Source: Rhizobium etli 8C-3 (lineage in GTDB: Bacteria > Pseudomonadota > Alphaproteobacteria > Rhizobiales > Rhizobiaceae). Taken from it: a stretch of 64,000 nt of DNA. The translations under genes were made by a program, and so were the position numbers. The notes under the pieces are model-generated. The model was not told where the DNA came from and did no database searches. It saw only the letters and a program-made list of their open reading frames with translations. The first letter of the stretch is position 1. Each line of letters opens with the position of its first letter. Shown here piece after piece: positions 1 through 64,000 of this stretch. The stretch spans positions 124,001 through 188,000 of the forward strand of contig NZ_CP017243.1 of NCBI RefSeq assembly GCF_001908375.1. Direction: 5' to 3'.

Positions 1-945
1 CTGAAGAGTAATGTCAACGCCACCATGGCAGCCCTTCGATCCGTATTAGGCGAGGTTCGCTCCGCCGTCGACACGATCAACGGCGGAGCCGGCGAGATGC
101 GCATCGCCTCAGGCGACCTTTCAAAGCGCACGGAACAGCAAGCCGCGGCCCTGGAGGAGACCTCTTCGGCGCTTGAGGAAATCACGGTGGCGGTAAAAAG
201 CTCGACAGAAAGAGCCACGGAAGCCAGCCATATGGTCGATGAGGCACGCAGAAGCACCGAGCAGTCGAGCGCGGTTGTCAAAGACGCGGTCGCCGCCATG
301 GGCCGCATCGAGCAGGCCTCGGATGAAATCGGCCAGATCATTAACGTCATTGACGAGATCGCCTTCCAGACCAATCTTTTGGCCCTTAACGCCGGCGTCG
401 AGGCGGCGCGTGCGGGTGACGCTGGAAAGGGTTTCGCCGTTGTGGCTCAGGAGGTGCGTGAACTGGCACAGCGCTCCGCCACTGCCGCCAAGGATATCAA
501 GGCGCTGATCAACCGGTCCGGCGACGAGGTCAAAACTGGGGTCAGGCTGGTAACGGCCACAGGCGATGCCCTTGGTCTAATCCGAGGCCACGTGATCAAG
601 GTGAACGAGCACGTTCATACGATCTCGACGGCGGCACGAGAGCAATCGACCGGGCTGGCGGAAGTCAGCACTGCGGTCAACCAGATGGATCAGACGACCC
701 AGCAGAATGCGGCGATGGTGGAAGAATCGACGGCGGCCACCAACCGGTTGGCGGATGAGGCTTCCAATCTGGCGCGGCTTATTGCGCGCTTCAGGCTCGA
801 CGGTTCGACTTTTGTACGGCGTGTTGCCCACCAGAACGGTAAGCCGGCCGCCTCGCCAGCGCGTGCCCTCTCCCAGAAGCTTGCCGGCGCCTTCGGCGGA
901 CGTACTACAGCCGCTGTCGCGACTAAGGAATGGGAAGAGTTTTAA
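1..945 (+). CDS. Methyl-accepting chemotaxis protein, C-terminal part (5' end outside window)
   Basis: The frame is open from the first base, so the gene starts upstream and only the cytoplasmic signalling part is seen. The protein is the long antiparallel coiled coil of a chemoreceptor, with the CheA/CheW-binding hairpin tip at about bases 350-475 ([20 protein letters not shown], then [18 protein letters not shown]). It ends in KEWEEF, a WxxF-type tail like the CheR/CheB tethering pentapeptide of some rhizobial receptors. What ligand it senses cannot be told because the periplasmic part is missing. A decayed cheW follows directly. The signalling domain closely resembles that of the receptor at 38660-40921. 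Confidence 0.93.
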
Positions 946-951
946 TGAATC

Positions 952-1356
952 ATGTCATAATTCACCGCAGGATATTATCGGTTTCCATCTGGCAGCCAGC
1001 AGTTCTGCATGAAGACGACGTTGATCCCGGAAATCCGGGGGTTAGCAGAGGCGACGCCGCTGCCCCTAACGCATGTTCTCGGTTCAGGGATCTGCCGGTT
1101 CTGTCATTCCGGTGATAGAGCTTGCTGCCGAGATAACCAATCCCATCGGTCTAGCCACAGCGCCATTGTCGTCGTTGAGGTAGCAGATGGTATCATCGGC
1201 CCGGTCGTCGATCAGGTCTCTGGCATTCTATCGATCAACGGCGATCGGATCCAACCGGTTCGGACTTAGGCGCGACTTCGACCCAACCTTCAGCTACGGA
1301 ATCACTCCGCTTGAACAAGGGATGGAATGCTCCCTTAGTTTTGAGCAAAGGTTTGG
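952..1356 (+). pseudogene. cheW: Decayed cheW (chemotaxis coupling protein) remnant
   Basis: Pieces of a CheW domain occur in order but in changing frames: SQQFCMKTT followed by EIRGLAEATPLP (about 990-1065), then VIPVIELAAEI in another frame (about 1100-1135), then IVVVEVADGIIGPVVDQVSG and INGDRIQP (about 1165-1260), then GITPLEQGMECSLSFEQRF (about 1295-1353). CheW couples receptors to CheA, and mcp-cheW pairs are common in rhizobia, so the position just after a receptor gene fits. At least two frameshifts and a stop codon after the candidate ATG at 952 make a functional product unlikely. The assignment rests on motif order read by eye. Confidence 0.6.
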
Positions 1357-1466
1357 CACCAATCAGGACGCATCGCAGCTGCCTAGCAGACTTTTGCTTT
1401 TTCACCTTCCGCGACTGTCTTCCTTCAAGACGCGGAGTATTAACGAAATTCAACGAGAGTTCGAAG

Positions 1467-1652
1467 ATGTCCAAAGTTATCGCAATCAATTTCGGGCAAC
1501 AGGCTAAGACAGATACCCACTTAGAAAGCCACGAAGATGCACAGTCGCAGCGCCTGGAGCAAGAGCGGCTGCAAATGATCCAAATCACCAATCACCTTGA
1601 AGCACTGTACGCTCGGCTGCTGACCGTCTGTGGCGACAGACCGAAAAATTAA
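1467..1652 (+). CDS. Small protein of unknown function (61 aa)
   Basis: I do not recognise the family. The ATG at 1467 follows a GAGAG Shine-Dalgarno-like stretch (1455-1459). The protein begins MSKVIAINF and ends in a short, probably helical segment rich in Leu, Gln and Glu that includes NHLEAL. The other small reading frame at 44174-44380, also downstream of a chemoreceptor/GGDEF-EAL block, shares the K-[VL]-I-x-F start and an NQLEAL motif at an equivalent place, which suggests a small paralogous family. Upstream frame extension to 1311 lies in decayed cheW sequence and is not believed. Confidence 0.5.
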   Translation: MSKVIAINFGQQAKTDTHLESHEDAQSQRLEQERLQMIQITNHLEALYARLLTVCGDRPKN

Positions 1653-1722
1653 GGGCGCAGCGATGGTATAGCCCGGTGGAGCGCTGCGAACCACAGCGCC
1701 ATCGCGAAGGGCTATTTCCGGG

Positions 1723-2718
1723 TCAGCTTTCGGGCGGAGAGGCCATCATATGCACTGTTTTAGATGGCAGTTCGCCGTAACGTCTCTTGTACTCTGCAGC
1801 AAAACGGCCGAGGTGTGTGAAGCCCCACTTAAGCGCTATTTCCGAAACGCTGATTTTAGCGCCGTTTTGCAGCAGTTCCTGTCGAGCTGCGCACATACGC
1901 AAGTCTCGGAGGTGCATTGTGGGGCTGGTATTACGAAATTGTCGGAAGCCGTGCTGCAAAGTCCGCACGCTGACCTTGGCCGCAGCGGCGATATCGTTAA
2001 GGGAAATGGGTTGAGCCATATGCTCTTCCATAAACTCCATTGCCCGTTTCACGTGGCGAGGCGTGGGAGACGGAGACGGACGACGAAGTTCATCGGTATA
2101 GCGATGCATACAGCTTTCGATCAAAAGGTACTCTATCGCGTCGAGGAGCGAGCTATAGGCCGACGGGCATTGTCGCAGAGCCCCCCCGGCACTGAGGCCG
2201 CGATGGGCAGACAGGGCTAGTTCTCGCATGAGCGTTCCCGCGCTCGATGCAAGATCAAGGGTCGGCTGAATTTGCAGATTTCCGCTGATCGTCCGATCGA
2301 GCATGCGAGAAAGCTTGTCACGCAAGGATTGCGTATCGATCGTCAATGACAGTTGAGATCTTATGCCATCTTGTCGGGCATTCAGCGGAGCATTTGCAAC
2401 ATGCGGCGACTCTACCTGTTGCCCAGACCAATGAAAGACTGCATTCCCGGACGCCGGCAGGAAGACCGTTACGACGTCAACTGGGGAATCTATCATGACC
2501 GAGAACGCCCCTTCATGATGGGCATCCGCAACGCCAAAACCATCAAGGGAAATTCGACTGCAGCGAGAGTTAAGCGATCTACTGTCGTGTTGAGCAAGGT
2601 CAGAGGACGCCAGGGGCGATGATATCAAAGGCAAAAGACGTTCGGGATCGGAGCCCTCGATAAAGTTGTCTTTCACTAAGGTCCCTTCATCGGGCTTGCT
2701 GAACAAACTTTCGGTCAT
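1723..2718 (-). CDS. AraC family transcriptional regulator
   Basis: 331-residue protein with an N-terminal ligand/dimerisation region like that of AraC_binding_2 regulators and a C-terminal double helix-turn-helix (about residues 220-322). Landmarks are HVKRAMEFMEEHMAQPISL, VSVRTLQHGFRQFRNTSP and the second-helix signature ALKWGFTHLGRFAAEYKRRYG. It is a paralogue of the AraC regulator at 37396-38367, sharing SEIALKWGF/TQVALKWGF and the same spacing. It is transcribed away from the SDR/receptor block. The ribosome-binding site before the ATG at 2718 is poor, so the true start could lie a little inside. Its targets and effector are not evident. Confidence 0.85.
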   Translation of the reverse strand: MTESLFSKPDEGTLVKDNFIEGSDPERLLPLISSPLASSDLAQHDSRSLNSRCSRISLDGFGVADAHHEGAFSVMIDSPVDVVTVFLPASGNAVFHWSGQQVESPHVANAPLNARQDGIRSQLSLTIDTQSLRDKLSRMLDRTISGNLQIQPTLDLASSAGTLMRELALSAHRGLSAGGALRQCPSAYSSLLDAIEYLLIESCMHRYTDELRRPSPSPTPRHVKRAMEFMEEHMAQPISLNDIAAAAKVSVRTLQHGFRQFRNTSPTMHLRDLRMCAARQELLQNGAKISVSEIALKWGFTHLGRFAAEYKRRYGELPSKTVHMMASPPES

Positions 2719-3008
2719 CCAATATAAACCTATCTATGAACACCAACTCGCACATGCCGGGACTAGTTTTCCAAACCTTCAAAGCTCGAGACCGGATGGC
2801 GTGCGAGCGATTTTGATCGCGTACATGACCGATTCGGACCTTTGTGGAGGCCGGTTGAATCTCTCATTCCCTAGGCTTTCGTCATGGCGGATCATCACCA
2901 GCACCGACATCCACGTTCTCCCGCTCGAGATGGCCTCCTAGTTTTTCAGCGCTGCAGTTGGGAAGCCTCTAATGATGCGATGACTGGCTTCCACAAGCCT
3001 CGAACAGA

Positions 3009-3037
3009 TTGACAGATTGTCTGATATACGTTAATGC
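3009..3037 (+). promoter_or_regulatory. Promoter with cluster operator, orphan copy
   Basis: TTGACA (3009-3014), a 17-base spacer and TAATGC (3032-3037). The spacer carries the shared half-palindrome CAGATTGTCTG (3013-3023). The next downstream gene is almost 900 bases away, but a strong hairpin lies about 100 bases downstream. Confidence 0.6.
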
Positions 3038-3138
3038 TATTCCTGATCAAAGGCAAGGCAGCATCAGGGAAATCTGCCACGGTTCTAGTGGAGTTCCCGC
3101 ACGGCAAATCAATCTAAAGATGCCTCCCAAGGCGAGGG

Positions 3139-3170
3139 GTGACGGGCTGCTTTCGATCGCAGCCCGTCAC
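3139..3170 (+). terminator. Perfect 12-bp inverted repeat, terminator-like hairpin
   Basis: GTGACGGGCTGC (3139-3150), loop TTTCGATC, GCAGCCCGTCAC (3159-3170). No T run follows, so it is either a non-canonical terminator or a structured RNA element made from the promoter at 3009. Confidence 0.5.
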
Positions 3171-3759
3171 GGGAAGGGTGGGAGTGCTATGAGTGGGAGA
3201 GAACCTACGCCAACCGACCTTGGAGGCCGTTGAGTCGACACGGAGAAAAATGATTGTGCTGTAGGATGGCCCCACGATTTCGCCACACGCTGGTCCTCTT
3301 ATCCTGCGCATCAGCATACTTCGGTTATGACGTATAAGAGAGGCACGCTCCAGGCTCAACACTCGGAGACGCAAAGACGTCGACGAGTTCTTTTGGCCTA
3401 CTAAGCGAGGCGGTCGCGGCAAATATCAATGCGTAAGCCGCGCCTCGTCGCATTGAGTTGACTTTGCGCTCTTCTTAGCGGGTACGGACTCCGGGCGTCT
3501 GATTGGGCAAAAGAAGAGCTTAAGGACGAAACCTGATGATGGTCAAACAGCTTGTGCTGCCATAGGCGTGCTGTTGTCTGTGCCGCGCGAACGCGAAAAG
3601 CGCGATCAAATCGGAACGTGGCGGCGAGAGAAGACTAACAGGAAAGACCACATCAAACTCAACCGGGTGTCGGAATACCGATGCTTACGGCATTGCGTGC
3701 ATGAGGCCTCAAAATGACGCCGGTCTCGACCTGTGTCCGCCGAAAATCGCAAAAAGGAA

Positions 3760-3788
3760 TTGACAGATTGTCGGACAAAAATTTTACT
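3760..3788 (+). promoter_or_regulatory. Promoter with cluster operator upstream of the SDR-like gene
   Basis: TTGACA (3760-3765), 17-base spacer, TTTACT (3783-3788). The spacer contains CAGATTGTCGGACAA, which includes the perfect dyad TTGTCGGACAA (3768-3778). This matches the TNGTNNNACNA pattern known for FadR-type GntR operators. Confidence 0.7.
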
Positions 3789-3913
3789 ATATCGCCCGCG
3801 CATTGCTTGTTCGCGGGAGACGCAGCGACGGACCGGGAGTTATAAGTGCTAAACTTGGCCAAAAATGCACAAATTGTCGACCTTCTTAATCTGCCGGAAG
3901 CGGCGACCGGCGC

Positions 3914-4663
3914 GTGATACAAGCGTCTCTGACTCACAAGGCGTGTCATACTCCATCGACCGAGGTACTGGTTGAACGTGACAGTGACGCCAACATTTCT
4001 CCTGGGGAAAAAGTCTGTGTCTTGATAGGCGCGTCAAATCCTGTTGGTCTTTGTTTGGCGCGCTCATTTATAGAAAAAGGCTATCGGGTCGCCGTAGGCG
4101 ACGCCAATCCCGCCGACTTCGCCTCCCTGGCTGAAGGCCAGGGAAACAATTTTTTACCGGTCAAAGTCAACCCGAACAGAGACGTTTACGTCAACTCAAT
4201 GGCTGACCAGGTGTATTTGCGCTGGAGACGGGTCGACGTTCTGGTGAACATAGTTTTCCGCAGAAATGAAACAACCCAAACTGTAACGGGATCGCTATCC
4301 AGCGCGAATCTGGGGCTTGATGCCGTATCCAATCTAATCAGAGTTACAGGTGCCTTTAGCTCTCGACTTCAGGGCGCGGAGCTTGCCGTAGTGGACGTCG
4401 CATGGTTCGAAGAGACGACCTCGCTGGAAGCAGAAGCCGTCCTTCAAGCGGCGTTGCGCACTACTACCTCCGCAATTGCTAGGCAATATTTCGGTTCCGG
4501 GCTGAGGATAAATGCTGTACACGCCAGCGATGTGAACTCTACGTCTTCAAGCGAAAATGACGTGCTTCGAACAGTGATCCACGCCGTGCAATTCCTGGCG
4601 AATTCGGAACTGTCCGGAAAGCTGACAGGGAACGTGCTGGAGATCGATCCTCGGTGCAGATAG
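3914..4663 (+). CDS. SDR-fold protein lacking the catalytic Tyr/Lys (degenerate short-chain dehydrogenase)
   Basis: 249 residues from a GTG start. The Rossmann fold is recognisable: a nucleotide-binding stretch GASNPVGLCLARSFIEKGYR near residue 38, RWRRVDVLVNI where SDRs have the NNAG strand, GLRINAVHASDV and a final GNVLEIDPR strand. Aligned by hand from the RxNAV motif, the positions of the catalytic Tyr and Lys (YxxxK) carry Glu and Gln, and the NNAG motif is lost, so normal oxidoreductase activity is doubtful. It could be a binding or regulatory protein or a decaying gene. It sits behind its own copy of the cluster operator. The start is weakly supported. Confidence 0.65.
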   Translation: MIQASLTHKACHTPSTEVLVERDSDANISPGEKVCVLIGASNPVGLCLARSFIEKGYRVAVGDANPADFASLAEGQGNNFLPVKVNPNRDVYVNSMADQVYLRWRRVDVLVNIVFRRNETTQTVTGSLSSANLGLDAVSNLIRVTGAFSSRLQGAELAVVDVAWFEETTSLEAEAVLQAALRTTTSAIARQYFGSGLRINAVHASDVNSTSSSENDVLRTVIHAVQFLANSELSGKLTGNVLEIDPRCR

Positions 4664-4874
4664 ATCCACTCCCACGTTCTGATCCGGCAAATCTGCAGGT
4701 ATTAACCTTCCGTTAAGTTTCTCGAAAGACGCAATGGGCAAGAGGTCAAATCCTAACAACACGTAAAAAAGTTTCGATTGTTTTAGTGAAACTCTTATCC
4801 ATGTTCGTTCAGGCTCAAACATTACTATTCCAAAAGCGAGGCCCCAGCACCGTTTGAGCCCTTTGGAGGTAAGT

Positions 4875-7388
4875 ATGTTCGTCGATCGCCTGTTGTCCAC
4901 CTTTACCATAAGAGCAAAGGTGTTATTGGTACTTGTACCCTTGATCCTGATATTGGCGGCAGTTGGTGGGGTCGGCTTAAAAGCAACTGGCTTGCTTCAG
5001 TCTCGTCTTCGGCTTTCAAATGAGGTTCTTCAGACCTTGAGCGGGTTTCGAAGTGTCGCGGAAAGTATGAACCGCTTTTTGGCGCAAAGCTCAACGGAGT
5101 ACCGAGATGAGGCGCTGACAAGTTTAAACGGGCAGAGCGCAACCATGCAGTCGCTCCAGGAAGCGGCGGCAGGTAGCGGGAGCGAAACTGGTGCGCTCGA
5201 AAACAGTGTATCGGCAATGTCCGTTATCTCGGGCAGCATCGGCCGCATGTGGTCTTTGCATAATGACGAGGAATCCGTTCGCAGCGACATTGTTTCCAAC
5301 TTGTCGAAGATCAAGGAGGTCGGAGGCGCCCTTAAATTGGCTGCGGTTGATGTGCGCTCACAAGTACGCAATCAGGAGAACTCCGGGAAAACCATGCTCC
5401 GGGAGGCTACCCGCTCACTCGATACGGCATCAGTTATGCAACACATGGCGGAAGACTTGGTGAGCTTGCCGGACGGAGCGAAGCAGCCTCCGACTGTCGC
5501 CCAGCAAGGGCTTGTGATCAAAAAGTCGCTAAAAACAGTTAAGCGGGTAGTCTCGACTGCTGACGAGCAGGCCGTTACTAAAATTGAGAGGACTATCGCC
5601 AAGCTAATCGCCAACCCCGAATTTGTCGACCCTTCCACACGGCTTGCCGGCTCTGACCTACAGAGCTTTGCGACGAACCTGCGAGTGGATGCGATCCAGC
5701 ACATGATTGAAGGAACAAATGCGATCCGGGCGTTGGATAAAGCGTTGACGGATTCCGAAATGCTTGTTGCGACGGCGACAACGATCGGCCAGGACGCCGA
5801 TTCGATCGAAATCGAAATCAATAACCTGTTCCGTACAGCCAACGCAGAGAATCAGCAGCGCCTCGTTGAGCAACTTACAAAATTGGCGCGTGACACCGTG
5901 GCAGTTGGAGGCGTTGCCAGCTCGATATCTGGCTTCGATAAAATGCAGGAAGATCTATTCGCCCAGGTGGATTCTATCCAAGAGAACACAGAGAAGCTGG
6001 TCAAGATAGCGGAAGCCCGCCAAGCGCAATATTCTGAGGCGGACAAAACCGGCCAGGAGATCTGGAAAAACCTCGTAACCTTTGCAGCAACTCAGGAAAA
6101 CGATGCTCGCAATGAAAGCAATCTTGCCCGCTTGCTGTCAACTATCGCCACAGTGTCCGGCGTCTTGGTAGCCTTGGCGGCTGGCGCCGGCCTGATGGCG
6201 ACACTTCGCGCCCCGATCGAACGGATCGCGAAGCGCATGCAAGAGCTGGCAAAGGGCGATCTTCGATCGCAGATTGTCGGACGTGACCGGAGAGACGAAA
6301 TAGGTGAAATGGCTCGCGCACTCGAGGTTTTCCGTGAAAATGCTGTCTCGAAGATGGACATCGAGACACGAACGGAAGCCGATAGGAAAACCGTTGAACA
6401 GGAGCGGATGGATCGTGAACGCGAACGCGCTCAGATGGAGGAGGAGGTCGCAACTGCCGTCACCATTCTAGGAGAGGCGTTATCTCGATTGGCGCGTGGC
6501 GACATCTCTCAAGAAATTGACCGCCAATTCCATCCCAATCTTGAGCCGCTGAGGCGCGATTTCAATCACTCGCTTTCGATCCTGAGAGAGACAGTGTCTC
6601 ATATCGACGAGAATACCAATCAAATTCAATGGGGAACCAGCGAGCTTTTCAAAGCCTCAGATGATCTGTCGCGGCGAACTGAATTGCAAGCCGCCTCACT
6701 GGAGGAGGCTGCGGCCGCCGTCGAACAGGTGACGGTCACGGTCAGAAAATCATCCGAGAATGCCTATGAAACCCAGGCTTTCGTGTCCGTTGTTAAAGAA
6801 CACGCCGAGGGTGCGGCAACCATTGTGACCGATGCGATCAACGCAATGGGCAGAATAGAAGACGCGTCCCACAAGATCGGCCAAATCATTGGTTTGATCG
6901 ATACGATTGCGTTCCAGACAAATCTTTTGGCACTAAATGCTGGTGTCGAGGCGGCTCGTGCTGGAGATGCCGGAAAGGGTTTTGCAGTCGTAGCCCAGGA
7001 AGTGCGCGAACTTGCCCAGAAATCATCAGCTGCAGCCCGCGAGATTCGCCACCTGATTTCGGAATCCTCTTCGGAGGTGGCGATCGGCTCAGATTACGTG
7101 GGGAAAGCAGGTGAGGCGTTACACAACATAACGGCGTCGATCTTGAAGATTTCCGATCGGATTGATCAAATCGTCAATTCGAGCCGCGAGCAAGCGGCGT
7201 CCCTCGCCGAGATCAACAATAACGTCAATGTACTTGACCAGGGAACACAACAAAACGCTGCCATGGCCGAGCAGACAAATGCCGCGGCAAAGACTCTCTC
7301 GGATCAGACTAACGAACTCAGCGAGCGGCTCGCTTCATTCAAATTGACCGAAGATAAGTCGACGCGTCGGGTTAGGTTAGTGGCGTAA
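4875..7388 (+). CDS. Methyl-accepting chemotaxis protein with large helical periplasmic domain
   Basis: 837 residues from the ATG at 4875, chosen because GGAGGT (4865-4870) lies just upstream. Transmembrane helix 1 is about residues 16-37 and helix 2 about 421-443. Between them is a helical sensor domain of nearly 380 residues, the size of the helical bimodular (HBM) type. A HAMP domain follows (about 445-495, GDLRSQIVGRDRRDEIGEMA), then a second HAMP-like linker and the signalling hairpin with its tip at about 676-715 ([20 protein letters not shown]). Unlike the other two receptors here it lacks a C-terminal WxxF tail, ending in RVRLVA. The neighbouring binding protein at 7573 could present the ligand, but that is inference. 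Confidence 0.92.
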   Translation: MFVDRLLSTFTIRAKVLLVLVPLILILAAVGGVGLKATGLLQSRLRLSNEVLQTLSGFRSVAESMNRFLAQSSTEYRDEALTSLNGQSATMQSLQEAAAGSGSETGALENSVSAMSVISGSIGRMWSLHNDEESVRSDIVSNLSKIKEVGGALKLAAVDVRSQVRNQENSGKTMLREATRSLDTASVMQHMAEDLVSLPDGAKQPPTVAQQGLVIKKSLKTVKRVVSTADEQAVTKIERTIAKLIANPEFVDPSTRLAGSDLQSFATNLRVDAIQHMIEGTNAIRALDKALTDSEMLVATATTIGQDADSIEIEINNLFRTANAENQQRLVEQLTKLARDTVAVGGVASSISGFDKMQEDLFAQVDSIQENTEKLVKIAEARQAQYSEADKTGQEIWKNLVTFAATQENDARNESNLARLLSTIATVSGVLVALAAGAGLMATLRAPIERIAKRMQELAKGDLRSQIVGRDRRDEIGEMARALEVFRENAVSKMDIETRTEADRKTVEQERMDRERERAQMEEEVATAVTILGEALSRLARGDISQEIDRQFHPNLEPLRRDFNHSLSILRETVSHIDENTNQIQWGTSELFKASDDLSRRTELQAASLEEAAAAVEQVTVTVRKSSENAYETQAFVSVVKEHAEGAATIVTDAINAMGRIEDASHKIGQIIGLIDTIAFQTNLLALNAGVEAARAGDAGKGFAVVAQEVRELAQKSSAAAREIRHLISESSSEVAIGSDYVGKAGEALHNITASILKISDRIDQIVNSSREQAASLAEINNNVNVLDQGTQQNAAMAEQTNAAAKTLSDQTNELSERLASFKLTEDKSTRRVRLVA

Positions 7389-7572
7389 GCTACGCATCGA
7401 ACGAGACTGCCACGCGTCGGATGGCCACTGTGATAGCGGCGTTCTACTGAAGGGAAATCCGCTTACGGAAGCGAAATCCGGCCTTAGGCTCTTGGTCTCC
7501 CTTTCGCCGCCCGTCTGACTGTAAAAAACCCACCTAGAGCCGATCAACCTTCAAGAGATCAACTGCTTTGCA

Positions 7573-8772
7573 ATGCTCAGAGACACGAGAGGTATCAAAT
7601 CCGTGCGCATACGTGAAATTACAAGAGCCATTATTCTAATCACCGGCTTGGTGATCCCTTCTGTAGCGGCCGCCGGTGGCCTTACGGAATTGCCGCGGGA
7701 GGAACGAAAAACCTACGAGTTGCTCGATCCAAAGTTGCCTACAGGTGAATCTGTCTTCCGCACGTTTAAGGCACAGCGAGCACCGCCGTGGAAAATTGGG
7801 TACGCATCGACATATGCTGACAATTCTTGGCGTGCGAGTATTCTTGATGAGTTCACAAACAAGATTGTTCCAGCTTTCAAGAAAGCGGGGCTGGTCTCCG
7901 AGTTCATCGTCACCCAGTCAAATCTTGAAGACGCTGTCCAGATCAGGCAGATGCGGCAGATGGTAGACGACGGCGTTGATGCAATTATTATCTGCTGTTC
8001 GAACCTCACGGCGCTTAATCCTACGATAGAGTATGCGTATTCAAAAGGAGTGCCTGTGTTCTCGTACTCTGGTTACGTAACATCGCCGTTCGCCGTCAAC
8101 GCAACTGAGAACAACATGCAAGGCGGGTTTGAGGCGGCGAAGTGGCTCGCTGAAGAAATCGAAGGAAGTGGCAATGTGCTTCTCGTTTCGGGGATCTCCG
8201 GCTTTGCCTCCTCGGACAGCTTTGACGTCGGCGCAAAGAAGGCTCTGGAGTATTATCCCGAGATAAAGATCGTAGGTCATGTCGACGGGAAGTGGACAGA
8301 CAAGGTCGCGCAGGCCGAGGTGCAAAAATTCCTTGCAGCGAATCCCGGTCGAATTGATGGTATTATCGTTCAGTCGGGAGCTGAGAATGGTGTTATCAAC
8401 GCGGTGCGCCAGTCCGGGCGCGACATGATCCCAATCGTTCTAGGGGGCGAAGCTTCGGCAGCCTGTTACTGGCGACGGAACCCCGACTTCGTAAGCAAGA
8501 GTTTTCATTTCTGGCCGCCGCGCTCTGAGGCGGGTTTCGTATGGGACGTAATGATGCGAACTCTTGAGGGACAGGGCCCCAAAATTCAGACAATCCTGCG
8601 GCCAGCAATTCCCAGTACCATAGAGGATGTAATGGCGGTTTTGCCAGCTGATTGCGATCCTAACTCTGAGGATTGGATCGAGCCGAAGAATACAGCTTGG
8701 TGGTCTGCCAGCGCTGCTGCTAAATATTTCGATAACCCAGCGGATCCGCTCTCCTGGAAGCCGGCCGATTGA
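7573..8772 (+). CDS. Periplasmic sugar-type ABC substrate-binding protein (TorT-like), copy 1
   Basis: 399 residues with an N-terminal signal peptide (IILITGLVIPSVAAAG) and the type I periplasmic-binding fold (Peripla_BP_4). Landmarks are PPWKIGYASTYADNSWRAS, the strand VDDGVDAIIICCSNLTALNP, GVPVFSYSGYV and WPPRSEAGFVWDVMMRTLEG. It is closely similar along its length to the protein at 22016-23185. No permease or ATPase gene adjoins it. It may feed the importer at 30803-34290 or act as a co-sensor for the receptor upstream, as TorT does for TorS. A GTG at 7603 with AGAGG upstream is an equally good start. Confidence 0.85.
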   Translation: MLRDTRGIKSVRIREITRAIILITGLVIPSVAAAGGLTELPREERKTYELLDPKLPTGESVFRTFKAQRAPPWKIGYASTYADNSWRASILDEFTNKIVPAFKKAGLVSEFIVTQSNLEDAVQIRQMRQMVDDGVDAIIICCSNLTALNPTIEYAYSKGVPVFSYSGYVTSPFAVNATENNMQGGFEAAKWLAEEIEGSGNVLLVSGISGFASSDSFDVGAKKALEYYPEIKIVGHVDGKWTDKVAQAEVQKFLAANPGRIDGIIVQSGAENGVINAVRQSGRDMIPIVLGGEASAACYWRRNPDFVSKSFHFWPPRSEAGFVWDVMMRTLEGQGPKIQTILRPAIPSTIEDVMAVLPADCDPNSEDWIEPKNTAWWSASAAAKYFDNPADPLSWKPAD

Positions 8773-9203
8773 AGATCGCATGCGGGGTCTGTGTGGAATG
8801 CGGTGCCTTCATGATCGGCTCTCGTGCAAGGTAGGCTGCGCTAAGGAATGACAGTTCAAATTGGGAAATGCCCGGGTCGCCTCAGGAGACATGAGACAAG
8901 CGATCCGGTTCCAACGAACATATTTGCTCCGCGGTAGCATTCTTCCTCCGGCCCTCCTCTCGCCAAACGGGACAACATACTCATTGCGCCTTTCGATCTA
9001 CGTGCTGCCGCGAAGGTTGTTGCTTCGAATGTGAAAGCAAAGTTCATTTCCGACCGCACTATCCGGCTCAGGCCGACGCGCGGTTCGACGCCTTACTGAC
9101 ATATCTGCATCAATTTGTTGCTCGAATGATTTGGGTGGCGTTCCCGGAATTCCTGATCGGATGGATGATGCATCTGTCTTGGCCCTCGGTAAGGAGCTTC
9201 ACG
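8773..9203 (+). other. Intergenic region, possible gene debris
   Basis: No convincing gene. A stretch near 8960-9105 reads as a plausible but unidentified peptide (containing ILIAPFDLRAAAKVVASN) that runs into a stop and has no start signal, so it may be a remnant. Confidence 0.4.
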
Positions 9204-11762
9204 ATGAATTCGACTTTACAACCGCTTTGGCAACGCTCCTTTTTTCAGAAAAGGCGCAATCGCCGGAGAGACGAAGCGCTGCATCATGATACCTCAGCCG
9301 ACCGAGGAGCGCTGCTTGAAGCATTGATCGGCGTGTTGCCCCTCCCAATTTTCTTCAAAGATCTGCACGGTCGCTATGTCGGTTGCAACAAGGTTTTCGA
9401 AGATCTCCTCGGTCGCTCGCGCGACGAGATCATCGGGAATACAGATTTTGATCTCAGTTCAACGCAACTGGCGGAAATTTATTCTATTGAAGAGAAAGGC
9501 CTTCTTGAAAGGGGTGGAGCCCAAGTCTCCGAGCGTAAGATCGCTCTCGCAAACGGCGCCATCCTGGATGTTGTCTGCAACAAGGCAGTTTTCAGAGGTC
9601 ACGACGACGAGCCCGCGGGTCTGATTGGCGTTATCATCGACATAACCGAACACAAGTTGGCGGAGCAGGAACTCAAAAACGCTCTCGAACTAGCCCAAGG
9701 GATCGTCACCGCTATTCCAGACGTTCTGTTTGAGGTCGACGAGGATGGGCGATATCTTCAGGTCTGGACCAGAAATCCCGAACTACTAGCCCAGCAGCGG
9801 GAAATGCTACTGGGTAGGACGGTCGACCAAGTTCTTGCGCCTGATCAAGCGGCTATTGCAATGGAGGCGCTTCGAACTGCAAGCAGTGAAGGAGTTGCCT
9901 ACGGTCGATGCATTAGCGTATCCTTGCCAAACGGCGAGACCCGATGGTTCGAGTTGTCGGTGGCTAGACGACCAAGCGCCGATCCTGACGCCGCCACCAC
10001 GCTCCTGGCATTTTCGCGTGATGTCACGGAACGAAGGCAGGCGGAAGACGCCATCAACTCCGTGCGGACGCAATTGCTAAGTGTGCTGCAAACCATTCCT
10101 GACATGGTTTGGGTAAAGAATGTCGATGGCGTACACCTGTTGTGCAATCATGCATTTGAGCGGCTGACCGGGAAATCGGAGGCGGAGGTCGTTGGAAAAA
10201 CGGACCTTGAATTGTTCGGGGCTGAGAGAGCTCACATTTCCGGAAAATCTGATGAGGCCACGATCGAAGCCGGTGGCATACTTATCGACGAGAATTGGGT
10301 GGTTTCCCCGGAGAACGGTCAGTCCATTCTTCTCGAAACACGTAAACTTGCGGTCCTCGGCGCCGGGGGAGAGGTTACAGGAGTCCTCGGGGTCTCTCGC
10401 GATGTCACGGAACTGAACGCCTCGCGGGAAAAAATCAGGCAAATGGCCTTTTACGATCCGGTGACTTCTTTGCCGAACCGCTTGCTGTTTAACGAGCGAT
10501 TGCAAAAGGTCGTCAGTGACGCGTCGTCTCAACGTCGGCGGACAGGGGTAATGCTGATTGACATCGACCATTTCAAAGTCGTGAACGATACGATGGGTCA
10601 CCCTGTGGGTGATCAACTACTCTGCCAGGTCGCTACCCGGCTTAAGAAATCTGTCCGCGATCTCGACACGGTTGCGCGTCTCGGCGGCGACGAGTTCGCG
10701 ATTCTGTTGCCGGAAATCCAGACAACCGACGATCTCGATTGGGTTGCGTGCTCGATCCTCGAGAGATTCAAGGAATCTTTCCTATTGGATGGCAAGGAAG
10801 TCTACGTGTCATGCAGTGTAGGCATCGCGATCTCGCCCGACGACAGCACAGATGTCAACGATCTGGTGAAATACGCCGACTCTGCGATGTATCTTGCCAA
10901 ACGCTCGGGGAGAAACAGTTTTCGCTTTTATTCGAAGGATTTGACTGTGGGCGTGGAGGAGCGGATGCAGTTGGAATCTGAATTGCGCCGCGCTATCGAG
11001 CGCGAAGAATTGGAGCTGCACTACCAGCCCAAGGTGCTTCTGGACAGCGGCGTAATGATAGGATCGGAAGCGTTGTTGAGATGGCCTCATCCCGAGATGG
11101 GCATGATTCCGCCGGTTCGATTCATTCCGGTCGCTGAGGATACCGGGCTGATCGTTGAACTCGGGCGATGGGTGCTGCGTGAAGCGTGCAAGACGGCGAA
11201 GGAGCTGAACGCCGATTGCCACCACCTGCACAAGATTGCAGTCAACCTTTCGGGTAAGCAATTCCAATGCTCACGGTTGGTAAACGAGATCGCTGCAATC
11301 CTCGGTGAAACCGGTTGCCGCGCGGAATGGATCGAAATCGAAATCACGGAGAGTCTGCTTCTCGATCGGAAGGGCGAGACCCTGCAGACGCTTCTTAAGC
11401 TGCGTCAAATGGGATTTTCGATTGCTATCGATGATTTTGGCACCGGTTACTCGGCGCTCAACTATCTAGCCCGCTTCCCGATCGACACGCTGAAGATCGA
11501 TCGGTCATTCATAAATAGCTCGGACAAAAGGAACGAAGAATTGGTCAAAGCGATTCTGTCCATTGCACAATGTCTTGGGCAGGACGTGGTGGCGGAAGGT
11601 GTTGAGACCGCCGAGCAGGCAGCATTTCTCGCAGCGAACGGATGCGGTTCGGCGCAAGGCTTCTTTTACAGCAAGGCCCTGCCGAAGATGGAATTGATCG
11701 CTCTTTGGGTGCGCGCGTCCGCCACCGGCTTCGTTTCAGATCGTTACGCCGCTTCGCGATGA
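9204..11762 (+). CDS. PAS-PAS-PAS-GGDEF-EAL cyclic-di-GMP signalling protein
   Basis: 852 residues from the ATG at 9204, selected over upstream starts because AAGGAG (9191-9196) precedes it at good spacing. There are three PAS domains (about residues 40-150, 160-275 and 285-400), then a diguanylate cyclase with intact GGDEF near residue 493 and an RxxD inhibitory site (RDLD) five residues before it. A phosphodiesterase domain follows with EALLRW near 620, DDFGTGYS near 743 and KIDRSF. Both catalytic sets look complete, so it could make or degrade c-di-GMP depending on PAS input. No transmembrane segment is seen. It is a full-length paralogue of the protein at 41097-43895. Confidence 0.92.
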   Translation: MNSTLQPLWQRSFFQKRRNRRRDEALHHDTSADRGALLEALIGVLPLPIFFKDLHGRYVGCNKVFEDLLGRSRDEIIGNTDFDLSSTQLAEIYSIEEKGLLERGGAQVSERKIALANGAILDVVCNKAVFRGHDDEPAGLIGVIIDITEHKLAEQELKNALELAQGIVTAIPDVLFEVDEDGRYLQVWTRNPELLAQQREMLLGRTVDQVLAPDQAAIAMEALRTASSEGVAYGRCISVSLPNGETRWFELSVARRPSADPDAATTLLAFSRDVTERRQAEDAINSVRTQLLSVLQTIPDMVWVKNVDGVHLLCNHAFERLTGKSEAEVVGKTDLELFGAERAHISGKSDEATIEAGGILIDENWVVSPENGQSILLETRKLAVLGAGGEVTGVLGVSRDVTELNASREKIRQMAFYDPVTSLPNRLLFNERLQKVVSDASSQRRRTGVMLIDIDHFKVVNDTMGHPVGDQLLCQVATRLKKSVRDLDTVARLGGDEFAILLPEIQTTDDLDWVACSILERFKESFLLDGKEVYVSCSVGIAISPDDSTDVNDLVKYADSAMYLAKRSGRNSFRFYSKDLTVGVEERMQLESELRRAIEREELELHYQPKVLLDSGVMIGSEALLRWPHPEMGMIPPVRFIPVAEDTGLIVELGRWVLREACKTAKELNADCHHLHKIAVNLSGKQFQCSRLVNEIAAILGETGCRAEWIEIEITESLLLDRKGETLQTLLKLRQMGFSIAIDDFGTGYSALNYLARFPIDTLKIDRSFINSSDKRNEELVKAILSIAQCLGQDVVAEGVETAEQAAFLAANGCGSAQGFFYSKALPKMELIALWVRASATGFVSDRYAASR

Positions 11763-12041
11763 TGAGCGCGAATAAGGGAAAATGTCACCTGTCTGATGGA
11801 CGGTGATGCGGTGCGCGCTGTGAGACAACTCAACTTGAGCCTCGTCAATCTCTGAATGTCTGCGGTTTTTCGCGGAACAGGGGGCAACGCTGGGTCAACG
11901 ACCATGCGTTGTGCGGCCCCGCGAGCCGCATTCTCGAATGCTCTGCTCCTACTGCGCGGCATTCGGTAGGCCGGGGAAAACGCGGTACACCGGCTCCTAA
12001 AGCAAGGCAGTCGCTCTCGATATGGCTTTCTTCAAAAATAT

Positions 12042-12070
12042 TTGACAGATTATCATACAATCTGCCAAAA
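12042..12070 (+). promoter_or_regulatory. Promoter with cluster operator upstream of the MBL-ADH-MBL operon
   Basis: TTGACA (12042-12047) runs into CAGATTATCATACAATCTG (12046-12064), whose outer six bases are a perfect inverted repeat (CAGATT/AATCTG). This is one of the two most symmetrical copies and helped define the 19-base consensus. The -10 region is A-rich and poor. Confidence 0.7.
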
Positions 12071-12102
12071 ATGTCGCCAAGCACCTGATGGGAGGAAAAT
12101 CA

Positions 12103-12999
12103 GTGTCTCTTAGTATGCATCACCTGGCCAAGCTTCCGTATTTTTATCCGTTCGAATTTGGCGATGGAAAAATCACGGTACTGTCCGACGGGCCGTTAGA
12201 GCTAGGAGATCCTCGCCTGAACTTCTTGGGGGTAGAGCCACGCACGGTCAGCCTGATGCTAGAGGACAATTTCCTGCCAACGAACAAAGTTGTACTCGAG
12301 CAAAACGTGCCGCTTGTTGAGATAAATGGAAGAACAATTCTATTTGATACCGGGATGGGGTCTTCCAAAGCTTTCGGGCCCACCACAGGTCGACTCCTAG
12401 CCAGCCTGAGAGAGGCAGGTCGAGATCCGACGGAGATCGATGCGGTGGTTCTGTCGCACGCCCATATCGATCATATCGGCGGTCTGTGCGATGCCAATGG
12501 AAGGTTAAATTTCCCGAACGCCGACATCTTCATCAGTGAGCGAGACTTCACGGACTGGACGGACGGGTCGTCGATCGATTCTTCATTTCAATTTCAAATC
12601 GATAACGCTCGGCGAAACCTGCTTCCCCACAAGGATCGGACCTTCTTTTTCAAAGACGGCGAGGAGTTCTTGCCGGGCGTTCACGCGATTTCGGCCCCCG
12701 GCCACACGCTCGGTCATCATTGTTTTATGCTGCAGTCGGGAAACGATCGCCTCTGTTTTCTCGGCGACCTTACGCACCATCATATCCTGTTGATGGAGAG
12801 GCCGATGATGGAATTCCGATACGACACGGACCCGAAGCTGTCAGCTAGATCCCGCACGCGCGTGCTTGATATGCTGGCGACAGATCGCATTGCGGTAATG
12901 TCCTATCACTTCGCATGGCCAGGTGCCGGGCATGTGGTGCGAAACGGAGACGGATTCCGCTATATCCCCTCTCCAATGCAGTTGCTTGCACATCGATAA
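12103..12999 (+). CDS. Metallo-beta-lactamase-fold hydrolase 1
   Basis: 298 residues from a GTG at 12103, preferred because GGAGGA (12091-12096) is correctly spaced for it; an ATG at 12088 overlaps that ribosome-binding site. The zinc-binding motif SHAHIDHIGG is at about residue 118, with later metal ligands in APGHTLGHHC and LGDLTHHH and a final SYHFAWPG. The fold fits lactonases, thioesterase-like and other hydrolytic enzymes. It is the first gene of an operon with an alcohol dehydrogenase and a second MBL enzyme, spaced by 12 bases from the next gene. A lactone or ester substrate is likely but not demonstrated. Confidence 0.87.
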   Translation: MSLSMHHLAKLPYFYPFEFGDGKITVLSDGPLELGDPRLNFLGVEPRTVSLMLEDNFLPTNKVVLEQNVPLVEINGRTILFDTGMGSSKAFGPTTGRLLASLREAGRDPTEIDAVVLSHAHIDHIGGLCDANGRLNFPNADIFISERDFTDWTDGSSIDSSFQFQIDNARRNLLPHKDRTFFFKDGEEFLPGVHAISAPGHTLGHHCFMLQSGNDRLCFLGDLTHHHILLMERPMMEFRYDTDPKLSARSRTRVLDMLATDRIAVMSYHFAWPGAGHVVRNGDGFRYIPSPMQLLAHR

Positions 13000-13011
13000 G
13001 GAATTTCAAAG

Positions 13012-14139
13012 ATGCAGATGCGTTCGGTAATCCTCAGGGAGTCGGGTCTGCCGAAGCCCTATTCAAATTCGAAACCTCTTAAGATTGAGCTTGTGGAACT
13101 GACGCCGCCTGGCCCCATGGAGGTGTTGGTCAAGATCAAGGCTGCCGGTGTCTGCCACTCTGACCTGTCCGCAATCAATGGGGACAGACCGCGTCCGCTT
13201 CCAGTCGCTCTAGGCCATGAGGCATCTGGCGTCGTCGCAGCAATCGGACCGAGTGTCGAGAAGGTTGAGGTTGGTGACCATGTAGTCATGTCATTTCTGC
13301 CGGTTTGTGGCCATTGCTCATATTGCGCTGAAGGCCGCGCCAGCCTCTGCGAACCGGGCTACCAGGCCAATGCTGCAGGAACGCTTCTATCCGGCGGCAA
13401 GCACATCCGTTTGAGAGGATACGAAATTAACCACCATAGCGGCGTTTCTGCGTTTTCCGAATATGCTGTCGTGTCGGCGAGCTCGGTAGTCAAAGTGACC
13501 AAAGATATCGATTTGGCGACAGCTGCTCTCTTCGGCTGTGCCGTTATGACCGGCGTTGGAGCTGTGATGAACACGTGTGGGGTCCGCCCAGGCCGTAGTG
13601 TGGCGGTAATCGGGCTCGGCGGCGTAGGCCTTTCGGCGATACTTGGCGCTGTTGCGAGCGGTGCAAGCGATATCGTGGCGATCGACCTAATCCAAGCGAA
13701 GCTGGATCTTGCCAAGGAGCTGGGAGCGACGAAGACTTTTTTGGCCACCTCGCCGAATATTGTTGCCCAAGTAAAAGGCGCGACAAGCGGCGGGGTAGAC
13801 TACGCGATAGAGATGGCTGGATCCAAAAAGGCATTCGAGCTTGCATATGAGATTACCCGGCGCGGAGGGATGACCGCTACGGCCGGACTGGCCAGCGCAA
13901 ATTCCCGTTTCGAGGTTTCGCCCTTGCCGTTGGTCGGAGAGGAGAGAACGATCAAGGGCAGCTATATGGGTTCCTGCGTGCCATCGCGCGACATACCCCG
14001 CTATATCGACCTTTACCTCAAAGGTAAGCTGCCAGTGGACAAATTGCTGTCGAGCACTGGCCCCCTTGATGAGATCAATGAGGTTTTCGACCGTCTTGAC
14101 AGGGCCGAGATCAATCGACACCTAGTCTTGATGGACTGA
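13012..14139 (+). CDS. Zinc-dependent alcohol dehydrogenase (MDR family) 1
   Basis: 375 residues, the usual length. The catalytic zinc site appears as AAGVCHSDL and LGHEASGVV, and the structural zinc site as CGHCSYCAEGRASLC. The NAD(P)-binding Rossmann motif is IGLGGVGLSAILGAVASGA near residue 200, followed by an acidic residue at the strand end (VAIDL), which favours NAD. It would oxidise an alcohol or reduce an aldehyde of the cluster substrate. It lies between two MBL-fold hydrolase genes and overlaps the next by one base, so the three are likely translated together. Confidence 0.9.
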   Translation: MQMRSVILRESGLPKPYSNSKPLKIELVELTPPGPMEVLVKIKAAGVCHSDLSAINGDRPRPLPVALGHEASGVVAAIGPSVEKVEVGDHVVMSFLPVCGHCSYCAEGRASLCEPGYQANAAGTLLSGGKHIRLRGYEINHHSGVSAFSEYAVVSASSVVKVTKDIDLATAALFGCAVMTGVGAVMNTCGVRPGRSVAVIGLGGVGLSAILGAVASGASDIVAIDLIQAKLDLAKELGATKTFLATSPNIVAQVKGATSGGVDYAIEMAGSKKAFELAYEITRRGGMTATAGLASANSRFEVSPLPLVGEERTIKGSYMGSCVPSRDIPRYIDLYLKGKLPVDKLLSSTGPLDEINEVFDRLDRAEINRHLVLMD

Positions 14140-14933
14140 TGGCGGGGAGAATTCTCTTGAACGAGTGGACAGTGCTCGCCATCCATTACGGCACCGCGCA
14201 AAGACCAGTAAGTGACCTGATACTAGAGACGAATGACATTCATGATCGTCCATCACAAATCGACTACTTCGTGTGGCTGATCCGTCTCGAGGACCGATTA
14301 ATTCTTGTTGACACTGGTTTCGAAGCCGGAGAGGGCGCGGCCAGAGGGCGGACCCTCTTGATCCATCCGGTGGCAGCACTGAGCAGCCTTGGCATCAAAT
14401 CCAGCGAAATTACTGATGTCGTTGTGACACACCTGCACTACGATCACGCCGGAAACCTCCCGGCCTTTCCTAACGCCACTTTTCACATTCAGGATCGGGA
14501 GATGGCGTATGGAACGGGGCGGTGTATGTGCCATGAGCGAATGCGTCGGCCTTTTGCTACAGAAGGTGTCGTCGACGCGGTCCGGCTCGTTTTTCAGTCA
14601 CGGGTACGGTTCCATGATGGGGATGGGGAAATTGTTCCTGGATGCAGGGTGCATCTGGTTGGCGGTCACTCGAAAGGTTTGCAAGTTGTTACGGTGGCAA
14701 CAGGCGGCGCTTTGCTGGTTATCGCTTCCGACGCGCTTCATTTCCAGCACTATCTTGAAAATGACGGCGCGTTTCCCCTGTTTGCAGATTACCTAGAGGT
14801 CATCGAGGGTTACAACAAGCTCCGCGTCCTTGCCGGAGCAAACGGACTCATCATTCCGGGTCATGACCCTGAGGTGCTACAGAAATTTTCTCCCCTTGCG
14901 CCAGACCTCCAGTTCGCTAGAGTTCTCCTGTGA
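14139..14933 (+). CDS. Metallo-beta-lactamase-fold hydrolase 2, N-acyl homoserine lactonase-like
   Basis: 264 residues; the ATG overlaps the upstream stop (TGATG), indicating translational coupling. It has THLHYDHAGNL near residue 97, GGHSKGLQ, SDALHF and PGHDPEV, the arrangement seen in AttM/AiiA-type lactonases. Actual activity on acyl-homoserine lactones cannot be inferred from this; members also open other lactones such as gamma-butyrolactone. With the preceding dehydrogenase it resembles lactone-catabolic operons in which ring opening is followed by alcohol oxidation. Confidence 0.87.
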   Translation: MAGRILLNEWTVLAIHYGTAQRPVSDLILETNDIHDRPSQIDYFVWLIRLEDRLILVDTGFEAGEGAARGRTLLIHPVAALSSLGIKSSEITDVVVTHLHYDHAGNLPAFPNATFHIQDREMAYGTGRCMCHERMRRPFATEGVVDAVRLVFQSRVRFHDGDGEIVPGCRVHLVGGHSKGLQVVTVATGGALLVIASDALHFQHYLENDGAFPLFADYLEVIEGYNKLRVLAGANGLIIPGHDPEVLQKFSPLAPDLQFARVLL

Positions 14934-14968
14934 CCCACAATAAACCGATTGAAATTTTTTGCTGTTTG

Positions 14969-14985
14969 CAGACAATCGGGTTGTC
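14969..14985 (+). promoter_or_regulatory. Candidate autoregulatory operator of the GntR gene
   Basis: CAGACAATCGGGTTGTC contains the palindrome GACAA-TCGGG-TTGTC (14971-14985) and the same CAGACAATC half-site as the other operators, about 70 bases before the regulator's ATG. Confidence 0.55.
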
Positions 14986-15053
14986 CTACGAAACGCTCCG
15001 GCAGTATATTGATTCTGTGCGTCACTAGAAATTTCATCGAAGGTTTGTTGTGA

Positions 15054-15743
15054 ATGGGAACGATCGACCTCCAGATTAGACGTCAAAACGCCTCTCTTCG
15101 AATCCTTGTTGAGGATAAGCTCCGGCAGGCTATTTCAAGTGGCCGTTTCAAGCCCGGGCAGCGGCTGGTGGAGCGCGAGTTGTGCGAACTTATCGGGGTT
15201 GGCCGAACTTCAGTTCGCGAGGCGCTACGCCAGTTAGAAGCTGAAGGGCTTATTACTAGCTATCCGCATCGGGGGCCGGTTGTCAGCACTATCAGCTACG
15301 AGGAGGCTAGGCAGCTTTATAGTGTACGCGCGCTGCTTGAAAGCTTTGCCGGCCAGGAGTTCGCCGAGAACGGTTCGAATGAAGAGATCGTTGCTCTCCT
15401 CGAGACCGTGGAAGCGTTCGAAGCCGCAGCCAAGAGCGGTTCCGGAACGCGGATCATCGAAGCCAAGACCGCTTTTTACGATTGTTTGATGACCGGCAGC
15501 AAGAACGTGTTTGTGAAGCAAATGCTCACGTCGTTGCACAACCGGGTCACATTGTTGCGGATGACATCGATGACCCAGCCAGGGCGGCTGCAGAACAGCG
15601 TTTTCGAAATAAGAGAGATTGCGGCCGCTATTGCGTTGCGTGATGGCGACAGGGCAGCCGCGCTTTGCAAGCGCCATATCGAAATCGCGGCTAAGGTGGC
15701 GTTGGACTACTTGAGCAAGAACCCCGTCGAAACCTCCGAGTAG
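15054..15743 (+). CDS. GntR family regulator, FadR/FCD subfamily (probable regulator of the cluster)
   Basis: 229 residues. The N-terminal winged helix-turn-helix (about residues 15-80) has LRQAISSGRFKPGQRLVERE, LCELIGVGRTSVREALRQLE and GLITSYPHRGPVVS, typical of the subfamily. The C-terminal half is an all-helical FCD effector domain with RALLESFAGQ and a final HIEIAAKVALDY. FCD proteins usually bind small organic acids through a metal-bound His/Asp set and act as repressors. The gene sits in the middle of the catabolic cluster, has an operator-like palindrome in its own leader, and the repeated operators in this window fit the known GntR/FadR half-site pattern. That it is their ligand is inference. 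Confidence 0.9.
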   Translation: MGTIDLQIRRQNASLRILVEDKLRQAISSGRFKPGQRLVERELCELIGVGRTSVREALRQLEAEGLITSYPHRGPVVSTISYEEARQLYSVRALLESFAGQEFAENGSNEEIVALLETVEAFEAAAKSGSGTRIIEAKTAFYDCLMTGSKNVFVKQMLTSLHNRVTLLRMTSMTQPGRLQNSVFEIREIAAAIALRDGDRAAALCKRHIEIAAKVALDYLSKNPVETSE

Positions 15744-15776
15744 TTCCACAAAACGAAGTTCAGGCGACGGCTAAGG

Positions 15777-15805
15777 TTGACAGATTGTCTGAAAATCTGC
15801 TTACC
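15777..15805 (+). promoter_or_regulatory. Promoter with cluster operator upstream of the alpha/beta hydrolase
   Basis: TTGACA (15777-15782), 17-base spacer, CTTACC. The operator CAGATTGTCTGAAAATCTG (15781-15799) has only one mismatch between its two halves outside the centre, the best copy in the window. Confidence 0.75.
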
Positions 15806-15872
15806 TCTCTTATGGGAGGTGAGACACAGGAAGTGCGGCTTCCCAACAACATCATTTTGTTAGGGAGGACGT

Positions 15873-17102
15873 ATGGGCGCCCATGCCGAGCTGATTAAAC
15901 GCGTAACCCTGGCGATCGAAGATCCGGAGCTACCGCGACTGACCCCAGGTCTTACAACACGGATCTCGTTGCAAGTTGGACCAGAAAAGTCATCACTTGC
16001 TGTGGGAGGCGGGATAGTCGCACTGGACGGCGCGGACGAAAATGCTGACGTCATACTGAGTGCCCCAGAAGGAGCTTGGGAAAAGGTTATGCAGGTGCCG
16101 CCGCCGGCAACCTACCATTCGTTCACCGCCTTTCAACTCGCTAACCCTGAGTTCACGTTATCTGGTTCGCCCGTAGCAATCGCTCAAGCGCGTCCCGCTC
16201 TGGAGCGACTGTTCGAAATCGTCGTAGCGTCTCCGCCCCTAGTTGCGCCGAAGATCGATCGAAATATTGAACAGGTCACCGGACGCTATAAGCGGGTAGA
16301 GGTCGGCGGCGTAGAACACGATATCTTTTACGAGGAAGCCGGTGCAGGAACTCCTATCCTTTTCCTCCATACGGCTGGCGCAGACGGCCGTCAGTTTCTA
16401 CCGCAACTCTCCGACACTGGGTTTGCGCGTACGAACCGATTGATCTCAGTTGATCTGCCGTTTCACGGACGTTCGATGCCTCCTTTAACTTGGGACGGCT
16501 CGCCCTATCAACTCACAACGGATCTCTACCTGACCTGGTGCACGGCGATACTCGACCAGCTCGTCGGAGACAGAGCTATCGTCGTTGGAGGATCTATGGG
16601 CGCGGCGATGTGCATGGTGCTGGCGGCGGAGCGACCGGAACGTCTAATGGGTGTAATTGCGGTCGAGCCGCCGTTGAAGTCAAAGGGCCGTCGCAACCCC
16701 TTTCAACACAACGTCAACGTTCATGGGTCGCTTCATAACTCAGCCTATGTCCGCGGAATCATGAGCCCGCTCAGCCCGCAAGAAGAGCGACGCCGCGCCA
16801 GTTGGATCTACTCGCAGGGTGCTCCTGGAGTTTATCCCGGCGATCTTTCGTTCTACAGCGACGAGTTCGACGGTGCCGTCGTCGGTCCGAAGATTGATGC
16901 CAAGCGAACACCGACCGTTCTTCTCTCCGGGACCTATGACTACTCTGCGACGCCTGCAGACGGAGCAGCGCTAGCGGCCCTCATTCCTGGCAGCCGTCAT
17001 GTCGTTATGGAGGGGCTTGGGCACTTTCCGATGTGCGAAAATCCTGACTATTTCCGGAGCTTCTTGCAAGACGCTATTCGGTTCGTCGAAGATAACGGCT
17101 GA
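15873..17102 (+). CDS. Alpha/beta hydrolase with N-terminal SCP2-like domain
   Basis: 409 residues; GGGAGG sits just before the ATG at 15873. The N-terminal 120 residues look like a sterol-carrier-protein-2-type domain (ADVILSAPEGAWEKVMQ, NPEFTLSGSP). The hydrolase domain begins near residue 140, with the oxyanion region FLHTAGADGRQ, VDLPFHGRS, the nucleophile elbow GGSMGA (Ser241), TVLLSGTYDYSATP carrying the likely acid and GLGHFPMCENP with the catalytic His. Substrate unknown; ester or C-C bond hydrolysis is possible. It has its own operator copy. A broken IS256-type element starts about 30 bases after its stop codon. Confidence 0.85.
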   Translation: MGAHAELIKRVTLAIEDPELPRLTPGLTTRISLQVGPEKSSLAVGGGIVALDGADENADVILSAPEGAWEKVMQVPPPATYHSFTAFQLANPEFTLSGSPVAIAQARPALERLFEIVVASPPLVAPKIDRNIEQVTGRYKRVEVGGVEHDIFYEEAGAGTPILFLHTAGADGRQFLPQLSDTGFARTNRLISVDLPFHGRSMPPLTWDGSPYQLTTDLYLTWCTAILDQLVGDRAIVVGGSMGAAMCMVLAAERPERLMGVIAVEPPLKSKGRRNPFQHNVNVHGSLHNSAYVRGIMSPLSPQEERRRASWIYSQGAPGVYPGDLSFYSDEFDGAVVGPKIDAKRTPTVLLSGTYDYSATPADGAALAALIPGSRHVVMEGLGHFPMCENPDYFRSFLQDAIRFVEDNG

Positions 17103-17130
17103 TCACAAAGCAACCGCGTTGGCCATTTAC

Positions 17131-18443
17131 CGATCGTGTCCCAGTACGTGGCGTAGGTGACGGTAGGGAGTAAAGCCGAGCGCCCGCGCGCTTCTCGTTG
17201 CGCTGTAGCGGGTGATCGGCTTTGCGGGCGGCCATCAGTGTTTTCCGCTAGGGTCGGGTTGTTCAAGACCAACCTGACGGAAAGATCACCGATGACCAAT
17301 GACATGATGAACGTGCGTTCGCTTGTTGAGAAGAGTGCCGATGCAGATTTGTTGCGTGAGATGATTGGCTTTGCCGCCGAGCGGCTGATGGAGTTGGAGG
17401 TCGGCTCGGCTACGGGTGCTGACTTCGGTGTGAAGAACCCCATGCGGCTCACTCAACGCAATGGCTACCGTGACCGCGATTGGGAGACGCGGGCTGGCAC
17501 CGTCGAGCTTCGCATTCCGAAGCTGCGCAAAGGCAGCTACTTTCCGAGCTTCCTTGAACCGCGCCGCATGGCAGAGAAAGCTCTGACGGCCGTTATCCAG
17601 GAAGCGTATATCCAGGGAATCTCGACTCGTTCTGTCGACGACCTGTGGTGGATGCGACCTATCTCAAGGTCCGGCGTGGCGGCCGCATCGTCTCAGTCGC
17701 CGTCATTATCGCGGTCGGCGTCAATAACGACGGTCGGCGCGAGGTCCTGGGTATGGAAGTTGGCACCTCGGAGGCCGAACCGATCTGGACGGAATTCCTG
17801 CGCAGGCTAACGCGCCGCGGTCTACGCGGGGTGAAGTTGGTTGTCTCTGATGCGCACGAAGGTCTCAAGGCTGCCGTTTCCAAGGTTCTCAATGCCACTT
17901 GGCAAAGGTGCCGGGTTCACTTCATGAGGAACGTGCTCGCGCATGCTGGAAAGAGCGGCAGGCGGGTCGTATCCGCCTTCATCGCGACGGCCTTTGCCCA
18001 GGAGACCCCGGAGGCAGCAAGCCGCACAATGGCGCAGTGTCGCCGATCAAATCAGGCCGAAAGTGCCGAAGCTTGCCACCATCATGGACGACGCTGAAGA
18101 GGACGTGCTCGCCTACATGACCTTCCCGAAAGAGCACCGGGCAAAGCTGCACTCGACGAATCCAATTGAGCGTCTCAACGGCGAAATCAAGCGACGCACC
18201 GAGGTCGTCGGCATCTTTCCGAACGACGAAGCCATCGTCCGTCTCGTCGGCGCACTGCTGCTCGAACAGAATGACGAATGGGCCGTTCAACGCGCCAAGT
18301 ATATGACGCTTGAGACCATGGCCCAAATGAGATGAGCCCCAAATCAGCCTGCCCCGCTGTGGCACGCTGATATCCCCTTCCGACCCATGTCGGGAAAGCA
18401 CGGCCATCAGCCGCGACCTACACCACCTCCCGGGACACGATCG
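17131..18443 (+). mobile_element. Degraded IS256-family insertion sequence
   Basis: Both ends share the inverted sequence CGATCGTGTCCC, followed in each by GTGG-GTAGGT with a few mismatches (left 17131-17160, right near 18413-18443). A broken IS256-type transposase lies between. No matching flanking duplication was found (CCATTTAC on the left, TATCACCT on the right), which suggests an old insertion or later rearrangement. Confidence 0.75.
17292..18335 (+). pseudogene. IS256 family transposase, inactivated
   Basis: The N-terminal part reads [20 protein letters not shown] to STRSVDDL in one frame. About 40 codons are then missing and the frame changes before [18 protein letters not shown], which contains the first catalytic Asp. 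A one-base insertion near 18022 shifts the frame again before QWRSVADQIRPKVPKLATIM and the conserved end HSTNPIERLNGEIKRRT. With an internal deletion and a frameshift it cannot make a working transposase, so the element is not autonomous. Confidence 0.85.
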
Positions 18444-18818
18444 TATCACCTTGTATTCCGGACTAAACTTATGCCGACAGCGTTGCGATAGAGGGCATTC
18501 GGAACCAGCATGCGGCTATTCCGGAAGGTCGGCACTCGCATGACGTCATCTGACCGACATCGTGGGGTTATTCGACAAAAATTGCGAAATGTCCTTGATC
18601 CAGTTTCCGCTGTTAGATCTAGTTGTCGCCGGCAGTCCTTCTCCTTCTCTATCATATTTGCTGGAGCGTGCCGCAAGTCCGACAAGAGCTGCGCCTAGGC
18701 CAACAGCTCTGTGCTGTCATTGACGGGTTAGGAACACGTCAATGATCAACGAGGCTGGAGCCTTATACCCGGTGTTCCTGCCTCAAATGTAAGGGCATGA
18801 CGAGTGCCGCCCTTTCCT
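18444..18818 (+). other. Intergenic region with inverted repeat
   Basis: No supported gene. A perfect 9-bp inverted repeat TCATTGACG/CGTCAATGA (18717-18745, loop 11) lies about 75 bases beyond the end of the SDR gene and could terminate its transcript, although no T run is present. Confidence 0.45.
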
Positions 18819-19586
18819 TCACTTGACCAGGTGGTTTCCGATCGAGGAGCCGCCATCGACCGTCAGAATGCTACCGGTCGCGAACCTCGAACGATCGGAC
18901 GCAAGAAAAAGCATTGCTTCAGCAATCTCTTCAGCTGTCCCCATCCGATCCATGACGGCACGGGCGTTGAAATCGCTGCGAAGCTTCGCGGGGTCCTTCG
19001 CTTCGGCGAAGATTTTCGTGAAGTAAGGAGAGTCGATTGTCCCTGGAGCGACCGCGTTGACACGAATTCCCTCTTTCGCATGATCCATGGCCATCGCGCG
19101 CGTCAGCGAAGATATTGCTCCTTTCGATGCTACGTAGGCAGTCCTGTCCGCGATTGCTGAGGTTGCGGTGTAGGAAGTCGTATTGATGATCGAACCTCCG
19201 CCGTTCCGTCGCATAACAGGAATGACGTACTTTGAGCAAAGGAAGATCCCTTTGACGTTTACGGACATAATCCGGTCCCAAGTTTCTTCAGGAATGGTCA
19301 CCACATTCCCCGTCGTTCCGAACCCGGCATTATTGACGAGCACGTCGACCCGGCCCCACTTTGCGGTCGTCTTCTCAACCATGCTTTCCGCGTCCTTGGC
19401 GGACGAGACGTCGACGCGAACACCGAAAGCCTTCGAGCCGATCTCGTTCGCCACACGAACCGCGGCGTCTTCATTGACATCAGCAACAACCACATAGGCG
19501 CCGTTCTTTGCGAAAAGCTCGGCTGTCGCACGACCAATGCCGCTGCCGCCCCCTGTGACGATACAAACTCTTTGATTCAAATCCAT
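18819..19586 (-). CDS. Short-chain dehydrogenase/reductase
   Basis: 255 residues from the ATG at 19586, chosen because GAGGAG precedes it and the protein then starts MDLNQRVCIVTGGGSGIGRA like other SDRs. It has all classical motifs: TGGGSGIG, NNAG, the catalytic Ser in INTTSYTA, YVASK (Tyr/Lys) and PG after IRVNAVA. Asp at the end of the second strand (VVADVNED) favours NAD(H). It likely oxidises a hydroxyl group of a cluster intermediate. It is transcribed divergently from the flavin-reductase operon, each side having its own operator. Confidence 0.93.
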   Translation of the reverse strand: MDLNQRVCIVTGGGSGIGRATAELFAKNGAYVVVADVNEDAAVRVANEIGSKAFGVRVDVSSAKDAESMVEKTTAKWGRVDVLVNNAGFGTTGNVVTIPEETWDRIMSVNVKGIFLCSKYVIPVMRRNGGGSIINTTSYTATSAIADRTAYVASKGAISSLTRAMAMDHAKEGIRVNAVAPGTIDSPYFTKIFAEAKDPAKLRSDFNARAVMDRMGTAEEIAEAMLFLASDRSRFATGSILTVDGGSSIGNHLVK

Positions 19587-19614
19587 CGACCATCTCCTCA
19601 TTTTTGGGTGCCTT

Positions 19615-19643
19615 AGAAGACATTTTAGCAGACAATCTGTCAA
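19615..19643 (-). promoter_or_regulatory. Promoter with cluster operator for the SDR gene
   Basis: On the minus strand TTGACA (19643-19638) leads into CAGATTGTCTGCTAAAATG (19639-19621). With the 17-base spacing used at the other sites the -10 would be TCTTCT. The -35 boxes of this and the divergent promoter are 14 bases apart. Confidence 0.65.
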
Positions 19644-19657
19644 TTGTGAAAATCCAG

Positions 19658-19686
19658 TTGACAGATTGTCTGCTGATCTGTTTATC
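19658..19686 (+). promoter_or_regulatory. Promoter with cluster operator for the flavin monooxygenase operon
   Basis: TTGACA (19658-19663), 17-base spacer, TTTATC (19681-19686). The operator CAGATTGTCTGCTGATCTG spans 19662-19680. Confidence 0.75.
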
Positions 19687-19720
19687 TAGGCTCGATCGAA
19701 TTTGGCCGTGGGAGGACAAT

Positions 19721-20230
19721 ATGGCCGATACCAGCACTGAGGCGCAGTTGACTTTTAAGGCAGCTATGCGTCGGTTCACATCAACCATCTGCTTGATCAC
19801 GACCGAACTCAACGGGGTCCGTCATGGCATGGCCGCCACCGCGGTCCAGTCGGTTACCGCGGACCCACCAACTGTTCTTGTCTGCATCAACCAATCGGCT
19901 TCGGTGAATCAGCCTTTGAAGATCTCCGGGAAGTTCGCCGTGAACATGCTGCATCTTTCACATGCCGATCTTGTGCCGCTGTTCAGTGGGCAATTGAAGG
20001 GTGAAGAGCGCTTTCATTACGGCGAGTGGCTGTCTCTCGACGGCATGCCGGTCCTGTCCGATGCGCAGGCGGCGTTTGTCTGCAAGCTAAAAGATGTCGT
20101 TCACGTTGGAACGCATGATGTTGTGCTCGGAGAAGTGCTCGAAGCACGGTTCATCGAGTCAATCGCGCCGCTTCTCTACGAAAACGGTCAACTCGTCAGG
20201 TCGTCGTCCATCAGTGGATCGGCCGCATAG
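19721..20230 (+). CDS. Flavin reductase (HpaC/RutF-like), NAD(P)H:FMN
   Basis: 169 residues from the ATG at 19721, preceded by GGAGGA. It has the flavin-reductase-like split barrel: FKAAMRRFTSTICLITT, GMAATAVQSVTADPPTVLVC, CINQSASVNQPLKISGKFAV and a C-terminal HVGTHDVVLGEV. Such proteins supply reduced FMN to two-component monooxygenases. The monooxygenase gene is two genes downstream in the same operon, so it is the likely partner, as RutF is for RutA. Confidence 0.9.
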   Translation: MADTSTEAQLTFKAAMRRFTSTICLITTELNGVRHGMAATAVQSVTADPPTVLVCINQSASVNQPLKISGKFAVNMLHLSHADLVPLFSGQLKGEERFHYGEWLSLDGMPVLSDAQAAFVCKLKDVVHVGTHDVVLGEVLEARFIESIAPLLYENGQLVRSSSISGSAA

Positions 20231-20293
20231 TAGGTGGCTTTAACCACCAATCACATCACTCATCGAAAGCCCAAGGGCGGCAAGGAGAAAAGC

Positions 20294-20710
20294 GTGAGCA
20301 ATATGGCACCCGCAAGAGAAATTCATGGACGTGAAGTCACAGAGCGCTTTGAGCGCGGACTAAAGACCCGGCGCGAAGTCTTGGGGGGGGGCTATGTTGA
20401 TGCGTCGGTCAGCAAAGCCACCGACTTCAATTGGCCGATGCAAACCCTCGTCACAGAATACTGCTGGGACGCGATTTGGAATCGGCCGGGCCTGGAGCGC
20501 AAGCAGCGCAGCATCCTCAATCTCGGGATGATTTCGGCCCTCAATCGTCCGCATGAGCTGAAACTGCATGTTCGCGGAGCAATCAACAACGGTCTTACCA
20601 AAGAGGAAATTCGGGAGGTTTTCCTCCAGGTTTCGATTTACTGCGGTGTTCCTGCGGCCATCGACAGCTTCCGCGTGGCAGCGGAAGTTTTCGACGAGAT
20701 GGGCATCTAG
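20294..20710 (+). CDS. Carboxymuconolactone decarboxylase family protein
   Basis: 138 residues from a GTG at 20294 with AAGGAG (20282-20287) upstream; this start is better than the upstream one in the same frame. The family signature is visible in NWPMQTLVTEYCWDAIWNRP, RSILNLGMISALNRPHELKL and VFLQVSIYCGVPAAIDSFR. The AhpD-type CxxC is absent; only single cysteines are present (EYCWD, IYCGV), so lactone/decarboxylase or structural roles are more likely than peroxidase activity. It sits between the flavin reductase and the monooxygenase. Confidence 0.88.
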   Translation: MSNMAPAREIHGREVTERFERGLKTRREVLGGGYVDASVSKATDFNWPMQTLVTEYCWDAIWNRPGLERKQRSILNLGMISALNRPHELKLHVRGAINNGLTKEEIREVFLQVSIYCGVPAAIDSFRVAAEVFDEMGI

Positions 20711-20770
20711 TTATTCAACGCATTTGAGTGGGCTGAGCATCATCCGTTGCCAGCCCGAGGAGGGACTACA

Positions 20771-21892
20771 GTGACCGCACAAGACGATTTCCGCGCTGCC
20801 GGAAACCCAATGTTCAATGATAACAAGCTCAAGCTCGGCGTATTTGGCACGAATTGCTCGAATGCATGCGCGATTACGCTCGCTGAGACAACGTTCGAAC
20901 CTACCTTCGACCACAACGTCGAGATTGCAAAGAAGCTTGAGGCAGCCGGTTGGGAATGCATGGTGCCGATTGCACGCTGGCGTGGTTTTGGCGGTCCTTC
21001 AAACTTCAATGGCGTGAACATGGATACGTTCACCTGGGCGGCCGCTCTCGCGGCGGTCACCACGAAGCTCCAGTTCTTCTCAACGACTCACATTCCGACG
21101 CTAAACCCGATTGTTGCAACCAAGATGGCGACAACAATCGATCACATCTCGAAGGGTCGATACGGCCTCAATCTCGTTACCGGCTGGTTCACTCCCGAAA
21201 TGGAAATGTTCGGAGTTCCTATGATGGAGCACGACACCCGCTATGAATACGCCACTGAATGGATGGATATCGTCGAGACGCTCTGGAAACGCAATGGCGT
21301 TACCTTCGAAGGCGAGTTCCTCAAAGTCAAAGACGCCTTCAGTGAACCCAAACCCTACAACAAGGCGGGTCGCCCGCTCCTGATCTGCGCCGGCGCCTCG
21401 GGCAAGGGACTGCATTTCACCGCCAAGTTCTGCGACTTCAACTTCGGCTTCATGCAAGACATGGAATCCGGCGCTGCCTGGGTCAAAAAGGTGAAGGACC
21501 TGGCGCGTACTGAATATAACCGTGATCTTGGCACATTCACAGCTTGCCCCGTTATCGTTCGCGAAACGGAGAAGGAAGCAAAGGAATACTACGACTACTA
21601 CGTCAACCAGAAGGGTGACTGGGAGGCATGCGAGAACATCTGTGAAGTTCTGCAGGTGCAATCTCAAAACCATTCTGCCGAAATGTATCAAAAATTCAAG
21701 GAACGCTTCGTCGCTGGCTGGGGTGGATACCCGATCGTCGGCAATCCAGAACAAGTCGCCGACAAGCTCGTGGATCTCAGCAATACAGGCGTCAACGGCG
21801 CCTTGCTGACAATGGTCGATTACAACGAGGAACTTCCCTTCTTTAACGACCGTGTCATGCCGCTGCTCAAGCAAGCCGGTCTGCGCAACTGA
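20771..21892 (+). CDS. Luciferase-like (LLM class) flavin-dependent monooxygenase, RutA-like
   Basis: 373 residues from a GTG at 20771 with GAGGAGGG just upstream. The TIM-barrel family is clear: LKLGVFGTNCSNAC, RWRGFGGPSNFNG, FTWAAALAAVTTKLQFFST, MATTIDHISKGRYGLNLVTG and ICAGASGKGLHFTAKFCDF. The SKGRYGLNLVTGW block and overall order resemble RutA, which cleaves the pyrimidine ring amide with a flavin peroxide, and also DszA/SfnG-type enzymes. FMNH2 would come from the reductase two genes upstream. The substrate is unknown. No other rut genes are present, so this is not the uracil pathway. Confidence 0.92.
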   Translation: MTAQDDFRAAGNPMFNDNKLKLGVFGTNCSNACAITLAETTFEPTFDHNVEIAKKLEAAGWECMVPIARWRGFGGPSNFNGVNMDTFTWAAALAAVTTKLQFFSTTHIPTLNPIVATKMATTIDHISKGRYGLNLVTGWFTPEMEMFGVPMMEHDTRYEYATEWMDIVETLWKRNGVTFEGEFLKVKDAFSEPKPYNKAGRPLLICAGASGKGLHFTAKFCDFNFGFMQDMESGAAWVKKVKDLARTEYNRDLGTFTACPVIVRETEKEAKEYYDYYVNQKGDWEACENICEVLQVQSQNHSAEMYQKFKERFVAGWGGYPIVGNPEQVADKLVDLSNTGVNGALLTMVDYNEELPFFNDRVMPLLKQAGLRN

Positions 21893-21900
21893 ACCAGTCC

Positions 21901-21948
21901 TCGGGACGGCGATTGCCGTCCCGACACGAACTCTGCCAGATTCTGGCA
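21901..21948 (+). terminator. Tandem hairpins between monooxygenase and binding-protein genes
   Basis: TCGGGACGGC-GATT-GCCGTCCCGA (21901-21924) is a perfect 10-bp stem; CTGCCAG-ATT-CTGGCAG (21932-21948) is a second stem followed by GATTTTCG. They begin 8 bases after the stop codon. They may terminate part of the transcripts or protect the ends of a processed mRNA. Confidence 0.65.
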
Positions 21949-22015
21949 GGATTTTCGCGGCTGGCGGCCAAAGGGGCCGGCGGTTGAGCGGAACCACAAG
22001 GGGAGGAGGCCCTGA

Positions 22016-23185
22016 ATGCTGAAGAAAATCGTTGCAGCGCTTTTTACGCTGTCGAGCCTTTATCACATGAACGGCGTGGCGAAGGCTGACGGCCTCGATT
22101 CGTTGCCGCCGGACCAAAAGGCGCTTTACGAGAATATCGATCCCGCCATTCCGCTCGGGGGGACGGTGTACAAAGATTTTGTTCCAAAACGTCCACCGCC
22201 GTGGAAAATTGGTTATGCATCCACATATGCCGGTAATACCTGGCGCGCGAACATCCTGGACGAATTCACCAACGTATTGCTTCCGAGATATAAGGAAGCA
22301 GGCCTAGTCTCCGATCTAATCGTCACGCAGTCTGACCTCAAAGACGCTGTCCAAATCCAGCAGATGCGGCAGATGGTTGACGACGGTGTTGATGCGATCG
22401 TCATTTGCTGCTCGAACATTACCGCACTTAACAAGACCATAGAGTATGCTCATTCGAAAGGCGTGCCAGTCTTCTCAGTCTCGGGCTATGTCACATCACC
22501 CTACGCAATCAATGCCACAGAGAATAACACCGACGGTGGCTACAAGGCTGCTGAATGGCTTGCCAAGGAAATCGGTGAAAAAGGCAACGTCCTGATGGTA
22601 TCGGGCATCCCCGGTTTCGCATCATCGGACAGCTTCGACATCGGCGCGAAGAACGCGTTCGATAAATTCCCCGGTATCAAAATTGTAGGCACGATAGCTG
22701 GCAAATGGACCGACCAGGTCGCCCAGGTTGAGGTTCAGAAGTTTCTTGCCACCAATCTTGCTGAGGTTAATGGCATTCTCGTTCAGTCCGCTTCAGAAAA
22801 CGGTGTCGTGAACGCAGTACAGCAATCCGGCCGCGACATGATGCCTATCGTGCTCGGGGGTGAGGCTTCGGCAGCCTGCTACTGGCGTAAGAACCCTGAT
22901 TTCATAAGCAAGAGCTTCCATTTCTGGCCGCCGCGGTCTGATGCCCGCCTTGTGTGGGACGTCATGATGCGAACGCTCGAAGGCCAGGGACCAAAGATCC
23001 AGTCGATTCTTCGTCCTGCGCTTCCTTACACCATTGATGACGTGAAGGAAGTGCTGAAGGAAGATTGCGATCCCAATTCCACGGATTGGATCGAGCCGAA
23101 GAACAACGGCTGGTGGCCTGCAGACGTCGCTGCAAACTACTTCGAACGTCCTGAAGATCCGTTAGCTTGGCGGCCGAAGAAGTAA
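22016..23185 (+). CDS. Periplasmic sugar-type ABC substrate-binding protein (TorT-like), copy 2
   Basis: 389 residues with signal peptide (ALFTLSSLYHMNGVAKA) and a strong ribosome-binding site (GGGGAGGAGG). It is a paralogue of the protein at 7573-8772, sharing PPWKIGYASTYAGNTWRA, VDDGVDAIVICCSNITALNK and WIEPKNNGWWPADVAANYF. It lies in the monooxygenase operon, bracketed by hairpins on both sides, which would allow a higher or separate level of expression, as is common for binding proteins. The likely membrane partner is the importer at 30803-34290, although that operon has its own third binding protein. Confidence 0.88.
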   Translation: MLKKIVAALFTLSSLYHMNGVAKADGLDSLPPDQKALYENIDPAIPLGGTVYKDFVPKRPPPWKIGYASTYAGNTWRANILDEFTNVLLPRYKEAGLVSDLIVTQSDLKDAVQIQQMRQMVDDGVDAIVICCSNITALNKTIEYAHSKGVPVFSVSGYVTSPYAINATENNTDGGYKAAEWLAKEIGEKGNVLMVSGIPGFASSDSFDIGAKNAFDKFPGIKIVGTIAGKWTDQVAQVEVQKFLATNLAEVNGILVQSASENGVVNAVQQSGRDMMPIVLGGEASAACYWRKNPDFISKSFHFWPPRSDARLVWDVMMRTLEGQGPKIQSILRPALPYTIDDVKEVLKEDCDPNSTDWIEPKNNGWWPADVAANYFERPEDPLAWRPKK

Positions 23186-23214
23186 TGAATGTTCTCCGGA
23201 AGGAGACCTCCCAG

Positions 23215-23249
23215 CCTCCCGCGTCGGTTTCTATAATCGGCGCGGGAGG
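23215..23249 (+). promoter_or_regulatory. Stable intercistronic hairpin
   Basis: CCTCCCGCG (23215-23223) and CGCGGGAGG (23241-23249) form a perfect 9-bp GC-rich stem with a 17-base loop, 30 bases after the binding-protein stop. No T run follows. Its position argues that translation of the aminotransferase begins after it. Confidence 0.55.
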
Positions 23250-23274
23250 TATCTGCGATTTGATTGGAAATAGT

Positions 23275-24480
23275 GTGCTGGACTTTCACAGAATTCAACG
23301 TTTGCCGCCTTATGTTTTCGAACAGGTCAACCGTTTGAAAGCAAGCGCGCGAGCGGGCGGCGCCGATATCATTGATCTCGGCATGGGAAACCCCGACCTT
23401 CCCACTCCTCAGTCGATCGTCGACAAGCTGTGCGAGGTCGTGCAGGATCCGCGCACCCACCGCTATTCCTCCTCCAAGGGCATTCCGGGGCTGCGCCGTG
23501 CCCAGGCCGCCTATTATGCCCGCCGTTTCGGTGTCAAGCTCAACCCGGATACCCAGGTGGTCGCCACCTTGGGCTCCAAGGAAGGCTTCGCCAACATGGC
23601 GCAGGCGATCACCGCGCCCGGCGACGTGATCCTCTGCCCGAACCCGACCTATCCGATCCACGCCTTCGGTTTCCTGATGGCGGGCGGCGTGATCCGCTCG
23701 ATGTCGGTTGAGCCGGATGAGAGCTTTTTCCCGCCGCTGGAGCGGGCGGTCCGGCATTCGATCCCGAAGCCGTTGGCGCTGATCCTCAACTATCCGTCGA
23801 ACCCGACGGCCCTCGTCGCGACGCTCGATTTCTATAAGGACGTCGTCGCCTTCGCCAAGAAGCATGACATCATCGTGCTTTCCGACCTTGCCTATTCCGA
23901 GATCTACTTCGACGGCGCTCCGCCGCCATCGGTTCTCGAAGTGCCGGGTGCAATGGATGTGACCGTCGAATTCACCTCGATGTCGAAGACCTTTTCCATG
24001 CCCGGCTGGCGCATGGGCTTTGCCGTCGGCAACGAGCGGCTGATCGCGGCGCTCACCCGCGTCAAGTCCTATCTCGACTACGGCGCCTTCACGCCGATCC
24101 AGGTGGCCGCGACCCATGCGCTGAACGGCGACGGTTCCGACATTGCGGAGGTTCGCAACGTCTACAAGCGTCGCCGCGACGTCATGGTCGAAAGCTTCGG
24201 GAAGGCCGGCTTCGACGTGCCGCCGCCGGCTGCCACCATGTTCGCCTGGGCAAAGATCCCGGAAAAGTTCCGTCATCTCGGTTCGCTGGAGTTTTCCAAG
24301 CTGCTGGTCGAGAAGGCCGACGTCGCCGTTGCACCGGGTATCGGCTTCGGCGAAATGGGCGACGACTACGTCCGTCTGGCGCTCGTCGAGAACGAACACC
24401 GCATCCGCCAGGCTGCGCGCAACATCAAACGCTGGCTTAGCGGCGACGAGAAATTTGAAATCAACGTAATGAATCAGTGA
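23275..24480 (+). CDS. PLP-dependent class I/II aminotransferase (AlaC/DapL-like, core-gene paralogue)
   Basis: 401 residues if started at the GTG at 23275, the length usual for this family; an in-frame ATG at 23185 would add 30 unlikely residues and run through the hairpin. Conserved blocks include DLGMGNPDLPTP, NYPSNPTA, LSDLAYSEIYFDG and the PLP lysine in SMSKTFSMPGWRMG. The protein is extremely like the housekeeping aminotransferase I know from rhizobial chromosomes (LPPYVFEQVNRLKASARA). Its codons are strongly GC-ending, unlike the more mixed usage of its neighbours, which suggests a recently recruited copy. It would transaminate an alpha-keto acid; its exact substrate here is unknown. 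Confidence 0.9.
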   Translation: MLDFHRIQRLPPYVFEQVNRLKASARAGGADIIDLGMGNPDLPTPQSIVDKLCEVVQDPRTHRYSSSKGIPGLRRAQAAYYARRFGVKLNPDTQVVATLGSKEGFANMAQAITAPGDVILCPNPTYPIHAFGFLMAGGVIRSMSVEPDESFFPPLERAVRHSIPKPLALILNYPSNPTALVATLDFYKDVVAFAKKHDIIVLSDLAYSEIYFDGAPPPSVLEVPGAMDVTVEFTSMSKTFSMPGWRMGFAVGNERLIAALTRVKSYLDYGAFTPIQVAATHALNGDGSDIAEVRNVYKRRRDVMVESFGKAGFDVPPPAATMFAWAKIPEKFRHLGSLEFSKLLVEKADVAVAPGIGFGEMGDDYVRLALVENEHRIRQAARNIKRWLSGDEKFEINVMNQ

Positions 24481-24491
24481 AAGGATACCCG

Positions 24492-24890
24492 ATGCCAATC
24501 TTCGGATCATGCCAATGCAAAGCGGTAACGTACCAGGTTCAGGAAATTGATGGACCCATGTGGAATTGCTTCTGTCAAACATGCCGGAAGTCACACGCCG
24601 CTGATCACAATACCGCTGCGAAGGTGAAAAGCGAGCACTTCAAGATCCTTACAGGCCAAGATACGCTTCATAGCTTCGAATCGACGCCTGGAAAGCTGCG
24701 GTGGTTTTGTTCGGTATGTGGCTCGCACGTTTATGCGGAGCGGCCGGCCAGCCCGGAGCTCAAAGTCGTTAGAGCCGGCACGTTCGATACCGATCCTGGA
24801 AGTGTGCCGATGTCAAACGTATGGGTATCGCATGCGGAACCTTGGCTCGCCCATGATCCATCGAAGGCAAGCTCACCAGAGTTCCCGTAA
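24492..24890 (+). CDS. GFA family (glutathione-dependent formaldehyde-activating-like) zinc protein
   Basis: 132 residues from the ATG at 24492 with AAAGGA upstream. The zinc-binding cysteines of the GFA fold are all present: GSCQCKAV, NCFCQTCRKS and FCSVCGSHVY. Family members include the formaldehyde-activating enzyme Gfa and many proteins of unknown function, and centromere-like relatives. It is the last gene of the monooxygenase operon, 11 bases after the aminotransferase stop. A role in removing an aldehyde by-product is possible but only inferred. Confidence 0.87.
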   Translation: MPIFGSCQCKAVTYQVQEIDGPMWNCFCQTCRKSHAADHNTAAKVKSEHFKILTGQDTLHSFESTPGKLRWFCSVCGSHVYAERPASPELKVVRAGTFDTDPGSVPMSNVWVSHAEPWLAHDPSKASSPEFP

Positions 24891-25208
24891 GTGACCGGGA
24901 TACTACCTGTCGTAACTGAGGTGGAGCCACGGCGACCGTATATCAAGCGGCAACGCCTCATTCCGTGTCCAGGAGGTTCTAACGCAAACGTGCTGGGTCG
25001 GTAAAAGCGGCAGGGATTGCAGACAGTAGGTGCGCTTGCACGGCGAGCCCACCCATTGAGAGAATAAAGTCGTACGAGACAGAAGACTTCTGCGAAGCAA
25101 TCCAGCCTTCGAGGTTGGGAAATTACGGGTTGTGAGGGCTCAGGACACCGCAGGACTATTTTTGCCCCCACGGGTCCTCAACGACCTCCATTGCGGTGTG
25201 AGTGAAAA

Positions 25209-25237
25209 TTGTAAGATTGTCTTATGCGAGAATGTTG
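25209..25237 (+). promoter_or_regulatory. Promoter with diverged cluster operator upstream of FMN reductase-ribBA
   Basis: TTGTAA (25209-25214), 17-base spacer, ATGTTG. The operator core is the palindrome AAGATTGTCTT (25213-25223), same centre and position as the others. The rest of 24891-25208 holds no convincing gene. Confidence 0.55.
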
Positions 25238-25250
25238 GGAGTCCTGTGAC

Positions 25251-25769
25251 ATGAAAGTTGTTGTAATAACGGGGAATTTATCGCGCCCCTCGAAAACCCG
25301 GGCCGTAGCAGACTTCATGGTGGATCGGGTGCGCGCGTCCGGCAACGAAGCAAGCTGCTGGGACCTTGTCGACCTTCATCCGCACCTTGGGGCAACAGTG
25401 TTGCCCTCCAGCGCCGCTGAGATTGTTAAAGCGGCACTCAACGATATTTTGGCTAGTGACGTGCTAGTTGTTGGTAGTCCGGTCTACAAAGCATCTTACA
25501 CTGGGTTGCTGAAGCATTTATTCGACCTTGTCGACATGAAAGCGCTTAAGGGCCGCTATGTGATCCCTTTTGCAACCGGTAAAGCATCGAGTCACAAGCC
25601 GCTCGTCGAAGCCTCGATGGAAGCCTTATTCGACTTTTTCGAAGCGCAAATACATAGCCGTTTCATTTTCGCTCTCGATGAAGATTTTCAGAACGATGCT
25701 CTTTCTGAGAACCTGCGCGCGCTTGTCGACAGAGAGCTCGATGCCGCGCGTCGCGCCGTCAGCCCATAA
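25251..25769 (+). CDS. NADPH-dependent FMN reductase (SsuE/MsuE-like)
   Basis: 172 residues from the ATG at 25251, giving a start MKVVVITGNLSRPSKTRA that matches the FMN phosphate-binding loop of the flavodoxin-like reductases. SPVYKASYTGLLKHLFDLVD is the second signature. This family reduces FMN for two-component monooxygenases such as SsuD. It is a second candidate reductase for the LLM enzyme at 20771 and is followed after 16 bases by ribBA, forming an apparent flavin-supply operon. Confidence 0.88.
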   Translation: MKVVVITGNLSRPSKTRAVADFMVDRVRASGNEASCWDLVDLHPHLGATVLPSSAAEIVKAALNDILASDVLVVGSPVYKASYTGLLKHLFDLVDMKALKGRYVIPFATGKASSHKPLVEASMEALFDFFEAQIHSRFIFALDEDFQNDALSENLRALVDRELDAARRAVSP

Positions 25770-25785
25770 TAAGGAGGAGGATTCC

Positions 25786-27066
25786 ATGTCTTTTTCGAGC
25801 ATAGATGAGGCGATCGAGGCGATCGAAGCGGGCGAGATGGTTATCGTGGTCGACGACGAAAACCGGGAGAATGAAGGCGACCTAGTCGTTGCTGCCGAAA
25901 AAATAACAGCTGAGCACATCGCTTTCATGATGAAATATGCGAGAGGCCTTATCTGCGTGCCACTTCCAGCCGAACGTCTCGACAAACTCGAGATCCCCCT
26001 GATGGTCACACGTAATTCGGACTCACTGCAGACGGCATTTACCGTTTCCGTCGATTGCAAACACGGCACAACGACAGGGATTTCAGCCGAAGATCGAGCA
26101 GCAACCGTCAAGTCGCTCATCGATCCGCAGACGCGGCCGGAAGACCTATCGCGACCGGGTCACATTTTTCCTTTGCGTGCAAATCGTCTCGGTGTCCTGG
26201 GCCGTCCTGGCCACACCGAAGCTGCCGTGGATCTTGCACGACTTGCCGGCCTGGCGCCGGCTGGCGTAATCTGCGAGATCGCCAATGACGACGGAACCAT
26301 GTCTCGACTGCCAGATCTCGAGAAGTTCGCAATCGAACATGGCCTGCACATAGTAACGATCGACGCTTTGATTGAGTACTGCAGGAGTCGTGATACGAGG
26401 GTAAAGCGTTACGCGCAGTCCTTTATGCCAACGCGGTTTGGGGATTTCAAGGCAATTGCTTATCGCGATAGTTTGACGGGAACGGAACACTTAGCTTTGA
26501 CACTTGGCGAGTTGTGCGAGAAGGAAGACGTTCTGGTACGGGTGCATTCTGAATGTCTGACAGGTGAGGCGTTCCGGTCCATGCGATGCGACTGCGGTCA
26601 ACAGCTCGAAATGGCTCTTCGGGCGGTCCAGTTAGCGGGCGCTGGTTGCGTGATCTACATGCGTGGGCAAGAGGGGCGTGGCATTGGCTTAGGAAACAAA
26701 ATTGCGGCTTACAGCCTGCAGGATCATGGTCGTGATACTCTTGAGGCAAATCGGGAACTCGGCTTCGCATCTGATTCCCGCGAATATAACGCAGCGGCGG
26801 ATATCATCCGCGACCTCGGTATCGGCAGCGTTCGGCTTCTGACCAACAATCCTACAAAAATAGAGGCGCTGCGAACGTCAGGCGTCATCGTGTCGTCTCG
26901 CCAGAGTCTGATCGCCGCATCTAGCGCGTCCAACATCACTTATTTTAAGACAAAGCGCGATCGGTTTGGCCACCTGTTGGACCAGGACACGTCAGCTGAA
27001 CACGTCGGCCGGAGCAACGTCTTTTCAGTGTTTGGCGCGCAGGTGTTCTCTGGACCCCTGGGTTAA
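25786..27066 (+). CDS. ribBA: RibBA: 3,4-dihydroxy-2-butanone-4-phosphate synthase / GTP cyclohydrolase II
   Basis: 426 residues; AAGGAGGAGG precedes the ATG at 25786. The N-terminal RibB half has DDENRENEGDLVVAAE, GLICVPL and PGHTEAAVDLARLAGL. The C-terminal RibA half has the zinc cysteines in HSECLTGEAFRSMRCDCG and the RGQEGRGIGL loop. Both active sites look complete. It catalyses the two entry steps of riboflavin synthesis in the cytoplasm. A housekeeping copy is expected elsewhere, so this one probably boosts flavin supply for the cluster monooxygenase. No FMN riboswitch is visible upstream; instead the gene lies behind the cluster operator. Confidence 0.93.
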   Translation: MSFSSIDEAIEAIEAGEMVIVVDDENRENEGDLVVAAEKITAEHIAFMMKYARGLICVPLPAERLDKLEIPLMVTRNSDSLQTAFTVSVDCKHGTTTGISAEDRAATVKSLIDPQTRPEDLSRPGHIFPLRANRLGVLGRPGHTEAAVDLARLAGLAPAGVICEIANDDGTMSRLPDLEKFAIEHGLHIVTIDALIEYCRSRDTRVKRYAQSFMPTRFGDFKAIAYRDSLTGTEHLALTLGELCEKEDVLVRVHSECLTGEAFRSMRCDCGQQLEMALRAVQLAGAGCVIYMRGQEGRGIGLGNKIAAYSLQDHGRDTLEANRELGFASDSREYNAAADIIRDLGIGSVRLLTNNPTKIEALRTSGVIVSSRQSLIAASSASNITYFKTKRDRFGHLLDQDTSAEHVGRSNVFSVFGAQVFSGPLG

Positions 27067-27302
27067 CGGAGCCGCCCTCGCCACTTACCTGCCGGTGATT
27101 GTAGGGGGCCGCCTTTGACCGGCAGAGTCCTAGAGCTTTTGCGTGGGCCCTGCCAGCACATCATTCGTGCAGGCCTATCGGAGTGATGTGGCCCGCGATT
27201 GCATCGAAAGCAGCGTTCGACCATATCTCGTCTTGAGCACGGCTGTTCCGACGGATCGCATTTAATCGCGGTCCGTCTTGTCTTTCGAAAAGTCTCGCAA
27301 AA

Positions 27303-28409
27303 CTAATGCTTCATGCGAAGGATCGGCTTAATGACTTTGCCGCTCTCGGAATCAGCCATCGCCTCGTTGATCTGGTCGAGGTCATAGAACTGAACCAGTT
27401 TGTCGAACGGGAAAAGTCCCTGCTGCCAATACTCGATCAACTGCGGGACGAACTCGGACGGAACGCTTTGTCCTTCGACAACGCCGATCAATGTGCGGCC
27501 GAAAAGGAAGTTCCCGATATCGATCGTGCCTTCAGTGCCGAGAGCGGACGAGCCAACGAGACCGCATGTTCCCGGCGTACCAAGGCAGTCGACTGCCTGA
27601 CGGAAAACTCGCGGCGAACTCGTGCATTCCAAGCTGAAATCAACGCCTGCGGGGACGATCTTCCTGATCGCGGCAACGCTGTCCAATTTGCGGGCATTTA
27701 TCGTGTGCGTCGCCCCGAGTTCGCGCGAAAGTTCCAGCCGTTCATCGTTCAAGTCGATCACGATGATGGTCGCGCATCCGGCGATTTTCGCGGCCATCGT
27801 AGCCGCCATGCCAACCGCACCAGCACCGAACACTGCTATTGACGAGCCGGGCTTCGGCTTGAGGCAATTCAGTACCGCGCCAGCACCGGTCTGAAGCCCG
27901 CACCCGAGCGGTCCGATCAACTCGAGTGGAACATCCTTTGCAACCTTCACGGCGTTTCGTTCGCTGGCGATGGCGTAGGTTGCAAATGACGACTGCTCGA
28001 AGAAGCAGCCACTAATCTGTTTCCCGTGAGAATCATGGATCGGGCAGGTGCCATCCGGACGAGTGCCGCGGAAATTGCGACCGAAGAAGTCCTCGCAGTA
28101 GAAAGGTGTACCGGAAAGGCACTTTTCGCACTTGCCGCAATAGGCGTAGCTCAAAGCAACGTGATCACCGGGCACAAGATCTTTAACTGCGCTCCCGACG
28201 GCCTCGACGACGCCAGAGCCTTCGTGTCCCAACACAACAGGTTGAGGTACGTCATATCCCTGGTCCCTGACCACCAGGTCGGTATGACATACCCCCGATG
28301 CGACGATGCGGACCAAAATCTCGTCTGCACGAGGTTCCTCAATCCCTATGCACTCCAAGATCAAGGGCTTCGCCTTTTCGCGCGAGACCGCCGCATATGC
28401 CTGCTTCAT
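27303..28409 (-). CDS. Zinc-dependent alcohol dehydrogenase (MDR family) 2
   Basis: 368 residues from the ATG at 28409 with GGAGGAA eight bases upstream. Zinc ligands: ASGVCHTDL and LGHEGSGVVE (catalytic), CGKCEKCLSGTPFYC (structural). Rossmann motif FGAGAVGMAATMAAKIAG, then VIDLNDERL (NAD-type acidic residue). The sequence is of the aryl/benzyl-alcohol dehydrogenase type. It is a paralogue of the enzyme at 34349-35452, more distant from that at 13012. Transcribed from its own operator-bearing promoter on the minus strand. Confidence 0.91.
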   Translation of the reverse strand: MKQAYAAVSREKAKPLILECIGIEEPRADEILVRIVASGVCHTDLVVRDQGYDVPQPVVLGHEGSGVVEAVGSAVKDLVPGDHVALSYAYCGKCEKCLSGTPFYCEDFFGRNFRGTRPDGTCPIHDSHGKQISGCFFEQSSFATYAIASERNAVKVAKDVPLELIGPLGCGLQTGAGAVLNCLKPKPGSSIAVFGAGAVGMAATMAAKIAGCATIIVIDLNDERLELSRELGATHTINARKLDSVAAIRKIVPAGVDFSLECTSSPRVFRQAVDCLGTPGTCGLVGSSALGTEGTIDIGNFLFGRTLIGVVEGQSVPSEFVPQLIEYWQQGLFPFDKLVQFYDLDQINEAMADSESGKVIKPILRMKH

Positions 28410-28447
28410 GTAACTGTTCCTCCAAGGCTCACAACGCAATTCGCGCG

Positions 28448-28476
28448 AACGTACTCATCGTCAGACAATCAGTCAA
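28448..28476 (-). promoter_or_regulatory. Promoter with cluster operator for alcohol dehydrogenase 2
   Basis: On the minus strand TTGACT (28476-28471), 17-base spacer, TACGTT (28453-28448). The spacer holds CTGATTGTCTGACGATGAG. The remaining gap up to 28773 shows no gene. Confidence 0.7.
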
Positions 28477-28773
28477 TAATTACTCTATTAAATTAGATCA
28501 GTTCAACCGGAGCAGGGCTGCATTTTTGCAAAGTCACGAGTGAACGCTGATTTGAAGTGATCAAAGGGTTCCGATGCATGTTCGAAAGGGAGCATGCGTC
28601 TTGTCCCGCTTTGGGCTGAAAGATCGGCAGACGAAAATTTAGTAGCAACGTGTGAGGCGAGCCGGATGGCGTCGCTTGCCGACGTCGAGCCGGTTCTGAA
28701 GGCTATCGACAGCTTCGAGACACCGGTATTGCCAAGTTCAACCGACTACAAACGATGCTACTGCCAGCCAGGC

Positions 28774-29403
28774 TTAACAGACAGTACCAACCAGGACGTT
28801 AGTCTTCTCGATGATCGAGAGGTCCGACGCAATCCGGTATACAGTTGGCGCGGCGGTCGGTGACTCAATAGCGAGCGTATCCTGGATCGTGAGGCGTTCG
28901 ATGCCCTGCTTTAGTGACCTGATCGTATTCCCGTGGGCCACCACAAGAACCGATTTCCCTCTCAACAAGGGGGGGAACGCTTCGCTTATCAAAAAGGGCA
29001 GAACCCTCGCGCTTATGTCCCGTATGCTTTCTCCCCCAGGTGGTGGAGTGCTGTACGAGCGGCGCCAAACCTGGACAACATCCTGGCCCCACCGCTCACG
29101 TGCCACGTTCTTGTTGATGCCGGTGAGCTGTCCGTAGTCGCGTTCGTTCAACTCGGTTCTCCTGATTGGCTCCAGCAGATCGCCGTTGGTTTCGTTCAAA
29201 ATCGCTCTGCAAGTGTCGACTGTGCGCAAGAGGGCAGAGCTAAACGCAATATCGAACGAGATGCCGAGGTTCGCGAGCAGTGAGCCGGCTCGCCTGCTCT
29301 CAGACCAGCCCTCCTGTGTGAGCGGCACGTCGCTCGTACCCGTGAACTCCCCGCGCGCGTTCCCTTCGCTTTGGCCATGCCGGACAATCACCAGAGTGGA
29401 CAT
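28774..29403 (-). CDS. Histidine phosphatase superfamily, GpmA-like phosphoglycerate mutase paralogue
   Basis: 209 residues; GGGAGGG precedes the ATG. It carries the phospho-acceptor motif VIVRHGQSEGN, FTGTSDVPLTQEG, NERDYGQLTG, WRRSYSTPPPGGES and the second catalytic His in VVAHGNTIRSL, so it is built like 2,3-bisphosphoglycerate-dependent phosphoglycerate mutase. A glycolytic copy would normally be chromosomal; this one is controlled by the cluster operator, so it may act on a phosphorylated cluster intermediate instead. Confidence 0.88.
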   Translation of the reverse strand: MSTLVIVRHGQSEGNARGEFTGTSDVPLTQEGWSESRRAGSLLANLGISFDIAFSSALLRTVDTCRAILNETNGDLLEPIRRTELNERDYGQLTGINKNVARERWGQDVVQVWRRSYSTPPPGGESIRDISARVLPFLISEAFPPLLRGKSVLVVAHGNTIRSLKQGIERLTIQDTLAIESPTAAPTVYRIASDLSIIEKTNVLVGTVC

Positions 29404-29436
29404 TCATAACCCTCCCATCGATTTAGCGAACACGAA

Positions 29437-29465
29437 TATTGTCGCACTATCGGACAATCCGTCAA
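29437..29465 (-). promoter_or_regulatory. Promoter with cluster operator for the phosphoglycerate-mutase-like gene
   Basis: On the minus strand TTGACG (29465-29460), 17-base spacer, ACAATA (29442-29437); the spacer holds CGGATTGTCCGATAGTGCG. It is back-to-back with the promoter at 29530. Confidence 0.65.
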
Positions 29466-29529
29466 GTGCGACTATGTGCAAGTGAAAACAAAACGATGTC
29501 GAAAAAACAAACGTCGAAGTTTATATTTA

Positions 29530-29558
29530 TTGACAGATTGTCTGATAGCTCATACCAA
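29530..29558 (+). promoter_or_regulatory. Promoter with cluster operator for the ABC importer operon
   Basis: TTGACA (29530-29535), 17-base spacer, TACCAA (29553-29558); operator CAGATTGTCTGATAGCTCA (29534-29552). Confidence 0.72.
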
Positions 29559-29658
29559 TGCACTCCGCCGTATTGAGGAGAGTCCGGCACGGCTTGGGAA
29601 GGCAAGGCTCTCGCCTTAACAGACAATGCCGCCCAGAGCGGCCGGAGGAGGAATTTTC

Positions 29659-30747
29659 ATGAAGAGACGTACATTTCTACAAGCGAGCGGGGCAATTGCT
29701 GTAGCCGGCACGTTCGGAATGCCGGGGATTCTTCGCGCCGACGACGCGATCAGTCTCCTACCTGACACTTGGCCCTCCGAAGGCGCCAACCCAATTGTCG
29801 ACGCGGGTAAGTTCAAGAAGTCAGGCCCGTGGAAGATCGGACACAGCCACTACGGCCTCGCTGGTTCAACGCATACCTACCAGACGGCGTTTGAAGCCGA
29901 ATATGAAATAAAAAAGAACAAGGATCGGATCGCTGATTACCAGTTCCGGAGCGCTGATCTCAATGCCTCCAAACAAGTTGCCGATATCGAGGATCTGATC
30001 GCCCAGAAGGTCGATGCGATCATCATCGCACCGCTAACCACCGGTTCCGCCGTCGAGGGCATCAAGAAGGCAAAGGCTGCTGGCATTCCAACCGTAGTCT
30101 ATCTCGGACGCGTCGACACCGAGGAGTTTACGGTTCAGGTCCAGGGCGACGACTTCTATTTCGGGCGCGTGATGGCTCAGTTCCTCGTCGACAAGCTTGG
30201 CAACAAGGGCAAGGTATGGGTTCTGCGTGGCGTCGCCGGGCATCCCATCGATGCAGATCGTTATGCAGGCGCCATGGAAGTCTTCAGCAAGTCTGGACTT
30301 CAGATCACGTCGACCCAGCACGGAAGCTGGTCTTATGAGGACTCAAAGAAGATCGCCGAAAGCTTGTATCTCTCCGACCCAGATGTCGCGGGCATCTGGA
30401 CCGATGGAGCCAACATGTCTCTTGGCGTTTTGGATGCCTTGCAGGAGGCTGGCGCCTCAACGATCCCGCCAATCACGGGCGAAGCACTTAACGGCTGGAT
30501 GCGTCGTTGGAATGACGAAAAACTTTCCTCGATCGGTCCGATTTGCCCACCCGCTCTGTCTACTGCCGCGCTACGGGCCGCCTTCGCCTTGCTGGATGGG
30601 AAGCCGATTCAGCGTAACTGGACGAACCGCCCCAAGCCGATCACCGACGAGACGCTCTCCCAGTTCTATCGCGCAGATCTCACTGATGCGTACTGGGCGC
30701 CGACCGAAATGCCGAACGAAAAGCTCCTTGATTATTTCAAGGCTTGA
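29659..30747 (+). CDS. Sugar-type ABC transporter substrate-binding protein with twin-arginine-like signal
   Basis: 362 residues from the ATG at 29659 with GGAGGAGG upstream. The N-terminus MKRRTFLQASGAIAVAG looks like a twin-arginine (Tat) signal, suggesting export of a folded protein. The rest is a Peripla_BP_4-type fold: GPWKIGHSHYGLAGSTHTYQ, QKVDAIIIAPLTTGSAVEGI, GIPTVVYLGR and GIWTDGANMSLGVLDALQEA. It is more distantly related to the two TorT-like proteins. First gene of an importer operon with ATPase and two permeases; the ligand is probably a sugar or sugar-like molecule. Confidence 0.9.
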   Translation: MKRRTFLQASGAIAVAGTFGMPGILRADDAISLLPDTWPSEGANPIVDAGKFKKSGPWKIGHSHYGLAGSTHTYQTAFEAEYEIKKNKDRIADYQFRSADLNASKQVADIEDLIAQKVDAIIIAPLTTGSAVEGIKKAKAAGIPTVVYLGRVDTEEFTVQVQGDDFYFGRVMAQFLVDKLGNKGKVWVLRGVAGHPIDADRYAGAMEVFSKSGLQITSTQHGSWSYEDSKKIAESLYLSDPDVAGIWTDGANMSLGVLDALQEAGASTIPPITGEALNGWMRRWNDEKLSSIGPICPPALSTAALRAAFALLDGKPIQRNWTNRPKPITDETLSQFYRADLTDAYWAPTEMPNEKLLDYFKA

Positions 30748-30802
30748 TGAACTACGGGCACGATCACTCGTGCCCGTATCCCTGTCGAAGATGGAAATTC
30801 CC

Positions 30803-32332
30803 ATGAGCACGCTTGTCGAGATGGTCGGCATCAACAAATCGTTTGGTTTCACGAAAGTCCTTTCGGACGTTCGCTTTTCCCTGGAACGTGGCTCCGTGCA
30901 CGCTCTGATGGGGGAAAACGGCGCGGGGAAGTCCACCCTGATGCGTATTCTGGCGGGGGTATATCAGCCGGGCGCAGGAAGTGTTCGGCTCCGCGGGGAG
31001 GAAGTCAATTTCCGTTCCCCTAAGGAGGCACGGTTGGCGGGAGTGTCGACGGTGTTTCAGGAGTTTACCCTGATCCCCAATCTCACCGTTGCTGAGAACA
31101 TGTTCCTGGGCCACGAACCTCGTCGCATTGACGGTTCGATCGATAGCGTCGAGGTAGTGAAACGCGCTCGCGCTTTGCTGGCTGACGTATTTCCACAGCT
31201 CGACGCAACCGCGATCGTCGAGACACTGACTGTCGCGCAGCAGCAGGCAGTAGAGATCGCGAAGGGACTTACGTCGAACGCGGACGTATTCATCTTCGAC
31301 GAGCCAACGGCGGCGTTGAACTCGACCGATGTCGCGCATCTTTTCAAGGTTATCCGCGACCTTAAGGCTCAACATAAGGCTGTCGTCTACATCTCTCATC
31401 GCATGAATGAAGTCTTCGAACTATGCGACACCATCACCGTCATGAAAGATGGCGCTTGGGTAAGGACTGCAAGAGCGCAGGACTTCAACTTGCAAACGCT
31501 GGTAGCGACAATGGTTGGTCGCGAACTTCAGAACTTCTTTCCGCCGCGCTCGCAGGCCACCGGAGCGGCAATGCTGGAGGTTTCGGACTTGCGCCTCGAC
31601 GACAGCAGCTCGACAGTCACTTTCGTTGTCAGAAAAGGTGAAATCATCGGGCTGGCAGGGCTCGAAGGACAGGGCCAGCGAGAGATAATGCGTGCCATTG
31701 TGGGCGTTGAATCGCCAAAGGCCATCGCCGTGTGGCGTGCCGGCCCCGACAACAGCATGCACGTGGTGAATGTAGGGTCAGGGTTCGCTCGCGCGGTCGC
31801 ATCAGGAATCGGTTTTATCCCTGAGGACAGGAAGCAGGAAGGGCTGTTCCTGCGCCTGCCTATCTACGACAACATCGCGCTGGGAAAACAGCTCAATCGG
31901 AATATGGCAAGCGTTGCGTGGCGATCGGTGTCGAGGGTCCGCGAGGTGATCAAGTCGTTACGAGTTGCGGCCGCCGATCCCAATGCGCCCGTAGGTAAAC
32001 TCTCGGGCGGGAATCAGCAGAAGGTGCTGCTGGGCCGCTGGTTGCTCTCCGGAGTGGACATCCTCGTTATTGAGGAGCCCACGCGCGGCGTCGACGTCGG
32101 TGCAAAGGCAGAGATTTACAGATTGCTGCGGGACTTCAGTGATCGTGGCGGTGCGGTCGTGGTTTCGTCGCGCGAGCACGCTGAGCTTATAGGGCTCTGC
32201 GACAGCATTTTGGTCGTTCATGACAGGAAGATCGTCGGGCAGATGTCCGCAGAGGGGGCGACCGAGGAAAGAATCCTCGAGACTGCGCTGGGGGCGAGTG
32301 CGTCACCGGATCCCCGTGCTGCGGTGCATTGA
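30803..32332 (+). CDS. Sugar-type ABC transporter ATPase (two nucleotide-binding domains)
   Basis: 509 residues from the ATG at 30803 (an ATG at 30791 would add four residues). Domain 1 has Walker A GENGAGKST, LTVAQQQAVEIAKGL and Walker B VFIFDEPTAAL. Domain 2 has the degenerate Walker A region LAGLEGQGQRE usual in RbsA/MglA proteins, with LSGGNQQKVLLGRWLL and VIEEPTRGVDVG intact. It energises import through the two permeases that follow at short spacing. Duplicated-domain ATPases of this kind serve monosaccharide-type transporters. Confidence 0.94.
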   Translation: MSTLVEMVGINKSFGFTKVLSDVRFSLERGSVHALMGENGAGKSTLMRILAGVYQPGAGSVRLRGEEVNFRSPKEARLAGVSTVFQEFTLIPNLTVAENMFLGHEPRRIDGSIDSVEVVKRARALLADVFPQLDATAIVETLTVAQQQAVEIAKGLTSNADVFIFDEPTAALNSTDVAHLFKVIRDLKAQHKAVVYISHRMNEVFELCDTITVMKDGAWVRTARAQDFNLQTLVATMVGRELQNFFPPRSQATGAAMLEVSDLRLDDSSSTVTFVVRKGEIIGLAGLEGQGQREIMRAIVGVESPKAIAVWRAGPDNSMHVVNVGSGFARAVASGIGFIPEDRKQEGLFLRLPIYDNIALGKQLNRNMASVAWRSVSRVREVIKSLRVAAADPNAPVGKLSGGNQQKVLLGRWLLSGVDILVIEEPTRGVDVGAKAEIYRLLRDFSDRGGAVVVSSREHAELIGLCDSILVVHDRKIVGQMSAEGATEERILETALGASASPDPRAAVH

Positions 32333-32344
32333 GGAGGATAACTT

Positions 32345-33286
32345 ATGAATTCATTTGCCAGTCGCCTGAAGCTCCCTTATCGCGCGGGAGCGATCGGGCT
32401 TTCCATTGGAACGCTCCTGGTGATGGTTGTCGCCTCGGTAATATTATTGCCGGACTTCATGGATCCGGAGAATTTGTCTAATCTCCTGGCGCAATCGACG
32501 GTGCTCGTCATCTCGGCTCTCGGTCAGACGTTCGTCATTCTCACTGGCGGCCTCGACGTGTCGGTTGGGTCCGTCATCAGTCTAACGACGACGATCATGA
32601 CGCTTGATCTTCCTGAGATAACCCGCGTGCTTATCTGCATCGCGGTGGCGATGGGGTTCGGAGTAGCGAACGGTTACGGTGTCGCGCGCCTCAATGTACA
32701 TCCAATCATCATGACGCTGACAACAATGGGCATCGGCCAAGGTATCGCGTTGATCATTTTGCCAATCCCAGGCGGGCGCGTGCCGGAGTGGCTTTCCGGC
32801 TCGGTAGCCGGATCCATCGGCCCCGTACCTAACTCATTGTTTTGGTTGATCACGGCATCGCTCTTCGCATCCTGGATTCTCTATCGTCGTCCCTTCGGCC
32901 TCTACCTCTTCGCTTCCGGCGGCAATGACTTCAACGCACGGATGAACGGTGTTCCCGTCGAGCGCACCATCATCAAAGCGTATGTTCTTTCTGCTCTATT
33001 CGCATGCGCTGCGGGGATGTTTCTTGCAGGTCGCCTTGCATCGGGTGATCCTAAGGGCGGCGCTTCATTCGGGATTGAGTCTGTAACGGCTGCAGCATTG
33101 GGTGGGGTCCACCTCGCCGGGGGCATCGGAAGCATTGTGGGAACCGTCGTTGGCGCGGCGATCCTCGGGACAGTGAATAATGTGATGAATCTGGCCAACG
33201 TCTCTGCATTTCTTCAGTCGGTCGTCAAGGGTGTGTTGCTTCTCGTACTCGTCGTTTCGCAGCGACGCAAAACAATCGGACTTTGA
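32345..33286 (+). CDS. ABC transporter permease (RbsC/BPD_transp_2 family) 1
   Basis: 313 residues; GAGGAGG precedes the ATG. It is a polytopic membrane protein with about eight to ten hydrophobic helices and the family motifs LTGGLDVSVGSVISL and GGASFGIESVTAAALGGVHLAGG. It pairs with the next permease to form the channel. Twelve bases separate it from the ATPase gene. Confidence 0.92.
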   Translation: MNSFASRLKLPYRAGAIGLSIGTLLVMVVASVILLPDFMDPENLSNLLAQSTVLVISALGQTFVILTGGLDVSVGSVISLTTTIMTLDLPEITRVLICIAVAMGFGVANGYGVARLNVHPIIMTLTTMGIGQGIALIILPIPGGRVPEWLSGSVAGSIGPVPNSLFWLITASLFASWILYRRPFGLYLFASGGNDFNARMNGVPVERTIIKAYVLSALFACAAGMFLAGRLASGDPKGGASFGIESVTAAALGGVHLAGGIGSIVGTVVGAAILGTVNNVMNLANVSAFLQSVVKGVLLLVLVVSQRRKTIGL

Positions 33287-33291
33287 AAGAA

Positions 33292-34290
33292 ATGGACTTC
33301 TCGATGACCACATCAGACTCGAAAACTGAAGCACCATCTCGCTCATTGAGGGGTAAGAGCGCCATTTCGTGGATACTCGGGCTACCGCCCGCATACTATG
33401 TGCTCGCAATCCTGGTTGCGGTTGCTCCAGCAGTGAGCGCCACGCTCATAAATCCCAACTACTGGTTTGTAATCCTCAAGCAGTCAGCGCCGCTCGGGAT
33501 CGCGGTGCTCGCCCAGTCGCTTGTCATGCGGGTGCGATCCATCGATCTCTCTGTCAGCGGTATTTTCGCGTTCGCGATTTATCTGGCCAGCTCGGGCCAG
33601 CTCAACAACTATCCACCGCTAATGACCGTCCTCATGCCTGTTGTGATTGGGCTAGCTGTGGGGGGTGTAAACGGAATACTCGTAGCATACGTGCGCGCTT
33701 CTGCCGTTATCTCCACACTAAGTGTTTCGGCCATTCTGATTGGGATCGTCCAATACATGAGCGCCGGCCGCGCGCCCGGTTCAACGCCAAGCTGGCTTCG
33801 AATACTTACGAGCGGCAATATCCACGGCCTTTCCTATTCCGTGGTCCTGTGGATCGTCATCGCCGCCCTGATTTCTATCGCATTTCGCTTTCTCATCGTC
33901 GGGCGTTACTTCAGGGCCGTCGGCGACAATCCGAGGGCGGCGGAAACTACAGGAATTCCGTTGGCACGTACGATTTTTGTCTCGCACACGCTCGCGGGCG
34001 CCCTGACAGGCATCGCGGCCCTGGTCCAGGTATCCGCGTTGGCGGTCGGCACCATCAAGCCAGGCTTCGACACCTTCATGAATGCTCTCGCCGCCACGAT
34101 CCTCGGCGGTGTGACGTTCGGCGTCGACCGGGGCGGCGTCGCCGGGCCGTTCGTTGCCGTCGTTGCCTTCAGCTTCCTGTTCGCGATGCTGACCGTCTTC
34201 GGCATCCAGGAGCCGGGCAAGCTTATCGTCCAGGGCGTGATCATTGCATTTGCCGCAATCATCTACGGTGCGCGCGCGGGTCGCGTCTAG
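33292..34290 (+). CDS. ABC transporter permease (RbsC/BPD_transp_2 family) 2
   Basis: 332 residues from the ATG at 33292, just after the preceding stop; an ATG at 33304 is possible. A polytopic membrane protein of the same family as its neighbour, with VMRVRSIDLSVSGIFAFAIY, DNPRAAETTGIPLART and NALAATILGGVTFGVDRGG. Two different permeases suggest a heterodimeric channel. Part of its 3' end is clearly GC-richer than the rest. Confidence 0.91.
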   Translation: MDFSMTTSDSKTEAPSRSLRGKSAISWILGLPPAYYVLAILVAVAPAVSATLINPNYWFVILKQSAPLGIAVLAQSLVMRVRSIDLSVSGIFAFAIYLASSGQLNNYPPLMTVLMPVVIGLAVGGVNGILVAYVRASAVISTLSVSAILIGIVQYMSAGRAPGSTPSWLRILTSGNIHGLSYSVVLWIVIAALISIAFRFLIVGRYFRAVGDNPRAAETTGIPLARTIFVSHTLAGALTGIAALVQVSALAVGTIKPGFDTFMNALAATILGGVTFGVDRGGVAGPFVAVVAFSFLFAMLTVFGIQEPGKLIVQGVIIAFAAIIYGARAGRV

Positions 34291-34348
34291 TCCGTCGGGC
34301 CGATCAAGTCATTCCCGTAGCAATTGCGGGAGAACGCAGGAGAATATA

Positions 34349-35452
34349 ATGGTGAAAATCACTGCGGCTGTCGCCGTGAAGCCAAAGAGCCCGCTGGAAT
34401 TCCGTGAACTCGAACTGGCTGACCCCGAAGGCAACGAGATCCTGGTTCGCACGGTTGCGAGCGGGATCTGCCACACGGACTTGCTGCTTCGCGACGGTAT
34501 TTTTGGCCCGCCGGCACCGGTGATCCCGGGGCACGAAGGCGTCGGCGTCGTCGAGGCGGTCGGACCAGAAGTTCAGAGCCTCAAAGTGGGTGATCACGTC
34601 GCACTGAGCCAGAGCTCATGCGGATTCTGCGCCGACTGCCGCCGTTCTCACCCAATGAACTGCCAAAACTATACCCAGTACAATCTTACGGGGCTTCGTC
34701 CGAATGGTAAGAAGGCATTGCTCTGCGATGAAGTTGGCATTGGCAGCAATTTCGTGGGCCAGTCGTCCTTTGCGACGCATATCCTTGCGACTGAAAACAA
34801 TGCAGCGCTTTTGCCGAAAACAGACCTCGACCTTACCGACGCTGCGCCACTCGGGTGCGGCATGGCAACGGGTGCAGGAACAGTGATAAACGCGATGAAG
34901 CCGGAAATAGGGTCGACGATAGCCGTTTTCGGCGCAGGTGCTGTCGGCATGGCCGCCGTGATGGCCGCCAAAGTTCGTCGGTGCAGCAAGATTATCATCA
35001 TAGATCTGAATCAGCAGAGGCTAGACATGGCCATGGGGCTTGGTGCCACACATGCGATCAACGGCAAAGATCCCGACGTAGTCAACCAGATCCATGCGCT
35101 GACGGGCGGCGGTGCCGACTTCGCGATCGACGCAGTTGGCATCATTCCGGTTATTCTGAACTCGATCAAGTGCACCCGTGCCGGCGGGCACGTTGTCTTG
35201 CTCGGCCTCGACGCGCTCGGGAACGACATTCCCATCCCCCTCGATCTAATGGTGTTCAATCGCAAGATCCAGGGTGCGATCCTTGGTGATCAGATTCCAC
35301 AGCTGTTCATTCCGCAGATGATGGATCTTAATCAGGCTGGGCTTTTCCCCTTCCAAAAATTGATCACCAAGTATCCCTTCGAGAAGATCAACGAAGCGAT
35401 CGCGGACGCCGAAGCCGGGCGAGTGATCAAGCCGGTCGTCGTTTTCAATTAG
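34349..35452 (+). CDS. Zinc-dependent alcohol dehydrogenase (MDR family) 3
   Basis: 367 residues from the ATG at 34349 with AGGAG upstream. Zinc ligands ASGICHTDL, GHEGVGVVE and CGFCADCRRSHPMNC; Rossmann motif FGAGAVGMAAVMAAKV then IIIDLNQQRL. Paralogue of the minus-strand enzyme at 27303-28409. It lies in the importer operon between permease 2 and the small monooxygenase-fold gene, so it probably acts early on the imported compound. Confidence 0.91.
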   Translation: MVKITAAVAVKPKSPLEFRELELADPEGNEILVRTVASGICHTDLLLRDGIFGPPAPVIPGHEGVGVVEAVGPEVQSLKVGDHVALSQSSCGFCADCRRSHPMNCQNYTQYNLTGLRPNGKKALLCDEVGIGSNFVGQSSFATHILATENNAALLPKTDLDLTDAAPLGCGMATGAGTVINAMKPEIGSTIAVFGAGAVGMAAVMAAKVRRCSKIIIIDLNQQRLDMAMGLGATHAINGKDPDVVNQIHALTGGGADFAIDAVGIIPVILNSIKCTRAGGHVVLLGLDALGNDIPIPLDLMVFNRKIQGAILGDQIPQLFIPQMMDLNQAGLFPFQKLITKYPFEKINEAIADAEAGRVIKPVVVFN

Positions 35453-35464
35453 GAGCCAGCGCAA

Positions 35465-35776
35465 ATGACATCGAAGAAGTCAGAGGAACAGCACCTTGTC
35501 GTTGAATTCAAAACCACGTCCCAAAATCGAAATCGCGTAAAAGAACTCCTTCAGGAATTCATTGGACCCGCCCGCGAAGAGTCTGGTTGTCTCTACTACG
35601 ACCTCTACCAGCGGTCGGACGATCCGAACACTTTCATCATCTTAGACGGCTGGCAGAATGAGGCGGCTGTCGTTGGCCATGGCGAACATCCTAATGTCAA
35701 GCGGGTGCTGGAGCCTCTTCTTCCACTGTTGGTGAGTCCACCGTCGATTAATGTAAATACCCGTATCAGCGACTGA
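35465..35776 (+). CDS. Antibiotic biosynthesis monooxygenase (ABM)-fold small protein
   Basis: 103 residues; AGGAG precedes the ATG. The ABM ferredoxin-like fold is suggested by LVVEFKTTSQNRNRVKELLQ, GPAREESGCLYYDLYQRSDD and FIILDGWQNEAAVVGHGEHP. Family members act as cofactor-free monooxygenases, isomerases or quorum-signal processing enzymes (YgiN, LsrG). It lies between alcohol dehydrogenase 3 and the NADH dehydrogenase in the importer operon. Substrate unknown. Confidence 0.85.
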   Translation: MTSKKSEEQHLVVEFKTTSQNRNRVKELLQEFIGPAREESGCLYYDLYQRSDDPNTFIILDGWQNEAAVVGHGEHPNVKRVLEPLLPLLVSPPSINVNTRISD

Positions 35777-35839
35777 TCGGGCGCAATGGCCATTTCTACG
35801 AGGCGCGCGCCCCGAGCGCGCAGGTTTGAGGGAGACGAA

Positions 35840-37105
35840 ATGGATACGCATCGAGTTGTCGTAGTCGGCGGTGGCTTTGCCGGACTCCAGTTAGCGAAGG
35901 ACCTCAAGTGTCCCGACACTTCCATAACGATCGTCGACAGGCGCAACCATCACCTCTTTCAACCGCTCCTCTACCAAGTTGCCACGACTGTATTGGCAAC
36001 CTCGGAGATAGCCTGGCCCATCAGAGCATTGTTCAGAGGACGAAAGGATGTATCGACGCTGCTGGGCGAGGTTGTTGGCGTTGATACCGAGGCACGCGTA
36101 GTATCGCTCAAGGATGGGAATGCTATTCCCTATGACACGCTCGTTCTCGCGACAGGTGCAAGGCACGCCTATTTTGGCCGGGACGAGTGGGAGCCGTTTG
36201 CGCCCGGGCTAAAGGCACTCGAAGACGCGACGACCATCCGGCGGCGGCTTCTTCTCGCGTTTGAGAAGGCCGAATTGGAGGCTGATCCCGAACGGCGGAA
36301 GGCAATGCTCACGTTCAGCATAATCGGAGCAGGCCCGACAGGCGTGGAGATGGCTGGGATTATAGCGCAACTGGCCCAACGAACCCTTGTTGAGGAGTTC
36401 CGTAGCATCGACACCAGATCGGCGCGCATCCTTCTCATCGAGGCAGGTCCACGTGTCCTACCCGTGTTCCCGGAAGCACTTTCGAGATATGCCGAGCAGT
36501 CGCTAATCAAGATGGGCGTCGAAGTGAGAACAGGCATTCCCGTGACGGCATGCAACGAGAACGGCATCGCGATCGGAGATGAGTTCGTTTCAAGCCGGAC
36601 CGTCATCTGGGCTGCGGGGGTGCAAGCGTCGAACGCCGCCGCCTGGGTCGGTGCTGAAAAGGACAGGGCGGGTAGGGCGGTCGTGCAGCCAGATCTGACT
36701 GTTGGCGGTAAGCCCGAGATTTTTATTATTGGAGATACTGCCTCCGTGAAGGCCGCTGATGGAACACCCGTCCCCGGAGTGGCTCCCGCCGCCAAACAGC
36801 AAGGCAAATATGTCGCTTCGGTAATTGAAGCACGACGTCTGGGTACACCCACTCCAAGTGCGTTCAGATATAGGCATCTGGGAAACCTGGCTACCATCGG
36901 GCCGAATTCGGCTGTTATCGACTTTGGGAAGATCCGGCTCAAGGGCGGAATTGCATGGTGGATTTGGGGGCTTGCCCATATCTACTTCCTGATAGGTACG
37001 AGGAGCAGATTGGCAGTGGGACTAAGCTGGCTATGGATCTTTGTTTCCGGCCATCACTCCGCACGTTTGATCACGCAAAAAGAAACCTTAAAGGATGAGG
37101 TTTAG
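35840..37105 (+). CDS. Type II NADH dehydrogenase-like FAD/NAD(P) oxidoreductase
   Basis: 421 residues from the ATG at 35840 with GAGGGAG upstream. The FAD-binding motif is VVVVGGGFAGLQLAKDL, the NADH-binding motif is SIIGAGPTGVEMAGIIAQLA near residue 165, and IFIIGDTASVK is the second FAD contact. The C-terminus is hydrophobic (GIAWWIWGLAHIYFLIGTRS and LSWLWIFVSGHH), as in membrane-associated NDH-2 that passes electrons to quinone without pumping protons. It may reoxidise NADH generated by the three alcohol dehydrogenases. Last gene of the importer operon. Confidence 0.92.
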   Translation: MDTHRVVVVGGGFAGLQLAKDLKCPDTSITIVDRRNHHLFQPLLYQVATTVLATSEIAWPIRALFRGRKDVSTLLGEVVGVDTEARVVSLKDGNAIPYDTLVLATGARHAYFGRDEWEPFAPGLKALEDATTIRRRLLLAFEKAELEADPERRKAMLTFSIIGAGPTGVEMAGIIAQLAQRTLVEEFRSIDTRSARILLIEAGPRVLPVFPEALSRYAEQSLIKMGVEVRTGIPVTACNENGIAIGDEFVSSRTVIWAAGVQASNAAAWVGAEKDRAGRAVVQPDLTVGGKPEIFIIGDTASVKAADGTPVPGVAPAAKQQGKYVASVIEARRLGTPTPSAFRYRHLGNLATIGPNSAVIDFGKIRLKGGIAWWIWGLAHIYFLIGTRSRLAVGLSWLWIFVSGHHSARLITQKETLKDEV

Positions 37106-37395
37106 TCGCTAGCGCGAGCACGCCCGAGTCTGCTGGGCCGTGAATGGAGACCATCAAAGGCCAGACATTTGGGAATCGGTTGCGAAGCGATGGTTGGCAG
37201 CAGGTAACAATTCTGTCGGAGTTCCATATATAACAATGATTGATCTTCGCACTATCAACTTAGGCGACTTCGACTGCGTCGAATTCACGGCGAGGACTGG
37301 CCGCGACAAGTCAATTGCCCTGTCCGCCTGTCGTTAGCGATAGGCGGGCCTCATGCTTGAATACCGTTTCGGGAAGGAAGTGATGATGTGGAGAG

Positions 37396-38367
37396 TTGAG
37401 AGTGTCCCCCTCTAAGATTGACCATTTCTCGCTCAAAGGTACCTGCAGCGAGGAACTCGCGGCAGCGCTTTCGAGGCTTTCCCCGCAATCTGAAGCGCAT
37501 GTACATGGCGATAAGACGATCGCCTACGATGTACATGCGATTACCAATGGTCCGATTGCAGTTATTGCCGCGCACTACGAGGGCGACCTAACCGTCCAGC
37601 ACCGGGGACCGGCGGAGGCAAACATCATCATGCTTCCACTACATGGGCGATCGGTCGTTACCGTTGACGGCAGACAAATCCCGTCAGAGGGAACGCGGGG
37701 CGTTTTCGTGAACAGTATGTCGGCGAGTACGACCCAATTCATTGGGCCCAGGAAACATTTGGGGCTTAGGATCGCCCATGATGAGCTGACGCGCCGTTTG
37801 GGATGTCGGCTCAATACGCCAATAAGAGGCAGCCTCGATTTTTCGCCAGAAATCGACCTATCGGTCGGGTTCGGCTCCCTTTTGGTTCAACTGGTACCAG
37901 TGCTGTATGCTGGATTACGAGACGGAACCCTCCTTCAATCACCGATAGCACTTCATCACCTCACTGAAACGACGATGGAGCTTTTGATCGAAGCTGCGCA
38001 GCATCGCTACTCATCTGAGTTATGCCGCGTTGCTGAATCACCCTTACCCAAGGCCGTTAAGCGGGCGGTCGACTATATGCGTGCCAATATTACTCGGCCG
38101 CTATCTCTTGAGGAAATCGCAACGGCTTGTGGCGTAAGCCGACGCACTCTTCAAAGCGGTTTTCGCAACTTTCGGAATACGACCCCTCTGGCATTCCTGC
38201 AGCACCTACGGTTGGAATTAGTGCATCAGGAACTGATGACAGGCGAACCTGGCCTCTCGGTCACGCAGGTCGCTCTGAAATGGGGCTTCGTGCATAGAGG
38301 CAGATTTTCTGCGGACTATCGCAAGCGCTATGGGGTACTTCCCTCGGAAACATTGCGTATATCATAA
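37396..38367 (+). CDS. AraC family transcriptional regulator
   Basis: 323 residues; TTG start at 37396, though a GTG at 37402 fits the GGAGAG before it equally well. The N-terminal half resembles AraC_binding_2 domains (NIIMLPLHGRSVVTVDGRQI, GTRGVFVNSMSASTTQF). The C-terminal HTH pair includes LSLEEIATACGVSRRTLQSG and ALKWGFVHRGRFSADYRKRYG. It is a paralogue of the regulator at 1723-2718, and like it neighbours a chemoreceptor. Its own promoter does not show the cluster operator. Confidence 0.88.
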   Translation: MRVSPSKIDHFSLKGTCSEELAAALSRLSPQSEAHVHGDKTIAYDVHAITNGPIAVIAAHYEGDLTVQHRGPAEANIIMLPLHGRSVVTVDGRQIPSEGTRGVFVNSMSASTTQFIGPRKHLGLRIAHDELTRRLGCRLNTPIRGSLDFSPEIDLSVGFGSLLVQLVPVLYAGLRDGTLLQSPIALHHLTETTMELLIEAAQHRYSSELCRVAESPLPKAVKRAVDYMRANITRPLSLEEIATACGVSRRTLQSGFRNFRNTTPLAFLQHLRLELVHQELMTGEPGLSVTQVALKWGFVHRGRFSADYRKRYGVLPSETLRIS

Positions 38368-38659
38368 GCAGATTGCGCCGACCGAGCTACGATCAGCCGG
38401 CACGCTCGACCGTCCTCAAGGCTTGCAGCAACAGCACTCTCCAGAAAAGCCGACTGCCTCGGCCCAAGATCTGTCTTGCAGATGATCCCCTGAACGCGAC
38501 GATGTTCCGATCTGCGCAACGCAGTTCAAGACCACTACAGGGGTTAATCTTATAGTAATTATGCCGAGGTCATCTCACACATAGCGGTCAATGTCGCAAT
38601 GTTCTGGACCGCGTCGCTAATGGAAGCCGGTGTAATTTATAGTCGTCTATGAGGAACAT

Positions 38660-40921
38660 ATGTCGAGACTGCCGCTATCTCTACTTTTAATGATTTTGGC
38701 AATTATCCCGTTGACGGCGTTCGTAATCATCGGAGTATCAACATCACTGGGATATTACCGAGAATACTCTACCTTCCGCAGCGCACAAACAACGCAGCGA
38801 CTTGGGCGGGAAGGCGGATTCCTCGCCCAAGCTATAGCGGCGGAAGCGTTTGCAGGCGCCGACGTGCGTCGGGCAAAGCAAGCTGCATCGGACAGGGCTT
38901 TTACAGCGGTCTTTTCCGCTTACGACTCTTGGAAAAAGGCATTCGACGATCCGGCCATAGAACGGGCGGTACAGATCATTCGTGAAAGGCGGGACAATAT
39001 CGATAGCTTCCGCCGGCGCGTCGATGACGGAACGGCTAGCGAGGCGGAGGGAGCTGTTGCTTTGCGCCCAGCTGCCCTTGCGGGCTTGGAGCTCGTCCGT
39101 CGCACTGGGGCGACTGTCAATGATTTGGATTTAGCACGCCAAATTACCGGTTTTCACGCGCTCATGCAGATCACGGAAGCTAGTTTGCTGGAGATCAGGC
39201 CCGGCCGAGCCTACGTCAAAAATTCAGCCATGTCCGTCGATCTATTTTCGTCCCTCTTACAGTCAAAAAATCTAAAGCAGCTTTATGTGCCTGCGATGCA
39301 GGAATTTCTCCCCGCCGATCTCGTCAAATCTTATGACGACTTCGAGGCCAGCGCCGCAGGCAAGTTCATCGCGGGCGTTCGCGATCAGATGTATGCAAAC
39401 CAGCCGGGCGTTTCCTTCCCCCCCGAGACGTTGGATCGATGGAATGAAATCACCCAACAGCGGGCTGCTTTGTTGACCGCACTCATTATGCGCACCGGCG
39501 ACGAGTTGGACGAGATGGCATTTCAGCGTTACGCCGATCTTCGCAATGCCTTTATCGGCTACTCCGGCGCCACGCTTCTGATCATGTCTACGGTACTCAT
39601 TTTGTGCATTTCGGTCGTTCGGAGAATTTCAAGCTCCATTCGGACTCTGACAAGCCGAATGAAGGCACTCGCAGAAGGCGATACGTCGGCGCCGGTGCCC
39701 TTGACGATCCGACGCGACGAGATCGGGGACATGGCGCGTTGCCTTGAGTTTTTCCGCGGCGCGGCCATACAGAAAAGTAACCTGGAGACATCCGCGGAAG
39801 CTGAGCGCATTCGTTCTGACCAAGAGAAGCTGGATATTCAGGTAAGGGCGGAAAAAGAAGCAGAAGAGCGCCTCATCCGAGCGACGACGGCATTGGCAAC
39901 CGGGTTGAAGCGGATGGCGGATGGAGACTTGATTTATGAAATTGAGGAGCCGTTAGCGCCACAGTTTGAAAGTTTGCGCAGGGATTTCAACGCTTCCATT
40001 CGTCAGCTCCGGGACGTGCTTGTTACCGTCGGCCATTCAGTCGAAACGGTCACGAATGGCAGCTCGGGCGTCTCGGCCGCATCTGAAAATCTTTCAAGAC
40101 GCACGGAGCAGCAGGCGGCTTCGCTCGAGGAAACTGCAGCGGCGTTGGAGGAGATAACCGTCAACGTTGCATCGACCACGAAGAGGACGGCTGAGGCGCG
40201 CGGAGCCGTCCAACAGATGCGAGATCATGCGGAAATGTCCGGTCGGGTTGTACGCGATGCTATCGGCGCCATGAATCGCATTGAAAACTCCTCCAAGCAG
40301 ATTTCCCAGATCATCAGCGTCATCGACGCGATCGCCTTCCAAACGAACCTCCTGGCGCTGAACGCCGGCGTCGAAGCAGCGCGTGCTGGCGACGCGGGAA
40401 AAGGCTTTGCGGTTGTTGCCCAGGAGGTCAGGGAGCTTGCACAGCGCTCAGCGACAGCGGCAAAAGAAATCAAGGATCTCATCGGCAATTCAGCTCTTGC
40501 CGTCGACGAAGGCGTAAGGCTCGTGAGTGAAACCGGATCGGGCCTGAGAACGATTGAAGAGCTTGTGCAGGATGTAAATCTTCATATGGACGCAATCGCA
40601 ACGGCCTCCCAGGAACAATCGTCGGGCCTGCGCGAGATCAACGGCGCGGTTAACCATATGGACCATGCCACTCAAGAAAATGCGAGCATGGTCGCGGAGA
40701 TGAATACTGCAGGATCGCACCTCGCTCAAGAGAGCCAAAGCCTAGCCGCACTGTTGAAACATTTCCACTTCAAAGACGAGAGCGGGAAGCCACAGAAGGT
40801 CACGGGCGAACTTGGGAAGAGCTTCCCGCCCGGTCAGACAATGGTTGACCGCGGAGACTATCCGATGCGCCGTGGTAACCTGGTGCTCGCGCCTTCGAAT
40901 GATGATTGGCAAGCGTTCTAA
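38660..40921 (+). CDS. Methyl-accepting chemotaxis protein with NIT-like sensor domain
   Basis: 753 residues; GAGGAA precedes the ATG. Transmembrane helix 1 is about residues 5-28 and helix 2 about 302-322, enclosing an all-helical sensor region that resembles nitrate/nitrite-sensing (NIT) domains ([38 protein letters not shown]). A HAMP domain follows ([20 protein letters not shown]), then the signalling coiled coil with tip [20 protein letters not shown]. It ends NDDWQAF, a WxxF-type tail likely to bind CheR/CheB. The nitrate ligand implied by the domain name is not assured. Confidence 0.92.
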
Positions 40922-41096
40922 ATGATATGGGCGGCGTCGCCGACCACATGCAAATACACGTCTTTGATGATTCTGAATGAGAGCGATATCCCGGTGGGGT
41001 AGCGGCATGGTACTCCGCCAAATGACTTGTGCGGTCCTAACAAAATGCTGGCTTGACGCATGATTGCTCAGCCACGTGACAAAGCAGGACAGGCAC

Positions 41097-43895
41097 ATGA
41101 AACACGTACGTCAATCGGAACGCACATCCCGCCCCGAACAGCCTGTGGAAGTGCAGATGCCGACTGATGCTCAAATCGACCAGGGGCGTGGAGCCTTCCG
41201 CAACGCGGTCAATGCCAGCCCTCCGCTTGCCACGGGCACGGCCCCGCCATTTTCGGAAGCCTCCGTTGTCCGGCCATCGCACGGTCACGACGCAGATGTC
41301 GCAAGTCTGAAGCAACCGTTTGAGAAGGCTTTCCGGGCGAATCCGCGGCATCCTGCGACAAACATCGACTTGCCATTCAACGCCGAAGAGATGTCCAGTG
41401 CCGTCGTACTCGACGCGATCCCGTTACCCGTCTTCTTCAAAAACAGAGATGGGATACACCTTGGTTGCAACAGGGCCTTCGAAAGCTTCTCCGGCCGCTC
41501 AAAGGGAGATATTATCGGAAAAACCGTTTTCGATTTGGTGCCCGCACCCATAGCCGAGACGTATGCCGCGTTGGACGAGGCGCTTTTTGCAAATGGCGGT
41601 GTTCAGCAATATGAAGCAAAGGCCACCACCGAGAATGGTGGTGTCGTTGATCTTTTACTCAGCAAGACCGCAATCACTGATATCGCTGGTAACAGGATCG
41701 GCTTGGTTGGCGCGATGTTGGACATCACAGAGCGAAAACGTGCGGAGCATGATCTCAAAGAGGCTCTTGAATTCGCAGAGGGAATTATTGCCGCCATTCC
41801 TGACGTTCTGTTCGAGGTAAATGCCGACGGTCGCTACCTGCAGGTCTGGGCAAGGAATCAGGAGATCCTGGCGCAGCGAAAAGAAGTGCTGCTCGGCAAG
41901 CTTGTCCGCGATGTGCTCCCTCCAGATCAGGCCGACATCGCTATGCTGGCTCTTGAAGAAGCCGATGAAACCGGCGCCTCCTACGGTCGTTGTGTCCGTA
42001 TAGCCCTACCAAACGGCGAATCCCGTTGGTTTGAACTGTCGGTCGCAAGGCGACCAAGCAGCAATCACTCAACCGTCACTTTTCTGGTGTTATCTCGCGA
42101 TATTACCGAACGAAAGCACGCCGAGGGCACGACTATTGAAGCTCGGGCTCGCCTCCTAAGTGTCCTGCAGACCATTCCGGATATGGTATGGCTGAAAGAC
42201 GTAACAGGCAAATATCTGTTGTGCAATCATGCCTTCGAAGAATTGGTCGGCAAGGCAGAAGCGGAAATCGTCGGGAAAACGGATTATGACCTGTTTACTC
42301 CCGAACTCGCCCAGTTTTTTCGTGACAAGGATGAGGAGGCCATGCAAGCCGGCCGTATTCTCATCAATGAGGAACGGTTTACCGCTCACGAGGACGGTCG
42401 ATCAACGCTTTTGGAGACTCGTAAGGTTCCGGTATTCACGGGGGGAAAGCTGATGGGGATCCTCGGCGTCGCCCGCGATATCACCGAACTGGACACGTCC
42501 CGTAAGAAAATCCATCAGATGGCATTCTACGATTCTCTGACCGGCCTGCCTAACCGGACACTTTTCAATGAACGGCTACGCGAGATGATCGGGGACGCGG
42601 CTTCGGCGGGCCAGCGAGCCGGGGTGATGCTGATCGATATGGACCATTTCAAAGCGATCAATGACACTATGGGACATCCCGTCGGTGACGAGTTGCTGCG
42701 GCAGGTGGCGACACGCATGAAAAAAGGCGTCCGTGCCAGCGACACCGTGGCGAGACTCGGTGGAGATGAATTTGCAGTCTTGCTGCCCAATGTTCAGGAC
42801 AATGACGATTTGGCTCAAATTGCCAGCAGAATGCTTGCCGCATTCGGCGAACGCTTCATGCTTTCCGACAGGGAGATCTTTGTATCCTGCAGCATCGGGA
42901 TATCGGTATTTCCAAATGACGGCGACGCTCCCGACGATTTGGTGAAATATGCGGATTCTGCGATGTATTTGGCGAAGCGCTCGGGGCGTAGCAACTTCCG
43001 CTTCTACTCAAAGGATCTCACGATTGGGGCTGAAAAGCGCCTAGCGCTAGAATCAGACCTACGCCTAGCTTTGAAACATGAGCAACTTGAACTCCATTAT
43101 CAGCCAAAGGTCCTATTGGACAACGGAAAGGTGATCGGTTCAGAAGCACTGCTACGATGGCATCATCCGAAGATGGGAATGATCCCTCCGGGAGAATTCA
43201 TAGGTGTCGCCGAGGAAACGGGATTGATCATCGATCTTGGACGATGGGTGCTGCATGAGGCGTGTTGCACGGCTGCCGTCATGAATGCAGATGGACTGCC
43301 CCCGCACAAGATTGCGATAAATTTGTCTCCTAAGCAGTTTCAATGCCCGCGTTTGTCGCAAACGGTGGCGGACGTATTGCAGGAAACCGGTTGTCGTGCG
43401 GAGTGGATCGAGGTTGAAATAACTGAGAGTCTCCTGCTCCATAACTGCGAGGGCGTTTCGACGACACTCTCTCAATTGCATGCGAGCGGAATTTCCATAG
43501 CGATCGATGATTTCGGCACCGGCTACTCATCTCTGAGCTATTTGGCTAACTTTCCCATTGATACCCTCAAAATTGACCGGTCATTCATCAATCGATCCGA
43601 CAAGCGAAGTAGAGAACTGGTCAAGGCAATTCTCTCAATTGCGCGCTGCCTAGGGCAAAATGTAGTCGCTGAGGGCGTGGAGACGGTCGATCAAGAAAAA
43701 TTCTTGGCTGAAAGCGGCTGCGCTGTGGCACAGGGGTTCTACTATAGCAAGCCCATCCCGAAGTCCGAACTTCTCGCTGCAAACGCAGTGCTCGAGTTCT
43801 CTCGCGGTGATTCCCATCTTACGCCGATGCCCGCAGAGGAAGGGGTGGCACTCATGCGCTTGCCTCCCGCATCTGTTGGGACCCGAACCGCGTGA
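41097..43895 (+). CDS. PAS-PAS-PAS-GGDEF-EAL cyclic-di-GMP signalling protein
   Basis: 932 residues from the ATG at 41097, supported by AGGACAGG. A polar N-terminal extension of about 95 residues precedes three PAS domains (about 100-210, 220-335 and 345-460). The GGDEF motif is near residue 553 with an RxxD inhibitory site (RASD) five residues before it; EALLRW is near 682, with DDFGTGYS and KIDRSF beyond. Both catalytic domains look intact. It is a paralogue of 9204-11762 over all domains, differing mostly in the N-terminal extension. It follows a chemoreceptor, hinting at linked control of taxis and c-di-GMP. Confidence 0.92.
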   Translation: MKHVRQSERTSRPEQPVEVQMPTDAQIDQGRGAFRNAVNASPPLATGTAPPFSEASVVRPSHGHDADVASLKQPFEKAFRANPRHPATNIDLPFNAEEMSSAVVLDAIPLPVFFKNRDGIHLGCNRAFESFSGRSKGDIIGKTVFDLVPAPIAETYAALDEALFANGGVQQYEAKATTENGGVVDLLLSKTAITDIAGNRIGLVGAMLDITERKRAEHDLKEALEFAEGIIAAIPDVLFEVNADGRYLQVWARNQEILAQRKEVLLGKLVRDVLPPDQADIAMLALEEADETGASYGRCVRIALPNGESRWFELSVARRPSSNHSTVTFLVLSRDITERKHAEGTTIEARARLLSVLQTIPDMVWLKDVTGKYLLCNHAFEELVGKAEAEIVGKTDYDLFTPELAQFFRDKDEEAMQAGRILINEERFTAHEDGRSTLLETRKVPVFTGGKLMGILGVARDITELDTSRKKIHQMAFYDSLTGLPNRTLFNERLREMIGDAASAGQRAGVMLIDMDHFKAINDTMGHPVGDELLRQVATRMKKGVRASDTVARLGGDEFAVLLPNVQDNDDLAQIASRMLAAFGERFMLSDREIFVSCSIGISVFPNDGDAPDDLVKYADSAMYLAKRSGRSNFRFYSKDLTIGAEKRLALESDLRLALKHEQLELHYQPKVLLDNGKVIGSEALLRWHHPKMGMIPPGEFIGVAEETGLIIDLGRWVLHEACCTAAVMNADGLPPHKIAINLSPKQFQCPRLSQTVADVLQETGCRAEWIEVEITESLLLHNCEGVSTTLSQLHASGISIAIDDFGTGYSSLSYLANFPIDTLKIDRSFINRSDKRSRELVKAILSIARCLGQNVVAEGVETVDQEKFLAESGCAVAQGFYYSKPIPKSELLAANAVLEFSRGDSHLTPMPAEEGVALMRLPPASVGTRTA

Positions 43896-44173
43896 AGCCT
43901 ACGGCTAACAGCGCGCAGGATCCACGCCACCTGCGGCGCTGTTTATACCGCACTCATCCAACGGAAGCCCAAACTACTCTGGGCGATTGGATAAAACGCG
44001 GACCAATAGGAACTACTTAAAACTTCAGGTGCTTTGATGTTCCGAAATATGCAGGCCCTGTACCGAATTGCGCGACGAAACATACGTTGACGTGTTTTCG
44101 CTTTCGATTGCCATTGCAAAGACTTGCCCAGTACAATCTACTATTCTGCGTCAATATCGTCAAAAGCATAACC
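43896..44173 (+). other. Intergenic region, nothing recognised
   Basis: No protein-like frame, hairpin or promoter stands out between the c-di-GMP gene and the small reading frame. The stretch 44381-44594, up to the IS66 duplication, is likewise without a recognisable gene. Confidence 0.5.
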
Positions 44174-44380
44174 GTGCAAAAGCTCATCCCATTTCCCCAT
44201 CCGAATAGAAGTTCTGCGGATTTGAAAAGTTCAACTGCGAATTCGAATGGCTCCGGACATTTCGACATCATCCAATCGCTGAAATCGGAACTTCACGATT
44301 TGGCTAGTGCCGTAAATCAGTTGGAGGCGCTATGTGAGTCATACCGATCCCAAGCTGATACGTGCTCGCAACCTGACTGA
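44174..44380 (+). CDS. Possible small protein (68 aa), paralogue of the one at 1467
   Basis: The frame begins at a GTG with no good ribosome-binding site and reads VQKLIPFPHPNRSS, then a polar linker and a probably helical end with SELHDLASAVNQLEALCESY. The K-L-I-x-F start and NQLEAL motif match the small protein at 1467-1652 (KVIAINF, NHLEAL). Both lie downstream of chemoreceptor or c-di-GMP genes. Function unknown; coding status is supported mostly by this similarity. Confidence 0.38.
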   Translation: MQKLIPFPHPNRSSADLKSSTANSNGSGHFDIIQSLKSELHDLASAVNQLEALCESYRSQADTCSQPD

Positions 44381-44594
44381 ACGACTGAGCGTCCGCGCTT
44401 GTCATCGTATTCCCTATGACCCTCTCTGGGCGTGGCGGCCAGTGGTTCGTTGAATCTTGCCAAACGTTCCCGGATCCCACCACTTCCCGAACACGGGAGC
44501 TTCAATTCGATCAACTCGAAACTTTCGGCCATTTGAACGGGTGGCGGAAAAAAACGCCAGCGATTGCGCCGTGATTTCGTAATGGTTCTGCCTA

Positions 44595-44602
44595 TTTGCT
44601 GA
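44595..44602 (+). repeat. Left 8-bp target site duplication of the IS66 element
   Basis: TTTGCTGA, identical to 47159-47166 on the other side of the element. Confidence 0.9.
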
Positions 44603-44680
44603 GTAAGCCCACGGTGAAGGCCGTCTTGCGATAGAGGGCTTCTGACTGCCAGTCCTAGTGGTAACACTAGGAGTAGTCAT

Positions 44681-45088
44681 ATGACGAAGCATCCAATTGA
44701 GGTGATCACGTCTGTAGAGCGCCGTCGGCGCTGGTCACGCGAAGATAAAGAGCGCCTTGTCGCTGCATGCTTTGAGCCAGACGCGGTCATCTCCGAGATT
44801 GCCCGCGCGGCCGGCATCCATGTCAGCCAGTTGTTCCGTTGGCGCAAAGAGCTTTGCCGGATCGAGGAGCCAAGGTCTGATACGGCGACTTTGGTGCCGG
44901 TGATCGTATCCGAGGCCGCTTCGACAGTCTCTCCCGTTCAACCGGAATCGCCCACCACATCCCACCCTCGTCGGAAGCGTAGCGATGTGACAATCGAGCT
45001 TGGACGGGGTCGGCGCGTGCGCGTGGATAGCGACATCGATACGGATGCCCTTGGCCGGATTCTCGATTGCGTGCTGGGGCTGCGATGA
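44681..45088 (+). CDS. tnpA: IS66 accessory protein TnpA
   Basis: 135 residues. The N-terminal helix-turn-helix RRRRWSREDKERLVAACFEP with ISEIARAAGIHVSQLFRWRK is typical of the small IS66 protein related to IS3 OrfA. The C-terminal end VTIELGRGRRVRVDSDID is also family-typical. Its stop overlaps the start of tnpB (ATGA). Confidence 0.92.
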   Translation: MTKHPIEVITSVERRRRWSREDKERLVAACFEPDAVISEIARAAGIHVSQLFRWRKELCRIEEPRSDTATLVPVIVSEAASTVSPVQPESPTTSHPRRKRSDVTIELGRGRRVRVDSDIDTDALGRILDCVLGLR

Positions 45089-45432
45089 TTCCGGTTCCGA
45101 GTGGCGTGAAGGTCTGGCTGGCGACAGGCCACACCGATATGCGAAAGGGCTTCCCCGGTTTGTCGTTGATGGTGCAGGAGGCGCTGAAGCGCGACCCGAT
45201 GTGTGGACACCTGTTCGTATTCCGCGGCCGCGGTGGCGGTCTGATCAAGGTGATCTGGCATGACGGCCAGGGCGCTTGCCTGTTCACGAAGAAGCTGGAG
45301 CGCGGCCGCTTCATCTGGCCATCAGCGGCCGATGGCACGGTGGTGATCACGCCTGCGCAGCTCGGTTATCTGCTGGAAGGTATCGACTGGCGGATGCCGC
45401 AAAAGACCTGGCGGCCGACGTCGGCCGGATAA
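45085..45432 (+). CDS. tnpB: IS66 accessory protein TnpB (Orf2)
   Basis: 115 residues from the ATG at 45085, overlapping tnpA by four bases. The family signatures VKVWLATGHTDMRKGFPGLS, HLFVFRGRGGGLIKVIWHDG and KKLERGRFIWP are present. Required with TnpA and TnpC for transposition of IS66-type elements. Confidence 0.94.
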   Translation: MIPVPSGVKVWLATGHTDMRKGFPGLSLMVQEALKRDPMCGHLFVFRGRGGGLIKVIWHDGQGACLFTKKLERGRFIWPSAADGTVVITPAQLGYLLEGIDWRMPQKTWRPTSAG

Positions 45433-45477
45433 GCAAAAACACTGGAATGACAGGGTCGAATATGATTCCATCCTGTC

Positions 45478-47133
45478 ATGAGCAATGCGACCGAAGAGCT
45501 TCCGGACGACCTTGCCAGTGCGCTTGCACTGCTGGCCCAGGAACGCGCTCGACGTGTCGCAGCCGAAGCAGAAGCAGCGACCTCCAAGGCAGAAGCCGCC
45601 AGCGCAAAGGCACTCGTATCGCATTCCGAGGCGCTGATCGCGCGGCTGAAGCTGGAGATCGACAAGGTTCGCCGTGCACTCTACGGCAGCCGGTCCGAGC
45701 GCAAGGCGCGGCTCCTGGAGCAGATGGAACTGCAGCTCGAGGAGTTGGAAGCGGACGCCGGTGAAGATGAACTGGCGGCGGAGATCGCAGCCAAAGCTTC
45801 AGCCGTCAAAGCCTTCGAGCGCAAGCGTCCGTCACGCAAGCCCTTTCCCGAACACCTGCCGCGTGAGCGCGTCGTAATCGCCGCTCCCACGAATTGCGCC
45901 TGTTGTGGATCGGTTAAACTGTCGAAGCTTGGCGAAGACATTACCGAGACCTTGGAAGTCATCCCGCGTCAGTGGAAGGTCATCCAGACGGTGCGGGAGA
46001 AGTTCACCTGCCGCGAGTGTGAGAAGATCACGCAGTCACCCGCACCCTTCCATGTGACACCCCGCGGTTTTGCCGGGCCGAACCTGCTGGCGATGATCCT
46101 GTTTGAGAAGTTCGCCCAGCACCAGCCGCTCAATCGCCAGAGCGAGCGCTACGCCCGCGAGGGCGTCGACCTCAGCTTGTCGACGCTGGCCGATCAGGTT
46201 GGAGCATGTGCCGCGGCGTTGAAGCCCATTCACTCCCTGATCGAGGCGCATGTCCTTGCTGCCGAACGTCTGCACGGCGACGACACGACCGTGCCTATCC
46301 TGGCCAAGGGAAAGACCGATACGGGCCGCATCTGGACCTATGTCCGGGACGATCGGCCGTTCGGAGGGCTCTCTCCGCCGGCGGCCCTTTACTATGCCTC
46401 GCGGGACCGACGGCAGGAGCATCCGGAGCGCCACCTGAAGACCTTCAACGGCATTCTGCAGGCGGACGCCTATGGCGGCTACAATCCGCTGTTCAAGGTT
46501 GATCGCGATCCAAATCCTCTAAGGCAGGCGTTTTGTTGGGCACACTCGCGGCGTAAGTTCTTCGTGCTCGCCGACATCGCCGCAAATGCCAAGCGTGGAA
46601 AGAATGCCGCGCCGATCTCGCCTATGGCGCTCGAAGCCGTCAAACGGATCGACGGCCTGTTCGATATTGAGCGCGAGATCAACGGGCTTACGGCCGATCA
46701 ACGCCTGGAGCGTCGCCGGAGAGACTGTCTGCCACTCGTCGATGATCTGCAGGTCTGGCTTCAAACCGAGCGGGCAAAGCTCTCACGCAGTTCTCCGGTG
46801 GCGGAGGCGATCGACTACATGCTCAAGCGCTGGGATGGCTTCACATCATTTCTGCAGGACGGCCGGATTTGCCTGACGAATAATGCGGCAGAGCGAGCGC
46901 TCAGAGGCTTTGCGCTCGGCAGAAAATCCTGGCTCTTCGCCGGATCAGACCGCGGTGCAGATCGTGCGGCCTTCATGGCCACATTGATTATGACGGCAAA
47001 ACTCAACGACATCGATCCGCAGGTGTGGCTGGCCGACGTTCTTGCCAGCATCGCTGATACGTCGATTACCAGGCTGGAGCAGTTGCTTCCGTGGAATTGG
47101 ACGCCGCCGACCGTCAACGCTCAAGCGGCCTGA
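45478..47133 (+). CDS. tnpC: IS66 family transposase TnpC
   Basis: 551 residues. An N-terminal coiled-coil rich in Ala and Glu (residues 10-90) is followed by a zinc-finger region (CACCGS and CRECEK), then the DDE domain with LHGDDTTVPIL near residue 266, QADAYGGYNPL near 329, CWAHSRRKFF, and the end motif GRICLTNNAAERALRG carrying the likely catalytic Glu. No frameshift is seen, so the element may still be mobile. Confidence 0.94.
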   Translation: MSNATEELPDDLASALALLAQERARRVAAEAEAATSKAEAASAKALVSHSEALIARLKLEIDKVRRALYGSRSERKARLLEQMELQLEELEADAGEDELAAEIAAKASAVKAFERKRPSRKPFPEHLPRERVVIAAPTNCACCGSVKLSKLGEDITETLEVIPRQWKVIQTVREKFTCRECEKITQSPAPFHVTPRGFAGPNLLAMILFEKFAQHQPLNRQSERYAREGVDLSLSTLADQVGACAAALKPIHSLIEAHVLAAERLHGDDTTVPILAKGKTDTGRIWTYVRDDRPFGGLSPPAALYYASRDRRQEHPERHLKTFNGILQADAYGGYNPLFKVDRDPNPLRQAFCWAHSRRKFFVLADIAANAKRGKNAAPISPMALEAVKRIDGLFDIEREINGLTADQRLERRRRDCLPLVDDLQVWLQTERAKLSRSSPVAEAIDYMLKRWDGFTSFLQDGRICLTNNAAERALRGFALGRKSWLFAGSDRGADRAAFMATLIMTAKLNDIDPQVWLADVLASIADTSITRLEQLLPWNWTPPTVNAQAA

Positions 47134-47158
47134 CCTGCGGCCTTCACCGGAGGCTTAC

Positions 47159-47166
47159 TTTGCTGA
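47159..47166 (+). repeat. Right 8-bp target site duplication of the IS66 element
   Basis: TTTGCTGA, identical to 44595-44602. Confidence 0.9.
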
Positions 47167-47206
47167 AGGCGGTCGGCCGATTGGAATGCTCCATCAGACC
47201 TCAACT

Positions 47207-47465
47207 TACCGGCAGCAAGGACTGCAGGTTCGATAGCTTCTTTTCGTGGATGAGGATATACGGATCCTCGAACTCTACCCGCATCTTGTCCTGGTTGGCG
47301 ACGAAGTAGGGGCTGAGGTACGGGTCGAATGCATGCGCGCGAAGACTACGAGTTTGGTCTCGGCGGTCTTGGCTTCCTCGACGAAATGGCACTCTCGTTG
47401 CTAACCTTCTCCATTGCGTCGACGAGGAACGGCCGCGCAAGGTCGATGCCACGCTTCGGGTCCAT
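47207..47465 (-). pseudogene. groEL: groEL (60-kDa chaperonin) fragment
   Basis: Read on the minus strand, consecutive pieces match the middle of GroEL in order: [10 protein letters not shown], then after an internal loss [14 protein letters not shown], then in another frame VEEAKTAET, and in a third frame [20 protein letters not shown] with [18 protein letters not shown]. The homology stops abruptly at 47207, about 40 bases before the IS66 duplication. With a deletion of roughly 40 codons, two frameshifts and no ends it is a relic. Rhizobia often carry several groEL copies, including plasmid ones, so this may mark an old recombination point. Confidence 0.8.
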
Positions 47466-47600
47466 CGATTCATCCCGGACGCTCCCGCCTTGCGTAATAG
47501 ACTGGATTTTTCATTTCTGCCTGGGTTTCAAACCTGTCTCGCCGTGGTGTTGCTGCATCCCGTCCTGCCCCGGCTTTTGGTCCTGCCAGGCTCGCGCTGC

Positions 47601-47635
47601 CCGCAACGGCTTTGCCGTCCTTCACTTCGTTGCGG
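47601..47635 (+). repeat. Inverted repeat upstream of the ArdC-like gene
   Basis: CCGCAACG (47601-47608) pairs with CGTTGCGG (47628-47635); an alternative inner hairpin ACGGC-TTT-GCCGT (47606-47618) overlaps it. Two mutually exclusive stems ahead of a gene could be regulatory, or this may be decayed sequence. Confidence 0.4.
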
Positions 47636-47723
47636 CCCTGCGGGTGCTGGCCGCACTTGCAGCCTGGCTTTTGGACCGCCGTAGCAGGTCGCGATGGCCG
47701 CGACCTCGAACGGAGGTTCAGAG

Positions 47724-48644
47724 ATGAACAGGCAGCAATCCAATCAACGATCCGATATCTACAGCCGCATCACCACCAAGATCATCGCCGATCTCAAACA
47801 GGGCGTCCGTCCATGGACCAAGCCATGGACGACGGGAGGCTGGACAGCCGAGGTCAGCCGGCCACTGCGCCACAATGGCCAACCCTACACCGGCATCAAT
47901 GCTCTGCTCCTCTGGTCTGAAGCCATCGCCCGCGGCTTTGCATCACCAAGGTGGATGACGTTTCGCCAGGCAATCGAGCTCGGCGGCGCCGTCCGCAGGG
48001 GCGAAACCGGCACGACCGTCGTCTTCGCCAGCTCTTTCATCCGCGCCGAGACGACGGAGACAGGCGCCGAAATCGAACGCGACATCCCCTTCCTCAAAAC
48101 CTACACCGTGTTCAACACCGACCAGATCACCGGCCTTGATGGCCTTGCCCATTCCATCGCGCCTGACCAGGATTGGATGAGCCGCATCGGTGCTGCCGGC
48201 CGCTTCTTTGCCAATACCGGCGCCCTGATCCGCCATGGAGGATCGGCGGCCTATTATGCTGCTGCCCGTGACTACATCCAGATGCCGTGCTTCGACGCCT
48301 TCCGGGACGATGCATCCTATGTCGCCGTTCTCAGTCACGAGATGACGCACTGGACCGCTGCACCGCGAAGGCTCGATCGGGATCTCAGCCGCTATGCGAA
48401 AGACAGGAGCGAACGCGCCCGCGAAGAGCTCATTGCCGAACTCGGCAGCTGCTTTCTCTGCGCCGATCTTGGTATCGTCCCCGAGCTCGAACCACGCCCC
48501 GACCATGCAAGCTATCTCGATGACTGGCTCAAGGTTCTCGGCAGCGACAAGCGTGCCATCTTTTCAGCGGCAGCTCATGCCCAGCGCGCGGTCGACTATC
48601 TGCATGACTTGCAGCCGGACCTCAACGAGGAGGAGGCGGCGTGA
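47724..48644 (+). CDS. ArdC-like antirestriction protein (ssDNA-binding domain plus zinc metallopeptidase)
   Basis: 306 residues from the ATG at 47724 with GGAGG upstream. The N-terminal ArdC_N (DUF1738) domain reads DIYSRITTKIIADLKQGVRP, PYTGINALLLWSEAIARGF and RGETGTTVVFA. The C-terminal peptidase domain has the zinc motif SHEMTHW (HExxH) near residue 214 and ELIAELGSCFLCADLGI. Such proteins bind single-stranded DNA entering during conjugation and help it survive in the recipient. Location next to a conjugation-type secretion system fits that role. Confidence 0.93.
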   Translation: MNRQQSNQRSDIYSRITTKIIADLKQGVRPWTKPWTTGGWTAEVSRPLRHNGQPYTGINALLLWSEAIARGFASPRWMTFRQAIELGGAVRRGETGTTVVFASSFIRAETTETGAEIERDIPFLKTYTVFNTDQITGLDGLAHSIAPDQDWMSRIGAAGRFFANTGALIRHGGSAAYYAAARDYIQMPCFDAFRDDASYVAVLSHEMTHWTAAPRRLDRDLSRYAKDRSERAREELIAELGSCFLCADLGIVPELEPRPDHASYLDDWLKVLGSDKRAIFSAAAHAQRAVDYLHDLQPDLNEEEAA

Positions 48645-48754
48645 GCCGTCTCCTTCTTAGCCACCCGGACGCCGCCCACTGCCGCGACCCGACGGCCGCA
48701 AGCTCCTATCCCGCGAACCGGCGTCTAAAATCGTCAGGCATTGACCTCGCGCAG

Positions 48755-49033
48755 CTAGTGGGGCGTGTTCACCGGCATATTGAAGTGACGCGCGAAGTAT
48801 TCCGACGGCGTCGTCATGCGGCCCGTGGTGAGAACCAGCGCATCCCCTCGACCGTCGATGCTGAAAATCACGCGACTGTGCAGGCTTGCAACCTCCTCCG
48901 GCAGATCCTCCCTTAGCATCGCGATGGCGGAAGCCATCGTCCGCCGAGGGCGAACGAGAACGATGTCCCGCGCGAACGAGTCGTCGTGCGTAGCATCGAG
49001 AGAAGCGTTGATGACAGCGGGTCGTCGGATGAT
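48755..49033 (-). pseudogene. Unidentified open frame, probably a gene remnant
   Basis: On the minus strand a frame without stops runs from about 49033 to 48755 and looks protein-like (ASLDATHDDSFARDIVLVRP, RVIFSIDGRGDALVLTTGRM). The first ATG is only at 48937, without a clear ribosome-binding site. I do not recognise the family. Its position in a zone of remnants suggests the tail of a lost gene. Confidence 0.3.
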
Positions 49034-49080
49034 CTATTTGGAACTAGCAAAAAATATTGCTTTGATAAATTTGCGCTGAC

Positions 49081-49270
49081 AGCTTTGGCCGCGGCCTCAA
49101 CACGAGCGGGTGCCTGCAGCCGCTGGCGCGCATTGGAAAGATGGAGGCGGACGGTTTGAATGGATAAGTTTCAGTCTCCTATGGATAGCACCGTCACTAT
49201 CGCCGTCGGATAAAAGCTGCAAACAACGTCTTTCCTGTTTCGTCAGATCCTGCCTGGGATTAGCGATCTC
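49081..49270 (-). pseudogene. LuxR-type helix-turn-helix remnant
   Basis: On the minus strand LTKQERRCLQLLSDGDSDGA reads as the start of a GerE/LuxR DNA-binding domain. After a frameshift near 49165 it continues SIQTVRLHLSNARQRLQAPA and RVEAAAKAVS, exactly the missing recognition helix. The N-terminal sensor domain is absent. This may be the relic of a quorum-sensing or other regulator. Confidence 0.6.
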
Positions 49271-49597
49271 TCCGTCCAAACGCGTTGGACCCGTTCATGA
49301 AATCTGTTTTCGCTTGGCGCGTAATGCCGGATAGACACTGGAGAGCCAACCATCGGCGCCCTCACCGGTAGGTCATGTTCCAGCCGAGTTCGCCGGTGCG
49401 CAACGCGCTCCATATGCTGAGCGGCGACGGAGATAGGGAACGCACGGGCGGGGGCAGTCGGTCCCGCCTCCCTTGACGGCCGCTATGCTGAGGCTCCTGC
49501 GGCTGCCCTTGTTCCGCCCTTAGCGTGGCGAGAATTCCCGAAATCCGCCTCACGGCGCCGCTATGCTGATTTCTCCGATACTCTTCATTGTTTGATT

Positions 49598-49621
49598 GCA
49601 ACCCGCCTGCGGACGGGTTGC
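49598..49621 (-). terminator. Hairpin downstream of the winged-helix regulator
   Basis: GCAACCCG (49598-49605), loop of eight, CGGGTTGC (49614-49621). It lies about 85 bases beyond the regulator's stop on the minus strand. No T run, so termination is only possible. The rest of 49271-49705 shows no gene. Confidence 0.4.
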
Positions 49622-49705
49622 CTGATCGTCCCTGATGACTACCGGCAGCCATGCGATCGGGCTGGCGGATGATTCGCATCTCACTCCATTAAAGCCGAAG
49701 ATCAG

Positions 49706-50077
49706 TCAGTTTAACCCCGCCTCCTGGCTGGCGCGGAAAGAGCTCAGCTTGCTCAGGAGGTCCTGAGAGATCTCGAATTGCCGCGCCGTCCCCCGGCCCA
49801 TGGCGTTCTTCCCCATCGTCTCCACCAGCATTCCCCGCTTTACCAAAAGGTCGACCGTCTCCTTCACACCGCTGCGTGTTAGCTCGGTAATCTCAATTAT
49901 ATTAGAGAGGGTTAGCTTCTGATGGGCCTGAGTCATCGTATAGAGGATCGTCATCATGCCGATCTGCTTCAGCCTCGCCTGCGGGGTCTCGTCCTCCAGC
50001 GGATGGTCGAGGATCTCATGGAGAATGAGTCCCGAGAAGGCAAGGTTGTGCCATTGCGTTTTAATCGCGCTTGTCAT
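49706..50077 (-). CDS. Winged-helix (MarR-like) transcriptional regulator divergent from the virB operon
   Basis: 123 residues. The middle contains a winged helix-turn-helix: QIGMMTILYTMTQAHQKLTL, SNIIEITELTRSGVKETVDL and LVKRGMLVETMGKN. It is transcribed away from the secretion operon across a gap of about 100 bases holding a dyad. Repressors of virB-type conjugation in this position are known in rhizobia (RctA); whether this is an orthologue cannot be decided here. Confidence 0.8.
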   Translation of the reverse strand: MTSAIKTQWHNLAFSGLILHEILDHPLEDETPQARLKQIGMMTILYTMTQAHQKLTLSNIIEITELTRSGVKETVDLLVKRGMLVETMGKNAMGRGTARQFEISQDLLSKLSSFRASQEAGLN

Positions 50078-50090
50078 GTCATTTAACTAT

Positions 50091-50111
50091 GTTATATACG
50101 ACAGTATAAAC
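50091..50111 (+). promoter_or_regulatory. Candidate operator between the regulator and the virB operon
   Basis: GTTATA (50091-50096) and TATAAAC (50105-50111) form an imperfect AT-rich inverted repeat in the divergent intergenic region; a plausible site for the neighbouring regulator. Confidence 0.4.
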
Positions 50112-50175
50112 GCGGGCAGGCAGATTGAGTCTCCCGAAACGCAATAGGGCGCCATCGTCTCGAAGGATCCTGTTC

Positions 50176-50712
50176 ATGAAAAGCCTTCTCCTGAATTCAC
50201 TGCTTACGGTCTGCTTCGTTGCGCCACCCTATCTTATTTTCGGCAGTAAAGCGCGGGCCGAGGATTGGGGATGCCAGGTTATTCTATGCCTTTCCAATCC
50301 CGGCGGGCCGACGCAATATGCAGAATGCCGGCCGCCGATCCAGAAGCTGTGGCGGGAGCTTGCCGAGGGGCACTCATTCCCGACCTGTAGCGGCGTCGGT
50401 TTTCAGAGTTCGCGGCCTGGCTATGAACCCTATTATTGCGATGCGGGGTACAAGCTCACGACTGATAGCGGTCGCGGCGGTCGGCAAGCAACCTGCGTAT
50501 CGACATCGCCGCAGCCGGTGAGCAACAGCCTCTGCTGGGATGGGAACGACTATACTTCCCGCGACAATTCGGTCCTGTCGCCACATTGGCAGCGCGTGGA
50601 CGGGCACCGCCAGTGCATCGGCTATCCGACAACGCGCCCGAATGTGCGATCGCAGCCGCACTATGTCGATGTCACCATCGACGGCGCCGGTAAACAGCGC
50701 GTTTGGTATTGA
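50176..50712 (+). CDS. TrbM/KikA/MpfK family conjugal transfer protein
   Basis: 178 residues from the ATG at 50176, which gives a clean signal peptide (MKSLLLNSLLTVCFV to KARAEDWGC). The domain reads WGCQVILCLSNPGGPTQYAE, then PPIQKLWRELAEGHSFPTC, the arrangement of the TrbM/KikA family, with many cysteines indicating periplasmic disulphides. The exact role of these proteins in mating-pair formation is not clear. It is the first gene of the virB operon, 3 bases ahead of virB1. Confidence 0.82.
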   Translation: MKSLLLNSLLTVCFVAPPYLIFGSKARAEDWGCQVILCLSNPGGPTQYAECRPPIQKLWRELAEGHSFPTCSGVGFQSSRPGYEPYYCDAGYKLTTDSGRGGRQATCVSTSPQPVSNSLCWDGNDYTSRDNSVLSPHWQRVDGHRQCIGYPTTRPNVRSQPHYVDVTIDGAGKQRVWY

Positions 50713-50715
50713 CCG

Positions 50716-51357
50716 ATGGGTGCTGCATTCGTCGAAATCGCGCAAACCTGCGCGCCGATGGTTCAGGTGGAGACGCTGGCCGGCATTGTCAGCCTTGAGA
50801 GCCGGTTTCAGCCCTTCGCCATCCGCATCAACAGCGGCCCACCACTCGCTGCTCAACCCGCATCGAAGGCGGAGGCGATCGAGGTCACGACGTCTCTGAT
50901 TGCCGATCACCAGGATATTCAGATCGGGCTCGGCGGTATCGCGATAGAGGCGCTTCAAAAATTGAAGCTATCCGTCGCCGACGCCTTCGATCCCTGCATG
51001 AACCTCAAGGCCACGGCTACGCTTCTCGACGGATACTACCGCGCCGCATTACGCGCGGGGGATCCGGCTCAGGCCGAAAGGGTGATGCTCCAGTCCTATT
51101 ATGGCCGCGATGATCGATCCCTCGGCGCCATGGTCAAATATGACGAGCAGGTACGCCAGGAAGTAAAGCAGTTATCGCCGACGCTTGCCTCGCTCACCAT
51201 CGGCGAACGAGGTGACCAGGCCGGGTCTGGCGTGCCGACGCAAGATGAGGCGCCGCCGGCGCTTGCGAAACAATCCTCCCAAACCGCTGAGGCCGCATCC
51301 TGGGATGTTTTCAGCTCAGGGCGGCGATCCACGGTTCTCGTTTTCCAGAATGATTGA
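50716..51357 (+). CDS. virB1: VirB1-like lytic transglycosylase
   Basis: 213 residues with an SLT fold: APMVQVETLAGIVSLESRFQ with the catalytic Glu, PFAIRINSG and a later ATATLLDGYYRAALRAGD. It opens peptidoglycan for assembly of the secretion channel. A cleavable signal peptide is not evident at the annotated start, unusual for VirB1, so export may use another route. The C-terminal third is polar and low in similarity to anything I recognise. Confidence 0.88.
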   Translation: MGAAFVEIAQTCAPMVQVETLAGIVSLESRFQPFAIRINSGPPLAAQPASKAEAIEVTTSLIADHQDIQIGLGGIAIEALQKLKLSVADAFDPCMNLKATATLLDGYYRAALRAGDPAQAERVMLQSYYGRDDRSLGAMVKYDEQVRQEVKQLSPTLASLTIGERGDQAGSGVPTQDEAPPALAKQSSQTAEAASWDVFSSGRRSTVLVFQND

Positions 51358-51371
51358 TCGGAGCAAAGTGA

Positions 51372-51671
51372 ATGATCTCCAAAGCCAGCCTTCGCCCCTT
51401 TGCCGCATCCACGCTGATGGCGGCCGCCATTGTCATCTGCCTGGTCGAGCCGGCCTTCGCCCAGGCCGCCGGCATCGAAACCGTGCTGCAGAACATCGTC
51501 GACATGCTGACCGGCAATATCGCCCGTCTGCTGGCGGTCATCGCCGTCATCATCATCTGCATTGCCTGGATGTTTGGCTACATGGATTTGAGGCGGGCCG
51601 GCTTCTGGATTATCGGGATCGGCGGCATTTTTGGCGCCACCGAGCTGGTCAACACCATCGTCGGAGGCTGA
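51372..51671 (+). CDS. virB2: VirB2 pilin subunit
   Basis: 99 residues with a long signal sequence ending in EPAFAQAAG and two hydrophobic helices (IARLLAVIAVIIICIAWMFG and AGFWIIGIGGIFGATELVN), the TrbC/VirB2 pattern. Forms the conjugative pilus. Confidence 0.93.
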   Translation: MISKASLRPFAASTLMAAAIVICLVEPAFAQAAGIETVLQNIVDMLTGNIARLLAVIAVIIICIAWMFGYMDLRRAGFWIIGIGGIFGATELVNTIVGG

Positions 51672-51676
51672 CGGGC

Positions 51677-52015
51677 ATGGCAAACGCTCCCAGCCTCGAA
51701 GAAGACATCCTGTTCCTCGCCTGCACCCGCCCGGCGACGATCGCAGGCGTGACGATGGAGGCGATGGGCGTCAACATCATGCTGACGACCATTCTCTACA
51801 TCACAGCGGGGTCGATCGCCTATGCGCTGATCGGCGTCGTCTTCCACGTCGTGTTCCGGGCGCTCGTCAAGCACGACCACAACATGTTTCGGATCCTGAT
51901 TGCGTGGATCGAAACCCGTGGCCGCTCCCGCAATGCCGCCTATTGGGGCGGCGCCACGCTCTCGCCTCTGACGCTCACCCGACGTTATGACGAAAGGGAT
52001 CTCAGCTTTGTCTAA
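51677..52015 (+). CDS. virB3: VirB3 inner-membrane T4SS protein
   Basis: 112 residues: LFLACTRPATIAGVTMEAMG, a hydrophobic segment (MLTTILYITAGSIAYALIGV) and a C-terminal RGRSRNAAYWGGATLSPL, typical for VirB3. Starts 5 bases after virB2 and overlaps virB4. Confidence 0.92.
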   Translation: MANAPSLEEDILFLACTRPATIAGVTMEAMGVNIMLTTILYITAGSIAYALIGVVFHVVFRALVKHDHNMFRILIAWIETRGRSRNAAYWGGATLSPLTLTRRYDERDLSFV

Positions 52016-54374
52016 CATTGCGACGCTCCGGTCGCGCGAGCTCGGGCCGGAAACCTTCATCCCCTATGTCAGGCATGTCGACGAGACGACCATTGCGCTC
52101 GAATCCCGAGCGTTGATGACGATGATCGCTCTCGACGGCGTTTCCTTCGAAACTTCGGACGTCAGGGACCTCAACGACCTGCACCGCAGCCTGAACACGC
52201 TCTATCGCAATATCGCTGACGAGCGGCTGGCGCTCTGGACGCATCTGGTGCGCCGCCGCGACAATGCTTATCCCGAGGGACGCTTCGCCAATCCCTTCTC
52301 CGACGGTCTGAACGCGCGATACCGCGAGCGCATGGTGAGGGAAGATCTGTTTCGCAACGATCTTTACCTCACCCTTGTCTGGCATCCCGGCCGGGATCCT
52401 GCCGAAAAGGCGGCCAAGCTTCTCTCCCGGCTGCGCAAGGCCCGCCGATCCGATACCGAGCTCGACGGGCAGGCCCTGAAGCATCTGCGTGACCGCGTGG
52501 CGGATGTCGTCGCCGGCCTGAAGCGCTTCGAGCCGCGGCTGCTCACCCTCCACGAACAGGACGGGATCCTGTTCTCCGAGCCGAGCGAAGTGCTCCACCA
52601 GATCGTCGGCGGCCGGCGGGAGCCGATCCCATTGACGGAGGGACGAATTTCCTCGGCAATCTATTCCGACCGGGTCATTTTCGGGCGCGAGACCGTCGAG
52701 ATCCGTCACGAGGCCGACAGCCGCTATGCCGGCATGTTCGGCTTCAAGGAATATCCGGCGACGACGCGCAGCGGCATGCTCGACGCTATCTTGACCGCAC
52801 CTTTCGAGCTTATCCTGACGCAGTCCTTCGCTTTCACCTCAAAGGCCGATGCCCGCACGATCATGGGCCGCAAGCAGAACCAGATGGTCAGCGCCGGCGA
52901 CAAGGCGGCCTCACAGATCGAGGAACTCGGCGAGGCGATGGACGATCTCGAATCCAATCGCTTCGTTCTCGGGGAACATCATCTTGCGCTTGCCGTCTTC
53001 GCGCCCTCGGTCAAGGAACTGACTGATCACATGGCGAAAGCGCGGGCCTATCTCACCAGCGGCGGCGCGGTCGTCGCCCGCGAGGATCTTGGGCTCGAGG
53101 CTGCCTGGTGGGCGCAAGTGCCGGGCAATTTCCGCTACCGGGCGCGCTCGGGAGCGATCACGTCGCGCAACTTCGCAGCCCTTGCTCCCTATCATTCCTA
53201 TCCGGCGGGCAAGAAGGACGGCAACGAGTGGGGACCGGCGGTCGCCATGCTCAAGACCGCGTCCGGCTCGCCCTTCTATTTCAACTTTCATCACGGCGAT
53301 CTCGGCAACAGTTTCGTCTGCGGTCCGTCGGGTGCCGGCAAGACGGTGCTCTTGAATTTCATGCTGTCCCAGCTCGAAAAGCATGACCCGCATATGGTCT
53401 TCTTCGACAAGGACCGTGGCGCCGATCTCTTCGTGCGGGCGGCCGGCGGCACCTATCTGCCGCTGAAGAATGGTGTCGCCACCGGCTGCGCGCCGGTGAA
53501 AGCACTGGAATTCACTGCGGAAAACAAAGTATTCCTCACCGGTTGGATCGCCAAGCTGGTCCGATCCGGATCTGGCGAATTGTCGATCACCGAGTTGCGC
53601 GACATCACCTCGGCGGTCGACGGGGTGGCGGACCTGCCGGTGGAGCGTCGCTCCATCGGCGCCCTGCGCACCTTCCTCAACAACACCGATCCCGAGGGCA
53701 TTGCCGCACGTCTCCGACGATGGGAAAAGGGCGGCCCGCTCGGCTGGGTATTCGACAACGAGGCTGACGATATCGGCATCGGCGCCAGGTTCATCGGCTA
53801 CGACATGACCGATTTCCTCGACAATGAGGAGATCCGCACGCCGTTGATGGCCTACCTGTTCTATCGGATCGAGCAGCTGATCGACGGGCGTCGCATCATC
53901 ATTGTCATCGACGAGTTCTGGAAGGCGCTGCAGGACGAAGGCTTTCGTGATCTCGCCCAGAACAAACTCAAGACGATCCGCAAGCAGAACGGTCTCATGC
54001 TGTTTGCGACCCAGAGCCCGCGCGATGCCATCGTCTCGCCGATCGCCCACACGATCATCGAGCAGTGCCCGACACAGATCTTTCTTCCGAACCCGCGCGG
54101 CGACCGCGCCGACTATGTCGACGGCTTCAAGCTGACGGAGCGCGAATTCGAGCTCGTCTCGCGCGAACTCTCCGTCGAGAGCCGCCGGTTCATCGTCAAG
54201 CAGGGGCACAACAGCGTTGTCGCCGAGCTGAACCTCAACGGCTTCGACGACGAACTTGCCATCCTCTCCGGCCGGACCGCCAATGTCGAGCTTGCCGATG
54301 CTATCCGTTTGGAGATCGGCGAGGGACGGGAGGACTGGCTTGCCGTGTTTCATCAGAGGAGGAAGACAGCATGA
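51987..54374 (+). CDS. virB4: VirB4 T4SS ATPase
   Basis: 795 residues from the ATG at 51987; a TTG at 52008 with AGGGA upstream would shorten it by seven. The N-terminal CagE/TrbE domain is followed by Walker A CGPSGAGKTVL near residue 445 and Walker B IIIVIDEFWKALQD near 638, with LFATQSPRDAI beyond. Energises pilus assembly and substrate transfer at the inner membrane. Its stop overlaps the virB5 start. Confidence 0.95.
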   Translation: MTKGISALSNIATLRSRELGPETFIPYVRHVDETTIALESRALMTMIALDGVSFETSDVRDLNDLHRSLNTLYRNIADERLALWTHLVRRRDNAYPEGRFANPFSDGLNARYRERMVREDLFRNDLYLTLVWHPGRDPAEKAAKLLSRLRKARRSDTELDGQALKHLRDRVADVVAGLKRFEPRLLTLHEQDGILFSEPSEVLHQIVGGRREPIPLTEGRISSAIYSDRVIFGRETVEIRHEADSRYAGMFGFKEYPATTRSGMLDAILTAPFELILTQSFAFTSKADARTIMGRKQNQMVSAGDKAASQIEELGEAMDDLESNRFVLGEHHLALAVFAPSVKELTDHMAKARAYLTSGGAVVAREDLGLEAAWWAQVPGNFRYRARSGAITSRNFAALAPYHSYPAGKKDGNEWGPAVAMLKTASGSPFYFNFHHGDLGNSFVCGPSGAGKTVLLNFMLSQLEKHDPHMVFFDKDRGADLFVRAAGGTYLPLKNGVATGCAPVKALEFTAENKVFLTGWIAKLVRSGSGELSITELRDITSAVDGVADLPVERRSIGALRTFLNNTDPEGIAARLRRWEKGGPLGWVFDNEADDIGIGARFIGYDMTDFLDNEEIRTPLMAYLFYRIEQLIDGRRIIIVIDEFWKALQDEGFRDLAQNKLKTIRKQNGLMLFATQSPRDAIVSPIAHTIIEQCPTQIFLPNPRGDRADYVDGFKLTEREFELVSRELSVESRRFIVKQGHNSVVAELNLNGFDDELAILSGRTANVELADAIRLEIGEGREDWLAVFHQRRKTA

Positions 54375-55072
54375 TCCGAACAGGAACGATGCGGCCATTG
54401 TTTGTATCGGCCGCTCTTTTGGCGTCGGCGATGCTAGCATCGGCGCAGGGCATCCCCGTCATCGATCAGACATCGATCGCCAAGCAAATCGAGAGCATCG
54501 CGCAGCTGAAGTCCCAGCTCGACGCCTTGAACCAGCAGCTCCAACAAGCCCAGCAGCTCTACGGCTCGCTGAACAAGATCACCAACATGGCCGACGTCGC
54601 CAACCTGCTGAACGATCCGTCGATCCGCAAGGCGCTTCCGCAGGACTTCAACGCGATCGAGGGGCTGTTCAAAGGTTCCGGCAGCGGCGTCTTCGGTAGT
54701 TCCGCTTCCAAATTCGTTCAAGACAATTCCACCTACCGCACCGATGCCGACGATTTCTATGCGCAGGAACTGTCGCGCATCCAGAACCAGAACGCCGGGC
54801 AGATGAGCCTCGGCCGGCAGATCTACGATGCGGCGACCAAGCGCATCGGCGGCATCGATGAGCTTCGCCAGAAAATCTCCGGTGCTGCCGACGCCAAGGA
54901 CATCGCCGATCTGCAGGCCCGCCTCCAGGCCGAGACCGCCTTCTTGCAAGCCGACGTCCTGCGCATGCAGGGCCTGCAGATGGTCCAGCAGGCTCAGGTG
55001 CAGGTCGATGACCAACGCAAGGCTGAGGACTGGCGCAAGCGAATGGACACGATGGGAGCGGCGCTGAAATGA
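54371..55072 (+). CDS. virB5: VirB5 minor pilin
   Basis: 233 residues from an ATG overlapping the virB4 stop (ATGA). Signal peptide FVSAALLASAMLASAQG, then long Gln-rich coiled-coil helices (QIESIAQLKSQLDALNQQLQ), the VirB5/TraC fold of the pilus-tip adhesin. Confidence 0.92.
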   Translation: MIRTGTMRPLFVSAALLASAMLASAQGIPVIDQTSIAKQIESIAQLKSQLDALNQQLQQAQQLYGSLNKITNMADVANLLNDPSIRKALPQDFNAIEGLFKGSGSGVFGSSASKFVQDNSTYRTDADDFYAQELSRIQNQNAGQMSLGRQIYDAATKRIGGIDELRQKISGAADAKDIADLQARLQAETAFLQADVLRMQGLQMVQQAQVQVDDQRKAEDWRKRMDTMGAALK

Positions 55073-55302
55073 AGTGGCTTCTTTCTAGCGCGGCCATGCT
55101 TTTACTGGCGGCCTGCTCCCCACAGGCGGATAAGATTTACACCGTCGATGAGCTCATGGCGGACGATGGTCTGCTCGCTAGGATTATCGGCGAATGCCGT
55201 AACAATCCCGGAGAACTCCGCGATACGCCCAATTGCCGCAACGCCGAGGCAGCCGACGGCAAGCTGCGGCTGGAGCGGATGGGCAAATCGTTGGGAGGCT
55301 GA
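55069..55302 (+). CDS. EexN-like entry-exclusion lipoprotein
   Basis: 77 residues with a lipobox MLLLAAC giving Cys16 as lipid anchor, then YTVDELMADDGLLARIIGEC and NNPGELRDTPNCRNAEAA, the pattern of EexN family proteins. These block redundant mating from cells with the same system. The usual place is between virB5 and virB6, as here; the start overlaps virB5 by four bases. Confidence 0.88.
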   Translation: MKWLLSSAAMLLLAACSPQADKIYTVDELMADDGLLARIIGECRNNPGELRDTPNCRNAEAADGKLRLERMGKSLGG

Positions 55303-55304
55303 CG

Positions 55305-56237
55305 ATGTATCAGGTCTTCAGCTTCGTCGACGGACAGTTCAAGACACCGCTGGAAAACTTCATTTCCTCCGGCACCTCGAATATCGCCAACTGGGTCAGC
55401 GGCCCGCTGACGGCGGCACTCACCCTCTATGTCGTGCTCTACGGCTATCTCGTCCTGCGCGGCTCCGTGCAGGAACCGATCCTCGAATTCGCCTTCCGGG
55501 CGATGAAGCTCGCCATCATCGTCATGCTGGTGAGGAACGCCGGCGACTATCAGACCTACGTCACCAATATCTTCTTCGATGCGCTGCCGCGCGAAATCTC
55601 GCAGGCGCTGAATTCGGGCACGGCGCCGAGCGCGTCGACCTTCGACAGCCTGCTCGATAAGGGCCAGAAATGCGCCAAAGAGATATGGTCGCGGGGCTCC
55701 TGGCCTATCGATATCGTCACCGGCGTGGGCGGCCTACTGGTTATCGGCGGAAGCTTTCTTGTCGCGGCGATCGGTTATATAGTTTCGCTCTATGCCCGGC
55801 TGACGCTTGCCATCGTGCTGGCAATAGGTCCGATCTTCATCGCGCTCGCCATGTTCCAGTCGACCCGCCGGTTCACCGAATCCTGGATCGGCCAGCTCGT
55901 CAATTTCGTCATCCTTCAGGTCCTGGTCGTTGCCATCGGCTCGCTGCTGATCACCTGCATCGATACGACGTTTACGGCGATCGAAGGTTATAGCGACGTG
56001 CTGATGCGGCCGATCGCGCTCTGCGCCATTTGCGTCGCCGCACTCTACGTCTTCTACCAACTGCCCGGCATTGCTTCGGCTCTTGCGGCGGGCGGGGCGT
56101 CGCTCACCTACGGCTACGGCGCCGCCCGCGATGCGCACGAAAGCACGCTCGCCTGGGCGACATCCCACACAGTCAGAGCGGTCGGCCGCGGCGCGCGTTC
56201 CGTCGGCCGCCGCCTGACGCCAGGCCGGACCGAATGA
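55305..56237 (+). CDS. virB6: VirB6 polytopic membrane channel protein
   Basis: 310 residues with about five to six hydrophobic helices (for example AALTLYVVLYGYLVLRGSVQ, LTLAIVLAIGPIFIALAMFQ) and the TrbL/VirB6 layout. Begins 2 bases after the EexN-like gene. Confidence 0.93.
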   Translation: MYQVFSFVDGQFKTPLENFISSGTSNIANWVSGPLTAALTLYVVLYGYLVLRGSVQEPILEFAFRAMKLAIIVMLVRNAGDYQTYVTNIFFDALPREISQALNSGTAPSASTFDSLLDKGQKCAKEIWSRGSWPIDIVTGVGGLLVIGGSFLVAAIGYIVSLYARLTLAIVLAIGPIFIALAMFQSTRRFTESWIGQLVNFVILQVLVVAIGSLLITCIDTTFTAIEGYSDVLMRPIALCAICVAALYVFYQLPGIASALAAGGASLTYGYGAARDAHESTLAWATSHTVRAVGRGARSVGRRLTPGRTE

Positions 56238-56276
56238 CGGTCACCAACGCTTCAGACAATTGAACAGGTTTTTTCG

Positions 56277-56558
56277 ATGCTTCGTATCGTTTTGTCGTTT
56301 TTGCTGACCGCCGGTCTCGTAGGCTGCGGTTCGATTTCCCACCCGCTACCGAAATGTGATGGTTATTCCCGCCGGCCGCTGAACCGCGCCATGTGGCAAT
56401 GGCAGGACAGTGGAGGCGAGCAGCCGGCGACCCGGGCCGTTCCCGCTGAGCCGACCAGTCACGCCGCCGCCTATGTGCCGGAACCATCTTCAGCCACACC
56501 GGCCGCTTTCGCGCATTTCGATGTCGCGAGCTCCTACCGTCCATGCGAGGGCGAGTGA
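56277..56558 (+). CDS. virB7: VirB7-like outer-membrane lipoprotein
   Basis: 93 residues. Lipobox LLTAGLVGC, then KCDGYSRRPLNRAMWQWQDS, the short segment seen in many alphaproteobacterial VirB7-position proteins, and a Pro/Ala-rich tail longer than in the Ti-plasmid VirB7. Identified by position between virB6 and virB8 and by the lipobox. Confidence 0.75.
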   Translation: MLRIVLSFLLTAGLVGCGSISHPLPKCDGYSRRPLNRAMWQWQDSGGEQPATRAVPAEPTSHAAAYVPEPSSATPAAFAHFDVASSYRPCEGE

Positions 56559-56559
56559 C

Positions 56560-57231
56560 ATGGTGACCACGGATAACCTCAAAAGTTACTTCGACAAGGC
56601 CCGCCGATTCGATCAGGACCGGGTGATCCAGGTCGAGCGCTCCGCCCGCATCGCTTGGTTCATCGCTGCTTGCGCCGGTACGCTTGCTGCCGTTTCCGTC
56701 TTTGCCGTTGCCGGCCTCACGCCTTTGAAAACCGTCGAGCCCTTCGTCGTGCGGGTCGATAATTCCACCGGCATCGTCGATGTGGTTTCGGCGCTGACAT
56801 CGACCGCCGGCACCTACGACGAGGCCGTCACCAAATATTTCGCGGCCAAATATGTCCGTGCCCGCGAAGGTTACGTCTGGAGCGAGGGCGAGGAGAATTT
56901 TCGCACCGCGGCGTTGCTATCGGCGCAGCCGGAGCAGACTCGATTTGCCGCAGTCTACCGCGGCAGCAATCCAGACTCCCCGCAGAACATTTATGGCCGC
57001 AGTGCCACGTCGCGGATCAACATTGTCTCCATCTCGCTGATCAACGCCAATGTGGCATCCGTCCGCTATATGAGGACGGTGACCCGCGGTGACGAGGTGC
57101 GCACGACGCACTGGGTTGCGACCCTGACCTTTTCCTATGCCAATGCCCCGATGTCCTCGACCGACCGGCTGATCAACCCGATCGGCTTCGTCGTCAGCGA
57201 ATATCGCGCCGATCCGGAGGCGATCAATTGA
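56560..57231 (+). CDS. virB8: VirB8 inner-membrane assembly protein
   Basis: 223 residues from the ATG at 56560. One N-terminal transmembrane helix (IAWFIAACAGTLAAVSVFAV), then the periplasmic NTF2-like domain with TPLKTVEPFVVRVDNSTGIV and NPIGFVVSEYRADPEA. Confidence 0.94.
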   Translation: MVTTDNLKSYFDKARRFDQDRVIQVERSARIAWFIAACAGTLAAVSVFAVAGLTPLKTVEPFVVRVDNSTGIVDVVSALTSTAGTYDEAVTKYFAAKYVRAREGYVWSEGEENFRTAALLSAQPEQTRFAAVYRGSNPDSPQNIYGRSATSRINIVSISLINANVASVRYMRTVTRGDEVRTTHWVATLTFSYANAPMSSTDRLINPIGFVVSEYRADPEAIN

Positions 57232-58085
57232 AACCGCGTTTCCTTCTCCCGCTCATTCTGGTTACCGGTTTCTCTTCGGCGGCGCTCGCCCTCGAGACGC
57301 CACGCGGCGCCACGCAGGACAGCCGCATCCGTTTCGTCGACTACCAGCCCTATAACATCACAAAAGTCGTCGGCACGCTCCGGTCTTCCGTGCAGATCGA
57401 ATTCGCCGCCGACGAGGAAATCGCTCATGTCGCCCTCGGCAACAGCGTCGCCTGGGAGGTGGCGCCGGCCGGCAACATCCTGTTCCTGAAGCCTCGCGAA
57501 AATCAGCCGGTGACGAATATCTCGGTCGTGACGACACGACGGGACGGCTCGACCCGCAGCTATCAGATGGAACTCACCGTCCGTGACGGCAGTGTTGAAG
57601 CCGGTCAGAACACCTATTTCTATGTGAAATATCGCTATCCCGCTGATGAAGCGGAGCGGCGCCGGCTGGAAGCATCTGCGCGCGCGCAGGCGGCACAAGC
57701 CGGCGAGGCCGATCGCGTGCTTGCCCTTCACGAAGCCTATGGACCGCGCAACTGGCGTTATTCGGCGCAAGGGTCCCAGGCGCTCGAACCGCAAGCGGTC
57801 TATGACAACGGCAAGGTCACGACCTTCGCCTTTGCCGGCAACCAGGAAATGCCGGCGATCTATATGGAAAACTCCGACGGCAGCGAAAGCCTGGTTCCGA
57901 AGTCAGTCGACGGCAATCTCGTCCTCGTTCACGCGATCAGCCGCAAGTTCATACTGCGCCGTGGCGGCGACGTGCTTTGCGTCTTCAACGAAGCCTACGA
58001 TCGCGTCGGCACCAATCCCGAGACTAACACGACGTCACCATCGGTCGAGCGCGTCGTCAAAGTGCCGCCCGGCGCGGCGCAATAG
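57228..58085 (+). CDS. virB9: VirB9 outer-membrane core component
   Basis: 285 residues from a TTG that overlaps the virB8 stop and is preceded by GGAGG. Signal peptide FLLPLILVTGFSSAALALE, then DSRIRFVDYQPYNITKVVG and TFAFAGNQEMPAIYMENSDG, VirB9/CagX hallmarks. Forms the core complex with VirB7 and VirB10. Confidence 0.94.
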   Translation: MKPRFLLPLILVTGFSSAALALETPRGATQDSRIRFVDYQPYNITKVVGTLRSSVQIEFAADEEIAHVALGNSVAWEVAPAGNILFLKPRENQPVTNISVVTTRRDGSTRSYQMELTVRDGSVEAGQNTYFYVKYRYPADEAERRRLEASARAQAAQAGEADRVLALHEAYGPRNWRYSAQGSQALEPQAVYDNGKVTTFAFAGNQEMPAIYMENSDGSESLVPKSVDGNLVLVHAISRKFILRRGGDVLCVFNEAYDRVGTNPETNTTSPSVERVVKVPPGAAQ

Positions 58086-58093
58086 GAGGCGTT

Positions 58094-59266
58094 ATGGCCG
58101 AGGAAGAGATTACCCAGATTCCGGGCGAGCGCGCCGAGACGTCGGCCGGCGGCCGGCTCGACAATAACCCGATCCTCAAACGCGGCGCTGTCGCCTTGGC
58201 GATCGTCGTCTTTGTCGCGTTCGCTCTCTGGTCGATGCGAGGGCAGGACAAGCCGTCAGACGGTGCCCAGCCGGAGCGCGTTGTCATCCGGCAGACATCG
58301 GATTTCGAACCGGCGAAGGAGCCACAGCCGGTGGCGACACCGCCGCAGGTCCAGCTCCCGACGCCTGTCGCCGCCGAGCAGGCGCCGACCGACGGCGACA
58401 AGCTGCTCGATGCTGCCCGCCGTGCGCCGGTCATCGCCTATGGCGGCGAGAAATCGCCGGCAACGCGGCGGCAGGATCAGGGCGAGGCGTCGGATCAGGC
58501 CTCGAATTACGTGCCGCTCGGCGCCAATCCCGGCGGCTTCGCCTCGCAGGGCGAAAACGATGACCAGCGCTTCGACCGCTTGCTGACACCGACGCAATTG
58601 CAGGGATCGCGTGCCGGCACGTTGGGCAATCGTGATTTCATCGTCGCAATGGGGACATCCATTCCTTGCGTTCTCGAGACCGCGCTCTCCTCCGATCAGC
58701 CAGGGTTCACGAGCTGCGTCATCAACCGGGACGTTCTTTCAGATAACGGCCGCGTTGTGCTGATGGAAAAAGGCACGCAGATTGTCGGTGAATATCGCGG
58801 CGGTATTCGGCGTGGACAAAAGCGCCTGTTCGTTCTCTGGAACCGGGCGAAGACGCCGAAAGGCGTGATCATCACTTTGGCTTCGCCCGCAACCGACGCG
58901 CTTGGCCGGGCCGGCATCGATGGTTATGTGGACACCCATTGGTGGGAGCGTTTTGGCAGCGCGATGCTCCTGTCGATCGTCGGCGACGCCAGCTCTTATG
59001 CCAGCAGCCGGCTGCAGGACAGCGATGTCGACGCGCAAAACACCACCAGCGCCGGTCAGCAGGCGGCGGCGATCGCCGTCGAGCAATCGATCAACATTCC
59101 GCCGACGCTCATGAAACATCAGGGCGAGCTGGTTTCGATCTTCGTCGCACGCGACCTCGATTTCTCCACCGTCTACCGGCTTCGTGTGACCGAGCCCCGC
59201 AACCGCATCTACGACCGTGCTGCGCTTGGGGATTTCAGCCCCTCCTCGAAGCTCGTGACGAAATAG
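58094..59266 (+). CDS. virB10: VirB10 core component
   Basis: 390 residues; AGGAGG precedes the ATG. One transmembrane helix near residues 33-51 (VALAIVVFVAFALW), a Pro-rich linker, then the TrbI domain with MGTSIPCVLETALSSDQPGF, ILVEKG-like VVLMEKGTQIVGEY and DTHWWERFGSAMLLSIVGDA. Confidence 0.95.
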   Translation: MAEEEITQIPGERAETSAGGRLDNNPILKRGAVALAIVVFVAFALWSMRGQDKPSDGAQPERVVIRQTSDFEPAKEPQPVATPPQVQLPTPVAAEQAPTDGDKLLDAARRAPVIAYGGEKSPATRRQDQGEASDQASNYVPLGANPGGFASQGENDDQRFDRLLTPTQLQGSRAGTLGNRDFIVAMGTSIPCVLETALSSDQPGFTSCVINRDVLSDNGRVVLMEKGTQIVGEYRGGIRRGQKRLFVLWNRAKTPKGVIITLASPATDALGRAGIDGYVDTHWWERFGSAMLLSIVGDASSYASSRLQDSDVDAQNTTSAGQQAAAIAVEQSINIPPTLMKHQGELVSIFVARDLDFSTVYRLRVTEPRNRIYDRAALGDFSPSSKLVTK

Positions 59267-59274
59267 GTTCGGCA

Positions 59275-60303
59275 ATGACTGAAGCTGCCGACTCCGGCGT
59301 CGTGCGCGAACTGCTTTCGCCGCTATCACGCTTTCTGCGTGACAAGACCCTCTACGAGGTCATCGTCAACCGGCCGGGACAGGTCGTCACGGAGGGGAGG
59401 GAGGGATGGCAGACCTATGAGATGCCCGAACTCTCATTCGACAGGTTGATGCGTCTCGCCCGCACGGTCGCGAGCTTCTCCAATCAGTCGATCGACGAGA
59501 CGCGGCCGATCCTGTCGGCGACCCTGCCGGACGATGAGCGGATCCAGATCGTCATCCCGCCGGCAACGACGAAGGGAACCGTCAGCATCACCATCCGCAA
59601 GCCGTCCTCTGTGTCGCTGACCCTCGAGGATCTCGATCATGGAGGATTGTTCGCCGATGTCGCGCCTGTCGAAAGCGACGGGAGACGATTGGACCAAAGG
59701 CTGTTGGAATACTATCGGATCGGCGCCTACAAGGCGTTTCTGCGGGAGGCGGTGTTCGCAAGGAAGAACATCATCATCTCCGGCGCCACGGGGTCGGGAA
59801 AGACGACGCTGTCGAAAGCGCTGATCCGCCACATCCCGCAAAATGAGCGGATCATTTCCATCGAGGACACACCGGAACTGGTGGTCCCGCAGCCCAACCA
59901 TGTTCGGCTCTTTTACTCCAAGGGCGGGCAGGGTCTCGCCAAGGTCGGCGCGAAGGACCTGCTCGAATCCTGCCTGCGCATGCGGCCCGACCGTATCCTG
60001 CTGCAGGAGCTGCGTGACGGGACGGCATTCTACTACATCCGCAATGTCAACTCCGGCCATCCTGGCTCCATCACCACGGTCCATGCCGACTCCGCCCGCC
60101 TCGCCTTTGAGCAGCTGACTTTGCTGGTCAAGGAGTCGGAGGGTGGTGGGGACCTCGAACGGCACGACATCCGCGAGATGCTGACGATCGCGATCGACAT
60201 CATCGTCCAATGCAAGCGGATCGACGGCCGGTTTCGGGTGAGCGAGATCTACTATCGAGACGCCGCGACTGACCTCGGCCGCTCTTCGTCGGATCGAGCT
60301 TAA
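59275..60303 (+). CDS. virB11: VirB11 traffic ATPase
   Basis: 342 residues. Walker A SGATGSGKTTLSKAL near residue 170, the Asp box RIISIEDTPELV, Walker B MRPDRILLQELRDG and the His box NSGHPGSITTVHADS are all intact. Last virB gene; no virD4 coupling protein follows. Confidence 0.95.
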   Translation: MTEAADSGVVRELLSPLSRFLRDKTLYEVIVNRPGQVVTEGREGWQTYEMPELSFDRLMRLARTVASFSNQSIDETRPILSATLPDDERIQIVIPPATTKGTVSITIRKPSSVSLTLEDLDHGGLFADVAPVESDGRRLDQRLLEYYRIGAYKAFLREAVFARKNIIISGATGSGKTTLSKALIRHIPQNERIISIEDTPELVVPQPNHVRLFYSKGGQGLAKVGAKDLLESCLRMRPDRILLQELRDGTAFYYIRNVNSGHPGSITTVHADSARLAFEQLTLLVKESEGGGDLERHDIREMLTIAIDIIVQCKRIDGRFRVSEIYYRDAATDLGRSSSDRA

Positions 60304-60346
60304 CGGGTTGCGTCCGGGCCTCTAACAATTCTGTCGGTTTCGACCG

Positions 60347-60923
60347 TCAGTCCAATTGTGCGGCCTTCTCACGCAGGACCACTGAAAACGCGCGGAGCCC
60401 CTGATGGTCCAGTGCATCAATGAATTCGTGAACCGCCGGCACCGTCTTGCGTAAATTCAACCGGGCGCGCCTGATGCTGTCGATCAATGCGCTCTAAAAG
60501 GTGGATGGAGGCCCACGAGGAAATTGTCCGGCGATACGCAGGTCACCCCATGAGGCCGAAGCTCCGTGACAGGGAAATCCTTGAGATTCCACGTGACAAT
60601 CACGGAAGCTTTTCCGGCGATGGCTGCAGCTAAAACATGACGATCATCGGGACCGGTAGCGAGAGGTTGGGGATGAGGATTTGGTGGTTACCGACATCGG
60701 CATCGGGCAAAACTTCCTTGATCCGATCACGGGTCGCTTCCAGACGGGAGAAGGGTATCTCGGGTGAGCCGATGGCCAGATTGCGAATCCACTCGGCGTG
60801 GATGTCGTCGGTCCAGCGTGCGTCGACGAGACCGTCGAAAGCACACTGGACCAAGACATTGCGTAAATGGAAAGGGTAGAGGACGCAGGCATCGTAGACC
60901 GCGACGGGCGGCTTAGAGGCCAT
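60347..60923 (-). pseudogene. PIN-domain ribonuclease (toxin) broken by two frameshifts
   Basis: Minus strand: MASKPPVAVYDACVLYPFHL to [12 protein letters not shown] is open and carries the first acidic PIN residue. A one-base loss near 60655 then leads to an early stop; in the next frame the expected [20 protein letters not shown] and [20 protein letters not shown] follow. A second shift near 60490 brings back [20 protein letters not shown] to EKAAQLD and a stop at 60347. Restored, it would be about 192 residues. Its start overlaps the upstream antitoxin-like gene by 11 bases, a classic toxin-antitoxin layout. Confidence 0.78.
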
Positions 60924-61359
60924 GATTGACGATCAGATCCTCTGTGTCCTCGGCCAGCGCGTCGAGGCTTTTCTGGCGAGCATCGAGCTTGGCCTTGAGC
61001 GCAAGAACATCCTTCAACTTGGCTCGGCGGTGCTTGCCGACATAGCGGAAGGGCAGATCGCCGCGATCCATGCGCAGCACCACGAGAGGACGTGAGATGC
61101 CGAGGATGGTGGAGGCGTCGGTCGGGCTCAATTCCTGATCTTCCGTGAGCACGGCAACACGCTTGCCGCGCAACAGATGATCGAGGAGTGCTTCGACAGG
61201 TGCGAAAGCCGAGGCTGGAAGAGAAAGGGTTTGAAGCTGTCCACCTTCGCGGCGAATCCGCAGTTCCAGGTGGTCGCCCTCCGCCAGCTTTGGGATCGGC
61301 GCGACGGCCTTGCGGTCGCGATCCGACAATTCGGTAAATTGAAGAACATGGCTGGTCAT
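60913..61359 (-). CDS. Helix-turn-helix antitoxin-like protein paired with the PIN gene
   Basis: 148 residues from the ATG at 61359. A C-terminal excisionase/MerR-like HTH reads SPTDASTILGISRPLVVLRM, then DRGDLPFRYVGKHRRAKLKD. The gene is intact whereas its toxin partner is frameshifted, so it no longer needs to neutralise a local toxin. It could still bind its own promoter or act on a homologous toxin elsewhere in the genome. Confidence 0.8.
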   Translation of the reverse strand: MTSHVLQFTELSDRDRKAVAPIPKLAEGDHLELRIRREGGQLQTLSLPASAFAPVEALLDHLLRGKRVAVLTEDQELSPTDASTILGISRPLVVLRMDRGDLPFRYVGKHRRAKLKDVLALKAKLDARQKSLDALAEDTEDLIVNHGL

Positions 61360-61871
61360 GGCGAACACCTCTGACCATGTATATAGGGCAAGTCGCTCAT
61401 AACTGCAATACCTGAAATATCCTCCGCTTTCCATCTCCGATTTCCGGGTGCCATAGGAGCGCGCGGCGAACGAGCTCGACCCGCCAACTTGAAGCGTGGG
61501 TTACCGCCAACGGCAAGCGCTCCGCTTCCGATGTGATCGTGCAATGCAAAGGGGCCGCCTCACCAACTATGCAGAAAAATAGGGCCGCTGGAAAACCAGG
61601 GCCCTTTAAGGTGTGAAGGTCAATAACCTCCAGAGGGGAACAGCTGATACGATGGCACTGGGAGGAAAACCATCGACTGCATCAACTTGAGGCAATATGC
61701 TCATATTTTGACCGCTTGGTAAAACATTTTTTGTGCAGTGCAGCTATGCAGAAATGGCAGAGAGTTCTCTGGGCCGATTTGACCGGGATATAGCTTCACG
61801 CATTCGAGATCGCCCGGGCGATGGCTTCCTTTTAGGGCGCCTACGTCGCTGACCAAGGAGGCTGGTGTGGA
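61360..61871 (-). other. Intergenic region, nothing recognised
   Basis: No supported gene. A short phrase built on ATGCAGAAA recurs (near 61569 and 61745), too brief to be called a repeat element. Confidence 0.5.
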
Positions 61872-63062
61872 TCATGGCAGCCGCGGCATTTCGCCGTCGG
61901 CCACACGCCAGATCCACGGCGTCATCTCGGCTCTCGCGGCGATCATCTCATTCAGTGCAACGTCATAGTCTTCGTCGGCCTTCGTCGGAACGATGAACAT
62001 GGCGATCGGCGCTGGCTTTGCCTCCGGTAAGGTCACGGAGGCAATCGGCTGGTCGCGCGAAAGATCGAACCGGAGTCCTTTCACGCTTCTTCGCTTCAGG
62101 CTTGAGAGCCGCTCCAGGAGACGCTGTTCATGGATGGTTTCGAACGGGATCCAGTTCTCGTTGACCACCATCAGCGCCACTTCCTCGACCGAAGCTATCC
62201 CCGCTCCCGAAATGCCGAACGTGGCGATGCCGATGAGATGAAACCCCTCGTTGGATCGCCACAGTTCCAGTTCGGTTTCATATCGGGCATTCAACCGTTT
62301 CCACGCACCCTCATCGAGCATGAAGGGGAAAGGCAGGTGGCGCACCAGCATCTTCTGGCCATCGCGCGCTGAGGAAAATTCCTTTACCTCTCCGACGGTC
62401 ATCATCAGTTTCCGCGGACCGGGACCGGTTAACTGGGCTCCGGCCAACATCGCTGCGCGCCTGGCGGAGATCCCTTCCTTGTCCTCCTGATGAAACACTT
62501 CCGGCACGAACAGGATGTCGCTAAGCGGACCGCCGCGGACAATCATCTGTCGCGCTGCGTTCAGCAGGCTGCTGCGGACGCGACCCCAGCCGCGTCTCCC
62601 AGCCCACAGCGCCGTCCATTCAGTCAGTTCCCCTGTCTCCCAGAGATAATGGAGCATGGCCTTGAGCGACAGCTTTTTCGGATCGTTTCGCACCGTTTCC
62701 GACGGCTCCGAAGATGAGGCCGAAGCCGATCGGTTCCCTCGTTTCGACAGCGAGAAATCGAGTTTCAGCACAGCCGCGCCCGTCGCTGCGTCGATCTGGA
62801 TGGCATTGCCGATCAATGGACCAAGACCCGACAGCTCATATGGCGGTTCATAGGATGGGCAGCCGGGATCGTGATCTCGTCCTGAAAGCGGCATCCGTTT
62901 GATCAGGAATTGGCCATCCATCCGGGCGATATACATCGGCACCGGCGGTTGCCGACACGGGCAAAGTGGCCTGAGCTTCTGTTCGTAAGCGCGTTCGAGC
63001 TGCGGCAGAAACTCTGGAGAACTGTCGTCGAACGCCTGGTTGCCGATCAAAAACTGTCGCAC
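61872..63062 (-). CDS. DUF1173 domain-containing protein
   Basis: 396 residues from a GTG at 63062, chosen because GGGAGG lies 6 bases upstream; a TTG at 63086 would overlap that site. Conserved parts are RPLCPCRQPPVPMYIARMDG (a Cys-rich motif), FLIKRMPLSGRDHDPGCPSY, LSLKAMLHYLWETGELTEWT and MLVRHLPFPFMLDEGAWKRL. The family is frequent on conjugative plasmids of Alphaproteobacteria; function unknown. The CxC and later CPSY suggest a metal site. Confidence 0.85.
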   Translation of the reverse strand: MRQFLIGNQAFDDSSPEFLPQLERAYEQKLRPLCPCRQPPVPMYIARMDGQFLIKRMPLSGRDHDPGCPSYEPPYELSGLGPLIGNAIQIDAATGAAVLKLDFSLSKRGNRSASASSSEPSETVRNDPKKLSLKAMLHYLWETGELTEWTALWAGRRGWGRVRSSLLNAARQMIVRGGPLSDILFVPEVFHQEDKEGISARRAAMLAGAQLTGPGPRKLMMTVGEVKEFSSARDGQKMLVRHLPFPFMLDEGAWKRLNARYETELELWRSNEGFHLIGIATFGISGAGIASVEEVALMVVNENWIPFETIHEQRLLERLSSLKRRSVKGLRFDLSRDQPIASVTLPEAKPAPIAMFIVPTKADEDYDVALNEMIAARAEMTPWIWRVADGEMPRLP

Positions 63063-63661
63063 GTCGTTCCTCCCTTGCCTGGCCAAAGGCTGATCGAGCC
63101 GTAAAAGGAAGGCGTAGCATGAGCTTCGCGGACTTTACTAGCGCAAAATAGTTAGTATGTAAATGTTACGGCCGCTGGGGCCGATTTCAACGCCAAGGCA
63201 GGAATGATCGTTAATTTTAATTTTTGGAGGCTGGAATGCACGTATCTTCTTTTGATAATTAGAAGTCAACGGTGCGTTGATTAGAAGTCAGCCGGTCAAA
63301 ATGTAGAGGCTGCGCCAGCATGAAGTGAGTTCTAATCGCGTGCTACCCAGCCCTTCGAGCCGGCCGGCACTGAACCGCCGATCACCTTGCCGCCTTCCGA
63401 CTGCCCGATGGCTGCCGGCGTCTCTACATCGCAGCTGACGCCGATGCGGCCGGCCGGCACCCTGTCCACGCGGCAGACGGGCCGGAACCGCGGCGCCTGA
63501 CGCCGCGGCGAAGCGCCGGGCGGCGGAAGGGAGGTTTCTTGCTGTGCCAGGAATGGCGGGCCGCACGCGGCCCAAGCCAGGGGAAGAAACCTGAGCGACC
63601 CGCTGAAGGCCCGCCCGCCGCATGGTAAGGGTCGCCTCTCGGCAGGCCCGCGGGCGGGCGC
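63063..63661 (+). other. GC-rich region, open in several frames, no secure gene
   Basis: From about 63340 to 63660 the sequence is extremely GC-rich and several frames stay open. One plus-strand frame (about 63405-63445) reads RRLYIAADADAAGR, reminiscent of a toprim Dx-D motif, but has no start. I would not call a gene here. Confidence 0.4.
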
Positions 63662-63877
63662 CTACCCGTGCGGCGACCGGCAGAGACCTGCCATCCTGTA
63701 GGCCCTCACGCCCTCACCTTCCCCGTCCGGCTCGATCATGCGGGCAGAAAGGCCAGAGCGTTTCAGAACGAGCTGCGCCCTGAGATTAGCGATGAGCCGT
63801 TCCGGACTGAGCCGGCGCAGATCCTCGTTGAAGTCGCCGAACTCCGGGGCAAGCACTAGCGGCAGGATCCCCAGCGC
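63662..63877 (-). pseudogene. Possible C-terminal remnant of a toprim-domain (primase/helicase-like) plasmid protein
   Basis: The minus frame reads LPLVLAPEFGDFNEDLRRLS then PERLIANLRAQLVLKRSGLS. The GDFNEDLRRL block resembles the end of toprim proteins found on rhizobial conjugative plasmids. A stop codon (63880-63878) interrupts the frame just upstream and the continuation to the window edge is not recognisable in one frame, so the gene looks broken. Confidence 0.4.
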
Positions 63878-64000
63878 CTACGTATCGAGGGATTGAGCTA
63901 CCGCGCCCAATCGCCGTCAGGCCGCGAGAGGCGCGGCCCAAATCCGACGGAGACCATCTGAACCTATGTCTTCCCATCGACGACGCCTTCGAGCCCCGCC

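Follow-up and report, generated by a model that had tools for sequence, protein, structure and literature searches.

Ten promoters on a plasmid of Rhizobium etli 8C-3 carry what looks like one and the same operator, which raises the question of which protein would read it and which genes would thereby be switched together. The initial annotation of the window (the whole 64,000-nucleotide stretch analysed here) had proposed that a single GntR regulator governs a 26-kb flavin-monooxygenase cluster. The reading that we favour, and hold to be probably correct as far as sequence comparison can tell, is that a pair of FadR-type repressors acts through a common operator, from which a ligand derived from exudate would release them, the whole making up a teu regulon.

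The repeated element and its distribution

All ten copies initially annotated (seven on the plus and three on the minus strand) were found at their coordinates (Table 1). In each of them a TTGACA-like hexamer is followed directly by GATTGTC, exact in nine copies and replaced by GATTATC in that at 12042. The identical geometry that had been claimed holds for the -35/half-site part and is limited to it, since several sites have a weak hexamer at the position of the -10. For nine sites, that is, all except 3009, a plausible start codon lies 42-154 nt past the site start, the codons having been picked by the analyst with guidance from the CIAT 652 annotation and the open reading frames. The exact copy at 3009 precedes the next site by 751 bp, and a lost gene in between was considered and rejected, as this stretch bears no annotated feature among the 15 matches listed of 36 matching plasmid records.

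Operators of the FadR subfamily are described as palindromic TKGT-N3-ACMA (PMC4494728). The proposed agreement of the core with this pattern is one-sided: the left box T(G/T)GT is present in nine of the ten sites, but the right box AC(A/C)A in only two. A 19-mer consensus with up to three mismatches was matched five times in the window versus 0.04 expected, a count in which two sites figure on both strands. The best-kept parts of the element are TTGACA and the left half; the right arm is also kept in relatives, where ATAA is commoner than ACAA. Mean arm symmetry reaches 6.2/9 in 34 sites of relatives as compared to 2.2 for random right arms, a value that is biased upward because two of the nine right-arm columns belonged to the 16-mer by which the sites were selected.

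The expected clustering of the motif was borne out by a genome-wide search with the 16-mer TTGACAGATTGTCTGA, as all nine occurrences with at most one mismatch in the 7.3-Mb genome fall into one 42-kb plasmid stretch. With up to three mismatches, 41 matches were obtained (nine for a reversed-pattern control), which divide into 5, 4, 6 and 26 with none, one, two and three mismatches, respectively; the region C3:111-154 kb, corresponding to 0.6% of the genome, holds 5, 4, 3 and 2 of these. The sites thus span C3:111149 to 153545, well beyond the 26 kb originally assumed. The 27 matches outside this region mostly have three mismatches, and eight of them were looked at: five (C4:838311, C4:1371625, C4:223140, C4:497560 and C3:6942) were discarded as targets, lying inside open frames 90 or more codons long, and two three-mismatch matches (C4:873195 and C1:3771060) are located outside such frames. 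The eighth, C3:62659, lies 305 bp ahead of a glycoside hydrolase family 3 (GH3) frame, and its site variant recurs in L005 and L007, where it is flanked by chemotaxis-receptor and GH3 genes; it is a possible further target.

Table 1. Operator sites, regulators and gene blocks (window positions, or plasmid positions where marked C3).
Feature	Position	Strand	Remarks
Operator site	3009..3031	+	exact 16-mer; no recognisable gene downstream
Operator site	3760..3782	+	1 mismatch; ahead of short-chain dehydrogenase-like gene 3914-4663
Operator site	12042..12064	+	near-palindromic; ahead of metallo-hydrolase gene; minus-strand reading from 12068
Operator site	15777..15799	+	exact 16-mer, best two-sided copy; ahead of alpha/beta hydrolase 15873-17102
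Operator site	19621..19643	-	1 mismatch; ahead of minus-strand short-chain dehydrogenase
Operator site	19658..19680	+	1 mismatch; ahead of flavin reductase gene
Operator site, weak	25209..25231	+	3 mismatches; ahead of FMN reductase and RibBA genes
Operator site	28454..28476	-	1 mismatch; ahead of Zn alcohol dehydrogenase
Operator site	29443..29465	-	2 mismatches; ahead of phosphoglycerate-mutase-like gene
Operator site	29530..29552	+	exact 16-mer; ahead of teuB
Three extra sites left of window	C3:111149, 111357, 112364		
Leader element of GntR1	14971..14985	+	everted half-sites; adjoins TTGTCC-N17-GTATAT
GntR1	15054..15743	+	GntR/FCD regulator
GntR2	C3:110453-111115		paralogue outside window, same plasmid
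Hydrolase block	12088..14933	+	metallo-beta-lactamase-fold hydrolase, Zn alcohol dehydrogenase, second metallo-hydrolase (Pfam)
Monooxygenase block, first half	19721..24890 (whole block)	+	flavin reductase, CMD-family protein, luciferase-like monooxygenase
Monooxygenase block, rest	19721..24890 (whole block)	+	ABC binding protein, aminotransferase, GFA-family protein
teuB, teuA, teuC1, teuC2	29659..34290	+	sugar-type ABC transporter; names from CIAT 652 record

Two paralogous GntR regulators beside the element

GntR1 shows the architecture of the FadR subfamily, namely an N-terminal GntR winged helix (71.4 bits, cut-off 27) and a C-terminal FCD domain (94.6 bits, cut-off 24.3). Its best NCBIfam match is PhnR of the Burkholderia type (TIGR03338), an assignment that was dismissed because the 127.3 bits do not reach the curated cut-off of 271.5; the neighbours scanned included no recognisable phosphonate gene. 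A paralogue, GntR2, is encoded 28 kb upstream with a site of its own and is 73% identical to GntR1 (82% in the DNA-binding domain and 69% in FCD), the recognition segment GVGRTSVREALRQLEAEGLI being the same in both. The notion of a single regulator is accordingly not supported, as all 33 motif-bearing genomes of the genus encode two (30 genomes) or four (three genomes) copies. In a tree calculated from 22 GntR proteins, the GntR2 clade is well supported (100/98), but nine of the 19 inner branches are left open and long branches meet.

The regulator gene had also been credited with a variant of the site in its leader. There is indeed a conserved element, GACAATCGGGTTGTC, but it consists of everted half-sites and is not the same palindrome. 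It adjoins GntR1's own -35, and in the regulators' leaders the half-site lies upstream of the -35; this placement suggests autoregulation.

Across genomes, element and regulator travel together. Of 148 Rhizobium genomes, 33 contain the exact 16-mer, and precisely these 33 also encode GntR homologues (E<=1e-60); in a family sample of 394 genomes, both are confined to one set of seven; in an order sample of 297 genomes, the 16-mer is found in 11 and the homologues in 10, nine of which are shared. Two genomes of the order sample have the motif without a GntR match at 1e-60; the GntR encoded nearby is only 39-40% identical there, and the neighbour genes differ. In addition, an exact site follows 17-51 bp past the match end in 69 of the 72 GntR copies of the 33 Rhizobium genomes, and a location of the operator beside the regulator gene is a trait of the FadR subfamily. 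This co-occurrence lends strong comparative support to the earlier proposal that a GntR/FCD protein would own the element. More distant GntR homologues (~46-48% identical; Azospirillum, Paraburkholderia and Rhizobium sp. L51/94) had no site with up to three mismatches within 3 kb. Many of the genus plasmids are near-identical, and the association of element and regulator is confounded by their linkage within a single mobile cluster.

The genes under the sites and a possible link to bean exudate

The label "flavin-monooxygenase cluster" turned out to be too narrow. In genomes of other families (GntR 54-63% identical), the sites stand ahead of a dehydrogenase/hydrolase/carboxymuconolactone-decarboxylase-like (CMD) module or of GntR itself, and the part in the window also holds the teu exudate-uptake operon. 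The teu gene names were mapped from the CIAT 652 record via the alignment offset; compared with the teu genes of R. tropici (Rosenblueth 1998, as cited in PMC3557214, PMC4125696 and PMC5968715), teuBAC1C2 lies here in the window and is headed by the exact site at 29530. The operator also precedes teuB homologues in L005, L008, L009 and L053. An Rfam scan for an FMN riboswitch ahead of the flavin genes gave ar15 only.

The teu operon is described as induced by bean exudate (PMC3557214), and the transporter has been cited since 1998 as a nodulation-competitiveness factor (PMC3557214, PMC4125696). In R. phaseoli, bean exudate increased the expression of ABC genes that resemble those reported by Rosenblueth 1998 (PMC8581550). 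The RNA-seq data of the same study list 176 genes whose expression is higher with bean exudate than with that of maize, only 7% of them on the symbiotic plasmid, and the examples in its section 15 include many nod genes, so that a coordinated induction of ~30 plasmid genes is not evident from these parts of PMC8581550. The teu passages of PMC3557214, PMC4125696 and PMC5968715 mention neither a regulator or operator nor the compound responsible for induction, and GntR is not mentioned in the teu papers PMC8581550, PMC4125696 and PMC7449395; on this set of papers, the absence of a published teu regulator is weakly supported.

Proposed mechanism and competing readings

We infer binding, repression, a ligand and cross-regulation as follows. 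The element would serve as operator in a regulon that is located on the plasmid and directs uptake and breakdown of a bean-root-exudate compound. With their similar DNA-binding domains, GntR1 and GntR2 would both bind CAGATTGTC-T-GA(T/C)AATCTG between -35 and -10 and, without ligand, keep some ten promoters spread across 42 kb or more silent by obstructing RNA polymerase; repression, as anticipated initially, is a plausible mode given that the site overlaps the promoter region. The ligand, either a constituent of bean exudate or formed by its breakdown, would then free the repressors and turn on transport and catabolism together. As a tentative and in itself rather doubtful extension, two paralogues at one operator type might constitute a two-input gate, through which the transport and catabolic blocks answer jointly to two molecules, which could be the exudate compound and an intermediate of the pathway. 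Each block would have its own regulator copy, the DNA-binding halves would stay alike as the sensing halves diverge, and heterodimers may perhaps form.

Control of all sites by GntR1 alone, with GntR2 doing something else, would agree with the location of gntR1 inside the window cluster, the exact site that follows 34 bp after its stop codon, and the conserved leader element; it is unlikely, however, as exact sites likewise come immediately after GntR2-type genes, whose products have the same recognition segment, and as Agrobacterium tumefaciens pAtA74a_b has sites ahead of teu and other genes although the only GntR copy found there is GntR2-type. The same plasmid, where the GntR2-type accompanies the dehydrogenase and teu blocks without a monooxygenase gene (E 1e-60), could be taken to mean that GntR2 is the main teu regulator and that each block answers solely to its own paralogue, which we likewise regard as improbable, since by eye no difference in site sequence separates the two blocks. 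It is far less probable that another protein reads the element, for instance one of the two AraC-type regulators encoded at 1723-2718 and 37396-38367. Both genes adjoin the cluster, yet they were rejected as owners because neither had a match (E 1e-20) within the stretches retrieved for five clusters with sites (L005, L008, L009, G328 with L051-L054, and G089 with L055), a search in which G089 was represented by a 6.3-kb contig only and L008 carries another, unmatched AraC gene.

Similarly remote is the view that the paired GntR proteins bind but activate, or that their effector is unrelated to bean exudate: the leader half-site upstream of the -35 and the little plasmid signal in the RNA-seq results given in PMC8581550 speak for it, whereas the site in the target promoters occupies the usual place of a repressor between -35 and -10. 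We give almost no credence to a shared strong promoter block without dedicated regulator, which the good preservation of TTGACA and the left half would fit, but the (upward-biased) arm symmetry in relatives and the tracking of the regulator across families would not.

Paired repression at a shared operator, the preferred reading, can be set against known systems. Like FadR-subfamily regulons, this one combines GntR and FCD domains, the TKGT-N3 left-half spacing and a regulator beside catabolic targets; unlike them, its right box is weak (usually ATAA in relatives), its operator overlaps the -35 arm and two copies are present in every motif-bearing genome of the genus. With an operator and two candidate repressors at hand, the questions of the teu regulator and its inducer become directly testable, and release of a repressor from the operator could be used to fractionate bean exudate for the active compound. 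The locus furthermore represents a natural case in which many plasmids retain two paralogous putative repressors next to a single type of operator. In Corynebacterium glutamicum, GntR1 and GntR2 are described as two functionally redundant paralogous repressors of one regulon, with an effect only in the double deletion (PMC2230225). The R. etli pair likewise comprises two GntR paralogues; these have the recognition segment in common, are each accompanied by a site, and may act on the same operators. The two cases differ in that the regulon of C. glutamicum is that of gluconate in another phylum; in the pair described here, the sensing domains are less alike than the DNA-binding ones.

Distribution of the sites

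Ten promoter sites, each combining a TTGACA-like -35 box with a near-palindrome, had been proposed as operators in the initial annotation, and a sequence check recovered all ten at their positions. As three more lie left of the window, which spans C3:124001-188000, the sites cover 42 kb rather than the 26 kb originally assumed. In the source genome (7.3 Mb, 4 contigs), TTGACAGATTGTCTGA with at most three mismatches has 41 matches, and C3:111-154 kb holds each of the 5 exact matches and of the 4 with one mismatch, 3 of the 6 with two mismatches and 2 of the 26 with three, so that the anticipated clustering is borne out by every match with at most one mismatch; base composition predicts ~0.001-0.002 exact matches. 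Among 27 matches outside the cluster, eight were inspected: five lie inside open frames, two outside, and one precedes a glycoside hydrolase family 3 (GH3) gene. The latter site recurs as the same variant in two relatives (L005 and L007) between chemotaxis-receptor and GH3 genes.

An 18-kb window query matched 178 plasmid records, 36 of which hold at least 80% of it; in 33 records the best place reaches at least 99% identity, and bean-isolate Rhizobium are the main hosts among the 20 matches listed.

Features of the cluster and its surroundings (C3, plasmid contig of the source genome)
Feature	Position	Strand	Remark
GntR1	window 15054-15743		GntR and FCD domains
GntR2	C3:110453-111115		second GntR copy, 73% identical to GntR1
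Sites left of window	C3:111149, 111357, 112364
Exact site	window 3009 (interval to 3760)		followed by ~750 bp without recognisable gene
Two-mismatch site	C3:62659-62674 (L058 1060-1075)		305 bp ahead of GH3 frame, ~48 kb left of cluster
Mutator-type transposase	window 17157-18335		across overlapping frames, apparently broken; between alpha/beta hydrolase and short-chain dehydrogenase
PAS/GGDEF/EAL-type proteins	window 9126-11762, 41064-43895		61% identical over most of length
ar15 small RNA family match	window 61576-61687	minus	alphaproteobacterial family, 112.2 bits

Operator shape and a pair of candidate regulators

From matches with up to three mismatches, 47 sites of relatives (L005-L009, L051, L053, L055) were picked by hand, removing second readings of one palindrome and matches within chemotaxis or similar coding sequence (e. 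g., window 40097, L006 41648, L007 36759); L004, near-identical to the window, was excluded. Their column consensus is TTGACAGATTGTCTGATAATCTG followed by T-rich sequence, with CAGATTGTC-T-GA(T/C)AATCTG as symmetric unit. The TTGA at its outer left, which doubles as -35, is much better conserved than its mirror counterpart, and the right arm is more conserved in relatives than in the window. TTGT-CTG-ACAA matches the FadR-subfamily pattern TKGT-N3-ACMA described in PMC4494728; however, position 2 of the right box is T more often than C.

The exact 16-mer and a GntR homologue (E 1e-60 or better) occur in the identical 33 of 148 genus genomes and the identical 7 of 394 family genomes, and in the order sample the motif was found in 11 of 297, the homologue in 10 and both in 9, all raw counts that include related genomes and linkage on one mobile cluster. 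Genomes of other families weigh most. In the non-genus genomes of the order sample with both, the GntR protein is 55-63% identical. G701 has its GntR and its site on separate contigs. Two of the three discordant genomes (G537, G623) have the motif only, with a 39-40% identical GntR 0.7 kb away and differing neighbour genes; this proximity may be chance, since both carry many GntR genes. The third (G577), with the homologue only, has a three-mismatch site ahead of the matching dehydrogenase gene.

The single regulator initially proposed is not supported, as GntR2, outside the window, is a second candidate and the 33 motif-bearing genus genomes carry two (30) or four (3) copies. An exact site lies 17-51 bp beyond the GntR match end at 69 of 72 copies, the exceptions being in G406, G448 and G446. 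GntR1 and its own GntR2 share 82% identity over residues 8-80 and 69% over residues 85-222, with GVGRTSVREALRQLEAEGLI identical, and a supported clade unites the GntR2 proteins of L002, L008, L009 and L053. A. tumefaciens pAtA74a_b has the dehydrogenase and teu blocks, with sites ahead of teuB, alcohol-dehydrogenase and dehydrogenase genes; since the single GntR copy found there is of GntR2 type, GntR2 is a candidate regulator of teu.

GntR1 leaders contain GACAATCGGGTTGTC (exact in 4 of 5; the last base differs in L006) and all four GntR2-clade leaders CAGACAATC; the element is absent from the L051 and L055 leaders. Because it abuts TTGTCC-N17-GTATAT in the window and TTGAAA-N17-CATATA in L002, autoregulation is likely. 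In an alignment to 7xp0, the Asp/His and His positions that we take to be FCD metal ligands carry Lys/Tyr and Ile/Arg in GntR1, and the sensing pocket may thus lack metal binding.

Site-led genes and bean exudate

Nine window sites lie 42-154 nt ahead of genes: a short-chain dehydrogenase, metallo-hydrolase/alcohol dehydrogenase genes, an alpha/beta hydrolase, a divergent pair (dehydrogenase versus a flavin reductase/luciferase-like monooxygenase set), FMN reductase/RibBA, an alcohol dehydrogenase, a phosphoglycerate-mutase-like gene and a sugar-type ABC operon, named teuB, teuA, teuC1 and teuC2 in the CIAT 652 annotation. The flavin-monooxygenase label of the initial annotation does not define the unit, as in other families the operator precedes a 3-hydroxyisobutyrate-dehydrogenase-like gene, or the GntR preceding that gene, mostly accompanied by hydrolase and CMD genes.

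According to PMC3557214, exudates of bean and Macroptilium induce teu of pRtrCIAT899a, and competitive nodulation requires it; PMC4125696 locates teu on the CFN42 and CIAT 652 symbiotic plasmids. Bean exudate also raises ABC genes resembling those of Rosenblueth 1998, whereas of 176 genes with higher levels in bean than in maize exudate the symbiotic plasmid contributes just 7% (both from PMC8581550), a share that argues against a broad exudate response and within which nod genes are expected. GntR dimers bound in the -35/-10 spacer would exclude polymerase, a ligand derived from exudate would free them, and common operators would yield a joint response of both blocks. We consider such paired repressors sharing one operator reasonably probable, our confidence being tempered by the 7% RNA-seq result and two unexplained off-cluster matches. 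As a guess, the substrate could be a glycoside, hinted at by the sugar-type transporters and the GH3 gene with a related site.

Regulator family and operator type are of already known kinds, as are the teu genes. Searches of open-licence literature turned up neither the link between regulator, operator and teu, nor the second regulator, nor the spread of the operator-regulator pair over several families. In CFN42, an IS66 element separates the two sites matching window 3009 and 3760. Both PAS/GGDEF/EAL-type proteins, together with chemotaxis receptors, border the cluster.
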